Of a stretch of 64,000 bases of DNA, positions 1 to 64,000 are shown piece after piece (positions within the stretch are counted from its first letter, which is position 1; each line of letters starts with the position of its first letter). Below the pieces are notes generated by a model. That model saw only the letters and a list, made by a program, of their open reading frames with translations, was not told the DNA's origin and ran no database searches. Source of the stretch: Clytia hemisphaerica (taxonomy: Eukaryota; Cnidaria; Hydrozoa; Leptothecata; Clytiidae); the NCBI GenBank assembly GCA_902728285.1, contig CACVBU010000492.1, positions 872,787 to 936,786 of the forward strand. Reading direction: 5' to 3'. A program made the position numbers and the translations under genes.

Positions 1-1
1 G

Positions 2-3000
2 AGCACATCTAGCCCATATGTCAGTTCCTCGGTATATACACCTTCATCGAGCTCAGCATTTACCTCAAGCAGTGCAAGTTCAAGTGTGTCAACATCAACA
101 AGTGTCAGCACATACAAACCAGTCACTACTTCTGTCCAATCACCATCACCATCTACAAGCAAACCAGCTCCATCGACATCGATCACAAGCTCATCAAGCC
201 AAGTAAGCTCAAGCACAAGCCAAACAACTTACACTGAATCTACATATGCAAGCACTCAATCTCAAGTTGTGAGCACATCTAGCCCATATGTCAGTTCCTC
301 GGTATCTACACCTTCATCGAGCTCAGCATTTACCTCAAGCAGTGCAAGTTCAAGTGTGTCAACATCAACAAGTGTCAGCACATACAAACCAGTCACTACT
401 TCCGTCCAATCACCATCACCATCTACAAGCAAACCAGCTCCATCGACATCAATTGCAAGCTCATCAAGCCAAGCTACAAGCAGTACTCCATACGTCAGTA
501 CTTCTGTATCTACACCATCTTCGAGCTCTGTATTTACCTCAAGCAGTGCAAGTTCAAGTGTGTCAACATCAACAAGTGTCAGCACATACAAACCAGTCAC
601 TACTTCTGTCCAATCACCATCACCATCTACAAGCAAACCAGCTCCATCGACATCGATCGCAAGCTCATCAAGCCAAGCTACAAGCAGTACACCATATGTC
701 AGTACTTCTGTATTTACACCATCTTCGAGCTCTGTATTTACCTCCAGCAGTGCAAGTTCAACTGTATCAACATCAACAAGTGTCAGCACATACAAACCAG
801 TCACTACTTCTGTCCAATCACCATCACCATCTACAAGCAAACCAACTCCATCGACATCAATTGCAAGCTCATCAAGCCAAGCTACAAGCAGTACTCCATA
901 CGTTAGTACTTCTGTATCTACACCATCTTCGAGCTCAGTATTCACCTCAAGCAGTCCAAGTTCAAGTGTGTCAACATCAACAAGTGTCAGCACATACAAA
1001 CCAGTCACTACTTCTGTCCAATCACCATCACCATCTACAAGCAAACCAGCTCCATCGACATCGATAGCTAGCTCATCAAGCCAAGTAAGCTCAAGCACAA
1101 GCCAAACAACTTACACTGAATCTACATATGCAAGCACTCAATCTCAAGTTGTGAGCACATCAAGCCCATATGTCAGTTCCTCGGTATCTACACCTTCATC
1201 GAGCTCAGCATTTACCTCAAGCAGTGCAAGTTCAAGTGTGTCAACATCAACAAGTGTCAGCACATACAAACCGGTCACTACTTCTGTCCAATCACCATCA
1301 CCATCTACAAGCAAACCAGCTCCATCGACATCGATTGCTAGCTCATCAAGTCAAGCTACAAGCAGTACTCCATACGTTAGTACTTCTGTATCTACACCAT
1401 CTTCAAGCTCAGTATTCACCTCAAGCAGTGCAAGTTCAAGTGTGTCAACATCAACAAGTGTCAGCACATACAAACCGGTCACTACTTCTGTCCAATCACC
1501 ATCACCATCTACAAGCAAACCAGCTCCATCGACATCGATTGCAAGCTCATCAAGCCAAGCTACAAGCAGTACTCCATACGTTAGTTCTTCTGTATCTACA
1601 CCATCTTCGAGCTCAGTATTTACCTCCAGCAGTGCAAGTTCAAGTGTGTCAACATCAACAACTGTCAGCACATACAAACCAATCACTACTTCTGTCCAAT
1701 CACCTTCACCATCTACAAGCAAACCAGCTCCATCTACATCGATTGCAAGCTCATCCAGCCAAGCTACAAGCAGTACTCCATACGCCAGTTCCTCGGTATC
1801 TACACCTTCATCGAGCTCAGCATTTACCTCCAGCAGTGCAAGTTCAAGTGTGTCAACATCAACAACTGTCAGCACATACAAACCAATCACTACTTCTGTC
1901 CAATCACCTTCACCATCTACAAGCAAACCAGCTCCATCTACATCGATTGCAAGCTCATCCAGCCAAGCTACAAGCAGTACTCCATACGTCAGTTCCTCGG
2001 TATCTACACCTTCATCGAGCTCAGCATTTACCTCAAGCAGTGCAAGTTCAAGTGTGTCAACATCAACAAGTGTCAGCACATACAAACCGGTCACTACTTC
2101 TGTCCAATCACCATCACCATCTACAAGCAAACCAGCTCCATCGACATTGATCACAAGCTCATCAAGCCAAGCTACAAGCAGTACTCCATACGTCAGTACT
2201 TCTGTATCTACACCTTCTTCGAGCTCCCTATTTACCTCAAGCAGTGCAAGTTCAAGTGTATCAACATCAACAAGTGTCAGCACATACAAACCAGTCACTA
2301 CTTCTGTCCAATCACCATCACCATCTACAAGCAAACCAGTTCCATCGACATCATTGGCAACTACCACATCGACTTTGACTTCTTTCGTTACCACTGTTAT
2401 CTCGTCTACCTCTTTCACACTGCCAATCTTAACTACAACTGAGATCACACAAATTGAAGGAAGCAAATCAACAATCGTCTTTTCACCATCAACAAGCATT
2501 CCATCATCATCGTCATCTTCAACCCAAAGCACATCTGCATTATCAACAACACCAAGTCTTTCCACATCCATCCAAACAACTGCATCTTCATCTTCACCAT
2601 CTTCATCAAGCATCCAGCCCACCACCAGTTCCACTGTCATCCCAACAAGCTCAGTTACACCATGTAAGTTCATTTTCTTTGGTAATTATTGCGGAACGAG
2701 CGTTGAGCGCGCGAAGCGCGCGAAGCGAGTGGAGCATCCTTTCTCTAGATCTGCGCATGCGAGATGTGGGAATTTTGTTGTATATGCTTGAAAAATCAAA
2801 AAGTCAATCAGGTTACCACGTGAAATATCTCCTTTGCTAAACGAAAGCCAAAAAGATCTCTTTTGCTACTAAACGATAGCCAAAAGCTGAAGTATCAACC
2901 AAATCGTAGTAGTAGTAGTAGTTATTTTCTTATCGACTCATGATTTTATGCTGTAAAAATGATCTATTTTGGACTTTTGGTCATTTTTCATGATGATATA

Positions 3001-6000
3001 ATTGGTGGTTGTCCCTTTTGGATTTTCAAACTTGACAATGAAACTTTCAAACACACAGCCATTGATACACAGTATTTTTTGTGGTGTTATGCATGGCTGA
3101 AATTGATCCTGTTTTGGACTTTGATTTGGTATTGTCGTATTCATCATCGGCTGGCGACCGTTCCTTTTCACTTTTCAAACCCGACACAGATTTTTTACAA
3201 ACATATCACTATGAGAATTCAATATAGGATACTGAAACACAGTTCCTGTGTAAATTTTAACAAGATTGGAGAAATTTTCACAGTCAGACAGTGTTATGGC
3301 TGAAAATAATCATTTTTGGCGACCATTCCTTTTGATTTTTCAAACCCGACACAGATTTTTTACAAACATATCACTATGAGAATTCAGTAAAGGATACTAA
3401 AACACAATTCCTGTGTAAATTTGAACAAGATCGGAGAAAGTTTCACAGTATTATGGCTGAAAATGATCGTTTTGGACTTTGTCGTAATTTCGTCGCGGCT
3501 GGCGACCATTCCTTTTGATTTTTCAAACCCGACACAGATTTTTTACAAACATATCACTATGAGAATTCAGTAAAGGATACTAAAACACAATTCCTGTGTA
3601 AATTTGAACAAGATCGGAGAAATTTTCACAATATTATGGCTGAAAATGATTGTTTTGGACTTTGTCGTAATTTCGTCGCGGCTGGCGACCATTCCTTTTG
3701 ATTTTTCAAACCCGACACAGATTTTTTACAAACATATCACTATGAGAATTCAGTAAAGGATACTAAAACACAATTCCTGTGTAAATTTAAACAAGATTGG
3801 AGAAATTTTCACAGTAATTATGCTGATGAAAATGATCGTTTTTTGGACTTTGTCGTAATTTCGTCGCGGCTAGCGACCGTTCCTTTTGATTTTTCAAACC
3901 CGACACAGATTTTTTACAAACATATCACTATGAGAATTCAGTAAAGGATACTAAATCACAATTCCTGCGTAAATTTGAACAAGATCGGAGAAATTTTCAC
4001 AGTGTTAGTTATAACTGAAAATAATATTTTTTGGACTTTGTCGTAATTTCATTGGCTGGGGCGACCGTTCCTTTTGAACATTTTTCAAACGCGAAACAGG
4101 TTTTTTCCAAATATAACAATATTTATTACATACACACTATTGAACCATTTTATTTGGTTTATCCTACTCTTCTCTAAGTATTATCCCAGCAGAAAAAATA
4201 ATGCTTAGCTAAAAACCCGTGGCTTAATGGAATAAACTTTTGCGGGGATTAAATTTTGCTGATTTCGTGGATTTGGGTGTCATCCAACTTTTCATTTCCA
4301 TCAATTACAATAAATCGTTCTTTACAACCAACTTCGGAACAGATGTGATTTATCCATAGACTATCAATCATTCTTTTTATTTCTTGAAAATTGAAATGAC
4401 AATAGTTTAAACATTGCAAATTCTTTCAGGGCTCAGACTTAAGCCCAGCAACCTAAATCTCTTGTGTCCTGAATTAGATTCATCTACAAACTTTCAACTT
4501 TTCAACAGGAATTGTGAGGGACCTATTTTGTGTGATATCTATGATATCGATATTTAGTAAAATGAGTTGTGTTTTATACAACTACTCTCGAGTGAAAAAT
4601 TCCGAGAGTAAAGGTAGATGTTGATTTTTATCTTTTATTATATATTATTTATTATATATTTTTATTATATTTATTATGCACAGTAAAAAAAGAAATTTGT
4701 AGTTTTTAAATTATTATACTAGATAATATTCTATTAAAAATGTAAACAATATCATAACAGAAAATTTTGATATCAACAATAATTCAATACATCTCATGCC
4801 CATTGCTAAGACCTAGCCGTTTAAAACTCTGTCAAGCTTAACATAAGGGGTATAACTAATGAAGTATAAGCCCGGAGGGATAGAATTAGGCTTATACTTC
4901 ATTGGGTATAACGTATTTTTTAAATGGTCCAATTTGTTACGTTGTCGAATTTGAGGACTTCTTTTTGCAAAATTGATTTGAAGAAAAGCTACCCTATTTC
5001 TATTAACCTATACTAAACATCACCCACGGTACGAGATAAAAATCCCGCTTTTTAGTGAAGTGCTCGATACCTTAGTACACTCATTTTTTTATAAGCATAA
5101 CGTTTATAAGCATACTGAAGCTCAAATTTCCAGAAAAATTAAGCATATACTAAGCATACATTGAGGCTGAGCCAAAGAAATTTTTAGAACCATAATTTTC
5201 ATAAATTTCTTACCTAGCATAGCGTTAAGCATAACTCGAGGCTGAAAATTGAGCTTTAGGCATAGTAAGCTTCAGCCGAAATTTATCGTATGCTTATAAA
5301 AAAAATTAGTGTATTAGAATTTTTACTTTCTGCGTCTTCGAGTTGTGAAGGAATTCTTGCGTTTTACAAACTACACGTTTTTGGTGTGGATCGAATCCGT
5401 TAGGTAATCTTTGGCAATTTTCTCATTCCTTTTCTTATGTAAATCGAAAGTATTTTTTACATTTTTGGAAGATTTGTCAATAACCTTAGCCAGGCAATCA
5501 AAAGTATGTTTTTTATCGCTTTTAGCAGCGAGCGCAGCGAGCGCTGAATTTCCTGAGTCACAAAACTTCGCTTTGCGAAAACGGAACGCTCGTTCCGCAA
5601 CCCCTTTCATGTTGATTTCGACAAGTTGACTGCTCTTGATCGAAGAAATATGTATTTTGCACAATGTGTTATTTTTCATGTTTCACTAATAATGCCAATA
5701 TTGATAAAATTTCCTCCTTTTTGAATTTCAGTGTGTCCCGCTTGTTTCCACAAAGGAAGTTATTACTCAGTCAATGAGACATGGCAAGATGCAAGCAAAT
5801 GTATCAACTACACTTGTGTCGAAGTCAACAATCCATGTTTCCCAAGCAATGTTTCCACACAAATTGAAGTCACGACTCCAGTCTGTCCAAAATGTCCACA
5901 GGTAAGAATCTCTTCTCCGTTGTAAACAGTAAACATCAATTATTGCAAAGTTTGAAGAATTCGAGTTAAGTTTTTGTGTACATTTTAAGTTCCATCTGAT

Positions 6001-6665
6001 ACGAAAAAGTTTGCTTTGTATTGACGACTGTTTCGTTGACCACTGTTGACCAGAGAAAGCTAATGAGTTCGAAATCAAAGCTAAAAGTTATAAACTGAAA
6101 TACTTATCATGAACTTTCTTTTTCTTCAAACCAGGGATACGATACCGTTGAGGATCCAACTGCATGTTGTCCAAAATGTGTACCAACCGAAAACATCCCA
6201 AGTGTTTGCAAAGTCAAGAACTTCAGAATTGTCGAAATCGAAATGGAAGACAAAGGAGTCAAATGTTGGTCCACAAAGAAATACAAACATACTGGATGCG
6301 CTGGTCTTTGTGAATCTACCGTCTCTGCCACACCAGGAAGCAGCATGTTGACGCCGTCATGTTCTTGTTGTCAACCGTCACGTGTCGTCAAACATAACGT
6401 CACAATGCAATGTACTGACGGACATAAATTCTTCGTCGATTTCCATGAATTCGAAAGCTGTCAATGTAAGATCCAGAAATGTGGTAATAATTATGACACC
6501 TCGGGTGTAGAGGTGGTCACATCGGGTGGAGGTGAAGAACGAAGCAAACGATCCTTCATTGAAGACCTCGCCGAAACTGGATTAGACCCGAAAATGAAAG
6601 AACGTCAACGACGCAATTTGTTGAACGATCTTGCAATGTTGCATGCTAACAAGAAGAAACGTTAA
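2..6665 (+). CDS. Mucin-like secreted protein, 3' part: Ser/Thr repeat region, VWC-like and C-terminal cystine-knot (CTCK) domains
   Basis: The gene runs in from the left edge. Exons are 2-2663, 5732-5901 and 6135-6665 (stop TAA), with GT-AG borders and matching phases (1, then 0). The first exon is over 850 codons of Ser/Thr/Pro repeat typical of heavily O-glycosylated mucin domains. Exon 2 and the start of exon 3 carry CPAC, CPKCP and CCPKCVP cysteine patterns like a von Willebrand C module. Exon 3 continues with cysteines spaced as in the CTCK knot that ends gel-forming mucins and von Willebrand factor (CxSTK.., GCAGLC, CSCCQPS, CQCKIQKC); that domain usually mediates disulfide dimerisation. 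After the knot a basic RSKR site, resembling a furin site, precedes a tail of about 40 residues rich in Lys/Arg. The start and signal peptide lie outside the window. A gel-forming or surface mucin is the best call; the exact family is uncertain. Confidence 0.8.
86..2345 (+). repeat. Coding tandem repeat, 68- and 90-residue units with higher-order structure
   Basis: The STYKPVTTSVQSPSPSTSKP core recurs 11 times, at about 111, 381, 585, 789, 993, 1263, 1467, 1671, 1875, 2079 and 2283. Spacing is 204 bases (68 codons) except for two 270-base units that contain an extra 66-base insert (TTYTESTYASTQSQ). The 270+204+204+204 block gives an 882-base higher-order period. Copies are nearly identical at the DNA level, which suggests recent expansion or homogenisation. 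All period lengths are multiples of three, so the frame is kept. Confidence 0.9.
2960..4095 (+). repeat. Intronic tandem repeat, unit about 183 bases
   Basis: Within the 3-kb intron of the mucin gene the phrase GACACAGATTTTTTACAAAC starts at 3183, 3348, 3531, 3714 and 3902, so spacing is 165-188 bases. More diverged units flank it at about 2960 and 4080. Each unit holds a CTGTGTAAATTTGAACAAGA block and a GTCGTAATTTCGTCGCGGCT block. No coding potential is evident. Related units occur at 47.7-49.2 kb. Confidence 0.85.
4849..4912. repeat. Short foldback hairpin
   Basis: GAAGTATAAGCC at 4861-4872 pairs with GGCTTATACTTC at 4889-4900, and the similarity extends outward through GGTATA / TATACC. 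It looks like a minimal foldback element in the intron. Nothing indicates function. Confidence 0.5.
5073..5316. mobile_element. Foldback/MITE-like element with AAGCATA-rich ends
   Basis: The left end TAGTACACTCATTTTTTTAT (from 5073) followed by AAGCATA matches, with a few changes, the reverse complement of 5289-5316. The interior repeats AAGCATA motifs in both orientations. There is no ORF, so it is non-autonomous. Family unknown. Confidence 0.5.
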
Positions 6666-9374
6666 ACTGGAAAATATTATAGTAGTTTTTTTTAAAAGAA
6701 TGCTGACTGACGCTCAGCCTTTATGTTGTGTAAATGTGTAATTTATTTTGTCATTTTATTTTTCAATGGAAGAAGGAAATAGATTATTTTTTTCAAGGGA
6801 AATATATTTTAAAATTGAACATGAATGAAAAACAATACTTCTCGATTTTTTTTCTTTGAGGGGAATGTTGGCTCTTACTCAAGGCAAATAAGCAGGCTTT
6901 GTAAGTATGATAAAAATAACGCCTGTCTGCCTTTCCACTATGCTCTGGATGATGTCATCATTAAGTACTTCATTTTCAGTGTTTTCAATAAAATTGAAAA
7001 CAAATTTTGCACTACAAATTTTCTTTATACAATCTGTTATGTTTTCTTTTTGACAAACCCCTTTAAAGTTTTACTGATTCAGCTAAGATATCGGGAAATG
7101 TGTTAAAACCGAAGCAGAACCAAAGGAAGCAATTAACAGCTCAGTGACTTCCTTTGTTTTAAACAATAGAAGATATGTACACGCTGAGAGATTTCATTTC
7201 GATAAAAGATCAAATAACACCCCTGTCTCACAGCCCCGGTGAAACTCAAGCGGGGATAAAAATTTATGAATCGAGATCATTTACAAAAGCATCCAGCGAG
7301 GTCCTTTTTTTAAACATCTGTTTCCCAGGCATAACCTTCCTGGAAAACTTGATCTGTTGGCCAAAAGTTTCAAAAATCTTATTCCTAGAAATGAAGATCT
7401 GTTTCTCCTCAAAACCTAAATGGGATCATTGATTGAGTTTTGAGGGGGGGCTCCTAAAAATATGCTTGAAAATATGCTGATATGTTAAAAATGTTACTTC
7501 TGAAAATAAAAAAAACACTAAAATATGCTAAAACACCCCGTATGAAAGACCTGCTGGACCACCCCTATAGAAAAATTGGGCCATCACCAGAAAATGTGGC
7601 AGATTTTTTTGGGACCATTAAATGGCGATGGGGGTCTAATTGACGAAATTTTAAAACAACGCCACTATTTCGTTATCTACTTTTCATCATTATTATTATT
7701 ATAAGACGGGACAGTCGAAATTTATTTTTGAAAACTTTTTGAAAATTCTGTTTGCAGGGGTTTGTACTGAAAATTGACATCAACATAAAAAGCCCCAAAA
7801 AAGGATCCCAAACTTTTCAAATCAATTTCTTTATAATAGACGATATCGGCTTTACCGAATTCTCCCCGAATGATTACCCATGATGCATTGCGCAAAAAAA
7901 ATCACGGACGATAACCCAAACCCTAACAATGCATCATGGGTAATCATTCGGGGAGAATTTAGAAAGCCGATATCGTCTATTCTTGGACCTCATAAGAAAC
8001 CTCGGGAATTCCATTGTATTATTCAGGGTCCTTAAATGGTAAATTGAATAGGACAGTTGAGAGTTTCGTCAAAATGGGGTTACTGTCCAGGTTAAGTTCA
8101 AACTTCAACATTTTGTGACGACTTTCAGGGAAATTTTTTGAATGTCACTGTTCATAACCTGAGATTAGATTGTGGTTGTTTTCTGCCCATCACGCTGAAG
8201 CTCTAAAGGGATAGGAGAAAAACAAGGCAATCTGACAAATATGCAATCTCGAATTCGGAAAGGACCGCACTCGTCTTATGGGACTGGAAATGACAACAAA
8301 GTTCTGTGATTGTGTTTAAAAATAGGGCGCTGTATCAGGGAAATTTAGTTTTTGATTTTCTGGCGCACAACAGGATTCTTGTTGTAGAACTTTCCTCAAG
8401 TTAACTGTTCGAAGATAGTGCTTTTTCATTCTATGTACATTTCCATAGGATACCATTTCATGCAGATGACATGGAAATCGTTAATTTAATTCCCACGAAA
8501 TTTAATCCCCTTTTAACTGCCTTTCCCGGGGATCATTCTTAGGGTTTCAAAACCAAAAGGGTTTATTAAAATCAGACCTTAAAATTTGGAAAAAAATCTC
8601 TGTTAACGTCTCACGCTAAAAGATTTTCGATTTCTGGCTCGGACATACCAGTCAGCTCACAAATCCATTAACCCCCCCCCCCTTCTCCGGGTCGCTGAGT
8701 ATCCTTTACAACCTTGAGGTCTAACCCCCGGAATTTAACTTAAATTGGATGCTTTATCAAAGAATTACTTTTTTTAACTTTGGTTTGTATAAGACTCGTG
8801 AGGTCTAAATTTCAGTTAATTCTTGATTTATCAAAGGGTATCAGAACATCAAAGAGTCCACAAGGCTCGAGGGCTTAAATTTAAATGCGTGGAATTTGTA
8901 ATGGAAATTTCATTTCAAAAACTTTTTTTAATGAAATTTGACATCTGTATAAAAACACTTACAACACTCTTTATAAACAAAATCCTAAAGCGTATCACAT
9001 AAAATAGATTGGTTTGCGCTAAGAAAAGTTTTCAGTGGAAGACTCTTTTTACCATGAAATTTAGGTACAAAACAAAAATACAGAGAAGTATATACAAAAT
9101 GAAGTACATTTCATGGGCGGCATGATATGCTATTTTATAACATCGAAAACACAAGACGCTTGGCTGATAACGCCTATGGTTGCGAAAATTTTAAAACAAG
9201 ATACATATATACATAGAAAGAAGGGTTACAATTCATTGGTTTGACTGGGATTGCTAGGGATTTAATTTAAAATTGCACCTCGATGGAATCACAAATGGTG
9301 AAAAATTTCGTAAAAAAAACGATACCAGCAGCCGATACTGTCAAAAAGAGGACCAGTGCAATGTATACTTTAGT
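6666..9374. other. Intergenic stretch without a supported gene
   Basis: After the mucin stop the sequence is AT-rich with only short unsupported ORFs. It contains one clear foldback element (7836-7981), a C/T-rich stretch near 8670-8690, and the presumed 3' UTR of the minus-strand sulfotransferase close to 9375. I see no conserved protein segment. Confidence 0.6.
7836..7981. mobile_element. Short MITE with long terminal inverted repeats and TA target site
   Basis: The first ~55 bases (GACGATATCGGCTTT..., CTCCCCGAATGATTACCCAT) are repeated inverted at the other end, with a 35-40 base spacer. TA dinucleotides flank the inverted repeats, as for Tc1/mariner insertions. There is no coding capacity. 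Confidence 0.7.
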
Positions 9375-11021
9375 CTAGGATTCAAAACCATTTTGATAGC
9401 CAAACAGCATGAAATCCATTTTATACAATTCATACAATTTCTCCAGTAACCTTTTCGGTAAAGATTCAAATAAATTTCTCATCAAAGATGGTGTACTCGA
9501 AGCATGTCCTTTATAGCCGTCCGGAAATTTGACCAAGTCATTTACATCGAGTGTCCGTAAAAGAAAATCAGCGTCTTGTTTCAAAGTTTCAAATTTGCCA
9601 ATAAAGTCATATTGTATTAAACAAGGCAGACATAATCTCTCTATTCGTTCCCAATGCTCGTTCCAGAACTCTTTATCCTCCAGAGGCGAGTCAACAATGT
9701 ACTGTACAAACTCTGCAAAAGTTACTGAAGATTTCTTAGTAGTCGTCGAATTATGATGACGGTATTTGCGTCTTATAAACTGTCCAAAAATGACGCTGAA
9801 AAATTTGTTCTGTGTATTTTGATAAATGAATTTATTCCTATAAGCTGCTGTTAATCGTTCAAAAGGATGTCTTGCAAATAAAAATTTGTAATAAGTTGAT
9901 AAACGTAAATTAATTTCGTCAGGTGTATAGTCGCTTAAACGTCGAAAATATCCTTGGTTGAAATCGTGAGCTAACGAAGCAGTAATATTATTCGGGTCTG
10001 TAAAATATCCATCCAGTACTAGTAGAACACGTTTCCAATTCGTGCAAGCCACTTTGGGTGTAATGCAGTACAGAAGTTGGTGTTTGTCGCTCACCTGTAA
10101 TGAAATGAACACAAAACTCATAAAAGCAACGGATGACTTGAAGGATATTATTTAAGTTTTCGGATTTACATTAAACTAAGCCATTACAATTTTTTTGTCA
10201 TTTTTGAGAGTATACATACTCAACGAGTTCAATTCTAGGAGTCAAGCTGTAAGTCCAATTCAACCTACTTAAATAATAAGTCTACGTTCAAATGACTAAC
10301 CACGACAAAACAATAATTTCTAGAAGTATTTCAGGGTGTGATTTCGGTATCACAATATCAAGTAAATACAGTATAGAACAAAAGAGAAAAAGGAATAATG
10401 TTTGATCTTAATCCAAAGTACAATAATCTTATCAAACAGTGTGCAATTTAATTAGCTAGGATAGATAGCCATACAGACATACAGACAGACAGACAAGAAA
10501 TCAATAAGATTTCCCATTACCAATATATTACGAAATGCACTTGGATTGATTCCTTTGTTGAAGTCAGTGTTGAGGGGGTAGACATCTTCTACTTTGCGTT
10601 GATGACATCCCGTTTTCAATACCTTCTTACGTAAACGTTGCACGGCCGCATACTCCACGTCCACTGAGTTTTCCGTCACTAAATATTCCTTATCAGAGAG
10701 AGAAAGGAAAATAATAAGTTTTGAGCGTTTAACTTACTCATATCATGATATTAAAAACGTTTATAATTTCGCATCCTAAAATATCATGTTATGATCAAAT
10801 TTAACTTTCCTACCCATCTGCATGATGAAATCTACTCTAAAAAACTTTTCAGCCTTACGCCAAAATAGATTTCCATCGAAAAATCTCTTGACCTATTAAG
10901 TTCAATCACAAAAGAAAGTAGGAAAATCTAGAAAATTTAATGATGTGTCAAATTACTATAAAACTTTATGCACTTACATTTGTCAAAAGCTTTTCATCGA
11001 ATTTGGCTGATGCTTCGAATG
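9375..11021 (-). CDS. Carbohydrate sulfotransferase (family 2; chondroitin/HNK-1 sulfotransferase type), 5' end not found
   Basis: Exons on the minus strand are 10978-11021 (tentative), 10521-10688 and 10094-9375 (stop TAG), joined in phase 0. The last exon has PKVACTNWKRVLL, the 5'-phosphosulfate-binding motif with its Lys/Arg, and RHPFERLTAAYRNKF, the 3'-phosphate-binding motif. Downstream NEHWERIERLCLPCLIQYDF and GKFETL are typical of the Sulfotransfer_2 family (PF03567). These Golgi type II membrane enzymes transfer sulfate from PAPS to glycosaminoglycan or glycoprotein sugars. The signal-anchor exon was not located. An ORF at 11415-11624 has a hydrophobic stretch but its phase does not join. 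The C-terminal catalytic core looks complete. Acceptor sugar specificity cannot be read from the sequence. Confidence 0.85.
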
Positions 11022-12729
11022 CTGGAACGAAAAGATTGTTTTCATAGCTGACTAAAATGACCCAATTAACTGGTACATAAACCGTGAAGTATAAATATGC
11101 GTTGCTGGCTTCGTATTGGTTTGACTCGCAGTCAAACTTTAAGTTATATCACTTACATGTGCTATGTTCAAGTTCAAATTTTACTTTAGATAAATAAAAA
11201 AAATCAACCCCTCCCCCCCGAATTGAAGAGTTAAGCTGGAGCTTAACTACTTTTTGCCTTTAATAATTCTGATGGGGGAAAAAAGTAGAGTCCTATCGTA
11301 GCACCATCATTCAAAATCAGAAAGCCAACATAGTATACGGCAGATTTTCTGACTAGAGTCAGCCACGATGATATTCAAAGAAATTGATATGATACTATAA
11401 AAACACATAAAAAGCTACAAAATTCGATGACACGTTACCAACCTTCCGTGATTCTCCGTATGGCGCGATGACGTAATTCGGTAGTAATGACAGCTTTCCA
11501 TGCTTCCCAGGATAAGAGCAATATGAATGCAAGCAGGGATAAATTTCGAACCGATACGAAACGCATCACATTCGACGTTCATCGAGAACTTGATACACGA
11601 CCGGGTCACCAAATCGATTGCCAATCGAGCAAGAATTTCAGTACCTAAATTTCATTTAGTTTAACCTTTTTGGGAAGATAAATAGAAAAAAAACAGAAAA
11701 GGAATTTCGAGCAGAGCTGCGGATTATAATCTTTTGTTTAACACTAACATCCGAATCATTACGCAACAGATACAGTTCTCATAAGAAACTGATTTTGATA
11801 GATATCCGATGCAAATCAAAATCTCGATCTATGTATACAAAGATTATTTTTCAAAAATAAATCCAAATTTATCCAGCAGAGCAATTTTCAGTTTTTTTTT
11901 AAACCTTGTAAACATTTTCTGACAAATAAATCTCCAACTTCAAAAGACAGCTGCTTCGTATTAAAGAAGCCCCCCTCAGACAGATAAGTGATAATTTAGA
12001 AGACGCTCTAATTAGGTTTAGCAGATTAATTATTGGACGAATTATGCTGAAGAGGTGTTTCAAAACAGGGGCATTGTTCGCATTGTTAAATTCTCTTTTG
12101 TTTTTTTCTTTGTTATTCAGAGAGTGAGTAGAAAAAGAAAATATCATTTGTTTATAATTTTCGTAAAGAAATCTTCTCTCTTTTATGAACTGAATATCGT
12201 AATTGAATTAGCGCAGAGTAATCTCCAGAAGATTGAATTTTGATTTAAATTGAGTTTCGTTTGAAAACAGTTCACTTTTCTCATAATTCGAATCCCTTTG
12301 TTTCGTGAGACTGTTCTTCAATATGAAGAAATATTGTATTGTTCCCGCGATCCCAAAACGTATCGATAGCAAAACAAGCCATCGATTCTGATCTGGATTT
12401 CGCACCAACGCAAAGCAAAAGTTGTGCAAATCAAAGCAACTGTGGTCTAACCTGATGGAAAGGAATCGATTGAACAGGGTTTATTTAACTCCCAATGAAA
12501 TTAATTCCAATAAGCATACGTAAAACGTCACCCGATTTGATGGAATCAATTTTCAACATTGAAACAGACAGCATATCACATGATAATTATTGCCTGCAGG
12601 GATCAGCCCTATTGCTACCAAAACTAAAGCACGAAAACTTAATAACCTGAAGAAAAGCTATCTCTCTCTCCATGAAAGACTTGCTTTTTCACCACCATCC
12701 AGTAAGAAATGCACCTATTCAAACAAATG

Positions 12730-15700
12730 CTATGAAGGGGAGCTCAAATATTTCGTCCTTGTTTGAATACCATACTCCATTTTAATATCCCTCAAACAAG
12801 AAGCAATTTTGAGGGCAGGACCAAGTTTCAAGTTCATTGTTTGTACCATGTGGTCCACCCTGAGTAAGAGAAACGATTTTCCATCAATTTCTTCCATGGC
12901 GAAAGCTTCGGCCGACGATTCACATCCCGGTATACCCCTGAAAATGGAACAAATAATAAAAGTTCTCACAATACTTTAATGCTATTTAAAAATTATGTTG
13001 CCATGTTACACAGTTCAACTAAATCATTGTCGCTTAATGTTCCCGAGTTTAAAAAAATATGAAACAAGATGATACGTACTCTTAATTGCTAAATAAACGC
13101 CACCCCCACCTGTTAATCTTTCGAAAATTTTCCAGCCCCCCCCCCCCCCGGACCTTATTAGGACCCCCTCCTAATTAATTTTTAAGCAAATTTTCAGCTG
13201 TCAAAGAGAAGGTCCCTTATTTTTCTCTAAATAGCCTGATTTTAGCCTATATTTACCTTATTTTTGGGTTTTCAGAAGTACAATTTCCAACCCCCCGGTA
13301 ATTAGCCCCCCCCCCGTTTATTAAAATTTTGAACATTTTCTAACCCCCCCCCCCCGTTTATTTGGCACCTAAGAGTAGGGAGAAAGTATCAGTAGTGACC
13401 TCAAACTAAACACTTTTATTAAGTTGACCATAATAAACTTACCTAACGTAATCGACAACGTCTTCGATAGACCACGTGACAACGGGAACCAACGAGAAGA
13501 GAGTAATGGGTTCTCCACCGTCATAAAGTTCATTTTCTACATCATATTCATCAAGACCAAAACCCAGCGTTTGTCGTGGTGGAAAAGTAAAATCCAAATT
13601 GATACCATCTAGAAGATGAAATAAGATCATGAGTTAAACTGCGTGACTTCAAATTCACCATAAAATTGAAAAACAGTTTACTGAAGCTTAGGGAGTTTAT
13701 CAAGGCCCGGCGAACAGCGAGTTTTGCCGGTCAAAGACAAAAGATTACAATTCACCGGTCTAATAATTTACGCTAATCAATATTTGGACTTGCTAGGAAT
13801 TCACCGGGGGCCTAGAATCTAGAATTCACCAGCCTATCAAAAACAAAACAAAACCCTGGCAAGCTAGAAAGTGAAGCTAAATAACACCAGAAGCCGGAGC
13901 GGCGTGAAGGTCCAGCTGACGTGGCAATAACCGAATGTCGTTCGTACCGGGTTCCTTAAGTGACGCAAAAAAATTTCCTTCCCATCCTCCACTCTGAGCT
14001 TCTATTCTTTGACACAGTATTGCTAAAGTTTGATGCTTTTGATAAACGAAACTTTTGCCGCTGATGGGATTCGAACCCACTGCACCTATGAGAACGCCTT
14101 AACCACTCGGCCATCGAGTCACAACTGCATTTAACTCTCTCCAACTCTACCCGGGGGCTAAAACCCTAACCAGGGGTTAACTCCCATCCCCAACCCTAGC
14201 CCTAACCCTACCTGAAACAACCCTTTAATCTAACCGGGAAATTTGACTCGACTCCCAATTCAATCCAAAACATAGGTCAAACATCGCGCGGGTAGGCGGG
14301 GCAAAAATTCTAGATCGGCGGTTGGTTTAGCCTGGACTTGTTAATTTATTGCGCGCACAGGCCCCGACAAAGACAAAATCTTTTCGATCAGTTGCTTTTT
14401 AAAGGTCCATTCTGCTGCGCGCTGGACCAATTAGCGTCTAAATTCTAGAAATATTTTCACGTGTATTAAATTTCGCGATTCACTAAACTAGGTATTTTCA
14501 GAAAGTGGGAATATAAAGCAAGAAAAAGACTGATTTTAGCAATAATTTTTTGTAGAAATACTAACAGTATTTCTAAAGAATGAAAAATTATCCCGTTTCA
14601 ATTTCGCATTTTGTAATAAAAAAATATTATCTTGGAATCTGTAAAAAACCGCGAAATTAAGTACCCGCGAAAATTTGTAACACGCGGAAATATATACCAA
14701 TAAGGTAAGAACAATAATAAGAGCAGAAGAAATTAAAAGATAAAATCAGAAGAAATTATTTGCTCACCGTAGAAATTGGGTTGTGGATAATAGATGGAAG
14801 TATCAGGGGAATGGAAAACCATTTCTGTTGGAAGTTGATCCTGACATTCGACGACCCTGGAGAAATTGAAAGAAAAAAATTATCATTGCGAACCGCATAT
14901 GCTGATCCTTCTCAGCAAATTCAAAATAAAATTCCATGAAAAAAGAGACTTCATTTCATTCGAATAAAATTTAAAATTCAATTCGTTCCGTGTCTTCCGA
15001 TTTGACAATTGAAGCTCAAATACCCACTCAAATAGCGTCCTAAACTTTTAGCAAAACTTTTTATACTCGAAGAAACGAGTTGAAGCAGTACTGATCTTAA
15101 AACGATGGCTTACTTTTCCTTTGCCTTGTTTAACGGGCGTGAAATCAATTTCATCATTTTTCTCTCCGCCCCCATCTACTCCGCCTCCACCATCTTTAGA
15201 AACGTTCCTTTTCCCGCCTCGTCCAACGCCACCAGATCTCCTGGTCAGATTCTTTTTAGCTCTCTTCGAGCATTGTACTTGATACCGTTTGCCACACGAA
15301 GCGTTGCAGAAGCGTTTTCCCCACATAGCACGCTGTTCGGGAAGTTCGTTGCCACAATATTTACATTTTGTTGGAAGGAGAGACATCAACTCGTCCTTGT
15401 CTTCAGGGTAAGAATTTGTAGATGCTGAAAGTTCAAGAAGCCGTTGATGATCAATATTTGAAGAAATGATATTATTGTGCAATCAATTCTCTTACAGTGG
15501 TTTCGAAGCTAATTCTTATTAACGGGAAGGACTATTTCAGACTGAGAGTCGGAACTTTTAAATTGTATGGTTACTTTCTTACAAGTCTCCGGAGTCTGAA
15601 CTGGATAATTTTATGGCTTGAGAAAGAGTCTAATCTAAATCAAAAATGTTTATAATATATTTAGAAATCGTTTCATGTCTTTACAGAGGGAAATTACCAA

Positions 15701-16038
15701 TAAATTTTTAACACAGGAGGGGTATATACATGCTTTTTTATAAGTAAGTGTCTGTCCCTATTTCAGACTCGCATTATGCTTAGCATACTTTTGTTCTCAA
15801 ACAATAGAGCCATTGGTTATAGGTTACAAAAAACTGAGCCTGCATATATGCTTATTAACGTTATGCTTATAAATCACATGTAGGAAAATACGAGCTTAGA
15901 ATAAATTATGGAGAAAACAATGCTGATACCGTTCACAATTTCATTTTCTTTACCACCGCCTTGCAGGTGATCATTTTGATTGGTGACATTCTCGTTACTT
16001 GTTTCGATTCCTTTTGAAGCTTCTTCATCTTGCTCTTC
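12730..16038 (-). CDS. Polyhomeotic-like Polycomb protein: FCS zinc finger plus C-terminal SAM domain
   Basis: Minus-strand exons in order are 16038-15930, 15424-15114, 14856-14768, 13608-13443 and 12937-12730 (stop TAG). The second carries an FCS-type zinc finger, CKYCG..FCNASCGKRYQVQC, followed by a basic stretch. The last two together encode a SAM domain: TWSIEDVVDYVR, then GIPGC, EEIDGKSFLLL and MNLKLGPALKI. FCS finger followed by SAM with no MBT repeats between matches polyhomeotic/PHC, a PRC1 subunit whose SAM polymerises. Most junction phases agree. The junction 15114/14856 does not (0 against 2), so a small exon or alternative donor is missing. The 5' end is not defined. A related SAM/FCS protein is possible. 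Confidence 0.72.
13077..13380. mobile_element. Poly-C-rich foldback element
   Basis: TACTCTTAATTGCTAAATAA near 13077 matches the reverse complement of 13350-13380 (GTTTATTTGGCACCTAAGAG). The interior contains several runs of 7-14 C residues next to CGTTTATT or CTTATTA. It lies in an intron of the polyhomeotic-like gene. Similar C-run/CTTATTAA arrangements occur at 49.44-49.55 and 57.2-57.42 kb. Confidence 0.5.
13690..13860. repeat. Dispersed repeat copy, related to 25895-26140
   Basis: It shares ATTACAATTCACCGGTCTAA-like, CGCTAAtCAATA, TTGCTAggAATTCA and GGCCTAGAAtCTAG blocks, in the same order, with the sequence at 25895-26140. Its 3' end is A-rich (AAAACAAAACAAAACCC). It may be a short retroposon; no ORF. 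Confidence 0.5.
14056..14120 (-). pseudogene. tRNA-like sequence (Ser/Leu type) lacking a normal anticodon arm; possible SINE head
   Basis: On the minus strand the sequence has a consensus A box (TGGCCGAGTGG) and B box (GGTTCGAATCC). They are only about 25 bases apart, and the segment between them does not fold as an anticodon arm. The acceptor ends do not pair. It therefore looks like a tRNA pseudogene or the promoter head of a tRNA-derived SINE rather than a working tRNA. It lies in an intron of the polyhomeotic-like gene. Confidence 0.6.
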
Positions 16039-16558
16039 CTGAAAAGGGGAAAGGAGGATTTGAATAATGCATGATAATGAAGTGACGTTTGGAGAAAATC
16101 AGATCTTTATGTAGGAAATTAAGGAAAAAGACTAAAACTGTGAGCCACGAAGTTTATCAAACACACAACGATAAAATTAAATTAATATCTGCAAAACACT
16201 CGGAGTCAGAGGTGCATAGAAACCAGTAACTCGATTAGCAATTATCTAATTAAGAGATTAAGATTAATTAATAGTGAACTAACACTGTAAACAGAACAAG
16301 GAAAAATAGAGTGTGCTATGCTAATTAATACAATTAGCGTTGTTAGTGCAAAACGTAAACCTAAAAAGATACAAAAAGGATTTTCCAGCGTGACCTGGTG
16401 CGAATAGGCACCACTATAGCAGAGTGCCTCCATCTCAGCAGCAATATCGATAAAAACAAAGATTTCCGATCGGCATGTCGGCTTCATCCTACTAATTAAA
16501 TTTGATTAGATAAAATTCAAATCTGGTTTGAACCACCATGTAGCCAAGATACTGATGG

Positions 16559-16568
16559 CTATAAAAAC
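16559..16568 (+). promoter_or_regulatory. Possible TATA box of the peroxidase gene
   Basis: CTATAAAAAC lies about 290 bases before the peroxidase ATG. Between them a GTAAGT donor near 16652 and an AG just before AGAACAAGATGG suggest a 5' UTR intron. This is a pattern match only. Confidence 0.35.
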
Positions 16569-16856
16569 AGGGAACTTGAATCATGAAGGTATACTTCCGA
16601 AAAGGCTGTAAAACAATCGAAAAGGCAAAACAGGAAGAAAACAAAATCTAATGTAAGTTCTTTCATTAGGTAAGCATGATGGATAATATGTTACTTAAAC
16701 TTTGACTTTATTCAAAGGTGTAGTTTGGTAGACAAAGCCCTTTTGACTTTATTTCGTTTGACGAATTTCTTTAGCTAATCACCAGTCTAACATGCCAGAG
16801 GTTTACAGATACCAAAATATTTAAAAAAATTCTTTTTCATCTTAAAAGAGAACAAG

Positions 16857-18770
16857 ATGGACTCTTTAATCAATGTTTTCACGACCATCTTGCTCATTCT
16901 GCCTGCTACAATGTTCGTCAAAAGTGATCACTTAACGCCTATATTACCACGGAAGGGTCAAGTATCGGTGGCAAGAGGTTTGATCAATCAACTCATCAAT
17001 AATAATGTGAAGAACGGAAATGAACGACCCTTCATCGCAGGTTTGGTGAGATTGACGTTCCATGATTGTGTTGGTCATGGTGGATGTGATGGTTGCATCA
17101 ATCACCAGTCACCTTCCAATGGAGGTTTAGCAAGGTCAGTGGTATAATATCTCTACATTGAAAACTTCCATAATGTTAATGATAATTTTAATTAAATTCA
17201 TTCTATATAGCTCTTTTGGTGATAATAGCGATGGGAACATTATTCTAAACGCTCAAACCCAATAAAATGGGCAAAAACGGATAAGGAGAAGAATATAATA
17301 AAATTGGCTGACTTTCCTTGTCATATCTACACTTTCAAGCTTTTAAACTTTATTCAACAGATATACTAGCAAACTGAACGAACAATATGAAATACTTCGC
17401 AGCTTTTTTCATGCATTGACAATGTCACGTGCTGATTTTTACGTTTTGGCTGGCTATGTGGCTTTAGAACAAGCAACCGTATCTAGTCCGAACCGATTTG
17501 TAGCAAAACCTACATTTGGAAGATTGGAATGTTCACTTTCACCAAACGAAGATCATTTAAGTGAAGAGTTTCCAAATGCCAATTGGAATTTGCCAGGTTT
17601 GAACATCAGAAATACGTAACAGTCGTGAGATCTATTTCCAAAACCAAATAGCACCACTTTGGTGTAAGTTTTCTGGTAATATACTAAACGTATATTATGC
17701 GCAGACTCAAAGGATATAAAGATTTTCAAAGAAGAAGGTTCTGTATATCATGTTAGTCTGTATTCTAAAACTGTATATTCCATGCCTTATTTGATCTTTA
17801 TCTTTAAGAGCTGAAAACTTTCTTCTCAAGAGATGGCTTCATGCAAGGAGCGGGATTTGAACTTCAAGATATAGTTGCCATCCTTGGTGCACACAGTCTC
17901 GGTAGATGTTCTATGGCCAATTCAGGCTTCGAAGGAAAATGGATAGCATTTCGAAATGCGAATGGAATTTCTCAGTCAGATGTGCTTGACAATGAATATT
18001 ATAAAGAAATTGCTAATACTAATTGGCAACAGGTAGGTTGTAGCAGACTACTAAAAGATGCGTTTTATACACTAACAAGTTAACATAAATATTCTAGAAT
18101 CCACAAAATATTAGATAATCAAAAACCTAAAGAATTTTGTCGAGAATCCAGAGTATTTTGTTTTCAATTTATTTAAGGTTCAATTAGTCAGTGGACGTTG
18201 GCAATGGCAACAGACTCAAGAACCCAATCCCATATCACCATTAGACGGTGAAGGCTTTGCACAGAATGTATTTCAATCGAATATCTTGATTAATGTCGAC
18301 ATGTCTCTTAATAAAGACCTTGGAAATATCAACCCACAAACTGGAAGGGTAAGACGGAGAAACTTTTAAATATAACACAATCAGTAATAATCCAATAAGT
18401 GGAAACATTCGACCAACTACTGTACATGAGGCCAAAAACTTGTTTGCCTCAGACGGGAGTTTGATAATGACTTTTTAGAAAATTTCTATATGCGAAAACT
18501 TTTAATGACTAAGCTACTTTCCTTAACTAAGTCAAGAATAACATAATCACACAACACATTTAGGTCGAATGCACTGTTCAAAGTGGAAATGGAATATGCA
18601 GAGGATCTAACTGTTGTCAACAATCAGAAGCAAGTAATTTGTTGCTCAAATATACAAACCGAAATAACGGAAATGGCAACTTCATCAGTGATTTTACGCG
18701 AGCTTTCTACAGGATGACAACAAATAAAGAATTTGAAAGACTGGTAAATGAAGACCAATTATTGCCTTGA
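16857..18770 (+). CDS. Secreted plant-type (class II/III/APX superfamily) haem peroxidase
   Basis: Five exons, 16857-17134, 17361-17596, 17809-18032, 18178-18348 and 18564-18770, join in frame to 371 residues. Residues 1-23 form a signal peptide. Exon 1 has RLTFHDC, the distal Arg and His of the active site, followed by GGCDGCI. Exon 3 has GAHSLGRC with the proximal haem-ligating His. Several cysteines in the last exon (ICRGSNCC) fit a disulfide-stabilised secreted enzyme. These enzymes oxidise phenolic or other reducing substrates with H2O2. The family is best known from plants and fungi but has scattered animal members. AATAAA at 18785-18790 is a likely poly(A) signal. Substrate is unknown; phenolic or protein cross-linking outside the cell is an inference. 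Confidence 0.88.
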
Positions 18771-18816
18771 TCAACACTTTTATAAATAAAACGATTTTAA
18801 CAAATTTGAGCAGGTT

Positions 18817-19488
18817 ACCCTATTAGCCCCAAGCTTTTTTGAGTTTTGTATCCCCAGGGGGGGGGGTAGAATCTACCACCCTCGATTATTTTTGATCTAG
18901 GAGAACCGATGACGTCATCCCAAAATTTCCACCTGTCGGCAAAAAGCCAAAATATATGGTTTACAAAAATGTCTATTACAATCGAACCAATAATGATATT
19001 TAGATTCTGTTTGAAAATTCTGAAAGATAAAAGGTTCTTCTTTAACATAATTGCCGGTTTTGCAAATTCCATGAAGATTTTATCTTAAAATCTGTGCTGA
19101 ATATGAGTAAAATTTTCAAAACTTGGTGACGTCATAAATGATGACGTCATCATTTTTAGAATTTTTTTTTTTAATTAAAGAAATTTATATTGTCAATACC
19201 TATCACGTGTCAAAATTTGAAGATGATTGAATAAATAGTTCAAAAGTTATCAGCACTTTAAATTTTGAGTTTTAAGCGATTTTAGCTGGGTTTTATGTCA
19301 TGTTTCACAATAAAGTCATAAAACTTGATCTGGACAAGTTATAACCCTAAAATTTTGCACAAATACTCTTAATAAGATTTTGTTAAAAGTCGGAAAGTTT
19401 CAAGTCGTTTAAAAAATTTTTCTCTGAGATATACGCAAAAGAACTCCAGCGTGGTAGATTCTACCCCCCCCCCTGGGGCTAATAGGGT
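18817..19488. mobile_element. Foldback/MITE-like element, 14-base perfect ends plus inner inverted C/G runs
   Basis: ACCCTATTAGCCCC at 18817-18830 and its complement GGGGCTAATAGGGT at 19475-19488 bound the element. Just inside, GGGGGGGGGGTAGAATCTAC and its inverse form a second matched block. The interior repeats ATGACGTCAT-like phrases. There is no ORF. It begins about 45 bases after the peroxidase stop codon. A target duplication is not clear. Confidence 0.65.
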
Positions 19489-19600
19489 TTTAACTTTTGT
19501 ATATACTTTTTTTAGTTTTAAGAGACAATCATATTTTGAGTTCTTTTAAAAAATGTTTGAATTGAGTAAACATATAAAAATGTTTATAATAAAATGTAAA

Positions 19601-20697
19601 TCAATATTTTTAAAAGTTATCTTCCATTTAAAAAAACTAAGTAAAGTACATTACTCTGAGTTTCGTGCTTTCACACTAATCATATGTACAATAATGATTG
19701 AAAAATCTGAAGTTCGACGTAAAAAGTTAAAAAGTTAAAAAACTGGATAATTGGTGCAATAAAACTAGGTAATAAAAACAATGATGAAAGCATTAAAAAA
19801 GTATTGAAAATAAAATTTATGATTTGTCCGGGGGGACCGATTCGAAGTTTTTTAGAATAAATTTGTTGTTGTGACGACATTTAGAAATAAGCTCAGATCT
19901 TTTGTTAACGAGATCGAGTTCTGACGTAATTATATGGAATTTTTCTGTGAGACAGAGGTTGCATTTTTTTGAGCCATTAACATACGGGTTGGCGTGGTCG
20001 ATAATTTTCCATGACAATTTCGGCTGTATATTTTTAATTTGTAGGTCCCAAACGTGGTTGGATAACTCTGTTGACGCTCTTTTGGTTTCATATTTGAAAG
20101 TGTGTTTATGTCCGTACCATCTTTGTTTGAAGGTATTTGCTGTTAAGCCGATATAAAACTTTTCTGTGTTTGTTTCGGGCTCTTCGATTTTACATTGATA
20201 AATGACTTCTTTTTGGAGACATTTTCCGTTTAATGGACAGTCAGTTTTTCTTCTGCAGTTGCATTGTTTGTCGTTTAGTGGTTCTGGTTCTGGTTCGTTT
20301 GAGTTGAGGATCTTTTTGTTATGGGAGGAAATGATGTTTGAAACATTTGGCATACAGCTGCATATAATTACGTCAGAACTCGATCTCGTTAACAAAAGAT
20401 CTGAGCTTATTTCTAAATGTCGTCACAACAACAAATTTATTCTAAAAAACTTCGAATCGGTCCCCCCGGACAAATCATAAATTTTATTTTCAATACTTTT
20501 TTAATGCTTTCATCATTGTTTTTATTACCTAGTTTTATTGCACCAATTATCCAGTTTTTTAACTTTTTAACTTTTTACGTCGAACTTCAGATTTTTCAAT
20601 CATTATTGTACATATGATTAGTGTGAAAGCACGAAACTCAGAGTAATGTACTTTACTTAGTTTTTTTAAATGGAAGATAACTTTTAAAAATATTGAT
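19601..20697. mobile_element. Penelope-like retroelement fragment with large inverted arms
   Basis: Bases 19601-19936 are repeated almost exactly, inverted, at 20361-20697, with about 425 unique bases between. The left arm holds the 3' end of a GIY-YIG ORF and its downstream region on the minus strand. The right arm repeats the same C-terminus on the plus strand. Inverted or partial-tandem terminal arms are common in Penelope-like elements. No reverse transcriptase segment remains. Confidence 0.65.
19817..20363 (-). pseudogene. GIY-YIG endonuclease domain of a Penelope-like element, 5' truncated
   Basis: The minus-strand reading frame contains VIYQCKI...EKFYIGLTANTFKQRWYGH, matching the start of a GIY-YIG nuclease domain, then KCNLCLTEKFHI and NKRSELISKCRHNNKF, a C-terminal signature frequent in retroelement proteins of aquatic invertebrates. 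The preceding reverse transcriptase is missing and the frame's 5' end runs into the inverted-repeat border at about 20361. It is a dead fragment. Confidence 0.65.
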
Positions 20698-22054
20698 ATA
20701 TGGCTCTGGTTTTTTGAACTGATCGAGCACTCTATGACATTGATTTGCCACATTTGTTCTAATAAAATGTAAATTATAATTTTCAATTGAAATCTTTAGT
20801 TTTCATAAAACAAGACAGGGAAATGGCTGCCAGGCTCGAAGTCAATGAATTATTTTGAAAAAAAACTAAGAACTGAAATTAACATTAAAAAACTACGAAA
20901 AACATAAATTTTGAGCATTTGATGAAAATATTTGAGCCAAGCCAACCTCAAAAACTAATTTGAAGAACAACTTCCCAAGAAAAATATCTACGAGGGAGAA
21001 GACACCCACCTAGATCCACGCACTGCTGGATAGGCTTTTTCTCGGGAATTTTGCCAGACCTCAAATACTGACCCATATACATGTGCAGAATTATTTTTAC
21101 TTTAGCGTGTACTCAAGGCCTAACAAGTTGAAGCGCTCTCTCGGGAGTAAAAATGCTAAATTTTGGTTGCTTGATTAGCTGGCTGCTGCACGTTTTATTT
21201 TGACTGTTTAAAGCTTTCAAGTTTAATTCAATTGTCTGGAAAACTTGATTGAGGTAACTCTCATCCTTGTTGTTGCAAATACACCCTGTAGATAACTAAA
21301 CTGACAGTCTAGACTTAACCTCCAATCATCAGGATCAGAAACTAGGCTAGGCTTATCTAGCTTTTATCTTTTCCTTTGCAACAATACAATGCTGACAATC
21401 TGATACAACACATTGACAAAGTAATCCCTGTGAGAAGTTTATAATGCAAATCTGCAACAAAAACAAAAGTGGTCTCTTCTACTGATTGCCGCATTTCATA
21501 CGGCCCTTTTAGAACCTGTGGCCTGTAAAATCTCACCCTTCATATATTTGTTTTAATCTGTGATCTTAGGCTTAGGCTTTTTCTCATCTTCAATTTTCGG
21601 CAGAAAGCAGGAATTTGATGCAAGAGTTAGACTGTCAACAAAGTACCGTAAAAAATCACTGAATAAAAGAAGAACTTTAAATCTTAAATATTTTCATTTT
21701 GAAGAAGTGGTGCAAAAAAGTAAAACAAGGAAAAGTGTCATTTTTCATTGGTTGAATCGAAATAGGGGTTTTGGAAAACTTTCTATGTTTGGTTTCTGGA
21801 CAAACCCCTGTAATTATGGGCAAGCACCCCGCTTCTAAGATGTTGGCTTGAAATCGAATGTGAAACCACTGAAAACGAAAGTAAAATCGGCCTGCACTCC
21901 AAATCCCATAATTCTGATATAGGATTTTAGTCTATACTGACTGATGTTGTATTTTCAGAAACCTTGATTTCCTAGTAGTGTGACTAACTCACATTAGTAG
22001 ACAACTTTGAATGCCCAGACCTTGGATTGCCAAAACTCTATGTCATGTCTGCTA

Positions 22055-22631
22055 CCGTAAGTTGGTCTAATGCCGACAGCCCTCCAGTTAGTGGAAGTAA
22101 CTGTTCAAAGTTCACAGTAACAATTTTCTTTTTATTATGGAAACCAAACGAGTGAGAACAAGTCATAAAACTTAAGGAATTTTATAACACTTCATGACAG
22201 ATTAAAAAGACGATCAGAAAACGAAAGCTTCTTCGTTTTTCATTTTCACATTTATGGGGAAGAATGAAATTTTCAGAAGATGCTATATTCAATATGAGGA
22301 TTCCCATTTCCTAGAAATCGTGATTCCCTATGGTTGCGAAATGGTGGCTATGGGTAATTCCTTTGTTCTTTTGCTATTTTCTTTTGTTCTATGTGACGTA
22401 AAGACGCTTCACAAATCGAAGTACTTCCACTAACTGCCCTCTTTTAATTTAAAGATGGGAATACAGTAAAAGGAAGGACGAAATCGCTGATGGAAACTAT
22501 TTATGTTTGCTTGGCAAACAGAGTGGAAAAAAGCTTTTGTCTATCAGTGATCCTGATCTTCCTATCATTCCTATCTTTAAAGAAAGGTGTCGAAATTAGA
22601 AGAGGGATGTTGACATTAGACCACTTTACGG
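22055..22631. mobile_element. MITE with CCGTAA ends and TA target duplication
   Basis: CCGTAAGTTGGTCTAATGCC at the left matches, with a few changes, the inverse of TGACATTAGACCACTTTACGG at the right. A second block, CAGTTAGTGGAAGTA, is inverted inside (CTTCCACTAACTG near 22425). TA flanks both ends (22053-22054 and 22632-22633). It has no ORF. Confidence 0.6.
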
Positions 22632-23742
22632 TATTCCAGAGGACTCCTGATTCTTGAAATTCAGAAACTTAGCAACTATGAAAAAATGGAATAGACTGAT
22701 TCAGAGTGACTTTTTTTCACCCACAATCAAACATTTTTCTAAGAGTTGAATATGTACAGAATCATTTTATAGTAACTAAACTAACACCTTTTTGATAGCT
22801 CAAATTCTTCAAATACTTCCTATTCGAACTTGCACATAGTTTGACGTTTGTTTTTTATTTTGTAGGTGAAATTTATGTCAGTTATTAACTGGCAGCTTGC
22901 TTGAGATTTGGTTTTAAGATAGTCCCTCCCTAGATTTTGCAAAATTGGTCCAATTTGAAGGTAAAACTCATTACATACACTACCATCAAATCATAGACAT
23001 AATAATAGCCAGTATGGAAACGATGCAAAGTCCACGTCGAATTGTTATTTGTTTAAACTGAAGTCTACGCCAAAAACAAGGTCCGCTTCACAAGTGTTAC
23101 ACGTAAGCCAAATCGCGTATTATGAACAACCTCTAAATTGCCGAGTACAGAAGAAATTCAAAATGGCGGCCAAGCCCACGCTGATAACTATCAAAAATCT
23201 TCGTTTTTCAATCAGCTATTGCAGCTCAATAAATCAATGAAATAATTTGAAATAAAAAGTAAACAAACCTTGAACCTTTCATGAATCCAAATAAATAAAA
23301 GTATTCATCGAAAGTGTGAAGATTACATTTCAAAATAAAACGATTTCCAAACCTAAAGTCAGTGTCTGCCAACTAAAAATTTCTCTGCAGAGTCACTGGC
23401 AAGGAGTTACGACTTCAGACTTTAGATTCCAATTCTTGTATAGGTTGCAACTACACTGGCAAATGATCTGTATTACAAATACTTCCAAATGGGTCCATAA
23501 GTTAAGAAAATGAAATTATCATCTAGCACGGGGGTTTTGTTTTTAAAAACAAACTTCAAAATAAAATTGTTAATGAACTTGTTATTTAAAATATCACTTA
23601 CTTACATAATTTATTTATGATATAACACCCCTTTCTTAAATAAATGGCCTCTTAAAGTCTTTTATGTTTGCCGCAAGAAGGGAGTAAAATTTAATTTGAC
23701 CCCCGGTTTTTTCTCTCTTTTTCAAGCTATTTCCCATGTGTT

Positions 23743-24175
23743 CATAGTTTGCAGAGGGGTATGAACCTCCCTAGGTTTATTTCATCCCCCCTATATACCC
23801 ATCCCCCCCTTTTGTAATGAAATTTTATCCCCCCTTTTTTTTAACAGAAAATCCGTTTCGAAGGAAACTCGCTTTCCCACCTACCAGCAAAATTATCAAC
23901 AAGAAAGAGTATGAAGTATTATAGTCACGGGCCAACAATGACAGAATATAACTAGCGTTTATCATTAATCTTGATCATTCACTGTGACAATTTGTATTTG
24001 ATTTGTATTTGATTAGAAAATTGACCAAAATTTCCAAACCCCCCCCCTTTTTTATTTGATCCCCCCCTACATTCCCATCCCCCCTAGTTTTTTCGGCAGA
24101 TCTCGGTACCCCCCTACAAAGGCCCTCCAGAAAGTTGGCATCCCCCCCTATTAAAAAGGGGGGGTGCAAACTATG
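23743..24175. mobile_element. Poly-C foldback transposon with 5-base target duplication GTGTT
   Basis: Terminal inverted repeat CATAGTTTGCA (23743-23753) / TGCAAACTATG (24165-24175). The flanking GTGTT at 23738-23742 and 24176-24180 is a matching 5-base duplication. The interior is a series of C7-C9 runs separated by short T/A phrases (CCCCCCTATATACCCATCCC). Confidence 0.7.
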
Positions 24176-24557
24176 GTGTTAGTGTAGACACAACTTTAAT
24201 CCGGGGAAATTAAGCGTTTTCATTGGTCTAAAATCACGGATGGTCACGTGACCAGAATTTTTATCCAGGGAAATGCCGTGGCGGCAATGTTTTGCTTTAG
24301 TGAGATTGACCATTTTGTTGTTTTGATTTGAGCGAGCGAAATTTCTGTACAAACCAAAATATGGCTTTGTTGGAATACCGGTTGAAACACTTTTGGCTTG
24401 CGGAACAGCACCCACCGATAGGGCGGGCGAAATGGAGGCGCTCTAAGCCCCAAAAACGGGTCCAGGCCCTGGGATATTTGATCTTTTTATGCCTAAAAAT
24501 TGCTATATTTTCTAGTTTTATGTTTAGAAAAATAGCTTGTATTGCTGGTACTTCTAA

Positions 24558-24853
24558 GGCGGTCATCGAAAAAATGCTCTGTTCGTGTCGCGGTGTTAAA
24601 AATGCATGCGGGCGAACGGGCGGTCGAAAAAAATTCCCGGGTTTTTTAATCACGCCAGTGATTCAGGGGCGGGTGGTGACGCGAGCAAAACAATTTTCCA
24701 ATGGCCGTCAGAACAATTGAGAAAAAAGCTATACTTTCAAAGAACAAATTATTTTTCCCAGATATTTTTCCACATATCTCTCCGCACCGGAAAATCAGCA
24801 AAAAATATGATGCGGGCGGGTGACGCGGACAGAACAATTTTTCGATGACCGCC
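24558..24853. mobile_element. MITE with GGCGGTCATCGAAAAA ends and TAA target duplication (Harbinger-like)
   Basis: GGCGGTCATCGAAAAA at 24558 and its inverse TTTTTCGATGACCGCC ending at 24853 are terminal repeats, and similarity extends about 30 bases. TAA flanks both ends (24555-24557, 24854-24856); a 3-base TWA duplication is typical of PIF/Harbinger elements. Internal GC-rich phrases (GCGGGCGGGTGACGCG) recur. There is no transposase ORF. Confidence 0.65.
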
Positions 24854-25069
24854 TAAGGTGGATGCGCTTAAACCTGGGGCGGGTAATGAATGAATGACTT
24901 ACAACAATATCTTACTTTATTATATCCGCTCCTTACGTCAATACACCAAAGGTAATTACACCATTTCCAGCCTGGAATAATGTACGCTTGTTGCAGACTT
25001 TTATCCGTTTGCAGAGAGAAAATTGATAGTTTGAAAATTGATGATGCCCTAATGGTGCATAATACTAAC

Positions 25070-25270
25070 CTTGAAAGGTAGATTGCTTTCTTCAACGACA
25101 AATCCTTCGATTTCATGGATAAGCAAAGCTAGCTTTTTGTTTTTGTGTTTTGGGCAAATCAAATCATTTCTTGACTTCCCTTTTAAAACACTAACATCAG
25201 TGCATGTTGACCAGTTTGGTGTTTTAACGAGTGACAAAACTTCAGTCTGTTTATCCTGTTTGTCTGCCAT
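25070..25270 (-). CDS. Possible first exon of an unrecognised gene
   Basis: On the minus strand an ATG in good context (GCCATGGCAGAC) opens a 67-codon frame that ends in phase 0 at AAG|GTTAGT, a plausible splice donor. It contains ICPKHKNKKLALL and IEGFVVEESNLPFK. I do not recognise the family and could not find a convincing second exon; the next 300 bases downstream run into a MITE. It could be a gene broken by transposons or a chance ORF. Confidence 0.3.
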
Positions 25271-25894
25271 GGTTGAACTTCAGTTAAGTATTTAGTGCAT
25301 AAAACCAAAAGGAAACAATAAAAAATCTGGTATATGAATGAAATTTTCCAGCATTTCGTTTTCAGCCATAATGGTTCCGTGGAGCCAAACACCAAAATTT
25401 ACTTTCGATTTGACCAAGTTGGCATTCGCAACAATTTATATGATTACTTTTCATATTTCAGCTTGAAATTATTTACGAGCGAACTCTACCAGAGTAGGGT
25501 CATTTGGATTCTATGGCATTTATTGACTTCTGATTTGAAAGCAATCCGAATAACATAGACTTCAAAATCAACTTCCAGAACTTCGATTAATATTGTAGCA
25601 TTTTTAGTATGCTGTCTGGATTTGGATAAAATTCCGAGAAACAGGAAAAATCGAGGGAATGGTAAAATTTTAGGGGTGCGCGGATGCCCCAATGAACCAC
25701 GCCCTAATATTTCTAATTTGATCCAAGGAACTTTATAATAAAATTCATCTCAACCCTATCGTCGCGTTTTTCATGCTTTCCCCGCTCTAATTTCTTTCTG
25801 AAACAATAAACCCCAAGATTTCAACAATGAATGAATGATAAAATCTAATCCCATCATAATATCACTCATTCACTTATCAGTCAAAACTCGTGAA

Positions 25895-26140
25895 AAGGGG
25901 TGCCAGGGATCCTATTTAGGCCTGACGAACGGTAAAATTCGCCAGTTCCAGGCACGAAATAAAAAAGTTACAATGCATCGGTTTAAAATTTTGGTTCAAA
26001 TTCATATCATATTCACGCTAACCAATACACTACATAGTATGTCACTAGGCTTGTGCTTGCTAAGAATTCATTGGCCTAGAACCTAGGATTTGCCGGAGTT
26101 AATTCTACATTCCCACCATCCTATCAAAATCAAAGCAAAA
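25895..26140. repeat. Dispersed repeat copy, related to 13690-13860
   Basis: It contains GTTACAATGCATCGGTTTAA, ACGCTAACCAATA, TTGCTAAGAATTCA and GGCCTAGAACCTAGGATT in the same order as the copy at 13.7 kb, and ends in an A-rich phrase (AAATCAAAGCAAAACCC). Possible short retroposon. Confidence 0.5.
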
Positions 26141-26927
26141 CCCGTGGGGTAGGTATACAGGCACTTTTAACAAAAAATTGCTTTTACAAGTTGTTTGGAA
26201 ATTTATTCTATCAATAGTAATTAAGAATCGAATTACAAAAATGACGTTATGAACTTTAAAAAGACGTTAATCAAATGTTATATTACCCTCTTATACAAAA
26301 AATGCTAAGTTTCAATGGGTAATTAACCTTTTTTTCGAATCTTTTTTAAATTGTCCGCAAAGAAATGAACTATTTGAAATTTTTCGGAAAACTTTCCTAA
26401 ATTGATGTATCAAAAAGACTATTTTTTTGTACGAAAAATTGGGAATGAAGAATTTGTCAAAAACCGCTATTTTCAAGATTTTGAGACGAAGAAGCTTTTA
26501 TAAAAATTTTCCGAAAATCTTTTTTTAGTTTGGTTGAAGATACACCTTCTAACGCAAAAATCTTTTCAAAATGTTTTTTCTTTGCCGATAATAAGGTCTT
26601 TAAAGTTGAAATACTGTTGTCAATCATAAGAAGGTTATATTTGTTGGGTTGGAGCTAGGACTATGCGACTTGCAACATTCTATTAAATTAGATTTATTAT
26701 CAAAATGTACTGAATGTGAGTTTGAAATACAAAGAAGAAATAATTGCAGCAACTCTTTGAGAATGATCGAATACAAACCGCATGTATAATTACCAAAAAT
26801 TTATCAATATCAAATTTATAAGGGTTTTGATTTAAAATCTGTGGAAAATAAAGATGTGGAGATGAATGAGTCGTGCAAATATGTCATTAGAATATGATTG
26901 GTGAAGCCGGTGTCAATATTCTTTGTA

Positions 26928-29900
26928 ATGAATTGGTTGAGCAATGTTTACATCTTTGGCATTATTTGTGCAACATTTAATGGCTTTTCTGTGGAAGCTG
27001 GTCAAGCTAAACCCGGTTAGTAAGCTGCGTAAGCTGCTGACTCTTTAGTGAAGAATATGACAAAGGTTTTAAAATATAATTTTTAAATCTATTTGATACA
27101 CATAATTTCGAAAATTTGAAAAGTGTGTTTCAATTTCTAATAGTGGAAGGTTGATTTAATGTTCAACCTCTCAATGGTTACTCTTCCCTTGAAACACCCT
27201 CCCTATTTTGGCGATTTACGAACCAATAACTGAATGTTTAAACTATGAATGTTTATTAATGTAGCAAATGTTCCAGAGAAACCAGCATACGCGAAGGAAG
27301 TTGATGATTTAGGTTTGAAGATCGAAGAAAAGGGGAAGGAGATCGATCGGCTTGGTGCGCAAATTGATCAAGGCAGTGATGATATTGAGAAATCTATCGG
27401 TATTTTTACTCTTTTGACTTGCTATATTCTAAGCAAAATAAACTATGTATTCACCTCTGATTAAGAGCAAAATTAAGATGTCATCATAGGTAGCGATTAT
27501 GGTCAAATAAGGTCCTCAGCATTTTGACAGATATTATTTATAGTGTTGACAAGACTCTAAAAGTAGCATACATAAGGAAAACAAGAATATGTTATTCTTG
27601 GCCATTCACATAGTTAAGTGAAGATCTGGTAAAAATAATCTCCATTGTTTCAACATCATCATTATAGATGCACACATGAACGATGTGGACAGCCCAGTTG
27701 CTAGGCAACGAATCGAAGATCGAGGGAAAGATATTGATGCTCTCAGTGATTATATGGACCGAGTGGTGGACCAAAAAGGTATTTGAGATTGGATTCTTGT
27801 TGATACTACGTTTGTTGTCAGAAAGGTTTCACTGGAAATCGTGACCAGTTTACGTGCCATACTTTGTGCAATTCTCTAAAACTAAAGCCTAAAAGAGAAA
27901 TCAATGGGGGAAACTAACCCATACTAGGTCGTTTTGTGGAGAAATATCGAAAGAAGCACCTTAGGGTCACCTTCTCGCACTCTTCAGCGCGAAACTGAAG
28001 AGTGTGTAGAAAAAGCACCCCCGAAAGAAGTGGAAATGATTCAATATCAAATTAAACATGGAAATCTCTCTTAACTTTAGAACAACCAAAATAGCATGTA
28101 AATTCCGTTTTCTTAAGGGCCAGGCTGTGTTAATGAATTTTCTGAAAGTTAATCAGCATTTTGAATCTTTTCACAGATGCAGAAATGGATGAGCAAGTAA
28201 CGGGTACAAAACATTCAGTAATGGAGAACGGAACAGACGTCGTCCTTCATGTTCGAGAAACGCCAATGGATCGAATGATGCGAATGATGGATGAAAATTG
28301 TACGCTCAAAAACCCTATGTCATATCTAATATTGAGTATTGGATGGATTATAAAAAACAATATTTTTATACAGAAATTCTTGATGCTTAACTTTTGCAGT
28401 TGTTAATGTCAACTTAATTTAACACTGTTCCTTTCAACGTTTTGAACTTATATTCGACCGCTCTCGTTTACTAACAAACAATTTCTTTTCTAGCAAAACG
28501 TGTTCAGAGTATTGGCGACTCCATCGAAAAAGACACAGACAAAAGAAACACCATTCCAAAGGTACACGAAAGATTGCTGAACAGCAAAACAAATCTAAGA
28601 CGTGATTCCATACAACTGGATCCCAACGACGCCGATAGTCGCATAGCGGTGCCAGTCACTCAAACGAAACTGAACAAACTCCTCATGTTTTATTATATCA
28701 AAAAGCGATATCCAAAACTTGTCAATCATTTGATTGATACTGAATCAGTTGGTAAACTACCCAGCGCTGGTGTTACGGTCAATCTCAATAAAAGCATCAA
28801 TGCATTGGAAGTTCTTAGTGATAAAGAGCGTTTCAAGAATGTCACCAACATTGCAGAAGGTGAAGATCTTACAGGAAGCGCCAGACAAAAAGATCATAAA
28901 GAACCCGATCCTAACGTGTCAAAAATCAGTGAAAAACAATTTGATACTGTAAAAAGTATTGCATCAGGAACGTTGAAGGATAATGAGATCGATTCTATTA
29001 TGTCCAGATTGGTGGACACGGAGGTGAACGGTGCAGATAAGCAATCACATTTTGAATCGTTAAATATTGACCTTGGTGAAGAGGGATCCTCCAATAATGG
29101 GATGGAGAAAACATCTTTAAGTAAAAAACTAGGTCAGGAAACTTCTTCGGGCAAGGAGTCAGCTCCGGTTAAATCAGATCTGGACGTTGATAAGATATCA
29201 TCCAAAGATACCACAGCTGCTGTGCAAAACACTGATGTAATTGAAGATATTGCAAAGTCTCCATCGCAAGAGGCAAAAGATGTTTCTACGAAAGGCAATG
29301 TCAGAGTTGATGGCAATAAGGATGAAGATAAAACTTCTTCTTCGAAATCTGAGGTGAATATTTCGCAGAGCAAACTTTCTTTAGATAAAGAACAGAGCGG
29401 AGAAAATTCAAAAGTTACTGATGGTCCGACCAGTAAAGAGGAGAATATTTTGAGTTCTGCCAAAGGTTTATTGAAAGATGTTGAAGACTTGGAATCATCT
29501 TTGAAAAACGAAGAACCACACTCACAGAAATTCATTGAAAACACAAATGAAGGTTGTGAAGGCGTTAGTTGTATGACGAAAGAACTTGTTACTTTGTTTG
29601 ATGAGAATTACTCCAAACGACAGAAGTCCCAAGCGGAGGAAAATAATATTGTCTCCAAATTCTCGAACAATGCTGGTTCACATTCAGAAGAAACAATGTT
29701 ACCAAGACCTATCCCTGGTGCTGAAGAAAGTATGGGAAAAAAAGATAAAGAATCAGTCACTGGTAGGAATGCACCAGTCGCTGCAATCACTAAAAGTAAG
29801 CAAACTGATTCAAAAGGACCACCACAATCTGCTGGTGACTCAATATCTAAATTCCATGATCAATCTCAATCCAAATCATCTCCGGAAGAAGAGTTAGACT

Positions 29901-30059
29901 TGTTTCCAGGGTTCAAGGTCAACAGATACATTCCCGAAGAAGTGACAGGACAAACGAGAAAGGGTGGAGATCCTTATACAAGTATTGGGCATGATTCAAT
30001 TCGACATGAACATGATCATTCGAGTGTTGTGGCAAATAAATACTACGATAAAAGCATAG
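26928..30059 (+). other. N-terminal part of the giant gene: signal exon, three small exons, one 522-codon exon
   Basis: Exons 1-5. Exons 2 and 3 share a short repeated pattern (DDLGLKIEEKGKEIDRL; RIEDRGKDIDALSDYMDR), so they look like duplicated coiled or amphipathic cassettes. Exon 5 (28494-30059) is the only long exon. It starts with a more ordered stretch (TQTKLNKLLMFYYIKKRYPK) and continues as a Ser/Lys/Asp/Glu-rich, probably disordered linker before the His-rich cassettes begin with HEHDHSS. Confidence 0.75.
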
Positions 30060-33000
30060 GTAAGTTTGTACCATATATTTCCCTTTCGAAGCCGTGGTAG
30101 AATTCACTCGCTTGAATGAATAAGAACCATTTTATTCCTGATAACACTACTAGTCCAGTAGCGTGGTGGGTCGACCGATATAAGGGTGATAAACTGGGGA
30201 GGCATTTTCCAAAGCTGGTATTTTGGCGCCACTTTTATCAAGGAAAAATACACGAGCTTCAAACTGCTAAAATACTTCTGGGAAAAAGTCTACCAAACTA
30301 CTATCTTAGTCTAATCCAAGGCTTCACGTTACATTAGACCAGATCGTCTTTCTCGAAAATTTCGAGAATGAAACTACTCGAGCTTAGTTAAGAAAAATAT
30401 GAAGTTTAAGTCTAAATTTTGATAAGGAGGGATTAAAAGTATTCTTATGGAAGTTTTCATTATTATTTTCTTCATGCTTAAAATCACAGATTTTTGTAAA
30501 GCCCGAAGGGCTAGATGGTGTGCTTTAAACTTTTCCAAGCAAAAAAAAGTTAATATCGCAAAAGATATTGTTGATTTTGTAGCTATTGAAAAGAAGCTTC
30601 TGATTGGTCAAGCGCTGAAATCATATTATATTATCACGTGACCTAGGTAGGATTTCCTACAGAACCACGGCACTAGTTCTTCATCTTAATTTTCTCTCTT
30701 TCAAAGATTCTGAACTAGACAGTTTCCATGGCGGAAATATCGGTGAATGGATGTCATCACATTGGGGACATGGAGAAGTTGGTCACCCAGGGCAACATGA
30801 ACATGGTCAAAGTGGGATGCACGATCACCGGTACATTGGTACGTCTTTCTTTGTGTCTTACAAGAATTATTTAACCTGAAATTTCGGAAGTAATTTCGAT
30901 ATGGGACTTGATAGATATGCAAGATCTTTCATTTTTGAACAATGATAAAGTCGTCATTGAAGGGTTAAACATCTTGGGAAAACCCGGCGAAGCTTTTTAA
31001 AAGGAATAACAGTTCTTAAAATGTAGTTGTTTTATTAATAATAGCAAGAGAAGACATATTCAAGGTTCATATTGAAGGTATCAATACCTTCATTTATGTC
31101 AATGTAAGTTACCATGAACATAACTTTTTAATCGATGTTACCGTAGGAACACACAGTGGTGAAGATGCAGGAGAACATTTACACTATGGTCGCCATCATG
31201 GAACAGATCATCATGGGAACCATGGCTACGGTGGCTACGGCGGCTATGGTAGCCATGGTTATGGAGGCTATGGGAGCCATCACGGGTCACATGGCAACGG
31301 TCATGGTCATGGATATGGTAACTATGGCAGCGGCTACTATGGTGGAAGTGGTGGCCATTATGGACATGACGGTGGATATTTGGGACATACGGGCCACCAT
31401 ATGGAAGGAGTAGGTCACATGGACATGCATCGGGAGTTTTCACACGAAGGAGGAGGGCATGGTCAAGACCATCACATGCAAATGGTTGGTGGGTATGCTG
31501 GTGGCATCGATGGTGCATCCTACGGACATCACCATATGGACGATGTAGTCCTGAAGAAAGGTTTGCGGTTCTATTGCAATAGCTTTACATTCGTATGATG
31601 GCATAATCGTGCAACGCAGTGATATAAGAGTTTTTAAACCGTGGCGTAAAACGAAGGAGTGGAATACCTAAATGACATGAATAATATTTCTTTGATATAA
31701 AAGCATCAAAATTAGAAATTACCAGTCAAAAAAGGTTTTCAATCTGAAATTTCAATTCTAGGTGATAAAATCAGCGAAGAGCATGACTACATGATCCATA
31801 GCATGCCAGATCTGCACGCTGTTCATTTCGGTGACAACATCATGAATGCTATCCCTCACAATTTCCAAAAGATTGCACAAGTAGAAAAGGAGCACAAACT
31901 TCACGAGAAAGAAGCAAAAGAACACGAAAAGATGTTGAAAGAGGCGTTGGAAGGTAAACAGAAAGCCATGCATAAAGAAAAAGAGAAAGGACATCATGTA
32001 GAGCACGTGGAAGAGGAACCACATGGTCATTTAACCGATGGAGGTGGCTTTCACCATCAAGCAGGTTCGTCAGTTTTCTTTAATTTCAAAAGTGAGGCTT
32101 TTAAAGATAAAGATAAATGAACTTAAGAGGTGAAGCTTAACAAACTGTAAAACGGACAACATTAAGCCCTTAAAATCTTCATCTTTGTTTACAAGGCAAA
32201 AGGCAAAAACTGTACGCTTTGACGAAAGCCAAAAGGTCTAGAAGATGGGAATACAGAAAACTTAAAAGTGTAGAGGCAGCAAATGATAAAACAAGCGAGA
32301 TGAAGCGACTGCTTAGGTTGTAAAAATAATATTGATATTCTTATGAGAATGTCGACCATAATTAAAGATTGGAGTCTTTACCCAGTCAAAAAGTGCTCTC
32401 AGTGCTCCCAGCCAGAATGAACGTGACGTAACATACCCTTACCTTTGAACTGACTGAAAGGAAATCAGATTCCCCATTGAAAAAGTACTGAAAAATTCTT
32501 CCGCTTGCAGGCCATTTGTACGGTATGCATGGATACAGTTTCAACATGCACAATGACGCATCACATCTGGAGGATGAGACGTATGGTTCATCGCAAGAAC
32601 AAGAACAACATCATCATGAAGACCATGATCATTTTCATCACCCTGGTTTCCATGGCAGCACTGAATTCATTGGTGATGAAGTCGACTTCGAAAGAGGTTG
32701 GTAAAGCTATTGTACAAGGAAACGGGCCTTCCCTCGCAACAATTAAATTATACAATAGAAATGAATGAACCAGCGTACGTTAGCGTTGACTAATGCACTC
32801 TATTTGAATTGCTGTGTTGTAAAGTAAATTCTACTCCGTGAAATGTGTACGGATTGTATAGTTTGAATTCGTTTTTATGATAAGTTTGATGGAATTAGAA
32901 AATAATCTACTTCACGATATTCAAAATAAGGGTAGATATTCAGTGCCGTAGACACAAATTCTATTTTAGGGGGGCCCTATATGTTTAGTATCTAAGAAGG

Positions 33001-36000
33001 CCCCACCATGGTTGGAATTTTTTTGGACTTTATACCTTCCAGATTGGCTAAAACTGCCTCTCCGAAAGTCAATTTCAGCAAAAGGTAAGTAGAAATCGCG
33101 TGCATATTATTAGTATATTTTATTAAGACTATTTTCTTACATAGTCAGTGCGTTAGTTAGTTATTTCGTTCTGTGGCACACGTCGGCTCAACGTAACAGT
33201 GGTAAAAAGAGGGAAGAGATTAAGCAAATAAATTAAATAAGTAAATATACAGACAACGTTGACATTTACCGTTGGAAGCATTGAAATTTAATAAATCATT
33301 TCATGTAATATATTTACAGGTCGATATAGGGAGAGTGCATTGGGCAGTAAAGTGATGGACCATCAATACATGGCACGTATGCCACATCAAGATGAGCACA
33401 TGGGTGGTGAAAGCATGCATCACCATCATGAAACGAGTAGAGGAAATCACCACGTGACCAACCAAAACGAACACATGTCTTCGGAGCACGAAGGAGGTTG
33501 GTCCCCAATATATCGTGATTTTATTTTACGAGAGGTGAAAAAGAGTGTCCAGGAATGTCCACTTTTAGATTGTAACCCGATTTTATTCATCTTCAAAAAC
33601 TGACGTAATTATTTAGCAGAGAAGATAAAGGGGGCTATGACAATTTTTCCAAGCCTTAGGGAGGTACGACCATTTTTGACTATCTTGGGGGTTAGGTTGT
33701 GATAGTTTTTCTAGAGGAAGGTTGAAATCTTATTGGATACCTTGACGTGTTGAGTAATGTCTTATTATAGAATAACTTTTTAAATCTTTTCTACTTTCTA
33801 CCCACAGGTCATCATCATCATAGACATCATCACCATATGGGCCACCATATGGGACATATGAGTCACCACCATGGTCATCACAACCAGCAATCAGCAATGT
33901 TCAAAGGTAAACTACTTTGAAATCAAGTGCACAACATACGAAAATTGTTCAAGTTTGAGATTTTTTGTGAGAACCGTAAATTTTCAAACATGCTTCGTAC
34001 TCGTATCATATTGACAAACAATTGAAAATTTTCCCATTCAGAGTCTCAGTTTTCGCTATTTAGAATTGACAGTGATTTTAAGACCTTGTTTTTTTCTTTC
34101 ATTCATAAGGTCAAGAGAATCAAAGCGAGCAAGGAGAATCTGGTCTTCATGATAATCACCACCAACATCATTACCATCATCACCACAAAATACATCGTGG
34201 TCATAATTACAATCAATGTCCTGGTTGCGATCAAGATCTGATTCATCAACATCATGGTTCCAAGAAATGTTGCAATACTTCTATCCCTTATGTAAGCATT
34301 GTATGATTCAGTACTTGTAGCTTTCATCTCTATTCCACCTTTAATTTCATATAGACTATTGAATTTTGGGAATTATAACCATGATATTGAAGATAATACT
34401 ATCTTTTGGCATCAACAAAAATCATTTGACGATGGAGAAGCTAGAATTGATTGATCACTATTCGTTTGACTTTTCATCGGCCATAAAAATAAGATAATTG
34501 CCAAAGTCTCGCCGAAGTTAACCATAAACTAATTTTTACTGATATACCCTTCCATTCGCTAAAATTAGTCCTCGTCAAAATTATTTTTTCCTGTCATTTA
34601 TGCCCCTTGCTAGAATTAGTTCCCTCAAAGTATCTCATAGCAACAATAAAATCATGAAACCAAGGAAACTTTCTCCATACAGAACACACCATCAGAAGAA
34701 GGGTGCAGCCCATGTAACGGGACCACAACATTAACAGGTGCCAAGAGAGAAGCAGAAGGGTATGTTGAGAAGGAAGGAGGAGATGTGGATGAGCATGATG
34801 ATCACGATATCGATACTGGGGACGAAGGTGAGAGCATGTTTCACGCTAGGCTACTTGCATCCCCAGAATTTATATTGATATAGGATATATCAAAGCACAT
34901 CAGAGGGGATACATGCAGCCTAGTTTCACGCATTTACGTGTACACTCTTTTCTTTATAAGAGTAACGAGGCACAAAAACGCAATATGAACAATATGAACA
35001 ATTAAAAGTACAAAGTCGATCTTCAAATTGCTAAATCTTCAGCAAATGTTAAAGACACCTAATGACAATTGTTGTATTTCGCTTCAACATTCAGGCGATG
35101 ACGAGATGTATCACGACGATCACCAACATCACCAAGGTGAAGGAGGTCATCATGAAACAGAACCACAGTTCGGTGAAGAGCATCATAAACCGGAAGAACA
35201 CCATCCTGGTGAATTACATAATGGTGAAGGACAGGAAGGTATTCATACACTTCTTTCATTTTGTTGGTGGAAATTTCTCTCAGAAACCACTCCCCCAAAG
35301 GGTAGTATAGTATAGGGAGGAGAGAGGGGTGCCTCATTAAATCACCATGAGCTCTGGGTTGGATCACATAAACATCAAATCCAGTTGGGGGAGTTATCTT
35401 TTCGAGTTTTTGAGAAAAGTGTTGACGACTTTTTCAAGACAACGTCAGCCCAAGTTCATAAGGTCCATTTTTTGAACCTCTGCAACACATCCGTCGTTTG
35501 ATAAGGGGATGGAGTATACCTTCTTTTGCCTATTTTGAACTACCCAACCAATAACACAGACAATAATATTACTCATTTCATTTTCAACAGGCAAGGATTT
35601 CCATGGAGGTGACGGTGATGAGGAGAAAGACATCAAGGATGAATTTCACAAAGAGATTGCCAAAGAACAAGGACATCATCATTTCATCCACCATGAACAG
35701 AATGAACACCTTCATCACCACGAATTCCCAATCGTTCATATTGATCACGAAGAAGGCGTCCACCAAGACCCTGGTAAGTTAAAACACAAAATGGAGCTTC
35801 TTTATTTTCCTACCCTACACGAGTTGACGAGGGTTTTCGCCGTCCTTATGAAAGCAGAAAGAAATACTGAAGCAAAGTAATAACGTCAAAACTTCCAGGC
35901 GCATGCAGGCTAAATTGTAGCGTGTGTCACTTTGATGATAGAGACCCCCCCCCAGCGGTTTGCGTGATGGCGTGATTGGGACTTTATTCTTGCGTGATGG

Positions 36001-39000
36001 CGTGATTAGGGATTTTTTTTGGCGTGATGGCGTGATCAAGATTTTGGCGTGATGCGTGATAGGACAAAAATTTGAGGCGTGATGCGTGATTTGGGCTATT
36101 TTTCGCTATTTTTTGCGTGATGACAAATTTTAGCGATTTTCGTGATGCGTGATGGAGAAAATCTTTTTACGTGATGGCGTGATTAGGGGTGCCGCTGGGG
36201 GGCCTCATGATAGCTTTGGATCACTGGAAATAAATGTAAAAATTGCAATTGCGGACCAATCCAAATTAGTTTATTGTTTCTTCCAATAAGATAGATTCTC
36301 TGGTAGATAGATTTAAGAAGACATTCTTATTGCCAACCTAGATGTCTCATTAAAAATAAAAAAACCTTCCTTCTCGTTTCACCAGGAGAGACAGTTCACA
36401 ACGAGCACGAGATGATTCAAAACCAGGGAACACATTCCCATGTGCATGAACACCCACACCAAGAAGTAGACTCTGATGATCGCATTGTTCCACCAGAGGT
36501 TGTTCATGAAGGACCCATCTCACCTCTACCTGTCTTCCAGGGAGAAGAATTCCATGGCCCTGGAATCCGAGACACACCAGATGTCCACTTCGAAGATGAA
36601 ATGGACACCAGTCGTTATCGGCATGGTAGAAGTGTGGAAGAAGTCAAACAAAGTGAGACTATTGTTTCTTAGTGATTCTCGGTTTGATTAGCTACAGACT
36701 TTGGTGTAGCAGTCAGTCTTTCGACTCAAAGGTTTTTGTATTTAGAGGTAGCGGACGACGCAACTCTTTCTCACTGGTTTGATCAAGTTTGCACAACATT
36801 TCTTCATTGAAACAATGCCCACTCTTCTCAACATTAGATGCATTCAATTTAATATTGTTTTTGAAATTCCAGATTCCATGACTACCAAAAAGACAGTAGA
36901 ATCACCAGGTCAGACACGCCAAATCTTCCTAATGAGCAGTGAACCATACGTTGCTAAGCGACAAGATCCATATGGTTCGATTGGTCACTACCCAGAGATG
37001 CATATGGATATCCATAAGTTGCATCACCATGAAATACATTCTGACCACGAAGGACATTTTGGTTGCAATGGATATGGTGGTGGTTACGGGTGGTGTCCTG
37101 ATGGCATCGGTAAATACTCATTTATTTTATATTAGCTGATTCTTAAGAATTTTGAAGAGGAAGAATATACCTAACAGACAACAATACTGCCTTTCAAAGG
37201 AATTTAAAGGAAGAATAGACGAATTGTGGAATTATGTATGCAATTATCAAACTTACTTACGTCATAATCAAAAGACAAAACAAGAAATAACTGCAATTCA
37301 TGATACACCCCTATGTCATAAATAGAGCCGAAATCTCATCACGGCGAGAAACATACACCAAAACTTCAGCCCACTTCCAAATTGACTTTGATCCCATCCC
37401 AAGTGGATAAAAAGACACATGAAAACTATCCCACTTTTTTTGAGCTGGTAAGAATAGAATTTCTAGCTCCCCACTGTGGAAAAAGATTTCACCGGGGCAT
37501 TGAAACAGGTGTGTCATAATTTTTTTATAAATTGATCCTGTAAACATGGACATGATTTTGGAAAAGTTCTACTAGGAAAATGTCCAATTCTAAGTGCAGC
37601 GCCATACGTCTTTTAGTTCATATAGAAAGTTTCTCCGGGTAATACAGTCTTTAACCTTTGATACTTTTTTAAAAAGGCTTTGGAGGACATGGTCACCACC
37701 ACAACCACCACCATCATCACCACCGTGATCACCATGACTACGGTGATGAAGATTACGATGACGATTATGGACATCACGATTACCACGATGAAGATGAAGG
37801 ATCGGGAGATATCGAAGAAGAATATCATCATTCACCACACCATTTCCATGATGGAGAACGGAGAGGGAAAGTGGAAGGTTTGTTAGACGTTAAAGTTAAA
37901 ACATTACATTACGTGAATAATGCGCCATTCCATTTTATACCAATACAGGGGGAGGGGTTGATGAACATTTCCAGGGAGTCTAAGGAAAGCTCTTTTCCAG
38001 GGTTTACATTACAAAGCAACGCCTAGCTGTATCTTCTTCTCCAGGGGTAAAAAGAAAAGTTATCCTTTTATGAGCGGAAAGTGATTAATAATTATTCTAG
38101 ACTGATTTTAGCTCCACCTTAACTTTATGAAGAAGAGCTTTTCTGAGGGTTCTTTTAAAACTTTGTCATATTTCCAAGGGATTCCATTTTCAAGAATCTT
38201 TTTGGTTCGGCTCCCTCTGTACGGATAACGAGGGAAAAGCTTGATGTAATGTTTGCCGATAAACTTCAGTTTCTTAAAGGCACAACTCGCAAAACTATCG
38301 TTTCTTTGACATATTGTTAGGTCGTGATGCAACAGATGATGAGCACAGTAAGAAAAACGGGACATCAACAATACGAAGAGTATACCATGGCATACACAAC
38401 GACACTAAAGGTTCGTCAACACTTCATTACACGTGTCCCTCATACAATGCTAACGTTTTATTGATATAGACCAGTTACCAAGCTGGCAAACAACGTTGTT
38501 CCAACGTTCATTTAACGTTAAATGACCGCTAAGCGCTTGGAAGAAAGGAGTCTAGGGAGTTTATTGTACTAATATTGCTAAATCAAATTTTCGTGCAAGG
38601 TTTAACCTTAAGGTGAAAAAACAACTTTCTATGAGTATAAAAACTCGTCTAAAAACTCACATAACAAAGGGATTGACGCATAAGTTACTGACATGCAGAT
38701 AGCTGATGAACACTGCTTTCACTTTCCAGTGGTGCACATTCACCGTGAAATGCCCAAACAAGACGGTAGTGATGATTATATGGAGCACGACCAATTCATT
38801 GAACCCCCTTCTACTGAACTTCAATCATTCAATGGCCATATCCTAATGTCCATACCACATTTCGAAGAACAAATTGCTACTGAACCAGAGGCTAATGATC
38901 TTCATAATAAAACTTCTAAAGAAGGTACGTCATCTACTACAGTCTTTTATATATCTTTTGCAAAAGTATTTGTCACTGAATGCACACCAACCCTTTCGTC

Positions 39001-42000
39001 CGCTTCTAATCAAGGATACAATTCTCACAGAAAAAAGCTCCTTATCTCCTTTTTCGAGATATCCTTCGTACATAATAATTCATTATGTATACTGTACTAA
39101 CAAACTGCGAACATGCTCCAAACATCCGAAATGATTCTCGTGATGATGTTGTAAATTTCATTCATCAGGAGGAAGAAACATTCTTCCAACCACTTCCTTT
39201 GTATTCGTAGACAAAGATCGTCACGGAGAAGCGAGTGAATATTATGCGAGAGACAATCGACCTGAGAATGAACAACTTGCAGAACATCTGGATGTACAAG
39301 ATCAAGGAGACAATCGTGTTGTCCACATCACTCCCCATTTCCAAAAGAAAAGCCAAGGTACGTTTTAAAGATTTGATTTAAAATGGCAGCTAGTTTGAAA
39401 GTAATGACAAAGATGATGTTATTTGTGTCTTCGTGCCATTCGAAGTCTTTTTTTGGAGCTGGTAAATAATTATTTTTTGAATATGGTTATGCATGTACAT
39501 ACCATAAGTTATCATTTCATAATCTCTTCTCAGTGGAGCCGCAAAAGGACGATGTCGATTCACCCAAAGGAACCATCGACAGCCAACCACTCCAAACATT
39601 CAACCCATTTTGTCGAGATGAGAATGGGAAGATGAAATTGGATATTGATGGAAAGAAAAGACAAGTTATCAGTCATGATAATCATCCACAACCATGTTCT
39701 TCCCAAGGTAATTGCTAACTTTTGTGAATTAATGTTAGGTTTGATAGTTGAAAGTTTGACAATATTTTGTTGAGGAAAGTTTGGTTTGAAAAGTTGTTTT
39801 GTCCGACTAGATATAATACCGCATGATCCTTCCTTCTAAGATGGAGAAACCGCTCAAGACGCAACAGTCAGTAAATTACTGAATGATGATGACATCCTAC
39901 CTGAAGAATTACAACATGAAAAGGAAGAGAACGCACGAAGAGAAGAAGAGTGGAAAAATGAAGAAGGAGCACCTTATATTCCACAATCAGTAAATGAAAG
40001 TGATGATGTTCCCAGTCCTCCTCAAGGTAATGCATTTTCTGGTTTCAGACGTGAGAATTGAAATGATTCTTCTAAGACCATTTTATGACCGTTAACAGGG
40101 AATTGTTCCTCCAAAATTGTAACTAAAGCTAAACGCACTGAGAGATGAAACCACTTAAAAAAAAAAATCTTTACATTTTTGACATATGACATATTCTATT
40201 TATAGGTGAAAATGTAGAAGCAGAGATGAGCGATGTTTTGACACCACAAGAAAAAGACAACCTCGCTCTTAACAATGACATCGAACATATTCATGAAGAA
40301 GAAATCGCATTGACAGATCGAATGATGAGACCAAACATCCAAAGATCACCAGAAGTTTCACCAATCAAGACTCGTCAACATCGTCAAGGTCTGTTGAAAA
40401 AGCTTTAAGGGAAAGGGTAAACCAAAATACAGTGAAATTTTCAATCTCTTAAAGGTAGACGGTATTTCGGTGTTTAGAGTTATTAAAAGGCGGACACTTA
40501 TCCATTTCCCCGATGGTATCCACAAATTAGAGGTTCCACCACTATATAGACAAAAAAACAAAACGTGGTCAGTCAAAGCATTTAAAACTTATTTAAAATC
40601 TAAAACGAGTTTCCTTTCTTTCATAGTTGTTCTACCAGCATCATATTCACACCATGCAGCTCTAGAAGGTATGATACGTCACCGCCCACGAGTACATCAT
40701 TTACCACGCCCGCTATTTGGTGCCACCGCCATCCACACGCCTCAACCACATCACCCTGACAACAATGTTCATCTTCATCCAGCACTCCCTTATCCTCATC
40801 AACAACTTTACGATGCACCATGCGCCAAAGACCAATGCACTCATCCGAAGGTGACGATAATAGTATTTTTTCAGTGATTACCATTCTGATATATTTCTAA
40901 AGCGACTTCCCAATTTTATAACCAAGTCAGCAATTTTTCAAACTCCACGCACTTACATAAACTACGTCGTCTGTCATGGAGAAAGTGATATAGTATAATC
41001 ACTCAAAAAGATTTGTTGAGCCTGCAGAGTCAGTCCATGATAACTTAATTTAACTCACGTAACTTGAATCACGTAACTTACAACAGGAAATGAACCAATA
41101 AAAAAACATCGATTTTTTCTTAAACTTTTTCCTAATTCAGGTCATCTCACCGGTACACCCAGCACACGAGGGTTTACCGATAGCACTCCGCCCACATGTA
41201 AACCATTTACCACGCCCGCTATTTGGTGCCACCGCCATCCACACGCCTCAACCACATCACCCTGACAACAATGTTCACCTTCATCCAGCACTCCCTTATC
41301 CTAATCAACAACTTTACGATCATCCATGCGTTAAAGACCAATGTGCCCATCCTTTACAAGTGAGTATAAATGGATTTTTCACTGATTACGATTCTAATAT
41401 CATTCTAAAGTGACTTCCCAAGCCCACAGTTTTCCAGCTCAACACACTTACACAAGCCACGTTTGTTTGTCAGAGATAAAGTGACAGTGTAGTCACTCCA
41501 AAATATTTGTTTAACCTGCTTAGTCAGTCCATGATAGATTTACATAAGTTTCAACAGAAGTGAGAACCAATAGAAAAACGTCTTTTTTTCCTAATTCAGG
41601 TCATCTCACCGGTACACCCAGCACACGAGGGTTTACCGATAGCACTCCGCCCACATATACACCATTTACCACGCCCACTATTTGATGCCACCGCCATCCA
41701 CACACCTCAACCACATCACCCTGACAACAATATTCATCTTCATCCAGCACTTCCTTATCCTCATCAACAACTTTACGATCATCCATGCGTTAAAGATCAA
41801 TGTGGCCATCCTCTGAAGGTAAAATATCGAATGATTATATAAGTTGTACAATCGACTTTTCTATTACATTCAAGGCAATAATTCTCTGACAACCATCGAA
41901 AGTAGAACACCCTTCATAAACTCATAAAAGGAAAATATTATATTACATAACTGAAATCCTTTATTGGCCTTCCGCAAATTCCTCAAATAATATATTTCTC

Positions 42001-45000
42001 TTGAATAGGTTATCACGCGAGCCAAATCTGCGCAACAACACAGTTTGAAAAACAATGTTGGCAAAATAGTGCAAAAGAATGGTCTGATCAATCGAGGTCA
42101 ACCAACGTCACTGAATGCTGGTACATCAAAAATGGGAGTGACCATCTCAACAAGAAAAGAAGATAATCCTGCTTCTACGATGATGAATTTCTCAAAGAAA
42201 GGTATCAAAATGCGATATCCATAAAAACATTGCGTTTAATTGCCTTTACAACAGCTTACTGTAAATGGTGAATACGAAAAGTCTCCATCTTCATTAGTTT
42301 CATAAGGCTTTCAATTGAAAATTTGGGCTTTGAGTACGCTAAATTGTGATTTACTGTGCCTATGTTTATCACATATGACTCAATCTCATTTCATAGCAAA
42401 AATCACAAATAGAATGAGAAGAAAAAATCGCCACAAAATGAAACGTAAGAAGAACACGAGAAAAAAGGGAAAGAAGAAGGCAGTGAAAATCAGAAAGGAA
42501 AGCAAACAGAGGAAAAATAAGCTACATCAGGTCATAACAGGTGGAAAAAGACAACACACTAAACCTCTAGTTAACACAAACCAAAAAGCGAGGGAAGATC
42601 GTTTATTCAACAATTTGATGAACGATGAGGATATTTTACCGAACATCGAAGAAGAGAATGAACGAAATGCTCAACCTCCTCCCCTCAATGAAAGACAACC
42701 TGATGAAGGTGACCAAGAAGTGCCTTATGATTTGTCCATTATACAAAATAATGCACAGGGAAGAAATCGACAGAGTAAGTAGCTTGTTAATTGTGTGCTT
42801 TTTTTAAAGGATTATATCCTCTTCCTTTACAAAAATGCGTTGTCTGTAGCATAAGAATTGTATTTTTTGGCTTTGTATTTATTGAATCACCTTGTTGCTA
42901 TGATACGCCTTCCCAACTGGTTAAAGATATATAAGTTATTTCAGTCATTTTTATAAAAGCCTTTCTACTTGATTAAGACGGTGTTTCCTTTTCAGCTCAA
43001 AATGTTCCCATCGCAAAGAAAACCAATCTGCATATTGCAAAGAGCATTAAAAGAAGTAAGAAAATTACCAAAAAGGAAGCCACAGGAAAAAGACAACAAA
43101 CTAAACCTCTAGTCAACACGAACCAAAAAGAGAGGGAAGATCGTTTATTCAACAATTTAATGAACGATGAGGATATTTTACCGAACAGCGAAGAAGAGAA
43201 TGAACGAAATGCTCAACCTCCTCCTCTTAATGAAAGGCAACCTGATGAAGGTGAGCAAGAAGTGCCTTATGATCTGTCCATCATACAAAATAATGCACAG
43301 GGGAGAAATCGACAGAGTAAGACTGTCAAGCTTTGCAATTGTTTGCTTTTTTTAGGTTTTGGCGGATTATACCGTCTCCCTTTGCAAAAATGCGTTGTCT
43401 GCATTATGAGAATTGCATTGTTTGGCTTTGTATTTATTGAATCACCTTGTCTGCTATAATACGCCTTCTCCAACTGGTTAAAGATATAAGAAATTACCCT
43501 AAGTCAATTTTAGAAAAGCCTTTCTACTAGACAAAGATGGTGTTTTCTTTTCAGCTCAAAACGTTCCCATCGCAAAGAAAGCCACTTTGCAAAGATCAAA
43601 AGGCAACAAGCGAAGTAAGAAATTCGCCAGAAAGAAAGCTGCAGGAAAAAGAGAGCAGACAAAGGCTTTAGTCAACACGAACCAAAAAGAGAGGGAAGAT
43701 CGTTTACTTAACAATTTGATGAACGATGAGGATATTTTACCGAACAGTGAAGAAGAGAATGAACGAAATACTCAACCTCCTCCTCTCAATGAAAGACAAC
43801 CTGATGAAGGTGACCAAGAAGTGCCTTATGATTTTTCCATCATTCAAAATGAAGCACAGGGGAGAAATGAACAGAGTAAGACTGTCAAGCTTTGTTATTG
43901 TGTACTTTGTTAAGAGGATTCGACACACTCCCTTTGCAAAAATGCGTTGTCTGCATTATGAGAATTGTATTGTTTGGCTTTGTATTTATTGAATCACCTT
44001 GTCTGCTATAATACGCCTTCCCCAACTGGTTAAAGATATAAGAAATTATTTAAGTCAATTTTAGAAAAGCCTTTCTACAGGGTGATTAAAAAAAACCGCA
44101 CCCCTAGATTTTTTAACGTAACTTAATTTTTATTTATCCTATAGCTTTGAAATCTCAAACCCTTTTTCCTTAGTAAATTTAAAGTCTATGTGTGAAATTT
44201 GAATACTATAGCTTACATATCTTATGAAGAATAAGAAGTTTGAAGATAAAGTACCAGTTTCACAAGTGAACAGGGAATTTTATTTTGACGTCAAAAATGG
44301 AGAAGTTTTTCAGTTGAATGTGAAATACCGTTGATCATGTTTTTTAAACCAATAAGTGAATGGAAATGAATGGAAAATGAATGAAAGTGAGCCATAACAT
44401 CAAATCAAAAAGCTAAAGAAGGTTTGGTCCGTTTTGACGATTTTTCTCACACGTATCCTCTTCTAACATCTGCAATGCATTGAGATTCATTTTTTCACGA
44501 TGTCACGTCAATCCTCTCTTCAAACCAATCGATTGCATTGACGACGATTATATAAAGGAGTTCATTAAATTCCTATAAAGGAATTCATTCCATTCCTCTT
44601 TAACTTCTTGATTTTTCCTGGACTTGCTTAAATATATAGGCTTACAGTACCTCTCTGTCATTGTGCGTTCTTTGAGGGCATCCCTGGGGACTATAAACGC
44701 TGTATTATGCTCCGATCACAAGAATAGTATTTTCTTTTTTGACGTCAGAAAAGAAAGGGTTTGTTCATTTATGGAAACTGTACTTTTTCTTCAAACTATC
44801 ATATTTTAATAAATATCTATAAACCTCAAATCCCACATGCAGGCTTCAAATCTACTAGGGTGTGAGTGTTGAAGATTTCATGGCGATAAGATAGACAGAA
44901 AAAAAGTTACGTCAAAAATTCTAGGGGTGCAGTTTTTTTTAATTACCCTGTACTAGACAAAGATGGTGTTTTCTTTTCAGCTCAAAGCGTTACCATCGCA

Positions 45001-48000
45001 AAGAAAGCCACTTTGCAAAGATCAAAAGCCAACAAGCGAAGTAAGAAATTCGCCAGAAGGAAAGCTACAGGAAAAAGAGAGCATACAAAGGCTCTAGTCA
45101 ACACAAAACAAAAAGAGAGGGAAGATCGTTTACTTAACAATTTGATGAACGATGAGGATATTTTACCGAACAGTGAAGAAGAGAATGAACGAAATGCTCA
45201 ACCTCCTCCCCTCAATGAAAGACAACCTGATGAAGGTGACCAAGAAGTGCCTTATGATTTGTCCATCATACAAAATGAAGCACGAGGGAGAACTGATGAC
45301 CAAAGTAAGAGTATTTAATGACGTAGATAAAAAAACGATTTGTAACTTTTTATTTCATTCGCTTTCTGGAGCTTAGTACGTTCATCTGTTATGACGGGAC
45401 AGTATTGTTAACAGAGACTGGAAATCAAGTTTACTATGCTCTTTTCGTTTCACTCCTGAGCTTAATTCAAATAATTCTTTTACGTTTATCAAGGTCGACC
45501 GTCTGCTAAGCGAACTAGCACCAATAAAAAGAACGTTGTGACTAGCAAAAGCAAGAACAAAGAAACAAATCCCAACAAGATCAAAAGGAAATCAAAACTT
45601 CATCACGTCATTGCTGGCAAAAGACACCAAACAACAAAAACACAGAAATCTTCAAAACAAGCGGAGAAATCAGAGAAGGATAAAGAGGACAATGTTTTTG
45701 GTAGTTTAATAAATGACCAAGATATCATGCCCATGACGTATAATGAAGCAAATGCTCATACTGGTGAGTACTGCCACCAATTTACTATTAGCCCGGGGGG
45801 GGCACTTATAGCTTTTTGATAGACTGGATGGCATTGATAGGTGACCTGGTGTAATTTGGCAGACTCCATTTTTTGGCTATGTTTGAGTTGGTAGAAATAC
45901 ATGCCACTAGATCCAGTCCCTTTTTGGCGAAAAACAAACAGAAAACTATGACCAAGGGATTGATTTTTTTCAAAGTTTGGAGGTATTTTTGAGTTTTTAT
46001 TATCGTTTCGTAAACTTCGATGGTATTTGACAGGTTTCGAAGATTAAGATTCAATCACAGAAATAGTTGATCTAGGTGTTCATCAAATTGAACCGAAAAA
46101 CTTATTATCTTCTTTCAAGGGGAGGAGAAGTATGCAGCGGATGCAGATGCACCACCACCATCCAATGAAGTCGAACATGAAGCTGTTGAGGGCGGCGAGG
46201 GCGGTGAAGGTGTTACTTTTGATATGCCATCACACGATCATAGACATGATGTTGTAGAACAGGATCATTTTCATCACCTTAACGAAAGTATGAATTCGAT
46301 TAATTGTATCAGATGGAGTGTTTTGAAACAGTGTCAGTTTGATAAATAAGTATTCGTAATATTAGAAAGATTTCCACTTTGTGACTTAGACTTTAAACAA
46401 CGATATCTTGATTTTATTACTGATACGGTTTTTTCTACTGTGTAAATTAGGTGTACAGTCTCATGCCTGCTAAACAAATGAATGTTCCATTATGAGAAAA
46501 ACAACATTTTGCAGATGATTCTTTCAATCACATGCATTGTACGGTACCAGCAAGAAAAGAACATGAAGGGGGAAATATTATCATATTATTGGCCCAGCGC
46601 TAGCGATAGGGCCTTTCATTTGCAACTTTCCGTCCTCATCATCCCTTCCGCTGTCTGTCCGTCCGTTTTGGTAGAAACGGCGCTTAAAACCAGTAACACA
46701 CTTTTTAATTTTGCCGTCTGGAGAGGGAAAAGCTTGCTAAAGTCGGATACTGGCTATAAAAGATATATTTTCTGATTCCGCGCTCCTTCAAAACAATTTT
46801 CAAAACAAAACAAGATGGCAGTCGACAGTCAGGGACAGTCACCTTATTAGGAGACGCCTCCTGATTAGGAGACGTCTCCTGATTAGGAGACATGTAGGTC
46901 GCTTGGGGTCGCTTGATCAGGAGACCCGTCTCCTAATTAGGAGACATAAAACTTTGATCTCAATTTTAAGGGCTTTAGGCTTTTCCGCGCATTTTGAAAC
47001 TAGTTTTAATGGAAAGAGCAGCCTCGAATTGGTAAAGTTTTAAAAAAATTATCAAAATTTCTCGGTGCAATCGATCACAATCCTAATATAAAGCACTACA
47101 AGGAAGCCCCTCTTGATTTTTTTCATGTCCGCCATTTTTCTTTTTGAGACGCTTTTGTTCAGAAGACAGATTCTTACTTCTGATTGGTTCTTATGGATTA
47201 TTAGAATTGTGATTGATTCCACCGGTGGATTTTTCTAAAAATCACCATATGGAATCAATTTTTTGTGCTCTTTCCATTGGGAGCAATCAAATCATGCGCA
47301 GTTTGCTCGTTCACGAGATAATTACACCCGTCTCCTGATTAGGAGACGTGAACCTCCGAAACCTCCTGATTAGGAGACGGGTCTCCTAATCAGGAGGCGT
47401 CTCCTAATAAGGAGACTGTCCCTGACTGGTCGAAGCGAGGAGGTTGATTCATACTTTCTTGTACATTTTCTTTGCTTTAGTGGTCAAGAGACTTTCAAAC
47501 CAAAGAAATTTTGTAATGATTTTTCTTTATAAACCTTTTTCAACATTCTGTCTTATCTTATAGTCTTTGCTCAAGTTTTAATAAAGTTTTATGAGTGAAA
47601 ATTCTACCTAAAAATCACCTTCATTTTTTAGCTTCTTGTTTTCAAAAAGATTTTATTTTTAGGAAATAATGGCTTCCGATATAGAAATAAATAAACTGAA
47701 ATGCAGCTGATGTGTAAAATTGAATAAGATTGGAACTTTTTTCTTGATGCGACACAAGAAAACAGTCACTTCTGGATATGTCGCTGTTTTACCAAAACAA
47801 CAAACAGTCAGTGGTGGGAACGACCCTGGACACCGCCGTACATTGTACGGTGTTGTACGGTGGGTGTACGGTGGGTACGGTGGGGTGTACGGTGGATTTC
47901 GAGTTAACCTATTTCACCACCGTACCTACCAAATTGATTTCAGTTTCAGAAAGCATGCAAATTTTTAGATATTCAACCATGGTCGGACTTACTGAAAAAC

Positions 48001-51000
48001 TTCTAAGTCGGAAAAACTTTCTTTGGTACATTAAGTTTGACCACGGAACTTGTCTTTCAGGATCGCATTCCCACCGTACTATTGTACGGTGGGAAATTTA
48101 ATGTGCAGTGGGAAAATGCACGGTGTTTTCAAAGTTAACCTTTAATTCCCACCGGACATTTAAATCAAGCCCCACCGTACAACACCGTACAATGTACGGC
48201 GGTGTCCAGGGTCGTTGGTGGGACGTGTGCGTGGTATGATTTTCAAACTCAACACATAATTATTACAAGTTAACTGATTCTGGAATTTGGTAATGGACAC
48301 TAAAATGGAGCTCGTGTGTAAATTCGAACAAGATTGGAACTTTTCCCATGATGTTACGCGTGAAAATGGTTATTTCTGGTTCTGTCTCGTTTGACGATTG
48401 GTGGCTTGATTTTTCAAACTCGACACAGAATTATTTCAAGTAAGCTGATTATGGAATTAAGTTATTGGAGACTAAAATGCAGCTCAATGTGTAAATTTGA
48501 ACAAGATTGGGACTTTTTTCATGATTCTACGTATATTAAATAAAATGGTCTTTTCAAAAATGGTCTCGACTGCGGTCGAGCAATGATGATGATGATGAAA
48601 TAAAATGGCCATTTCTGTTCTGGATCTGTCGCATAGACCTTTTTTCAAAGAGGACGTCCTGTTGAATAATTATGTAGTCCAGCAGAAAAACAATGATAAA
48701 ACCATGCATAATTATTACAATATGCATGATACAGTAATTATGCATGGCTTTATCATTGTTTTTATGGCTGGAGTACATAATTATTCAACATGACGTCCTC
48801 TTTGAAAAAAGGTCTATTAAACGATCGGTGGCTTGATTTTTCAAACTCGACTCACATAATTATTTATTGTTTAAAAAGTATAAACTGATTCTGGAATTTG
48901 TTAATGGACACGAAAATGCAGCTCATGGGTAAATTTGAACTAAGACCTTTTTTCAAAGAGGCTACCCTGTTAAATAATTATGTAGTCCAGCAGAAGAACA
49001 ATGATACAACCATGCATTAATTATTACAATATGCATGATACAGTAATTATGCATGGCTGTATCATTGTTTTTCTGCTGGACTACATAATTATTCAACAGG
49101 GTGGTCTCTTTGAAAAAAGGTCTATTGAAACATTTTTCATGGTTGCAAACGCATGAACAGTGAAAATGATCATTTCTGGATCTGTCACATTAAACTGTTA
49201 ACTCACATTAACCACATGAATTTTATTGGCCTGGATATGCAGACTATAAACTATTTCACCGTCTAGTTTTTTAAAGATTATTTTTCTGGTTTACAGTCTG
49301 GTCCAACTAACATGCCTGCATGGATATTTCTCCCTGCATATGTGAGTGCACCTAATTGGTTAAAAAGCGCCCACTCACTATATATTTGCGGGTATTTTTT
49401 ATATTTTTCTATGGGCGCGCATAATTTATGGAAATTTTCCACCTAGGACATTTTTATTCCAACCCCCCGCCGCTTATTAAGTTTTGAGATTTTTTCCAAC
49501 CTCTCCCCCCCGCTTATTCCAAACCCCCCCCCCCCCGCTATTAGGTACCCGAGAGTATTCAACCGTGAACCTGCGCCTGTAGACCCGGTTGGAATGGAGA
49601 CCATTCAATAAAGTTTCAAGCGTCTAACTATTGAGAAGTACCGCGGTGACTTTGAAAATATTTTTCCTGTCTTTGATCAACATGGTCATACATTTGCTGT
49701 TTTGCACGCTCGTTTTCAACACGTTACTTTTCGCTGGGCCTTCACGCCCAACGGGCTTCTTGTTTTGATATTACTTTTCAGGATTACCTCAGGTCGGCTT
49801 AAACCAGCAGTTTGGTAATTTCCATGATTTCCACGATGCAATTGGTTTCTATGACGATCGTAACACAAACATTCATCCATCAATCCCTTTCCCAATGGAA
49901 CAACTGGCTCCTGACAGTCCCATTGTGCAAACACCCTGCACCAAGAAAGATTGTCTACCTACTGTTAAAACTGCTAACAAACTGGAGTTAAGTCTTGATA
50001 ACAGTACTGTACCCTTGAATAAAACATTAAATGTCAGTCAGAAGAATCAAACATCGAAAGCAAAAGAGAAGAACGTTACAAAATCTGTTTTTCAAGAGCC
50101 GAAGTATGGTTGGAAAAAAGATGCCATTGATTTGGTACAGCTTGTTATGAAGAAGGGTATGCTTTCGAACACGTGTAGTCATAAAATTAATAATTAATAC
50201 ATGTAAATGACTTGATTAAAAGAACCCTTTTCTCAGCTTCACCTAGTTCTAGGCTTCATCCTAATATAACTATTACCGTAGTTCCGAAATCAAACAATTT
50301 CGAATCAGCAGGCCAAAATCATAAAAAGGCGATTCTATTGGTTAGAAATGATGTCTCGCAATGAAAATCCAATACAACAAACACTTAACAAAATGCCGAG
50401 CAGCAGAAACATACCAACATTCTCGGACTTTTATCATAAAATAAGCAATCTTTAATCTTTAAGGCTCCTTAAAATCATACCGATTAAAGTAAACAAAATA
50501 TGACACTTCTTTACAGATCAAGAGGTATGGGAGAAAGACCACCACCATCGATATGAGCATGAACCTTCTGAACCGTATGAAGGAGAGAATGGATCGGAAG
50601 ACTTTGCGGAGCACGATAGTCACATACTCATACCAGACATCAATGTGGATCGTTTCAATCAACACGTTCATCCAGCTATTCCACATATCCAACAACAGCT
50701 TGAAGAAGATGTAAGATATTCTTCAGTTTTAACGCGACAGGAGGATTGGATCGGGGCTTTCCTAGGTTAGATAACGTCAGAATTTTGTACCTATGAACGC
50801 ACCGATACAAGAACTCAAACATTAGATGTCATTAGACCTTGTTAAACTCGACCAAAGTCCCCTTCAGGCAAGAGTTGATTAGTGCAGCTATAAGATGGTT
50901 CAGGGTGGTTCTATTTTAGTATAAGTGAATCTTCATATTAATCAAGAATTAAGTGTTCTACAGTGAAACCCTTTAAAATGCATACGTGCAAATGCTGAAT

Positions 51001-54000
51001 CATAAACACAGAGAACAAGCATAAAAAAATCTTTCATTTTGTTCAAACGTTCAGTACCACCATTACCACTGGCCACATCACCACCACCATTATCACAACA
51101 ACCACGATCACCATGGTGATGGAAAGGAAGGTGATAAAAAGAAAGAACACAAAGGTATGATCGTGTTTTCCTTGATTGATGAAGATGTATTTAGGTGATG
51201 AAAAATGGTCTTAGACAATTCTTAAAGCCAATTTGTCAATCAGAAGTGTACAATCAACATGGTAGTAAGAAAATAAAGATCCCTAAGGAGAAACCGTCAC
51301 TAAGACTTAACTATGAGCCAGTCAGCCATATAATTAACGAAATCTTTTCGTTCCATTGGACAGAACACAAAGAGCCACACGAGGAGCACATGGAACATCA
51401 TCATCATGATCTTCAACATCCAGAACCTCAACATCCACAAGATCATGATGAACATCGCATGGTTCATGTTCATCCTCCAAGTCCCTGGTTCATCAAACCT
51501 AAAGGTGAATGATAGATTCTGTCTTTAGCGAAAAAACACCAAGTTAAGTTTGACTGAAGTCTAGTTTGATAGTAGCGACGTGACACGTAGTAGTAGAAGA
51601 AAAATTAAGGACATTAATATATTTATCATTATTTTCCTAACTGACACGCAATGCTACTCCAGCCTCTCATTTAATCTTATTTGGATGTTACGGATATCAG
51701 ACTTTTGCTTTGTTTGTTTGTTTGGTTGTCCGTTATTCTTCTATGAACAGTAGAATGTAGATCCGTAGAGATCTTGCATCAGATTTTTCATGATTTTATT
51801 CTATTGGGATTCTAGCATTGATTTCGATAGTTTCTCTTCAATCTGCAATTTATTTACAGTTACAGTTGAAAGGTATATCTTATTTTTACGATCAATCATT
51901 GACAGATCAAGCGATAGGTGAACTGATCAAACGTCATCACCATGGACACGGTCATGGACACCACAACAGGCATCATTGTGATTGCGATGAAGAAGATGAC
52001 GAGGAAGATGAAGATGAGTGTTGCGAACAAAGAGATCACTATTATGGATTCGAAGGTGACTGATTAAAAGATAAAGTTGATTAACCGAACACTTTTAAGG
52101 ACTGATGAATTAGCGAAAAGTTTTGACCTGCTATTGTTGTCAATATATTTCCGAACAGCAGGTTTAACCAGCCTCAACTAAAGAACTATAACATCGTATA
52201 TTCACGTATAATTGTTTTTTTACACGAGAACAACCGTCTTGACTTTGAATACTTCAAAACATTTCATTTCCCTACTTATATGGAAAGTCGTTTATAATCC
52301 GTGTAATAAAGTAAAAAGGGTGTTATGATATGATAATACGATAACTATTACGGGATAATATATACCAGTTTGTATAAACTAAAATTTGTCCCTTCCACCA
52401 TTTCTGCTTATTTTACACTACGTCTGAACTAGTCTTCTAGCATGCTAAAATGAACGTATTGCAACTTAAGGTGAAGACGGATCGAATGATTTCTCCAACC
52501 ATCACATTCACATCCACGAACCTGACCCAAACCTACACCGTTTCAACCAACACATCCACCCGGCCATTCCGCATTTGTACGAACAACTTGAACATGATCC
52601 ATATCAACCACATTATCACATTTCTCACCGACATCATTGGGCTTTCCAACCTGACCACTACAACAAGAAAGATGGTACGTTTAACCTTTCATTTCAGATA
52701 CTTGTTATACAATTTCAGAAAAAAAACCACAATTTAGTTTACAGAAATAAAAGTTGACTTTTGAGATCAGAGTTTGGCAAAAAAGACAACCAAAATTTCT
52801 CTTTCTGTCGATTCTTGTAACTGCCCATGTCCACAACGAGTCTCACTATCAAATAAAACAAAATAAATGTCCTTTCTTGGTGAGGTACACGCTTTTTTCT
52901 TTATAAGAATAGTGTAAATCCGCTTTCATCATGGATATTCTTAACTTTTTTGGGAAAATCATCCTAAAATATTCTTACAGCATTCTTAGGTTAGGATCCT
53001 AATTGACAATTTATAATTTAAAATGGTCTAAAAATGGCAGTCTTAGCTTGAGTAGAAAAATTCTATGATGGTTATATTCTTAGCATATTCTTAATTTTTT
53101 GGCCATTTTCATCATGGATTTTCATCATTTAGTTATAACAATGAACCCATATTACACTTAGCTCCATCATTCCCAGTAATTTTTCATCCACAACTATTCT
53201 TCCAGGTAACGCCGGTGGCGAAGGTCAAGGCCATGAATACATGGGTCATTTAAAAGAACATCAACATTCGCAAGATCACGACGAAGATCGATTGGTCTAC
53301 ATCAACCCTCACCTACATCATTATGGTAAGAAGTTCAAAGTTGGAAGTTTATTGATATTTCCCGAATCGTCAATTTATCTGAACAATGATTTTGAACAAG
53401 CATTTCAATAAAACTTCTTTCAGCTGAAACGGTGTTTTTTTTCAGAGGTCGACGGATACCGACATCACCATGACGACGACGACGATGACGACGAGGAGGA
53501 CGATGATGAAGGTCAGTAAAATTTCTCTTTGTAGACCTCGTTCCAGAGGGAAGGCTTCATTACGACAAACTTATTCAGTGAGTAGGGAACCCCGCATCCA
53601 TTGGTAGTAAAGAGGCAGTTTCTTTAGAACCACCGAAAAAAGAAGAGGTTTTGAATTTAAGATCGCGTATAACTTTTGTGGATGGATGCAATCTCTATGT
53701 CTTCAATTTTTTAGATGATGAAGGTGATGGACGAGATAAAAAGAAAAATGGAATTCAAAGACAAAAACCCGATACCAGAGGTGAATAATACTTATAGTTT
53801 AAACAATTAGCGACAAGAAATTTACAATAAAGCACTTAGTTCTTGACAATTTATTGAGATGAAACATCATTCTGAGACAAAATTATATAATGGGTGAGTT
53901 AGATATCCTGGACTTCCAAATCTTAGTACCTGGATATCAAGTTCAAAAACCGAATATTGATTTCCTTTTCCAGATTTGAAGACATTCAACCACCATCGTC

Positions 54001-54812
54001 AGAAACGACACGTGCATCACCACGGCTTTCGACACCATTATTGTCATTCCTACGATGGTTGTCACCATGGTGACGGTGATGATGACGACGAAGGTGATGA
54101 AGAAGACGGGTATCGACGGACGACAGGTCGTGATGTGTCGCATTTGAGTTATGAAACTGAACAATATGGAAGAGATATGCAACATGATATAGCAGAAGAA
54201 ACACACCATGTGGAAGATGTGGGAGATGCTATTGAAAACACAAGTAAGCAAACAAAGTTTGTATTCGGATTTTGTATACTTTTGGATAAGAAGATTTTCC
54301 ACCATTTTTGCATGTTAAGACTCGATTTAAAGACGTTTATTAACTACGTCTTTCGGAGGCATCTAGAAAACAACAAGTCAAAAGAGATCGAAAAACAATT
54401 AACAATTCTTGCAAATACAGACCATATGAAAACAAACAATTGTATATGAAAATGGAATCAGAAAGTCAGTGCGACTGTATAAAGCTCACTTTAACTTTGT
54501 TTTACTTTAACCATATTTAACAATGACAAACTTTTTAACTTTCCAGTCAACGCAGGCATAGCACGTGTTAAACACCTTGGTCACGACATTGAAGCACCTG
54601 ATTATGATCGGCGAGGACATTTCTATCCGAACGTTCACGAAGAGGACATCGTGGAGGAAGTGGAGGAGCGTTTCCCGCATGTCTCGCAACGTGATCTGAT
54701 CAACGCCGTCATCGAGGATCACTATCATCGGCGACAGGATCACCGACCGTTGGGAAGACCGGTGCACATTCACCGACATGAAGATGAAGATGATGATGAC
54801 GATGATGATTAA
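26928..54812 (+). CDS. Giant secreted histidine-rich modular protein (45 exons, 3,432 codons)
   Basis: Not a recognised family. Exons: 26928-27015, 27265-27399, 27668-27778, 28177-28299, 28494-30059, 30707-30838, 31147-31560, 31762-32064, 32511-32696, 33320-33496, 33808-33906, 34110-34291, 34683-34827, 35095-35238, 35591-35773, 36386-36652, 36873-37109, 37677-37877, 38321-38410, 38730-38924, 39169-39357, 39534-39707, 39841-40026, 40206-40388, 40627-40850, 41141-41359, 41600-41818, 42009-42201, 42397-42774, 42996-43316, 43555-43875, 44981-45304, 45494-45763, 46120-46287, 49782-50156, 50517-50710, 51055-51154, 51364-51504, 51906-52055, 52471-52674, 53206-53325, 53446-53511, 53715-53780, 53974-54243, 54547-54812. 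All use GT-AG and every phase agrees; nearly all introns are phase 1. The start was chosen because it encodes a signal peptide (hydrophobic core about residues 7-20). The protein is rich in His, Asp, Glu and Gly with few cysteines (CPGC, CDCDEE, PCxKxxC). It ends in an Asp run and TAA. His clusters suggest Zn/Cu/Ni binding; an extracellular matrix role is inference. Whether one transcript spans all exons is untested. Confidence 0.82.
31147..31560 (+). other. Gly-His-Tyr-rich exon of the giant gene
   Basis: Exon 7 encodes 138 residues with HGYGGYGGYGSHGYGGYGSH-type repeats and GHGHGYGNYGSGYYGG. The composition resembles the Gly/His/Tyr-rich proteins of polychaete jaws and squid beaks, which bind metal or are cross-linked. 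The resemblance is compositional only. Its donor (GTTTGC) is weak but its phase fits. Confidence 0.7.
35945..36203. mobile_element. Intronic element packed with CGTGAT motifs
   Basis: CCCCCAGCGG (35949-35958) and CCGCTGGGGG (36192-36201) are inverted ends. Between them CGTGAT occurs about 15 times, mostly as GCGTGATGGCGTGATT pairs, all on one strand. It lies in the intron between exons 15 and 16 of the giant gene. No ORF. Confidence 0.6.
40627..41818 (+). repeat. Triplicated exon with introns (exons 25-27 of the giant gene)
   Basis: Exons 40627-40850, 41141-41359 and 41600-41818 encode near-identical modules of about 73 residues containing HHLPRPLF, IHTPQPHHPDNN, HLHPALPYP and PCxKDQC. The intervening introns are alike (both carry CAGTCAGTCCATGATA-like and ATAAAGTGA phrases), so exon and intron were duplicated together. 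The internal junctions are phase 0, unlike the rest of the gene. Exon 26 and 27 begin identically (VISPVHPAHEGLPIALRPH). Confidence 0.85.
42397..45304 (+). repeat. Quadruplicated Lys/Arg-rich exon with introns (exons 29-32)
   Basis: Exons at 42397, 42996, 43555 and 44981 share KPLVNTNQKEREDRL, NNLMNDEDILPN, PPPLNERQPDEG and QEVPYDLSIIQN. The period is about 560 bases once the 873-base transposon at 44078 is removed. Introns share TTGGCTTTGTATTTATTGAA and CAACTGGTTAAAGATATA. Exons 33 (DNVFGSLINDQDIMP) and 23 (KLLNDDDILPEE) are older relatives. The basic N-terminal half contrasts with the acidic rest of the protein. Confidence 0.85.
44078..44950. mobile_element. Tc1/mariner-like non-autonomous element in a duplicated intron
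   Basis: Terminal repeats CAGGGTGATTAAAAAAAACC (left) and the inverse of a matching right end (ACCCTG at 44950) extend about 40 bases. TA flanks both sides (44076-44077, 44951-44952). The paralogous intron at 43525 reads CTTTCTACTAGAC, the exact empty site. The 873-base interior has no transposase ORF. Confidence 0.85.
46826..47428. mobile_element. Foldback element with GTCTCCTGATTAGGAGAC subterminal palindromes and GTCGA target duplication
   Basis: Terminal CAGTCAGGGACAGTC and its inverse bound the element, and GTCGA (46821-46825 and 47429-47433) is a 5-base target duplication. About nine copies of a near-palindromic CTCCTRATNAGGAG motif cluster at the two ends, four or five per side. The 603-base element has no transposase ORF. 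Confidence 0.8.
47820..48215. mobile_element. MITE with GTACGGTG-rich ends and 8-base target duplication
   Basis: Ends are ACGACCCTGGACACCGCCGT and its exact inverse, continuing through GTACATTGTACGGTGTTGTA. TGGTGGGA at 47812-47819 and 48216-48223 is an 8-base duplication, as for hAT or P superfamily elements. GTACGGTGG is repeated in the left end. It is 396 bases long with no ORF. Confidence 0.85.
48634..48816. mobile_element. 183-base palindromic MITE, copy 1
   Basis: AGACCTTTTTTCAAAGAGGA at the left is inverted at the right. Inner arms (AATAATTATGTAGTCCAGCA, AACAATGATAAAACCATGCA) also pair, so the entire element can fold into one hairpin around TATGCATGATACAGTAATTA. Confidence 0.8.
48942..49124. 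mobile_element. 183-base palindromic MITE, copy 2
   Basis: It has the same length and structure as the copy at 48634, about 130 bases downstream of that one's end, with scattered base changes. Its inner arms pair slightly better (TAGTCCAGCAG / CTGCTGGACTA). It is inserted at a different position of the tandem unit, so the two are separate insertions. Confidence 0.8.
49440..49555. repeat. Poly-C / CGCTTATTAA repeat copy
   Basis: CCACCTAGGACATTTTTATT, CCCCCCGCCGCTTATTAAG and a run of 14 C before GCTATTAGGTACCC. The same phrases occur in the PLB intron at 57.2-57.42 kb. Confidence 0.5.
49782..54812 (+). other. C-terminal part of the giant gene: short His/acidic cassettes and terminal exon
   Basis: Exons 35-45. 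Exons 35, 36 and 40 carry the HPAIP/HPSIP module (NQHVHPAIPHIQQQL; NQHIHPAIPHLYEQL) related to exons 25-27. Exons 37-39 are polyhistidine-rich (HHHHHYHNNHDHH, HHHGHGHGHH). Exon 42 is almost entirely Asp/Glu. The last exon (54547-54812) has a more ordered segment (EVEERFPHVSQRDLINAVIE) and ends in seven Asp. Confidence 0.75.
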
Positions 54813-55904
54813 GGAAGTTTGGCGTAATGAAGAGTGACAAATGATATTAGACTCAAAATTATCTGTTTGATAATTATCTCAGAAGGCTTGTAATCTTATT
54901 TAAACTTAAGCAAGGATCGTAACTTCTTAGTTTTATTCCTTGATCCACAACCACCAAGTGATTGCATCGGACATTAGTTCGAACCACAATGCAATGCAAT
55001 ATGGATGATTGTCGACGATGATGGCCGGTTTTAAATGAGCAGTTAATTTATGGCTTTTGATCGAAAAATAATTAATACTTTGATGGGTTCAGCTCACAAA
55101 AAAACTTTACAGTTTACCGTACAGAGAATTTACATTCTAGGATGATGTTGTTTTCATTTAAACGCTTAATGATATACCCATAAAAAATTTGTTGTAAAAT
55201 AGATGGATATAATATTTTAATTTTCTAAAAATACACTATTTCTAAATAATACAAAATTTACCAAAATATTCTATATATACGTTGACTATTCACAATTCAT
55301 ATAAATTAGTTCTAATTAATTAAAAAATAATATGAAATATGAAATATTAAGAATCACAGCTTCTAGGATAGGTTTGCTGTAAAACTTTCGATTGGATGAT
55401 TTTATAATTAAATTATGTATTGTTAATTACCACGACGAATAAAGGGAAGAAAATTCTTGACATTTTTAAATGCTCAGAAAATTGAGCATAATGAAATTTA
55501 TCATAGTACGTCGTGTTTTGCGCAACAAACGAAACGAAATTATAACCTGAAGTAAAATAATTATCAAAATTTAAAAAATAAAAGCGTTTTAGTGATTTCA
55601 AATCAAATAAAACTTTCAACGATAATTTACAAAAAATGCTACAAAAAACTTAAAAATACTGAACAGAAAACCACCGATTTATAATCGTTCAAAACGTTAA
55701 AAAAAATCTTACTGAGATTTTTGGGTCATTTTCCTATCATAGAGTAAGTTTTTTTCCTTTGGATGCCGATTAACCTAAAAATTTAGACTGTTTTCGATCT
55801 TTCTTTCCGCCAAGGCGCCGAAGGTATGTCGATAGAGGGGTGTAGAAATGATTTACTTACCCTTATCCGCGCAGCAATCCCTCCATGAGAACAAACAAAG
55901 AATA
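54813..55904. other. Convergent 3' intergenic region
   Basis: AT-rich sequence between the giant gene and the convergent lipase. AATAAA occurs at about 55438 on the plus strand as a possible poly(A) signal. No ORF of interest. Confidence 0.6.
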
Positions 55905-58900
55905 TCAATGTAACTGTTTTACTTCGTTGCTGAAAAATGTTGAAGATGCTCTGTGTGGATTTTCTGATGAGATAGAAAGTGATTTATTGGTCATTTGTCG
56001 CGATGATCTGGTCATGAATCTTACCAAGGAGAAGGTGAACAAAACAACCATGAATAGAGCAATCATCAAACTGGTAGAATCCACACTGTTCAAAAATGTT
56101 GATCCCTTCTCACTGGTATCACTTGACGCACTCGAGGTTTCTTGTTCTTGTTTTATTGCTGACGATTCAGAATTGACGGTATGATTGCCACTGTTCAATC
56201 GAGTGTAAAAGTAAGGGTGCTCATTGGTTGGACAATGGAATTTCTCAGTTGGCCTCCATCTAAGGGAAAAATACTCAATAAAATAAAAGTTGATTAAAAT
56301 CGATTCAAACTGAAGCACCATATAAGAAATTTTTCGTAAAATTATATTTCTATATTTCCAGCGGTAAGTGTACAAGGGAGTGAGATATATGATGTCGTCT
56401 ACAAATGTTGAAAGTGGTTCCATAGGAAGAAAAAAGTAAAATTTGGCAAAGCATCGCTTACGTTCGGACTTTCTTTCCAACTGGTTCCAACATTGCATTC
56501 CAAAGAGCTAAGGCGGACGCAGCGTGTGCTTTGCCGGAGAAGTGAAAGCAATCAGGTGCGAAGAAGGAGCGATCTACGGAGCCATCAGGTTTTCGTGGGA
56601 TGATAGTGTGGTCGAAGAAAGGTTGGAGAACAACCGTGAAATCGTCACGTGTATCGTATCTGAGGAAGTACATATAACAAATATTTAAACACAAATGAAT
56701 CTCTCAGAACCCTGTGAGTGACCATATATGGACAAAGGCGTTTGTTTCCTTACGGTTTTGAACACTTCAAGTTTATGGACAAAGGCGTTTGTTTCCTTAA
56801 GGTTTTGAACACTTCAAGTTTATTTGTTCATATAAGGCAATTCTGATTTTTCTGTTAGAAACTAATAAAACAAGTGCAGCTTCTTGACTGTAGCATATTA
56901 CCTTCCAGAGCTGACCAATTTATCATATCCTTCTTGGTACTTCTCCAATACACCACTGGTGAATCGACGGGCTTTCTCGCCATACACCGATCCACACTTG
57001 CACTCCAACAAGTGAGTGAAATCGCACCATGGTGAAGCTAAGTCTTCAAGGATGGTCACATTTGGTGGTGAGACCAAGTTGACGAACAGCTTTGGTACAC
57101 GTTGGTGAAGATAGTCGAGAGTTTCGGTGACCTCTGTTAACAAAAGATTAATACAAAAATGATCCCAATCATATATTGTAGTTTTTATTTATTCTCGGGT
57201 ACCTATGAAGCGTCCCCCCGCTAATTAATTTTTTGAAAATTTTCCACCCAGGACATTCTTATCCCAACCCCCTCCCGCTTATTAATTTTTGGGAAAATCT
57301 TTTTAAAATTTCCCTCTTTTGCCCTACTGTATAACTGCAATATTAGCCTCCTTTTCAAAAATTTTCCACCCAGGACATTTTTATTAACCCCCCCCCCCCC
57401 CGCTTATTAAGTTTTGAGATTTTTTTTGAACATGACCTTCTTTTTTTATCACGTTTTCGGTTGCGTAACATTTGCTTTCAACCTGCTTGATAAACTCTCG
57501 ATATAGGATTGTGTGAAGTGACCTTGAAATTTAATATTCCTAAGACAATGAGAAATGTGACTGGAATGTAATGTATACCCTTCTTCACTGCAATACTGTT
57601 GCATGGAGAGAAATCTCGAATTTCACGAGTTTTGAACCAGTGATATTAGTGAGGTTAAGCAAATCGGTGTAATCACGACGACGGACGAAAATGTAACATG
57701 CTGGTGAGTTTCAACCAATCAAATTTCGTATTTTCACTAGCCTGTTACATTTTTCGTCCGTCGTCGTGATTATCCCGGTATACTTAACCTCACTATTGAG
57801 TCGAAACCGATGTGGGTTTTAAAAAGTAAAGTGTTGAAATATGAGAAAAAGGGAAGGATTATATGCGAGAATCTTTTTGTTCGACATAAAGCACTATGTT
57901 TTACCGAAAAATTAGATTTGCTCACCATTGATGAAATTTGGTGGTGAATACTTCTCCTTATAATTCTTCCACCAACGACAACAAGAACACAAATCATTTC
58001 CACCAATGAACAATGTCAACACTTTCCATGAACCGAAGAAATCATACTCCGGATTCTCCAACATCTTCTTCACAAAACGTTTGGCTTGCTTCAATAAACC
58101 ATACGCTGTATTGCCTGCAAATGGGAAGAAGTTATGGAAATGAAAAATAGCACTTAGATATTCGAAGAACTTTCAATAAACTCTTGATGATGGAATGCTT
58201 ATTAACTAAGGCATATTTTCTATTCATACAAAAGAGTGGTTTGACAGACATTTTCACGAAAGATGAAATTCGCTCGGTTGCGAAAAAGACATTGGAAGTT
58301 CACTTTGTCTTTGTGATAGACAATATCATAATACCACTCCTTTTCTCTTAGATACAAACATTTGATTTTCGATTGTGAATGTGGATGTTTCATCTACTGT
58401 ATACTGAGTAAAAACTGTTGATAGCTTAAAAAGAGGTAGTCGACTCTCAAGAAACTCAACCTCTACAACTCGAATGTTTTTCTCGTCCATTCAGTTAACA
58501 ATTCCTTATTAAACCTTACTCCATAATTTGAATTTTTCTTACTCAAACAAATCTGTGTTCCCCGTGCGGGTTCAACTGTATATGATTTTTCAAAAATAAT
58601 CAATTCTTACCAGAGACAGCCACATCAAGATTTTCGTTTGGTATAGCAATCAAAGGAGGGCTAATACCCTTCGAATATCCTTTCAAATTCGGATTGTATT
58701 CTCTTAAAATGTTAGGTAAGGTGATGACAGAACGAACAGTCTCGTCTCCGCCGATAGACCATGAAACGCCATGATACTCGATGAAGAGATCGATAGGTGT
58801 GTACGCATTTGCACCGAAAGCAGCTGTCAACGAGTCGCCAAAAGCAGCTACAATATCGATATCATAAGGTGTCAACTCGTGTACTGTTTTAGCTTTGATG

Positions 58901-59451
58901 TGAGTGTTGTTCTCAAGAATGCAATTGAATTGTGGGATCACATGAGGATCATAGTCTGGCCTGTGATGACCTTCTTTCTGTAGGTGATGAAAAGTATAGT
59001 AAAGGATTTAAAAACAGATGTTTTGTAAACAAGAAGAACTGCTCTTTGACTTTCATTTGAGGTCAATTCAGATTCAACACAAAAAAACATTCACTATGCT
59101 ATCTGGTTCATTCTTGAATAAACAGTGTGAGACGAAAATACAAAGATAGCCTTCAGAGTTTTTACAACATCCTTGAAAATGAAGCCTCGGTACCAATGGA
59201 AAAGTGATGTAAAGAGATACCTCAAGAATAGCGTGTGCTTCGACAGACAGATTAAACATTTTGCCATGCGTCATTCGATTGATGAACTCATAAATATTTT
59301 CATCTCCAGCTTTCGGTGTTGACGTCACTTGGGTCCAGATCTCCCTGATCTTCTGTAATCGTTTTTGGTCATCGCTGCTTAGTGAATTGATGGTTTTCGA
59401 AAGAACGCACACCAGTAATACGCCATGCAACAAATTCATAATTATTTCCAT
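55905..59451 (-). CDS. Phospholipase B1-like GDSL lipase, single domain with C-terminal membrane anchor
   Basis: Six minus-strand exons, 59451-59221, 58977-58611, 58114-57926, 57133-56902, 56659-56462 and 56259-55905, join in frame to 523 residues. An N-terminal signal peptide is followed by [12 protein letters not shown] with the catalytic Ser (block I), [10 protein letters not shown] and [16 protein letters not shown] typical of membrane phospholipase B, IGGNDLC (block III, oxyanion Gly/Asn) and [13 protein letters not shown] with the catalytic Asp and His (block V). Near the C-terminus [18 protein letters not shown] is a membrane span followed by a basic stop-transfer. Vertebrate PLB1 has four tandem lipase repeats; this gene has one, as in many invertebrate and nematode members. 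Likely role: hydrolysis of phospholipids or lysophospholipids at the cell surface. Confidence 0.9.
56727..56822. repeat. 47-base direct duplication in a PLB intron
   Basis: TATGGACAAAGGCGTTTGTT starts at 56727 and again at 56774, with the 47-base unit (ending AACACTTCAAGTT) differing at one base. Likely a recent slippage duplication. Confidence 0.85.
57195..57425. repeat. Poly-C / CGCTTATTAA repeat copy in a PLB intron
   Basis: CGGGTACCTATGAAGCGTCC is followed by TTTTCCACCCAGGACATT twice, CCCGCTTATTAA and a run of 14 C before GCTTATTAAGTTTTGAG. It shares its phrases with 49.44-49.55 kb. Confidence 0.5.
57647..57795. mobile_element. Short MITE in a PLB intron, TA target site
   Basis: GTGAGGTTAAG..., then AATCACGACGACGGACGAAA, is repeated inverted at the right end with a short spacer. 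TA dinucleotides flank it (57647-57648, 57794-57795). About 149 bases, non-coding. Confidence 0.7.
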
Positions 59452-60370
59452 CTAATTTTATTGTCACTGATTAATTTATATCTATTCATGAAATAGAATG
59501 ATCGAATTAATCAAATACAATAAATGACTGTGATCGTTCTGAACCTTCTGTGAGGCTTTTAGTTAATGCAACAAAATATCGAAACTGTAAAATGTCTGTT
59601 CTTGCAGAAATCTTTACTACACCCCCTCCTCTATCGCTATCCAAATCGATATGAAAATTAAAAAAAATGCGATCAACGTTAAATACTAATTCTCAAAATC
59701 AGATTTAAGAAGTGTGAAAAAGTTAGTTTCACAGTGAAAAGTAGATAAGGTTAAATACGTTAAGAGAAATCCTTAGATTCGATCGTTTTCTATTCAACAG
59801 TAACTGTTCTTAACCTAAACAACAAAACGTTACGTGACTAACGAACGACGAACCTTTCTCATACCTCTGTACACTTTATCTAAACAACTAAACAAGCACT
59901 TCAAAAAAATACAAAAACACAAGAAAGCTCCTTATACCACACATGAAAAAAACGTTTTAGATCAAATAAAAGTGTGAGGTAACTTTATTCCTTTGGATAC
60001 GTTTTATTGTCATGTGACAGTTAAAGGATTAAGCAAGATGTATATATATGATACTGTTCGAAACTTTACACTTGACCTGCTATTGTATAAAACTTTGAGC
60101 TATAATGCTAAGCAACCCCAGGACTGACCCGAAAATTGGAGTTGCTTATAAAGAAATGTGTAAAGGAGCTATAGTGTAATCTCTACATTTGTTCTTGAAT
60201 TCTCTTTTATTTTAAAAATATTCCACTTAAAAATAGTAGTTAATAAGCAGGTAGTTAAACAAAAAACTTGAAAAGACTCTAAAGATCTGGAGATTTAATT
60301 TATTAACAGGGGACCTGATTGCTAGGGGGTTTAAAACTTGAAATTAATTTAATGAAGGTCGTCATAATAG
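59452..60370. other. Intergenic stretch upstream of the PLB gene
   Basis: AT-rich; it presumably holds the PLB promoter, since the PLB ATG is at 59451 on the minus strand. I see no gene and no strong core-promoter motif. Confidence 0.5.
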
Positions 60371-60373
60371 ATT

Positions 60374-60644
60374 GGGCTTTTCCAGAAAAATTTTTTACCC
60401 CCACTGTTTAGGATATTGATTTTTCGAAGTATGAAACCCCCTGGATACCTACTTTATTAGTAAAGACCCCCTGGATATCCACTCTTAAAAATATGCTCAA
60501 CTTCCTGGATATCCTCTCTTATAAAGATGCTTACCCCTGGATGTCGTATTTTTTACTCGAAAAGACACTTTACCCAGCTTTACCCCCTAGATATCGGCTA
60601 TCCTCAACAGGGGGAGGGGGCACGGACTATTTCTGGAAAATCCC
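60374..60644. mobile_element. Foldback element with CCCCCTGGATA repeats, ATT target duplication
   Basis: GGGCTTTTCCAGAAA at 60374 matches the inverse of the right end (TTTCTGGAAAATCCC) apart from one base. ATT flanks both sides (60371-60373, 60645-60647). Inside, CCCCTGGATAYC occurs several times as direct repeats. No ORF. Confidence 0.65.
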
Positions 60645-60804
60645 ATTTCACACCAAATATGTTAGGGATTCTAATTAGTACTTTGTAACTGAAAGACCCC
60701 CGCAAGGAATGCTTTGTAAGATTTTTTGCTGTTAGTGTCAGCTTAGTGAAAATCTTTGAATCCTAGAATGTAGAGGTATAGTTCCCGAGAAATTCAAAAT
60801 ATCG

Positions 60805-61197
60805 ATGATGAAATGTAACGTCCCAGTCAAAATAGTGTTCACATTACGTAAAGTGAAACATTTCATGCCACCATTGAAAGAGCAAATTGAAAAAAGCCTT
60901 AAAAGCGGTGTAGTTTATAAAATTACTTGTCCATGCTGTCAGGCATGCTATGTCGGACAAACGAACCGGTACATGCTACAACGTTTAAAAGAGCATCAAC
61001 GCACATCTAGTCCAGTGGGGAGTCATCTTAAAACTTGCAATGTAAACATCACAATTGACGACATAATGATTCTCGCATCAACAACAAAATCAGAGGACTA
61101 TCTAATGACATTAGAGGCATTATCTATTCATGAAATACACCCGGGACTTAATAAAAAGGATGAGTACAAAAGCAGAATGCTAACAATAAAAATATAA
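60805..61197 (+). pseudogene. GIY-YIG domain, C-terminal end of a Penelope-like retroelement
   Basis: The 130-residue frame contains SGVVYKITCPCCQACYVGQT, the paired GIY and YIG elements of the nuclease with a Cys pair, then RLKEHQR and the C-terminal LEALSIHEIHPGLN...KDEYKSRMLTIKI seen in retroelement proteins. There is no reverse transcriptase upstream, so the copy is 5' truncated. The start codon is arbitrary. An A-rich end follows the downstream ribozyme-like motif. Confidence 0.7.
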
Positions 61198-61381
61198 TTG
61201 TTTAACTATTCCCAGGTGAATAGTTGCCTGGGAATCGTTTCTCAATTTGTTTTGAAAAATGATTCAATTTTACTTTTTGTTAGAGTTGTAGATGTAGGAT
61301 AGATGTATGGATGTAATTTTTAGAGAGTATGTATAAATGTTGACGATTGATTTTAACTGTTTTTAATGCTTTTATATCTAT

Positions 61382-61445
61382 CTATTTTACTTTTAGACCT
61401 GATGATGGATAATAATCCCAAATATATTGTCAAAAATAAAATAAC
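61382..61445 (+). ncRNA. Decayed hammerhead-ribozyme-like motif 3' of the Penelope GIY-YIG ORF
   Basis: CTGATGA (61399-61405) is followed by a GGAT/ATCC stem with AATA loop (61407-61418), then CAAAT where GAAA is expected, and a GTC (61429-61431). Upstream TATTTTACTTTTA can pair with downstream AAAAATAAAATA as stem I. Penelope-like elements are known to carry type I hammerheads. The core G at 61419 is C here, so activity is unlikely. Confidence 0.45.
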
Positions 61446-62046
61446 AAAATAGTTGGTACCAATCTTATGAAAATCTTTGGTAAGTACATTTGGCACGATT
61501 TACATTTAGTACCGGGTGTGCCACAAAGAAGTTACCCTTTTTGATTTAATATTGCAGGCGAAGGAAAATAAAAAAAATATATATTTTTTGAATTGTTTAA
61601 AGGAAAGCCTAACTTAAAATTTGGTGTATTATTTTTGAAATTTGCTTTATTAGTTAAGAAGTTATGGACAAAAAACGAAAACATCAATTTTAAAAAATGT
61701 CAAAAAGGCAAAAAATGAGGGTATCAATTTATCAAAAATAACTTTTCCCTCCCTCCTCCTATGTTTTATGTATTCATTTATCGATCTCTTTGTGTAATTT
61801 AACGAGCTCCCAGGTATCATCAAGGCACAATATGAAAAAACCTTGAAAACTTTCATCAAGCCTCACCAAGAGTTTCTAAAGCTGTTGGTCGGTTTGCGTA
61901 AAAGTGGACATGGAGACGGTTTGACCCACAGGGATTATAAGAGTGCTTCAATTTGTTGGTTTTTTGTTTTTATATGTTGCTGTTAATATACAAAATCTCA
62001 CTGTAAAATTTTTTCACCAGAATTTGCACCAATCTGGAAATATCGC

Positions 62047-63038
62047 GTTACGTACGGGACATTTTGCGTTACGTACGGGACGGTTTTGAGAAAATTCTAA
62101 TTTTAAAGCTTTAATTGTAACATAATCCTTGTGTTGTGTGGCATCTTTCGTTGGATCATCCAATGAAGGATAGGTTGAAGTAAAATTTTTTGCCTTGTTT
62201 TTATTTATAAGTGCTAGTGGGAGAAATGGGTAGAGATTTTACTTCACGGTTGAGCTTTTATGTCCCGTACGTAACAGTTTGGTTGAATGAACTGGTATAA
62301 TCTTTTGTGAAACCATTATGACAAATAATTTACATAGATTTCTTAATTGATATCTGAGGATCATAACTAAAATTTGAAATTTGCTGTAAAAACCATAGAA
62401 AAAAAGATATTTTAACTGATTTGAGCCTAATTGGAGATGGTTCTACGTGAATGTCCCGTACGTAACACCTATAAAATTGGGCATATCTCGCGGAAAGTTT
62501 GGTTTAAAATTTGTTTTTTTTTCAGTTTTTTGTAAGTTTTCCAGATCCCTCTCTAAAAATGATTGCTAAATTCTCTGGGTCTACATCGTTTTTCCAAAAA
62601 ACTGCTTAGAAATAAAATTTGTCCCGTACCCAACTTTGTCCTGTACGTAACAACAAATTTCTATTAAATACACAGCTGTTTCTTAAACTATATTTTAGTG
62701 TTTACTTCCAATTTTATTGAACATATGATGGCTGTTATCAATCACCTACCTTCAAGACAACTTTTTTCAGTCAGTTGAGTGATTGAGAGGGTCATTGATA
62801 GCTGTGAGGGAGTAATACAATTCAAAAGGTTGCAATACAGAGTCCAATCTTTATCTATAGTGTGACCCACTAAACGTAACCTGAGATTTCACTGAAACCC
62901 TTTAAGTTTTTTCTCTAGCTGTTTCTCTAAACTTATAAGTTATTGGTTTGAAATTTTAGCTGACCCTTTTTCATGATATAGAGCCTAGAGATGTGAGAGA
63001 GTGTATGTAGTATTTTGAAAGTTTGTCCCGTACGTAAC
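62047..63038. repeat. Seven copies of a GTTACGTACGGGACA motif at about 190-base spacing
   Basis: GTTACGTACGGGACA occurs at 62047 and 62068. Its inverse TGTCCCGTACGTAAC occurs at 62261, 62452, 62620 (two changes), 62637 (one change) and 63024. Main intervals are 193, 191, 185 and 387 bases. The sequence between copies shows little similarity. Not coding. They may be subterminal sites of a transposon whose ORF lies to the right. Confidence 0.7.
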
Positions 63039-63164
63039 AACAAAGAACTTATGATTATCAGCAATAGTAACATATTCATTTGAGGCTAGATTGCTAACAT
63101 AAACAAATTATGATAAATCTTATGTTTGTTTTTTAAAGTAGAATAAAACAAGATATAGATAATA

Positions 63165-63964
63165 ATGAAACCAGTCAATCAACGAGTAAGAGAGCATCGC
63201 CAGCGTATGAAAGATTCATTGGGAGGTGAAGTATTCAAAGAGATGAAAAGAGGAAGGATAGAGAAGATCAGGAAAAAGCAGAAAAAAACAACTACTTAAA
63301 AAATGATGAGGCAAAAGAGGAGTATTGCAAGAAGGGAAGAGCGAGTAAGAGATTACAACAGGCCAGAAAAAGATAAAGTGAGGGACAAACATCTGAGTTA
63401 TCAATTTTACAAAGAAATAAACTAATTGGCAAAAAAAAGAGAAAGCGAAATTCTGAAAACATGAGAAAAGAACAGGACACTTTAAAAATTAAAGTTAAGC
63501 TTACATACAACAAGAACAGAAGGCTTAGAAGACAGTAGGCAAGCAATGAGAATGAAACCAGTCAGTCTGCAACCCCAGAATCTGTAAACCTTGATACATT
63601 AGTCATAAACAGTGTATCACCTCATGGAAAAAGACGCACCCTACAAAGATTAGCCTTGAGCAATCCTCCATTAGAAGTCCGTCCACTTTATGTCTCGATA
63701 AGGTGGAAAGTAGGCTCAAAGCCAAAGAAGATACCCGATCTTTTCTTCACGAGAAGGTCATAAATTTCATGAATCAGGACATTAATTCTGTTGTTGTTCC
63801 CGAGGAAAAGAAAAGTCATAAAAATCTGCGATGGCATAAAAACTCTATGGCATAAGTTTGAAGCGGAAAATTATGACAAGGAAATTTCATATGCTCAATT
63901 CTGGCGCTATGTTTCAGAAAATATTATTAAGCCGAAGCCAGAGGACTGGGGTGCATGCTTATAG
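63165..63964 (+). pseudogene. Broken repeat-encoded protein (probable transposon-associated ORF)
   Basis: A frame opens at 63165 (VREHRQRMK..., KEMKRGRIEKIRKKQKK) and stops after about 44 codons. Later frames continue with Lys/Arg-rich segments (YNRPEKDKVRDKH; YNKNRRLRRQ), SVSPHGKRRTLQRL, and SYAQFWRYVSENIIKPKPED. The layout, a basic coiled N-terminus then a Tyr/Phe-Arg-Pro-like segment, recalls repetitive proteins common in cnidarian and other invertebrate genomes. Several stops and frame changes make it non-functional. Family assignment is weak. Confidence 0.4.
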
Positions 63965-64000
63965 TCGGGGAGCAGAATTCAATATCTCGAGTTAGAAGCG

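Follow-up and report, generated by a model that had tools for sequence, protein, structure and literature searches.

Does the + strand between positions 26,928 and 54,812 of this window (the whole 64,000-nucleotide stretch of Clytia hemisphaerica DNA analysed) hold a real gene, is it one gene, and what might its product do? A reading made from the sequence alone had proposed a long coding chain here. To this locus a free-ended gene finder with generic amino-acid and codon weights assigns a score of 524.4 on the + strand, compared with 40 dinucleotide shuffles of the locus that average 23.6 and peak at 40.2, with 49.3 for its reverse complement, and with 51.8, 89.0, 12.5 and 44.5 for both strands of two other stretches of the window; the splice-site weights and generic composition were set by hand. 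Since no control exceeds 89.0, chance is ruled out and the proposed chain is confirmed: this is a genuine gene, whose long spliced coding chain lies on the + strand and ends, as claimed, in an Asp run followed by the stop at 54,812, which the free-ended finder also selects. Histidine is encoded by both codons (CAT 215, CAC 149), so the histidine-richness is not a microsatellite artefact. We conclude that this is a hydrozoan gene for a giant modular histidine-rich protein of no recognised family.

The refined model, in which the earlier start (26,928) and stop (54,812) were imposed rather than freely chosen, comprises 46 exons, 10,428 nt and 3,475 amino acids (Table 1); the exact count given previously, 45 exons and 10,299 bases, is not reproduced. 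A self-trained model of 47 exons (10,650 nt) was converted into the refined one by five edits: one 42-nt exon was removed, two doubtful 5′ extensions were trimmed, and the end of exon 31 and the start of exon 33 were fitted to tandem copies, the former because it then resembles units 1 and 3 and the overall frame stays open. The total leave-one-out score was 1,109.5 before these edits and 1,106.5 after them. Leave-one-out coding scores of individual exons, computed for the 47-exon model, are weak for exons 18, 20, 29 and 36 (4.5 to 7.1) besides exon 1. Both boundaries are in phase 1 in 36 of the 46 exons, as are 40 of the 45 introns, which bears out the pattern of phase 1-1 cassettes described before; the excursions from phase 1 reported for exons 12-13, 25-28 and 36-37 match exons 12-13, 26-29 and 37-38 of the refined model, with a numbering offset of one. 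On shuffled sequence the gene finder placed 186, 146 and 139 introns in phases 0, 1 and 2, without a phase-1 bias.

Table 1. Exons of the refined model. Phases are given as start-end; ↓ marks a predicted cut.
Exon	Phases	Coordinates	Strand	Features
1	end 1	26928..27015	+	Imposed; ATG and signal-peptide-like MNWLSNVYIFGIICATFNGFSVEAG
2	1-1	27265..27399	+	Lys/Glu/Asp-rich; in part similar to exon 3
3	1-1	27668..27778	+	In part similar to exon 2
4	1-1	28177..28299	+	Spliced model
5	1-1	28494..30059	+	521 aa, rich in Ser, Lys, Glu and Asp, poor in His; a CxxxxC pair; SKR↓Q after residue 528
6	1-1	30707..30838	+	His/Gly-rich
7	1-1	31147..31560	+	Gly-His-Tyr cassette (G 32%, H 20%, Y 10%); 102-nt 5′ extension about score-neutral
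8	1-1	31762..32064	+	HPAIPH module copy 1 (NAIPH), then charged Lys/Glu/His stretch
9	1-1	32511..32696	+	His/acidic
10	1-1	33320..33496	+	His-rich
11	1-1	33808..33906	+	His 50%
12	1-0	34110..34291	+	Poly-His with CPGC and CC
13	0-1	34683..34827	+	CSPC; GAKR↓E after residue 1194
14	1-1	35095..35238	+	His 23%, acidic 32%
15	1-1	35591..35773	+	His 23%, acidic 28%
16	1-1	36386..36652	+	Spliced model
17	1-1	36873..37109	+	VAKR↓Q after residue 1448
18	1-1	37326..37508	+	Weak support, leave-one-out 4.5
19	1-1	37677..37877	+	His 30%, acidic 30%
20	1-1	38321..38410	+	Weak support, leave-one-out 6.9
21	1-1	38730..38924	+	HPAIPH module copy 2 (MSIPH)
22	1-1	39211..39357	+	Short stretch similar to exon 42
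23	1-1	39534..39707	+	GKKR↓Q after residue 1812
24	1-1	39841..40026	+	Diverged NDxDILP module
25	1-1	40206..40388	+	Spliced model
26	1-0	40639..40850	+	HPAIPH module copy 3 and CxxxxC; tandem unit
27	0-0	41141..41359	+	HPAIPH module copy 4 and CxxxxC; tandem unit
28	0-0	41600..41818	+	HPAIPH module copy 5 and CxxxxC; tandem unit
29	0-1	42009..42201	+	Basic; weak support, leave-one-out 7.1
30	1-1	42397..42774	+	Tandem unit 1: basic head, GKR↓Q after residue 2283, acidic NDEDILP tail
31	1-1	42996..43316	+	Tandem unit 2; GKR↓Q after residue 2390; end fitted to units 1, 3
32	1-1	43555..43875	+	Tandem unit 3; GKR↓E after residue 2497
33	1-1	44981..45304	+	Tandem unit 4; GKR↓E after residue 2604; start fitted to units 2, 3
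34	1-1	45494..45763	+	Diverged unit; AGKR↓H after residue 2723
35	1-1	46120..46287	+	Acidic/His
36	1-1	49782..50156	+	HPAIPH module copy 6 (HPSIPF) and CxxxxC; weak support, leave-one-out 6.8
37	1-0	50517..50710	+	HPAIPH module copy 7
38	0-1	51055..51154	+	His 39%
39	1-1	51364..51504	+	His 28%; short stretch similar to exon 42; 120-nt 5′ extension possible
40	1-1	51906..52055	+	His, then Cys/Asp/Glu run
41	1-1	52471..52674	+	HPAIPH module copy 8
42	1-1	53206..53325	+	Short stretches similar to it in exons 22, 39
43	1-1	53446..53511	+	Acidic 67%
44	1-1	53715..53780	+	Lys/Arg 33%
45	1-1	53974..54243	+	His/acidic
46	last	54547..54812	+	C-terminal segment, terminal Asp run, stop

The start proposed at 26,928 is the one plausible hydrophobic ATG start in the right phase, but the free-ended finder begins at 27,249 and omits the signal-peptide exon. 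Exon 1 has a leave-one-out coding score of -3.9 and weak adjoining splice sites, and its omission costs only 0.7 of score. With a plausible leader that the free-ended finder passes over, the earlier claim of a secreted protein is supported in part only. The protein is probably secreted, judging from its translation, with exon 1 as the putative source of its signal peptide. Past residue 40, no membrane-like stretch was found (best 19-residue mean 0.78).

How did so long a chain arise? A profile search finds eight copies of an HPAIPH module (Table 1); the profile was built from these same copies, and six further reported stretches score below zero. Exons 26-28 and 30-33 form two sets of in-frame tandem duplicates. 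Eight of nine tandem exon pairs have dN/dS values of 0.22-0.36, indicating purifying selection, and the ninth has 0.69; these ratios are approximate, because dS is uneven between tandem exons and above intron divergence for some pairs. The introns between tandem exons are 85 and 92% identical. Intron 32 carries an inverted-repeat element. The blastp comparison of the exons used neither composition correction nor masking; its poly-His matches therefore mean little, and we relied on the HPAIPH, NDEDILP and tandem-unit matches, whose module families are spread over most of the gene length. Among the best candidates scored in a search of the same genome, six module queries matched this gene only; exon 7, exon 46 and the first 176 amino acids of exon 5 each had a single match among the candidates scored. 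When 100 kb upstream and 120 kb downstream were examined for paralogues, only low-complexity His matches emerged. Of the exon shuffling invoked by the sequence-only reading, in-frame duplication within the gene, both tandem and dispersed, is borne out; import from other genes is unsupported, since no copy was found elsewhere among the candidates scored.

Four spliced pieces covering 2,985 of the 3,475 residues (exons 31-35, about 463 residues, a portion of exon 18 and residues at some junctions lie outside them) gave no Pfam-A match above the gathering score (best E values, 0.031 and 0.049), and a Pfam scan of exons 5, 27 and 36 and the exon-8 frame gave no family above cut-off. The absence of a recognised family, as first described, therefore holds for the parts scanned against Pfam HMM profiles. 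A PDB sequence search with exon 46 only gave one match at E 0.23 and no convincing relative.

Might the chain instead join neighbouring genes, two or more members of one tandem family that each have a start of their own? We consider this unlikely, though it carries real weight. A split at the best intron alters the coding score by only +2.4, and the next splits alter it by +2.4, +1.3 (after exon 35), +1.0 and +0.4; the coding score is thus compatible with two adjacent genes, and a false join would be invisible among symmetrical phase-1 cassettes. A possible boundary is the 3,494-nt repeat-filled intron between exons 35 and 36, which contains, at 47,125, a hydrophobic ATG start that has a phase-1 donor. 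However, a scan of the + strand confined to phase-1 donors found only three hydrophobic starts: the imposed one at 26,928, one at 37,029 that falls within exon 17, and that at 47,125, which sits in an element at 46,826-47,428 bounded by 98% inverted ends. The module families, moreover, cross most of the length. The single gene of the earlier reading is favoured by this spread of modules and weakened by the scores of its splits.

The translation of the refined model is strongly hydrophilic (GRAVY -1.32) and contains 10.5% His, 9.6% Glu, 8.5% Asp and 2.6% Tyr; together with the coding chain and the cassettes, its histidine content upholds the giant, modular, histidine-rich protein first described. 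Exons 11, 12, 14, 15, 19 and 38-45 show poly-His runs alternating with Asp/Glu runs, three acidic runs reach 10-16 residues, and over one-third of the protein, in exons 1-5 and 29-34, is poor in His. With pKa values set by hand, the computed net charge is +118 at pH 5.5 and -230 at pH 8.1. Sites of the form [GAS]K?KR[QE] occur eight times, or five times without tandem copies, compared with a shuffle mean of 0.21 (reached in 0 of 5,000 shuffles), a motif defined after the sequence was seen and for which shared ancestry of some sites is possible. The unselected [KR]R count shows a modest excess (30 versus a shuffle mean of 21.1, reached in 46 of 2,000). Intervals between KR sites range from 107 to 752 residues, and the sequence directly before GKR differs from unit to unit. 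The protein, of about 3,475 residues, is probably a polyelectrolyte precursor and probably disordered. Dibasic sites, HPAIPH module, charge reversal and lineage had no place in the sequence-only account.

What could such a precursor be for? The reading we put forward, tentatively and at less than an even chance, is a secreted precursor, cut by a convertase, whose histidine-rich chains are switched by pH and form a matrix associated with chitin, for example perisarc; that the protein is secreted and cut, where it is located and that it binds metal are what we infer from the translation. Exon 1 would supply the signal peptide that directs the chain into the secretory pathway, where a proprotein convertase would cut at (G/A/S)KR↓Q/E sites to release about ten chains: one N-terminal and low in His, four basic/acidic with 107-119 residues each, and five rich in His that range from 254 to 752 residues. 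Inside acidic granules, protonated histidine side chains would keep them soluble. Release into seawater (pH about 8) would deprotonate histidine and reverse the net charge, and the chains would then condense with each other, divalent metals and chitin into a hardening extracellular matrix. Gene order on the mitochondrial contig suggests a hydroidolinan hydrozoan (PMC4655093), and in a hydroidolinan the likeliest site would be at the polyp stage, in its holdfast or its perisarc of chitin and protein. Hydroidolinan exoskeletons are described as chitin-protein in the part of one source available to us (PMC5316283), and the accessible text of another reports that squid-beak histidine-rich proteins phase-separate once their histidines are deprotonated and, in the model given, infiltrate a chitin scaffold (PMC6884462). 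Among the literature matches listed, in the portions available, no pairing of hydrozoan perisarc with a histidine-rich structural protein was found. Against a matrix role, the squid-beak motif GHGLY is missing and Tyr is only 2.6%; a protein of this kind could also serve in many other secretions of hydrozoans. A bolder version, which we doubt, is that one gene supplies a composite kit for a cnidarian exoskeleton, in which polycation, polyanion and poly-His chains are matched to each other, made at a fixed stoichiometry and freed by a convertase. The reversal of net charge between the pH of the granule and that of seawater would make them condense together once outside the cell. If true, no known matrix protein of invertebrates would resemble this structural polyprotein.

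Other roles account for parts of the same evidence. Cnidarians possess nematocysts, and the Gly/His/Tyr-rich exon 7 could point to a nematocyst component, either a spine protein resembling the Gly/His-rich spinalin of Hydra or a capsule-matrix polyelectrolyte; this is rather improbable, given that the longest G-X-X run is five triplets, with no collagen-like stretch, that the protein is far larger than spinalin, and that spinalin is apparently restricted to Hydra, as far as the consulted part of the source goes (PMC4195985). The alternation of poly-His with Asp/Glu and the three acidic runs would suit a luminal or extracellular metal or calcium buffer. Vertebrate histidine-rich calcium-binding protein and plasma histidine-rich glycoprotein are such buffers, but the chain here is much larger and over one-third His-poor, and no Pfam family appears in the parts scanned, leaving this role, suggested by sequence, a slim prospect. 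Translation from 27,249, the free-ended finder's own choice, would yield an intracellular histidine-rich polyelectrolyte at the small cost of losing exon 1; the hydrophobic leader in the right phase directly upstream, and Cys pairs and convertase-like sites that fit a secretory protein, make this a poor candidate. A neuropeptide-type preprohormone cut at GKR sites is hardly credible: cnidarian precursors use the same type of site and frequently yield peptides with N-terminal pyroglutamyl residues, according to the available part of one account (PMC6909153), but here the sites are too widely spaced for many short copies and the pre-GKR sequences are unlike between units.

Should the preferred reading be right and the gene make perisarc, a widespread marine exoskeleton could be approached through a molecule open to testing. 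The histidine pH switch that squid beaks are known for would then have evolved here independently, and underwater materials triggered by pH could be modelled on the protein. The gene would also illustrate how duplication of phase-1 cassettes within one gene makes a giant protein grow.

Among known systems, a gel-forming mucin was rejected, with no VWD or cystine-knot domain in the four Pfam pieces and no long Pro/Thr/Ser tract (Ser+Thr+Pro, 15.7% of the translation). A minicollagen was rejected as well: those proteins have a long Gly-X-Y run between Cys-rich domains, and the longest run here is the five triplets noted above. Profilaggrin-type polyproteins are giant histidine-rich precursors whose repeated units are cut into structural chains, as proposed here; profilaggrin is cytoplasmic and vertebrate, with its repeats in one huge exon. 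Hydra spinalin, compared by partial description only, is also a Gly- and His-rich hydrozoan protein, but it is small and tied to nematocyst spines. Cnidarian neuropeptide preprohormones, as the portion consulted presents them (PMC6909153), have KR/GKR sites, as this protein does, and a leader, for which the hydrophobic N-terminus of the imposed exon 1 is a candidate; three or more short copies, each followed by GR or GKR, were not found in this protein. Shematrin-like and Prisilkin-like proteins of Hydractinia, in the text available (PMC11876637), are repeat-rich, mostly carry signal peptides, are defined by XGnX repeats and belong to a stolon cell type with chitin-synthesis genes; unlike them, the protein here has XGnX (X = I, L, V, Y) at chance (7 versus a shuffle mean of 7.0, with 278 of 500 shuffles reaching 7), and membership was rejected. 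Squid-beak HBPs, in the part of their description seen (PMC6884462), have disordered modular His/Gly/Tyr repeats, a histidine deprotonation switch and an association with a chitin scaffold, as the protein here would on the preferred reading. The translation differs in containing no GHGLY, GHGxY or GAGFA motif, in being much more charged and in its dibasic sites. HBPs are also far smaller. Squid belong to a different phylum, so HBPs are at most analogous, and by that analogy the Clytia protein would be like the squid-beak proteins but not one of them.

The giant histidine-rich gene proposed by the sequence-only reading is real. A dynamic-programming gene finder combining codon scores with splice-site weights, run with generic weights and free ends, gave the region a score of 524.4 (47 exons, 10,626 nt), against a mean of 23.6 and a maximum of 40.2 in 40 dinucleotide shuffles. 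The other controls reached at most 89.0: the reverse complement of the locus scored 49.3, and two other stretches of the window, on both strands, scored 51.8, 89.0, 12.5 and 44.5. By their sequences, the tandem copies within the gene evolve as protein, with a dN/dS of 0.22–0.36 in eight of nine pairs and 0.69 in the youngest pair.

With the proposed start and stop fixed and a codon model derived from the finder's own output, the frame stayed open throughout 47 exons and 10,650 nt. Removal of a 42-nt exon whose coding score was negative, trimming of two doubtful 5′ extensions and matching of one exon start and one exon end to tandem copies yielded a refined model of 46 exons (10,428 nt, 3,475 residues). 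The leave-one-out coding scores added up to 1,109.5 before these edits and to 1,106.5 after them. The 45 exons and 10,299 nt counted earlier come near this model but are not exact; the offset in the earlier numbering of phase excursions reflects one exon fewer between exons 13 and 26, where exons 18 and 20 are the weakest (leave-one-out 4.5 and 6.9). The claimed predominance of phase 1 holds, with 40 introns in phase 1 and 5 in phase 0; on shuffles, the finder showed no phase-1 bias (186, 146 and 139 introns in phases 0, 1 and 2). GT–AG was imposed at all introns. G occupies position −1 at 34 of the 45 donors, and position −3 is a pyrimidine in 38 of the 45 acceptors.

When the locus was split at every one of the 45 introns in turn and modelled as two genes, the score changed by +2.4 at best, so the coding evidence does not separate one gene from two; a single transcript is presumed. 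Left free, the finder kept the stop at 54,812, skipped exon 1 and started at 27,249. Exon 1 has a leave-one-out coding score of −3.9, and its omission lowers the whole-locus score by only 0.7. We retained it because a scan of the + strand (26.8–54.9 kb) turned up no more than three hydrophobic starts followed by a phase-1 donor, the other two lying in exon 17 and in an element with inverted ends. The signal-peptide start read earlier is thus a hydrophobic ATG with a phase-1 donor, but one that the free finder passes over, which makes secretion likely rather than established.

The protein contains 10.5% His, 9.6% Glu, 8.5% Asp, 7.6% Gly and 7.1% Lys, unevenly distributed: exon 7 has 32% Gly, 20% His and 10% Tyr, exon 11 has 50% His, exon 43 has 67% acidic residues and exon 30 has 27% Lys/Arg. 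A module centred on HPAIPHxxQQL recurs in exons 8, 21, 26, 27, 28, 36, 37 and 41, followed by a CxxxxC pair in exons 26–28 and 36; a profile derived from these eight copies found no further copy scoring above zero. The closest dispersed pair is that of exons 37 and 41 (62% identity over 42 residues). Tandem exons 30–33 encode units of ~107 residues in which a basic head and an acidic NDEDILP tail flank GKR, and have diverged relatives in exons 24 and 34. The gene is apparently single-copy: six queries from it, searched against the whole genome (417-Mb assembly, 951 contigs), gave no copy elsewhere among the best candidates scored (matches, all within this gene, in 5 of 29 candidates, 3 of 3, 4 of 4, and 1 of 1 for each of three). 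The verdict of no recognised family is supported by a profile search of the spliced pieces, which gave no Pfam match above cut-off and covered 2,985 of 3,475 residues, most of the other 490 being in exons 31–35.

The protein carries eight [GAS]K?KR[QE] sites. Without the tandem copies there are five, against a shuffle mean of 0.21, a number reached in none of 5,000 shuffles, for a pattern picked after inspection and sites of which some may share ancestry. The unselected counts are 30 for [KR]R (mean 21.1; reached in 46 of 2,000 shuffles) and 21 for KR (mean 12.1; reached in 13 of 2,000). Cuts at the [GAS]K?KR[QE] sites and at one KR before His would release ten chains, the shortest of 107 and the longest of 752 residues. 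GKR and KR sites are described as used in cnidarian preprohormones (PMC6909153), so the protease class needed exists in the phylum; cleavage of this protein at its KR sites is presumed.

Upstream, a VWD-like segment, a Ser/Thr/Pro-rich frame, its repeats and a cystine knot look like one putative giant gel-forming mucin gene, spanning window positions 1–6,662 and about 30 kb upstream (contig C342, about 842.7–879.4 kb). The window itself occupies C342:872,787–936,786. Within the histidine-rich gene, the intron before exon 33 measures 1,105 nt, against 221 and 238 nt for the parallel introns. The two GIY-YIG-like fragments are possibly Penelope-like elements.

Features in and around the window (kb values with "from start" are relative to the window start)
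Feature	Position	Strand	Basis or detail
Hydrophobic start, exon 1	26,928	+	scan, phase-1 donor
Hydrophobic start	inside exon 17	+	scan, phase-1 donor
Hydrophobic start, inside element with 98% inverted ends	47,125	+	scan, phase-1 donor
VWD-like segment	−30.1 to −29.1 kb from start	same as His-rich gene	by eye
Ser/Thr/Pro-rich single open frame	−16.7 to −5.8 kb from start	same as His-rich gene	3,651 codons
Further copies of Ser/Thr/Pro-frame repeat	0.3–2.4 kb	same as His-rich gene	204-bp repeats
Cystine-knot domain, terminal	6,099–6,662	same as His-rich gene	
Sulfotransfer_2 gene segment, between mucin and His-rich gene	9,378–10,151	−	Pfam domain, 206.9 bits
Element in intron before exon 33	44,076–44,952		long inverted ends, 136 nt, 76%
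Element in 3.5-kb intron 35	46,826–47,428		inverted ends, 48 nt, 98%
Element in 3.5-kb intron 35	47,819–48,216		inverted ends, 46 nt, 100%
Retroelement-like frames L014–L016	93.8–109.9 kb from start		by eye from translations
Retroelement-like frame L008	−56.6 to −52.8 kb from start		by eye from translations
GIY-YIG-like fragment	60,760–61,194	+	Pfam GIY-YIG, 18.2 bits, below cut-off 22.6
GIY-YIG-like fragment	19,817–20,422	−	by eye

The one COX1 match reported in the genome lies on the mitochondrial contig, C900 (14,551 bp), and has in-frame TGA codons, which code 4 translates as Trp. Its first 10 kb carry, on one strand, nad2, nad5, rns, nad6, nad3, nad4L, nad1, nad4, cob and cox1 (named from translations; rns by Rfam), an order that we take to rule out the other hydrozoan subclass, Trachylina. 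COX1 extends past the contig end (1–967); a linear hydrozoan mitochondrial DNA carrying a second cox1 at its other end would fit this. Linear mitochondrial DNA is described for medusozoans, as are the collinear hydroidolinan blocks nad2–nad5, nad5–rns–nad6–nad3–nad4L–nad1–nad4 and cob–cox1 (PMC4655093); the gene order of C900 fits hydrozoan mitochondrial DNA.

Computed from textbook pKa values for the chain after residue 25, the net charge of the histidine-rich protein is +118 at pH 5.5, +28 at 6.0, −80 at 6.5 and −230 at 8.1. This charge reversal and the apparent polyprotein layout are of more interest than the cassette count first emphasized. In squid-beak proteins, phase separation is reported to be set off by His deprotonation, and the coacervates are modelled by the authors as infiltrating chitin (PMC6884462). 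Hydroidolinan exoskeletons are described as chitin–protein (PMC5316283), and a Hydractinia stolon cell type is reported to express chitin-synthesis genes together with repeat-rich proteins, seven of nine with a predicted signal peptide (PMC11876637). Because of the computed charge reversal and this literature, we propose that the protein may serve in the perisarc. The likeness is one of analogy rather than homology, since the GHGLY motif of the squid-beak proteins is absent from it and the XGnX repeats of the Hydractinia proteins occur only at chance level. The gene product would be a variant of already known disordered histidine-rich matrix proteins.
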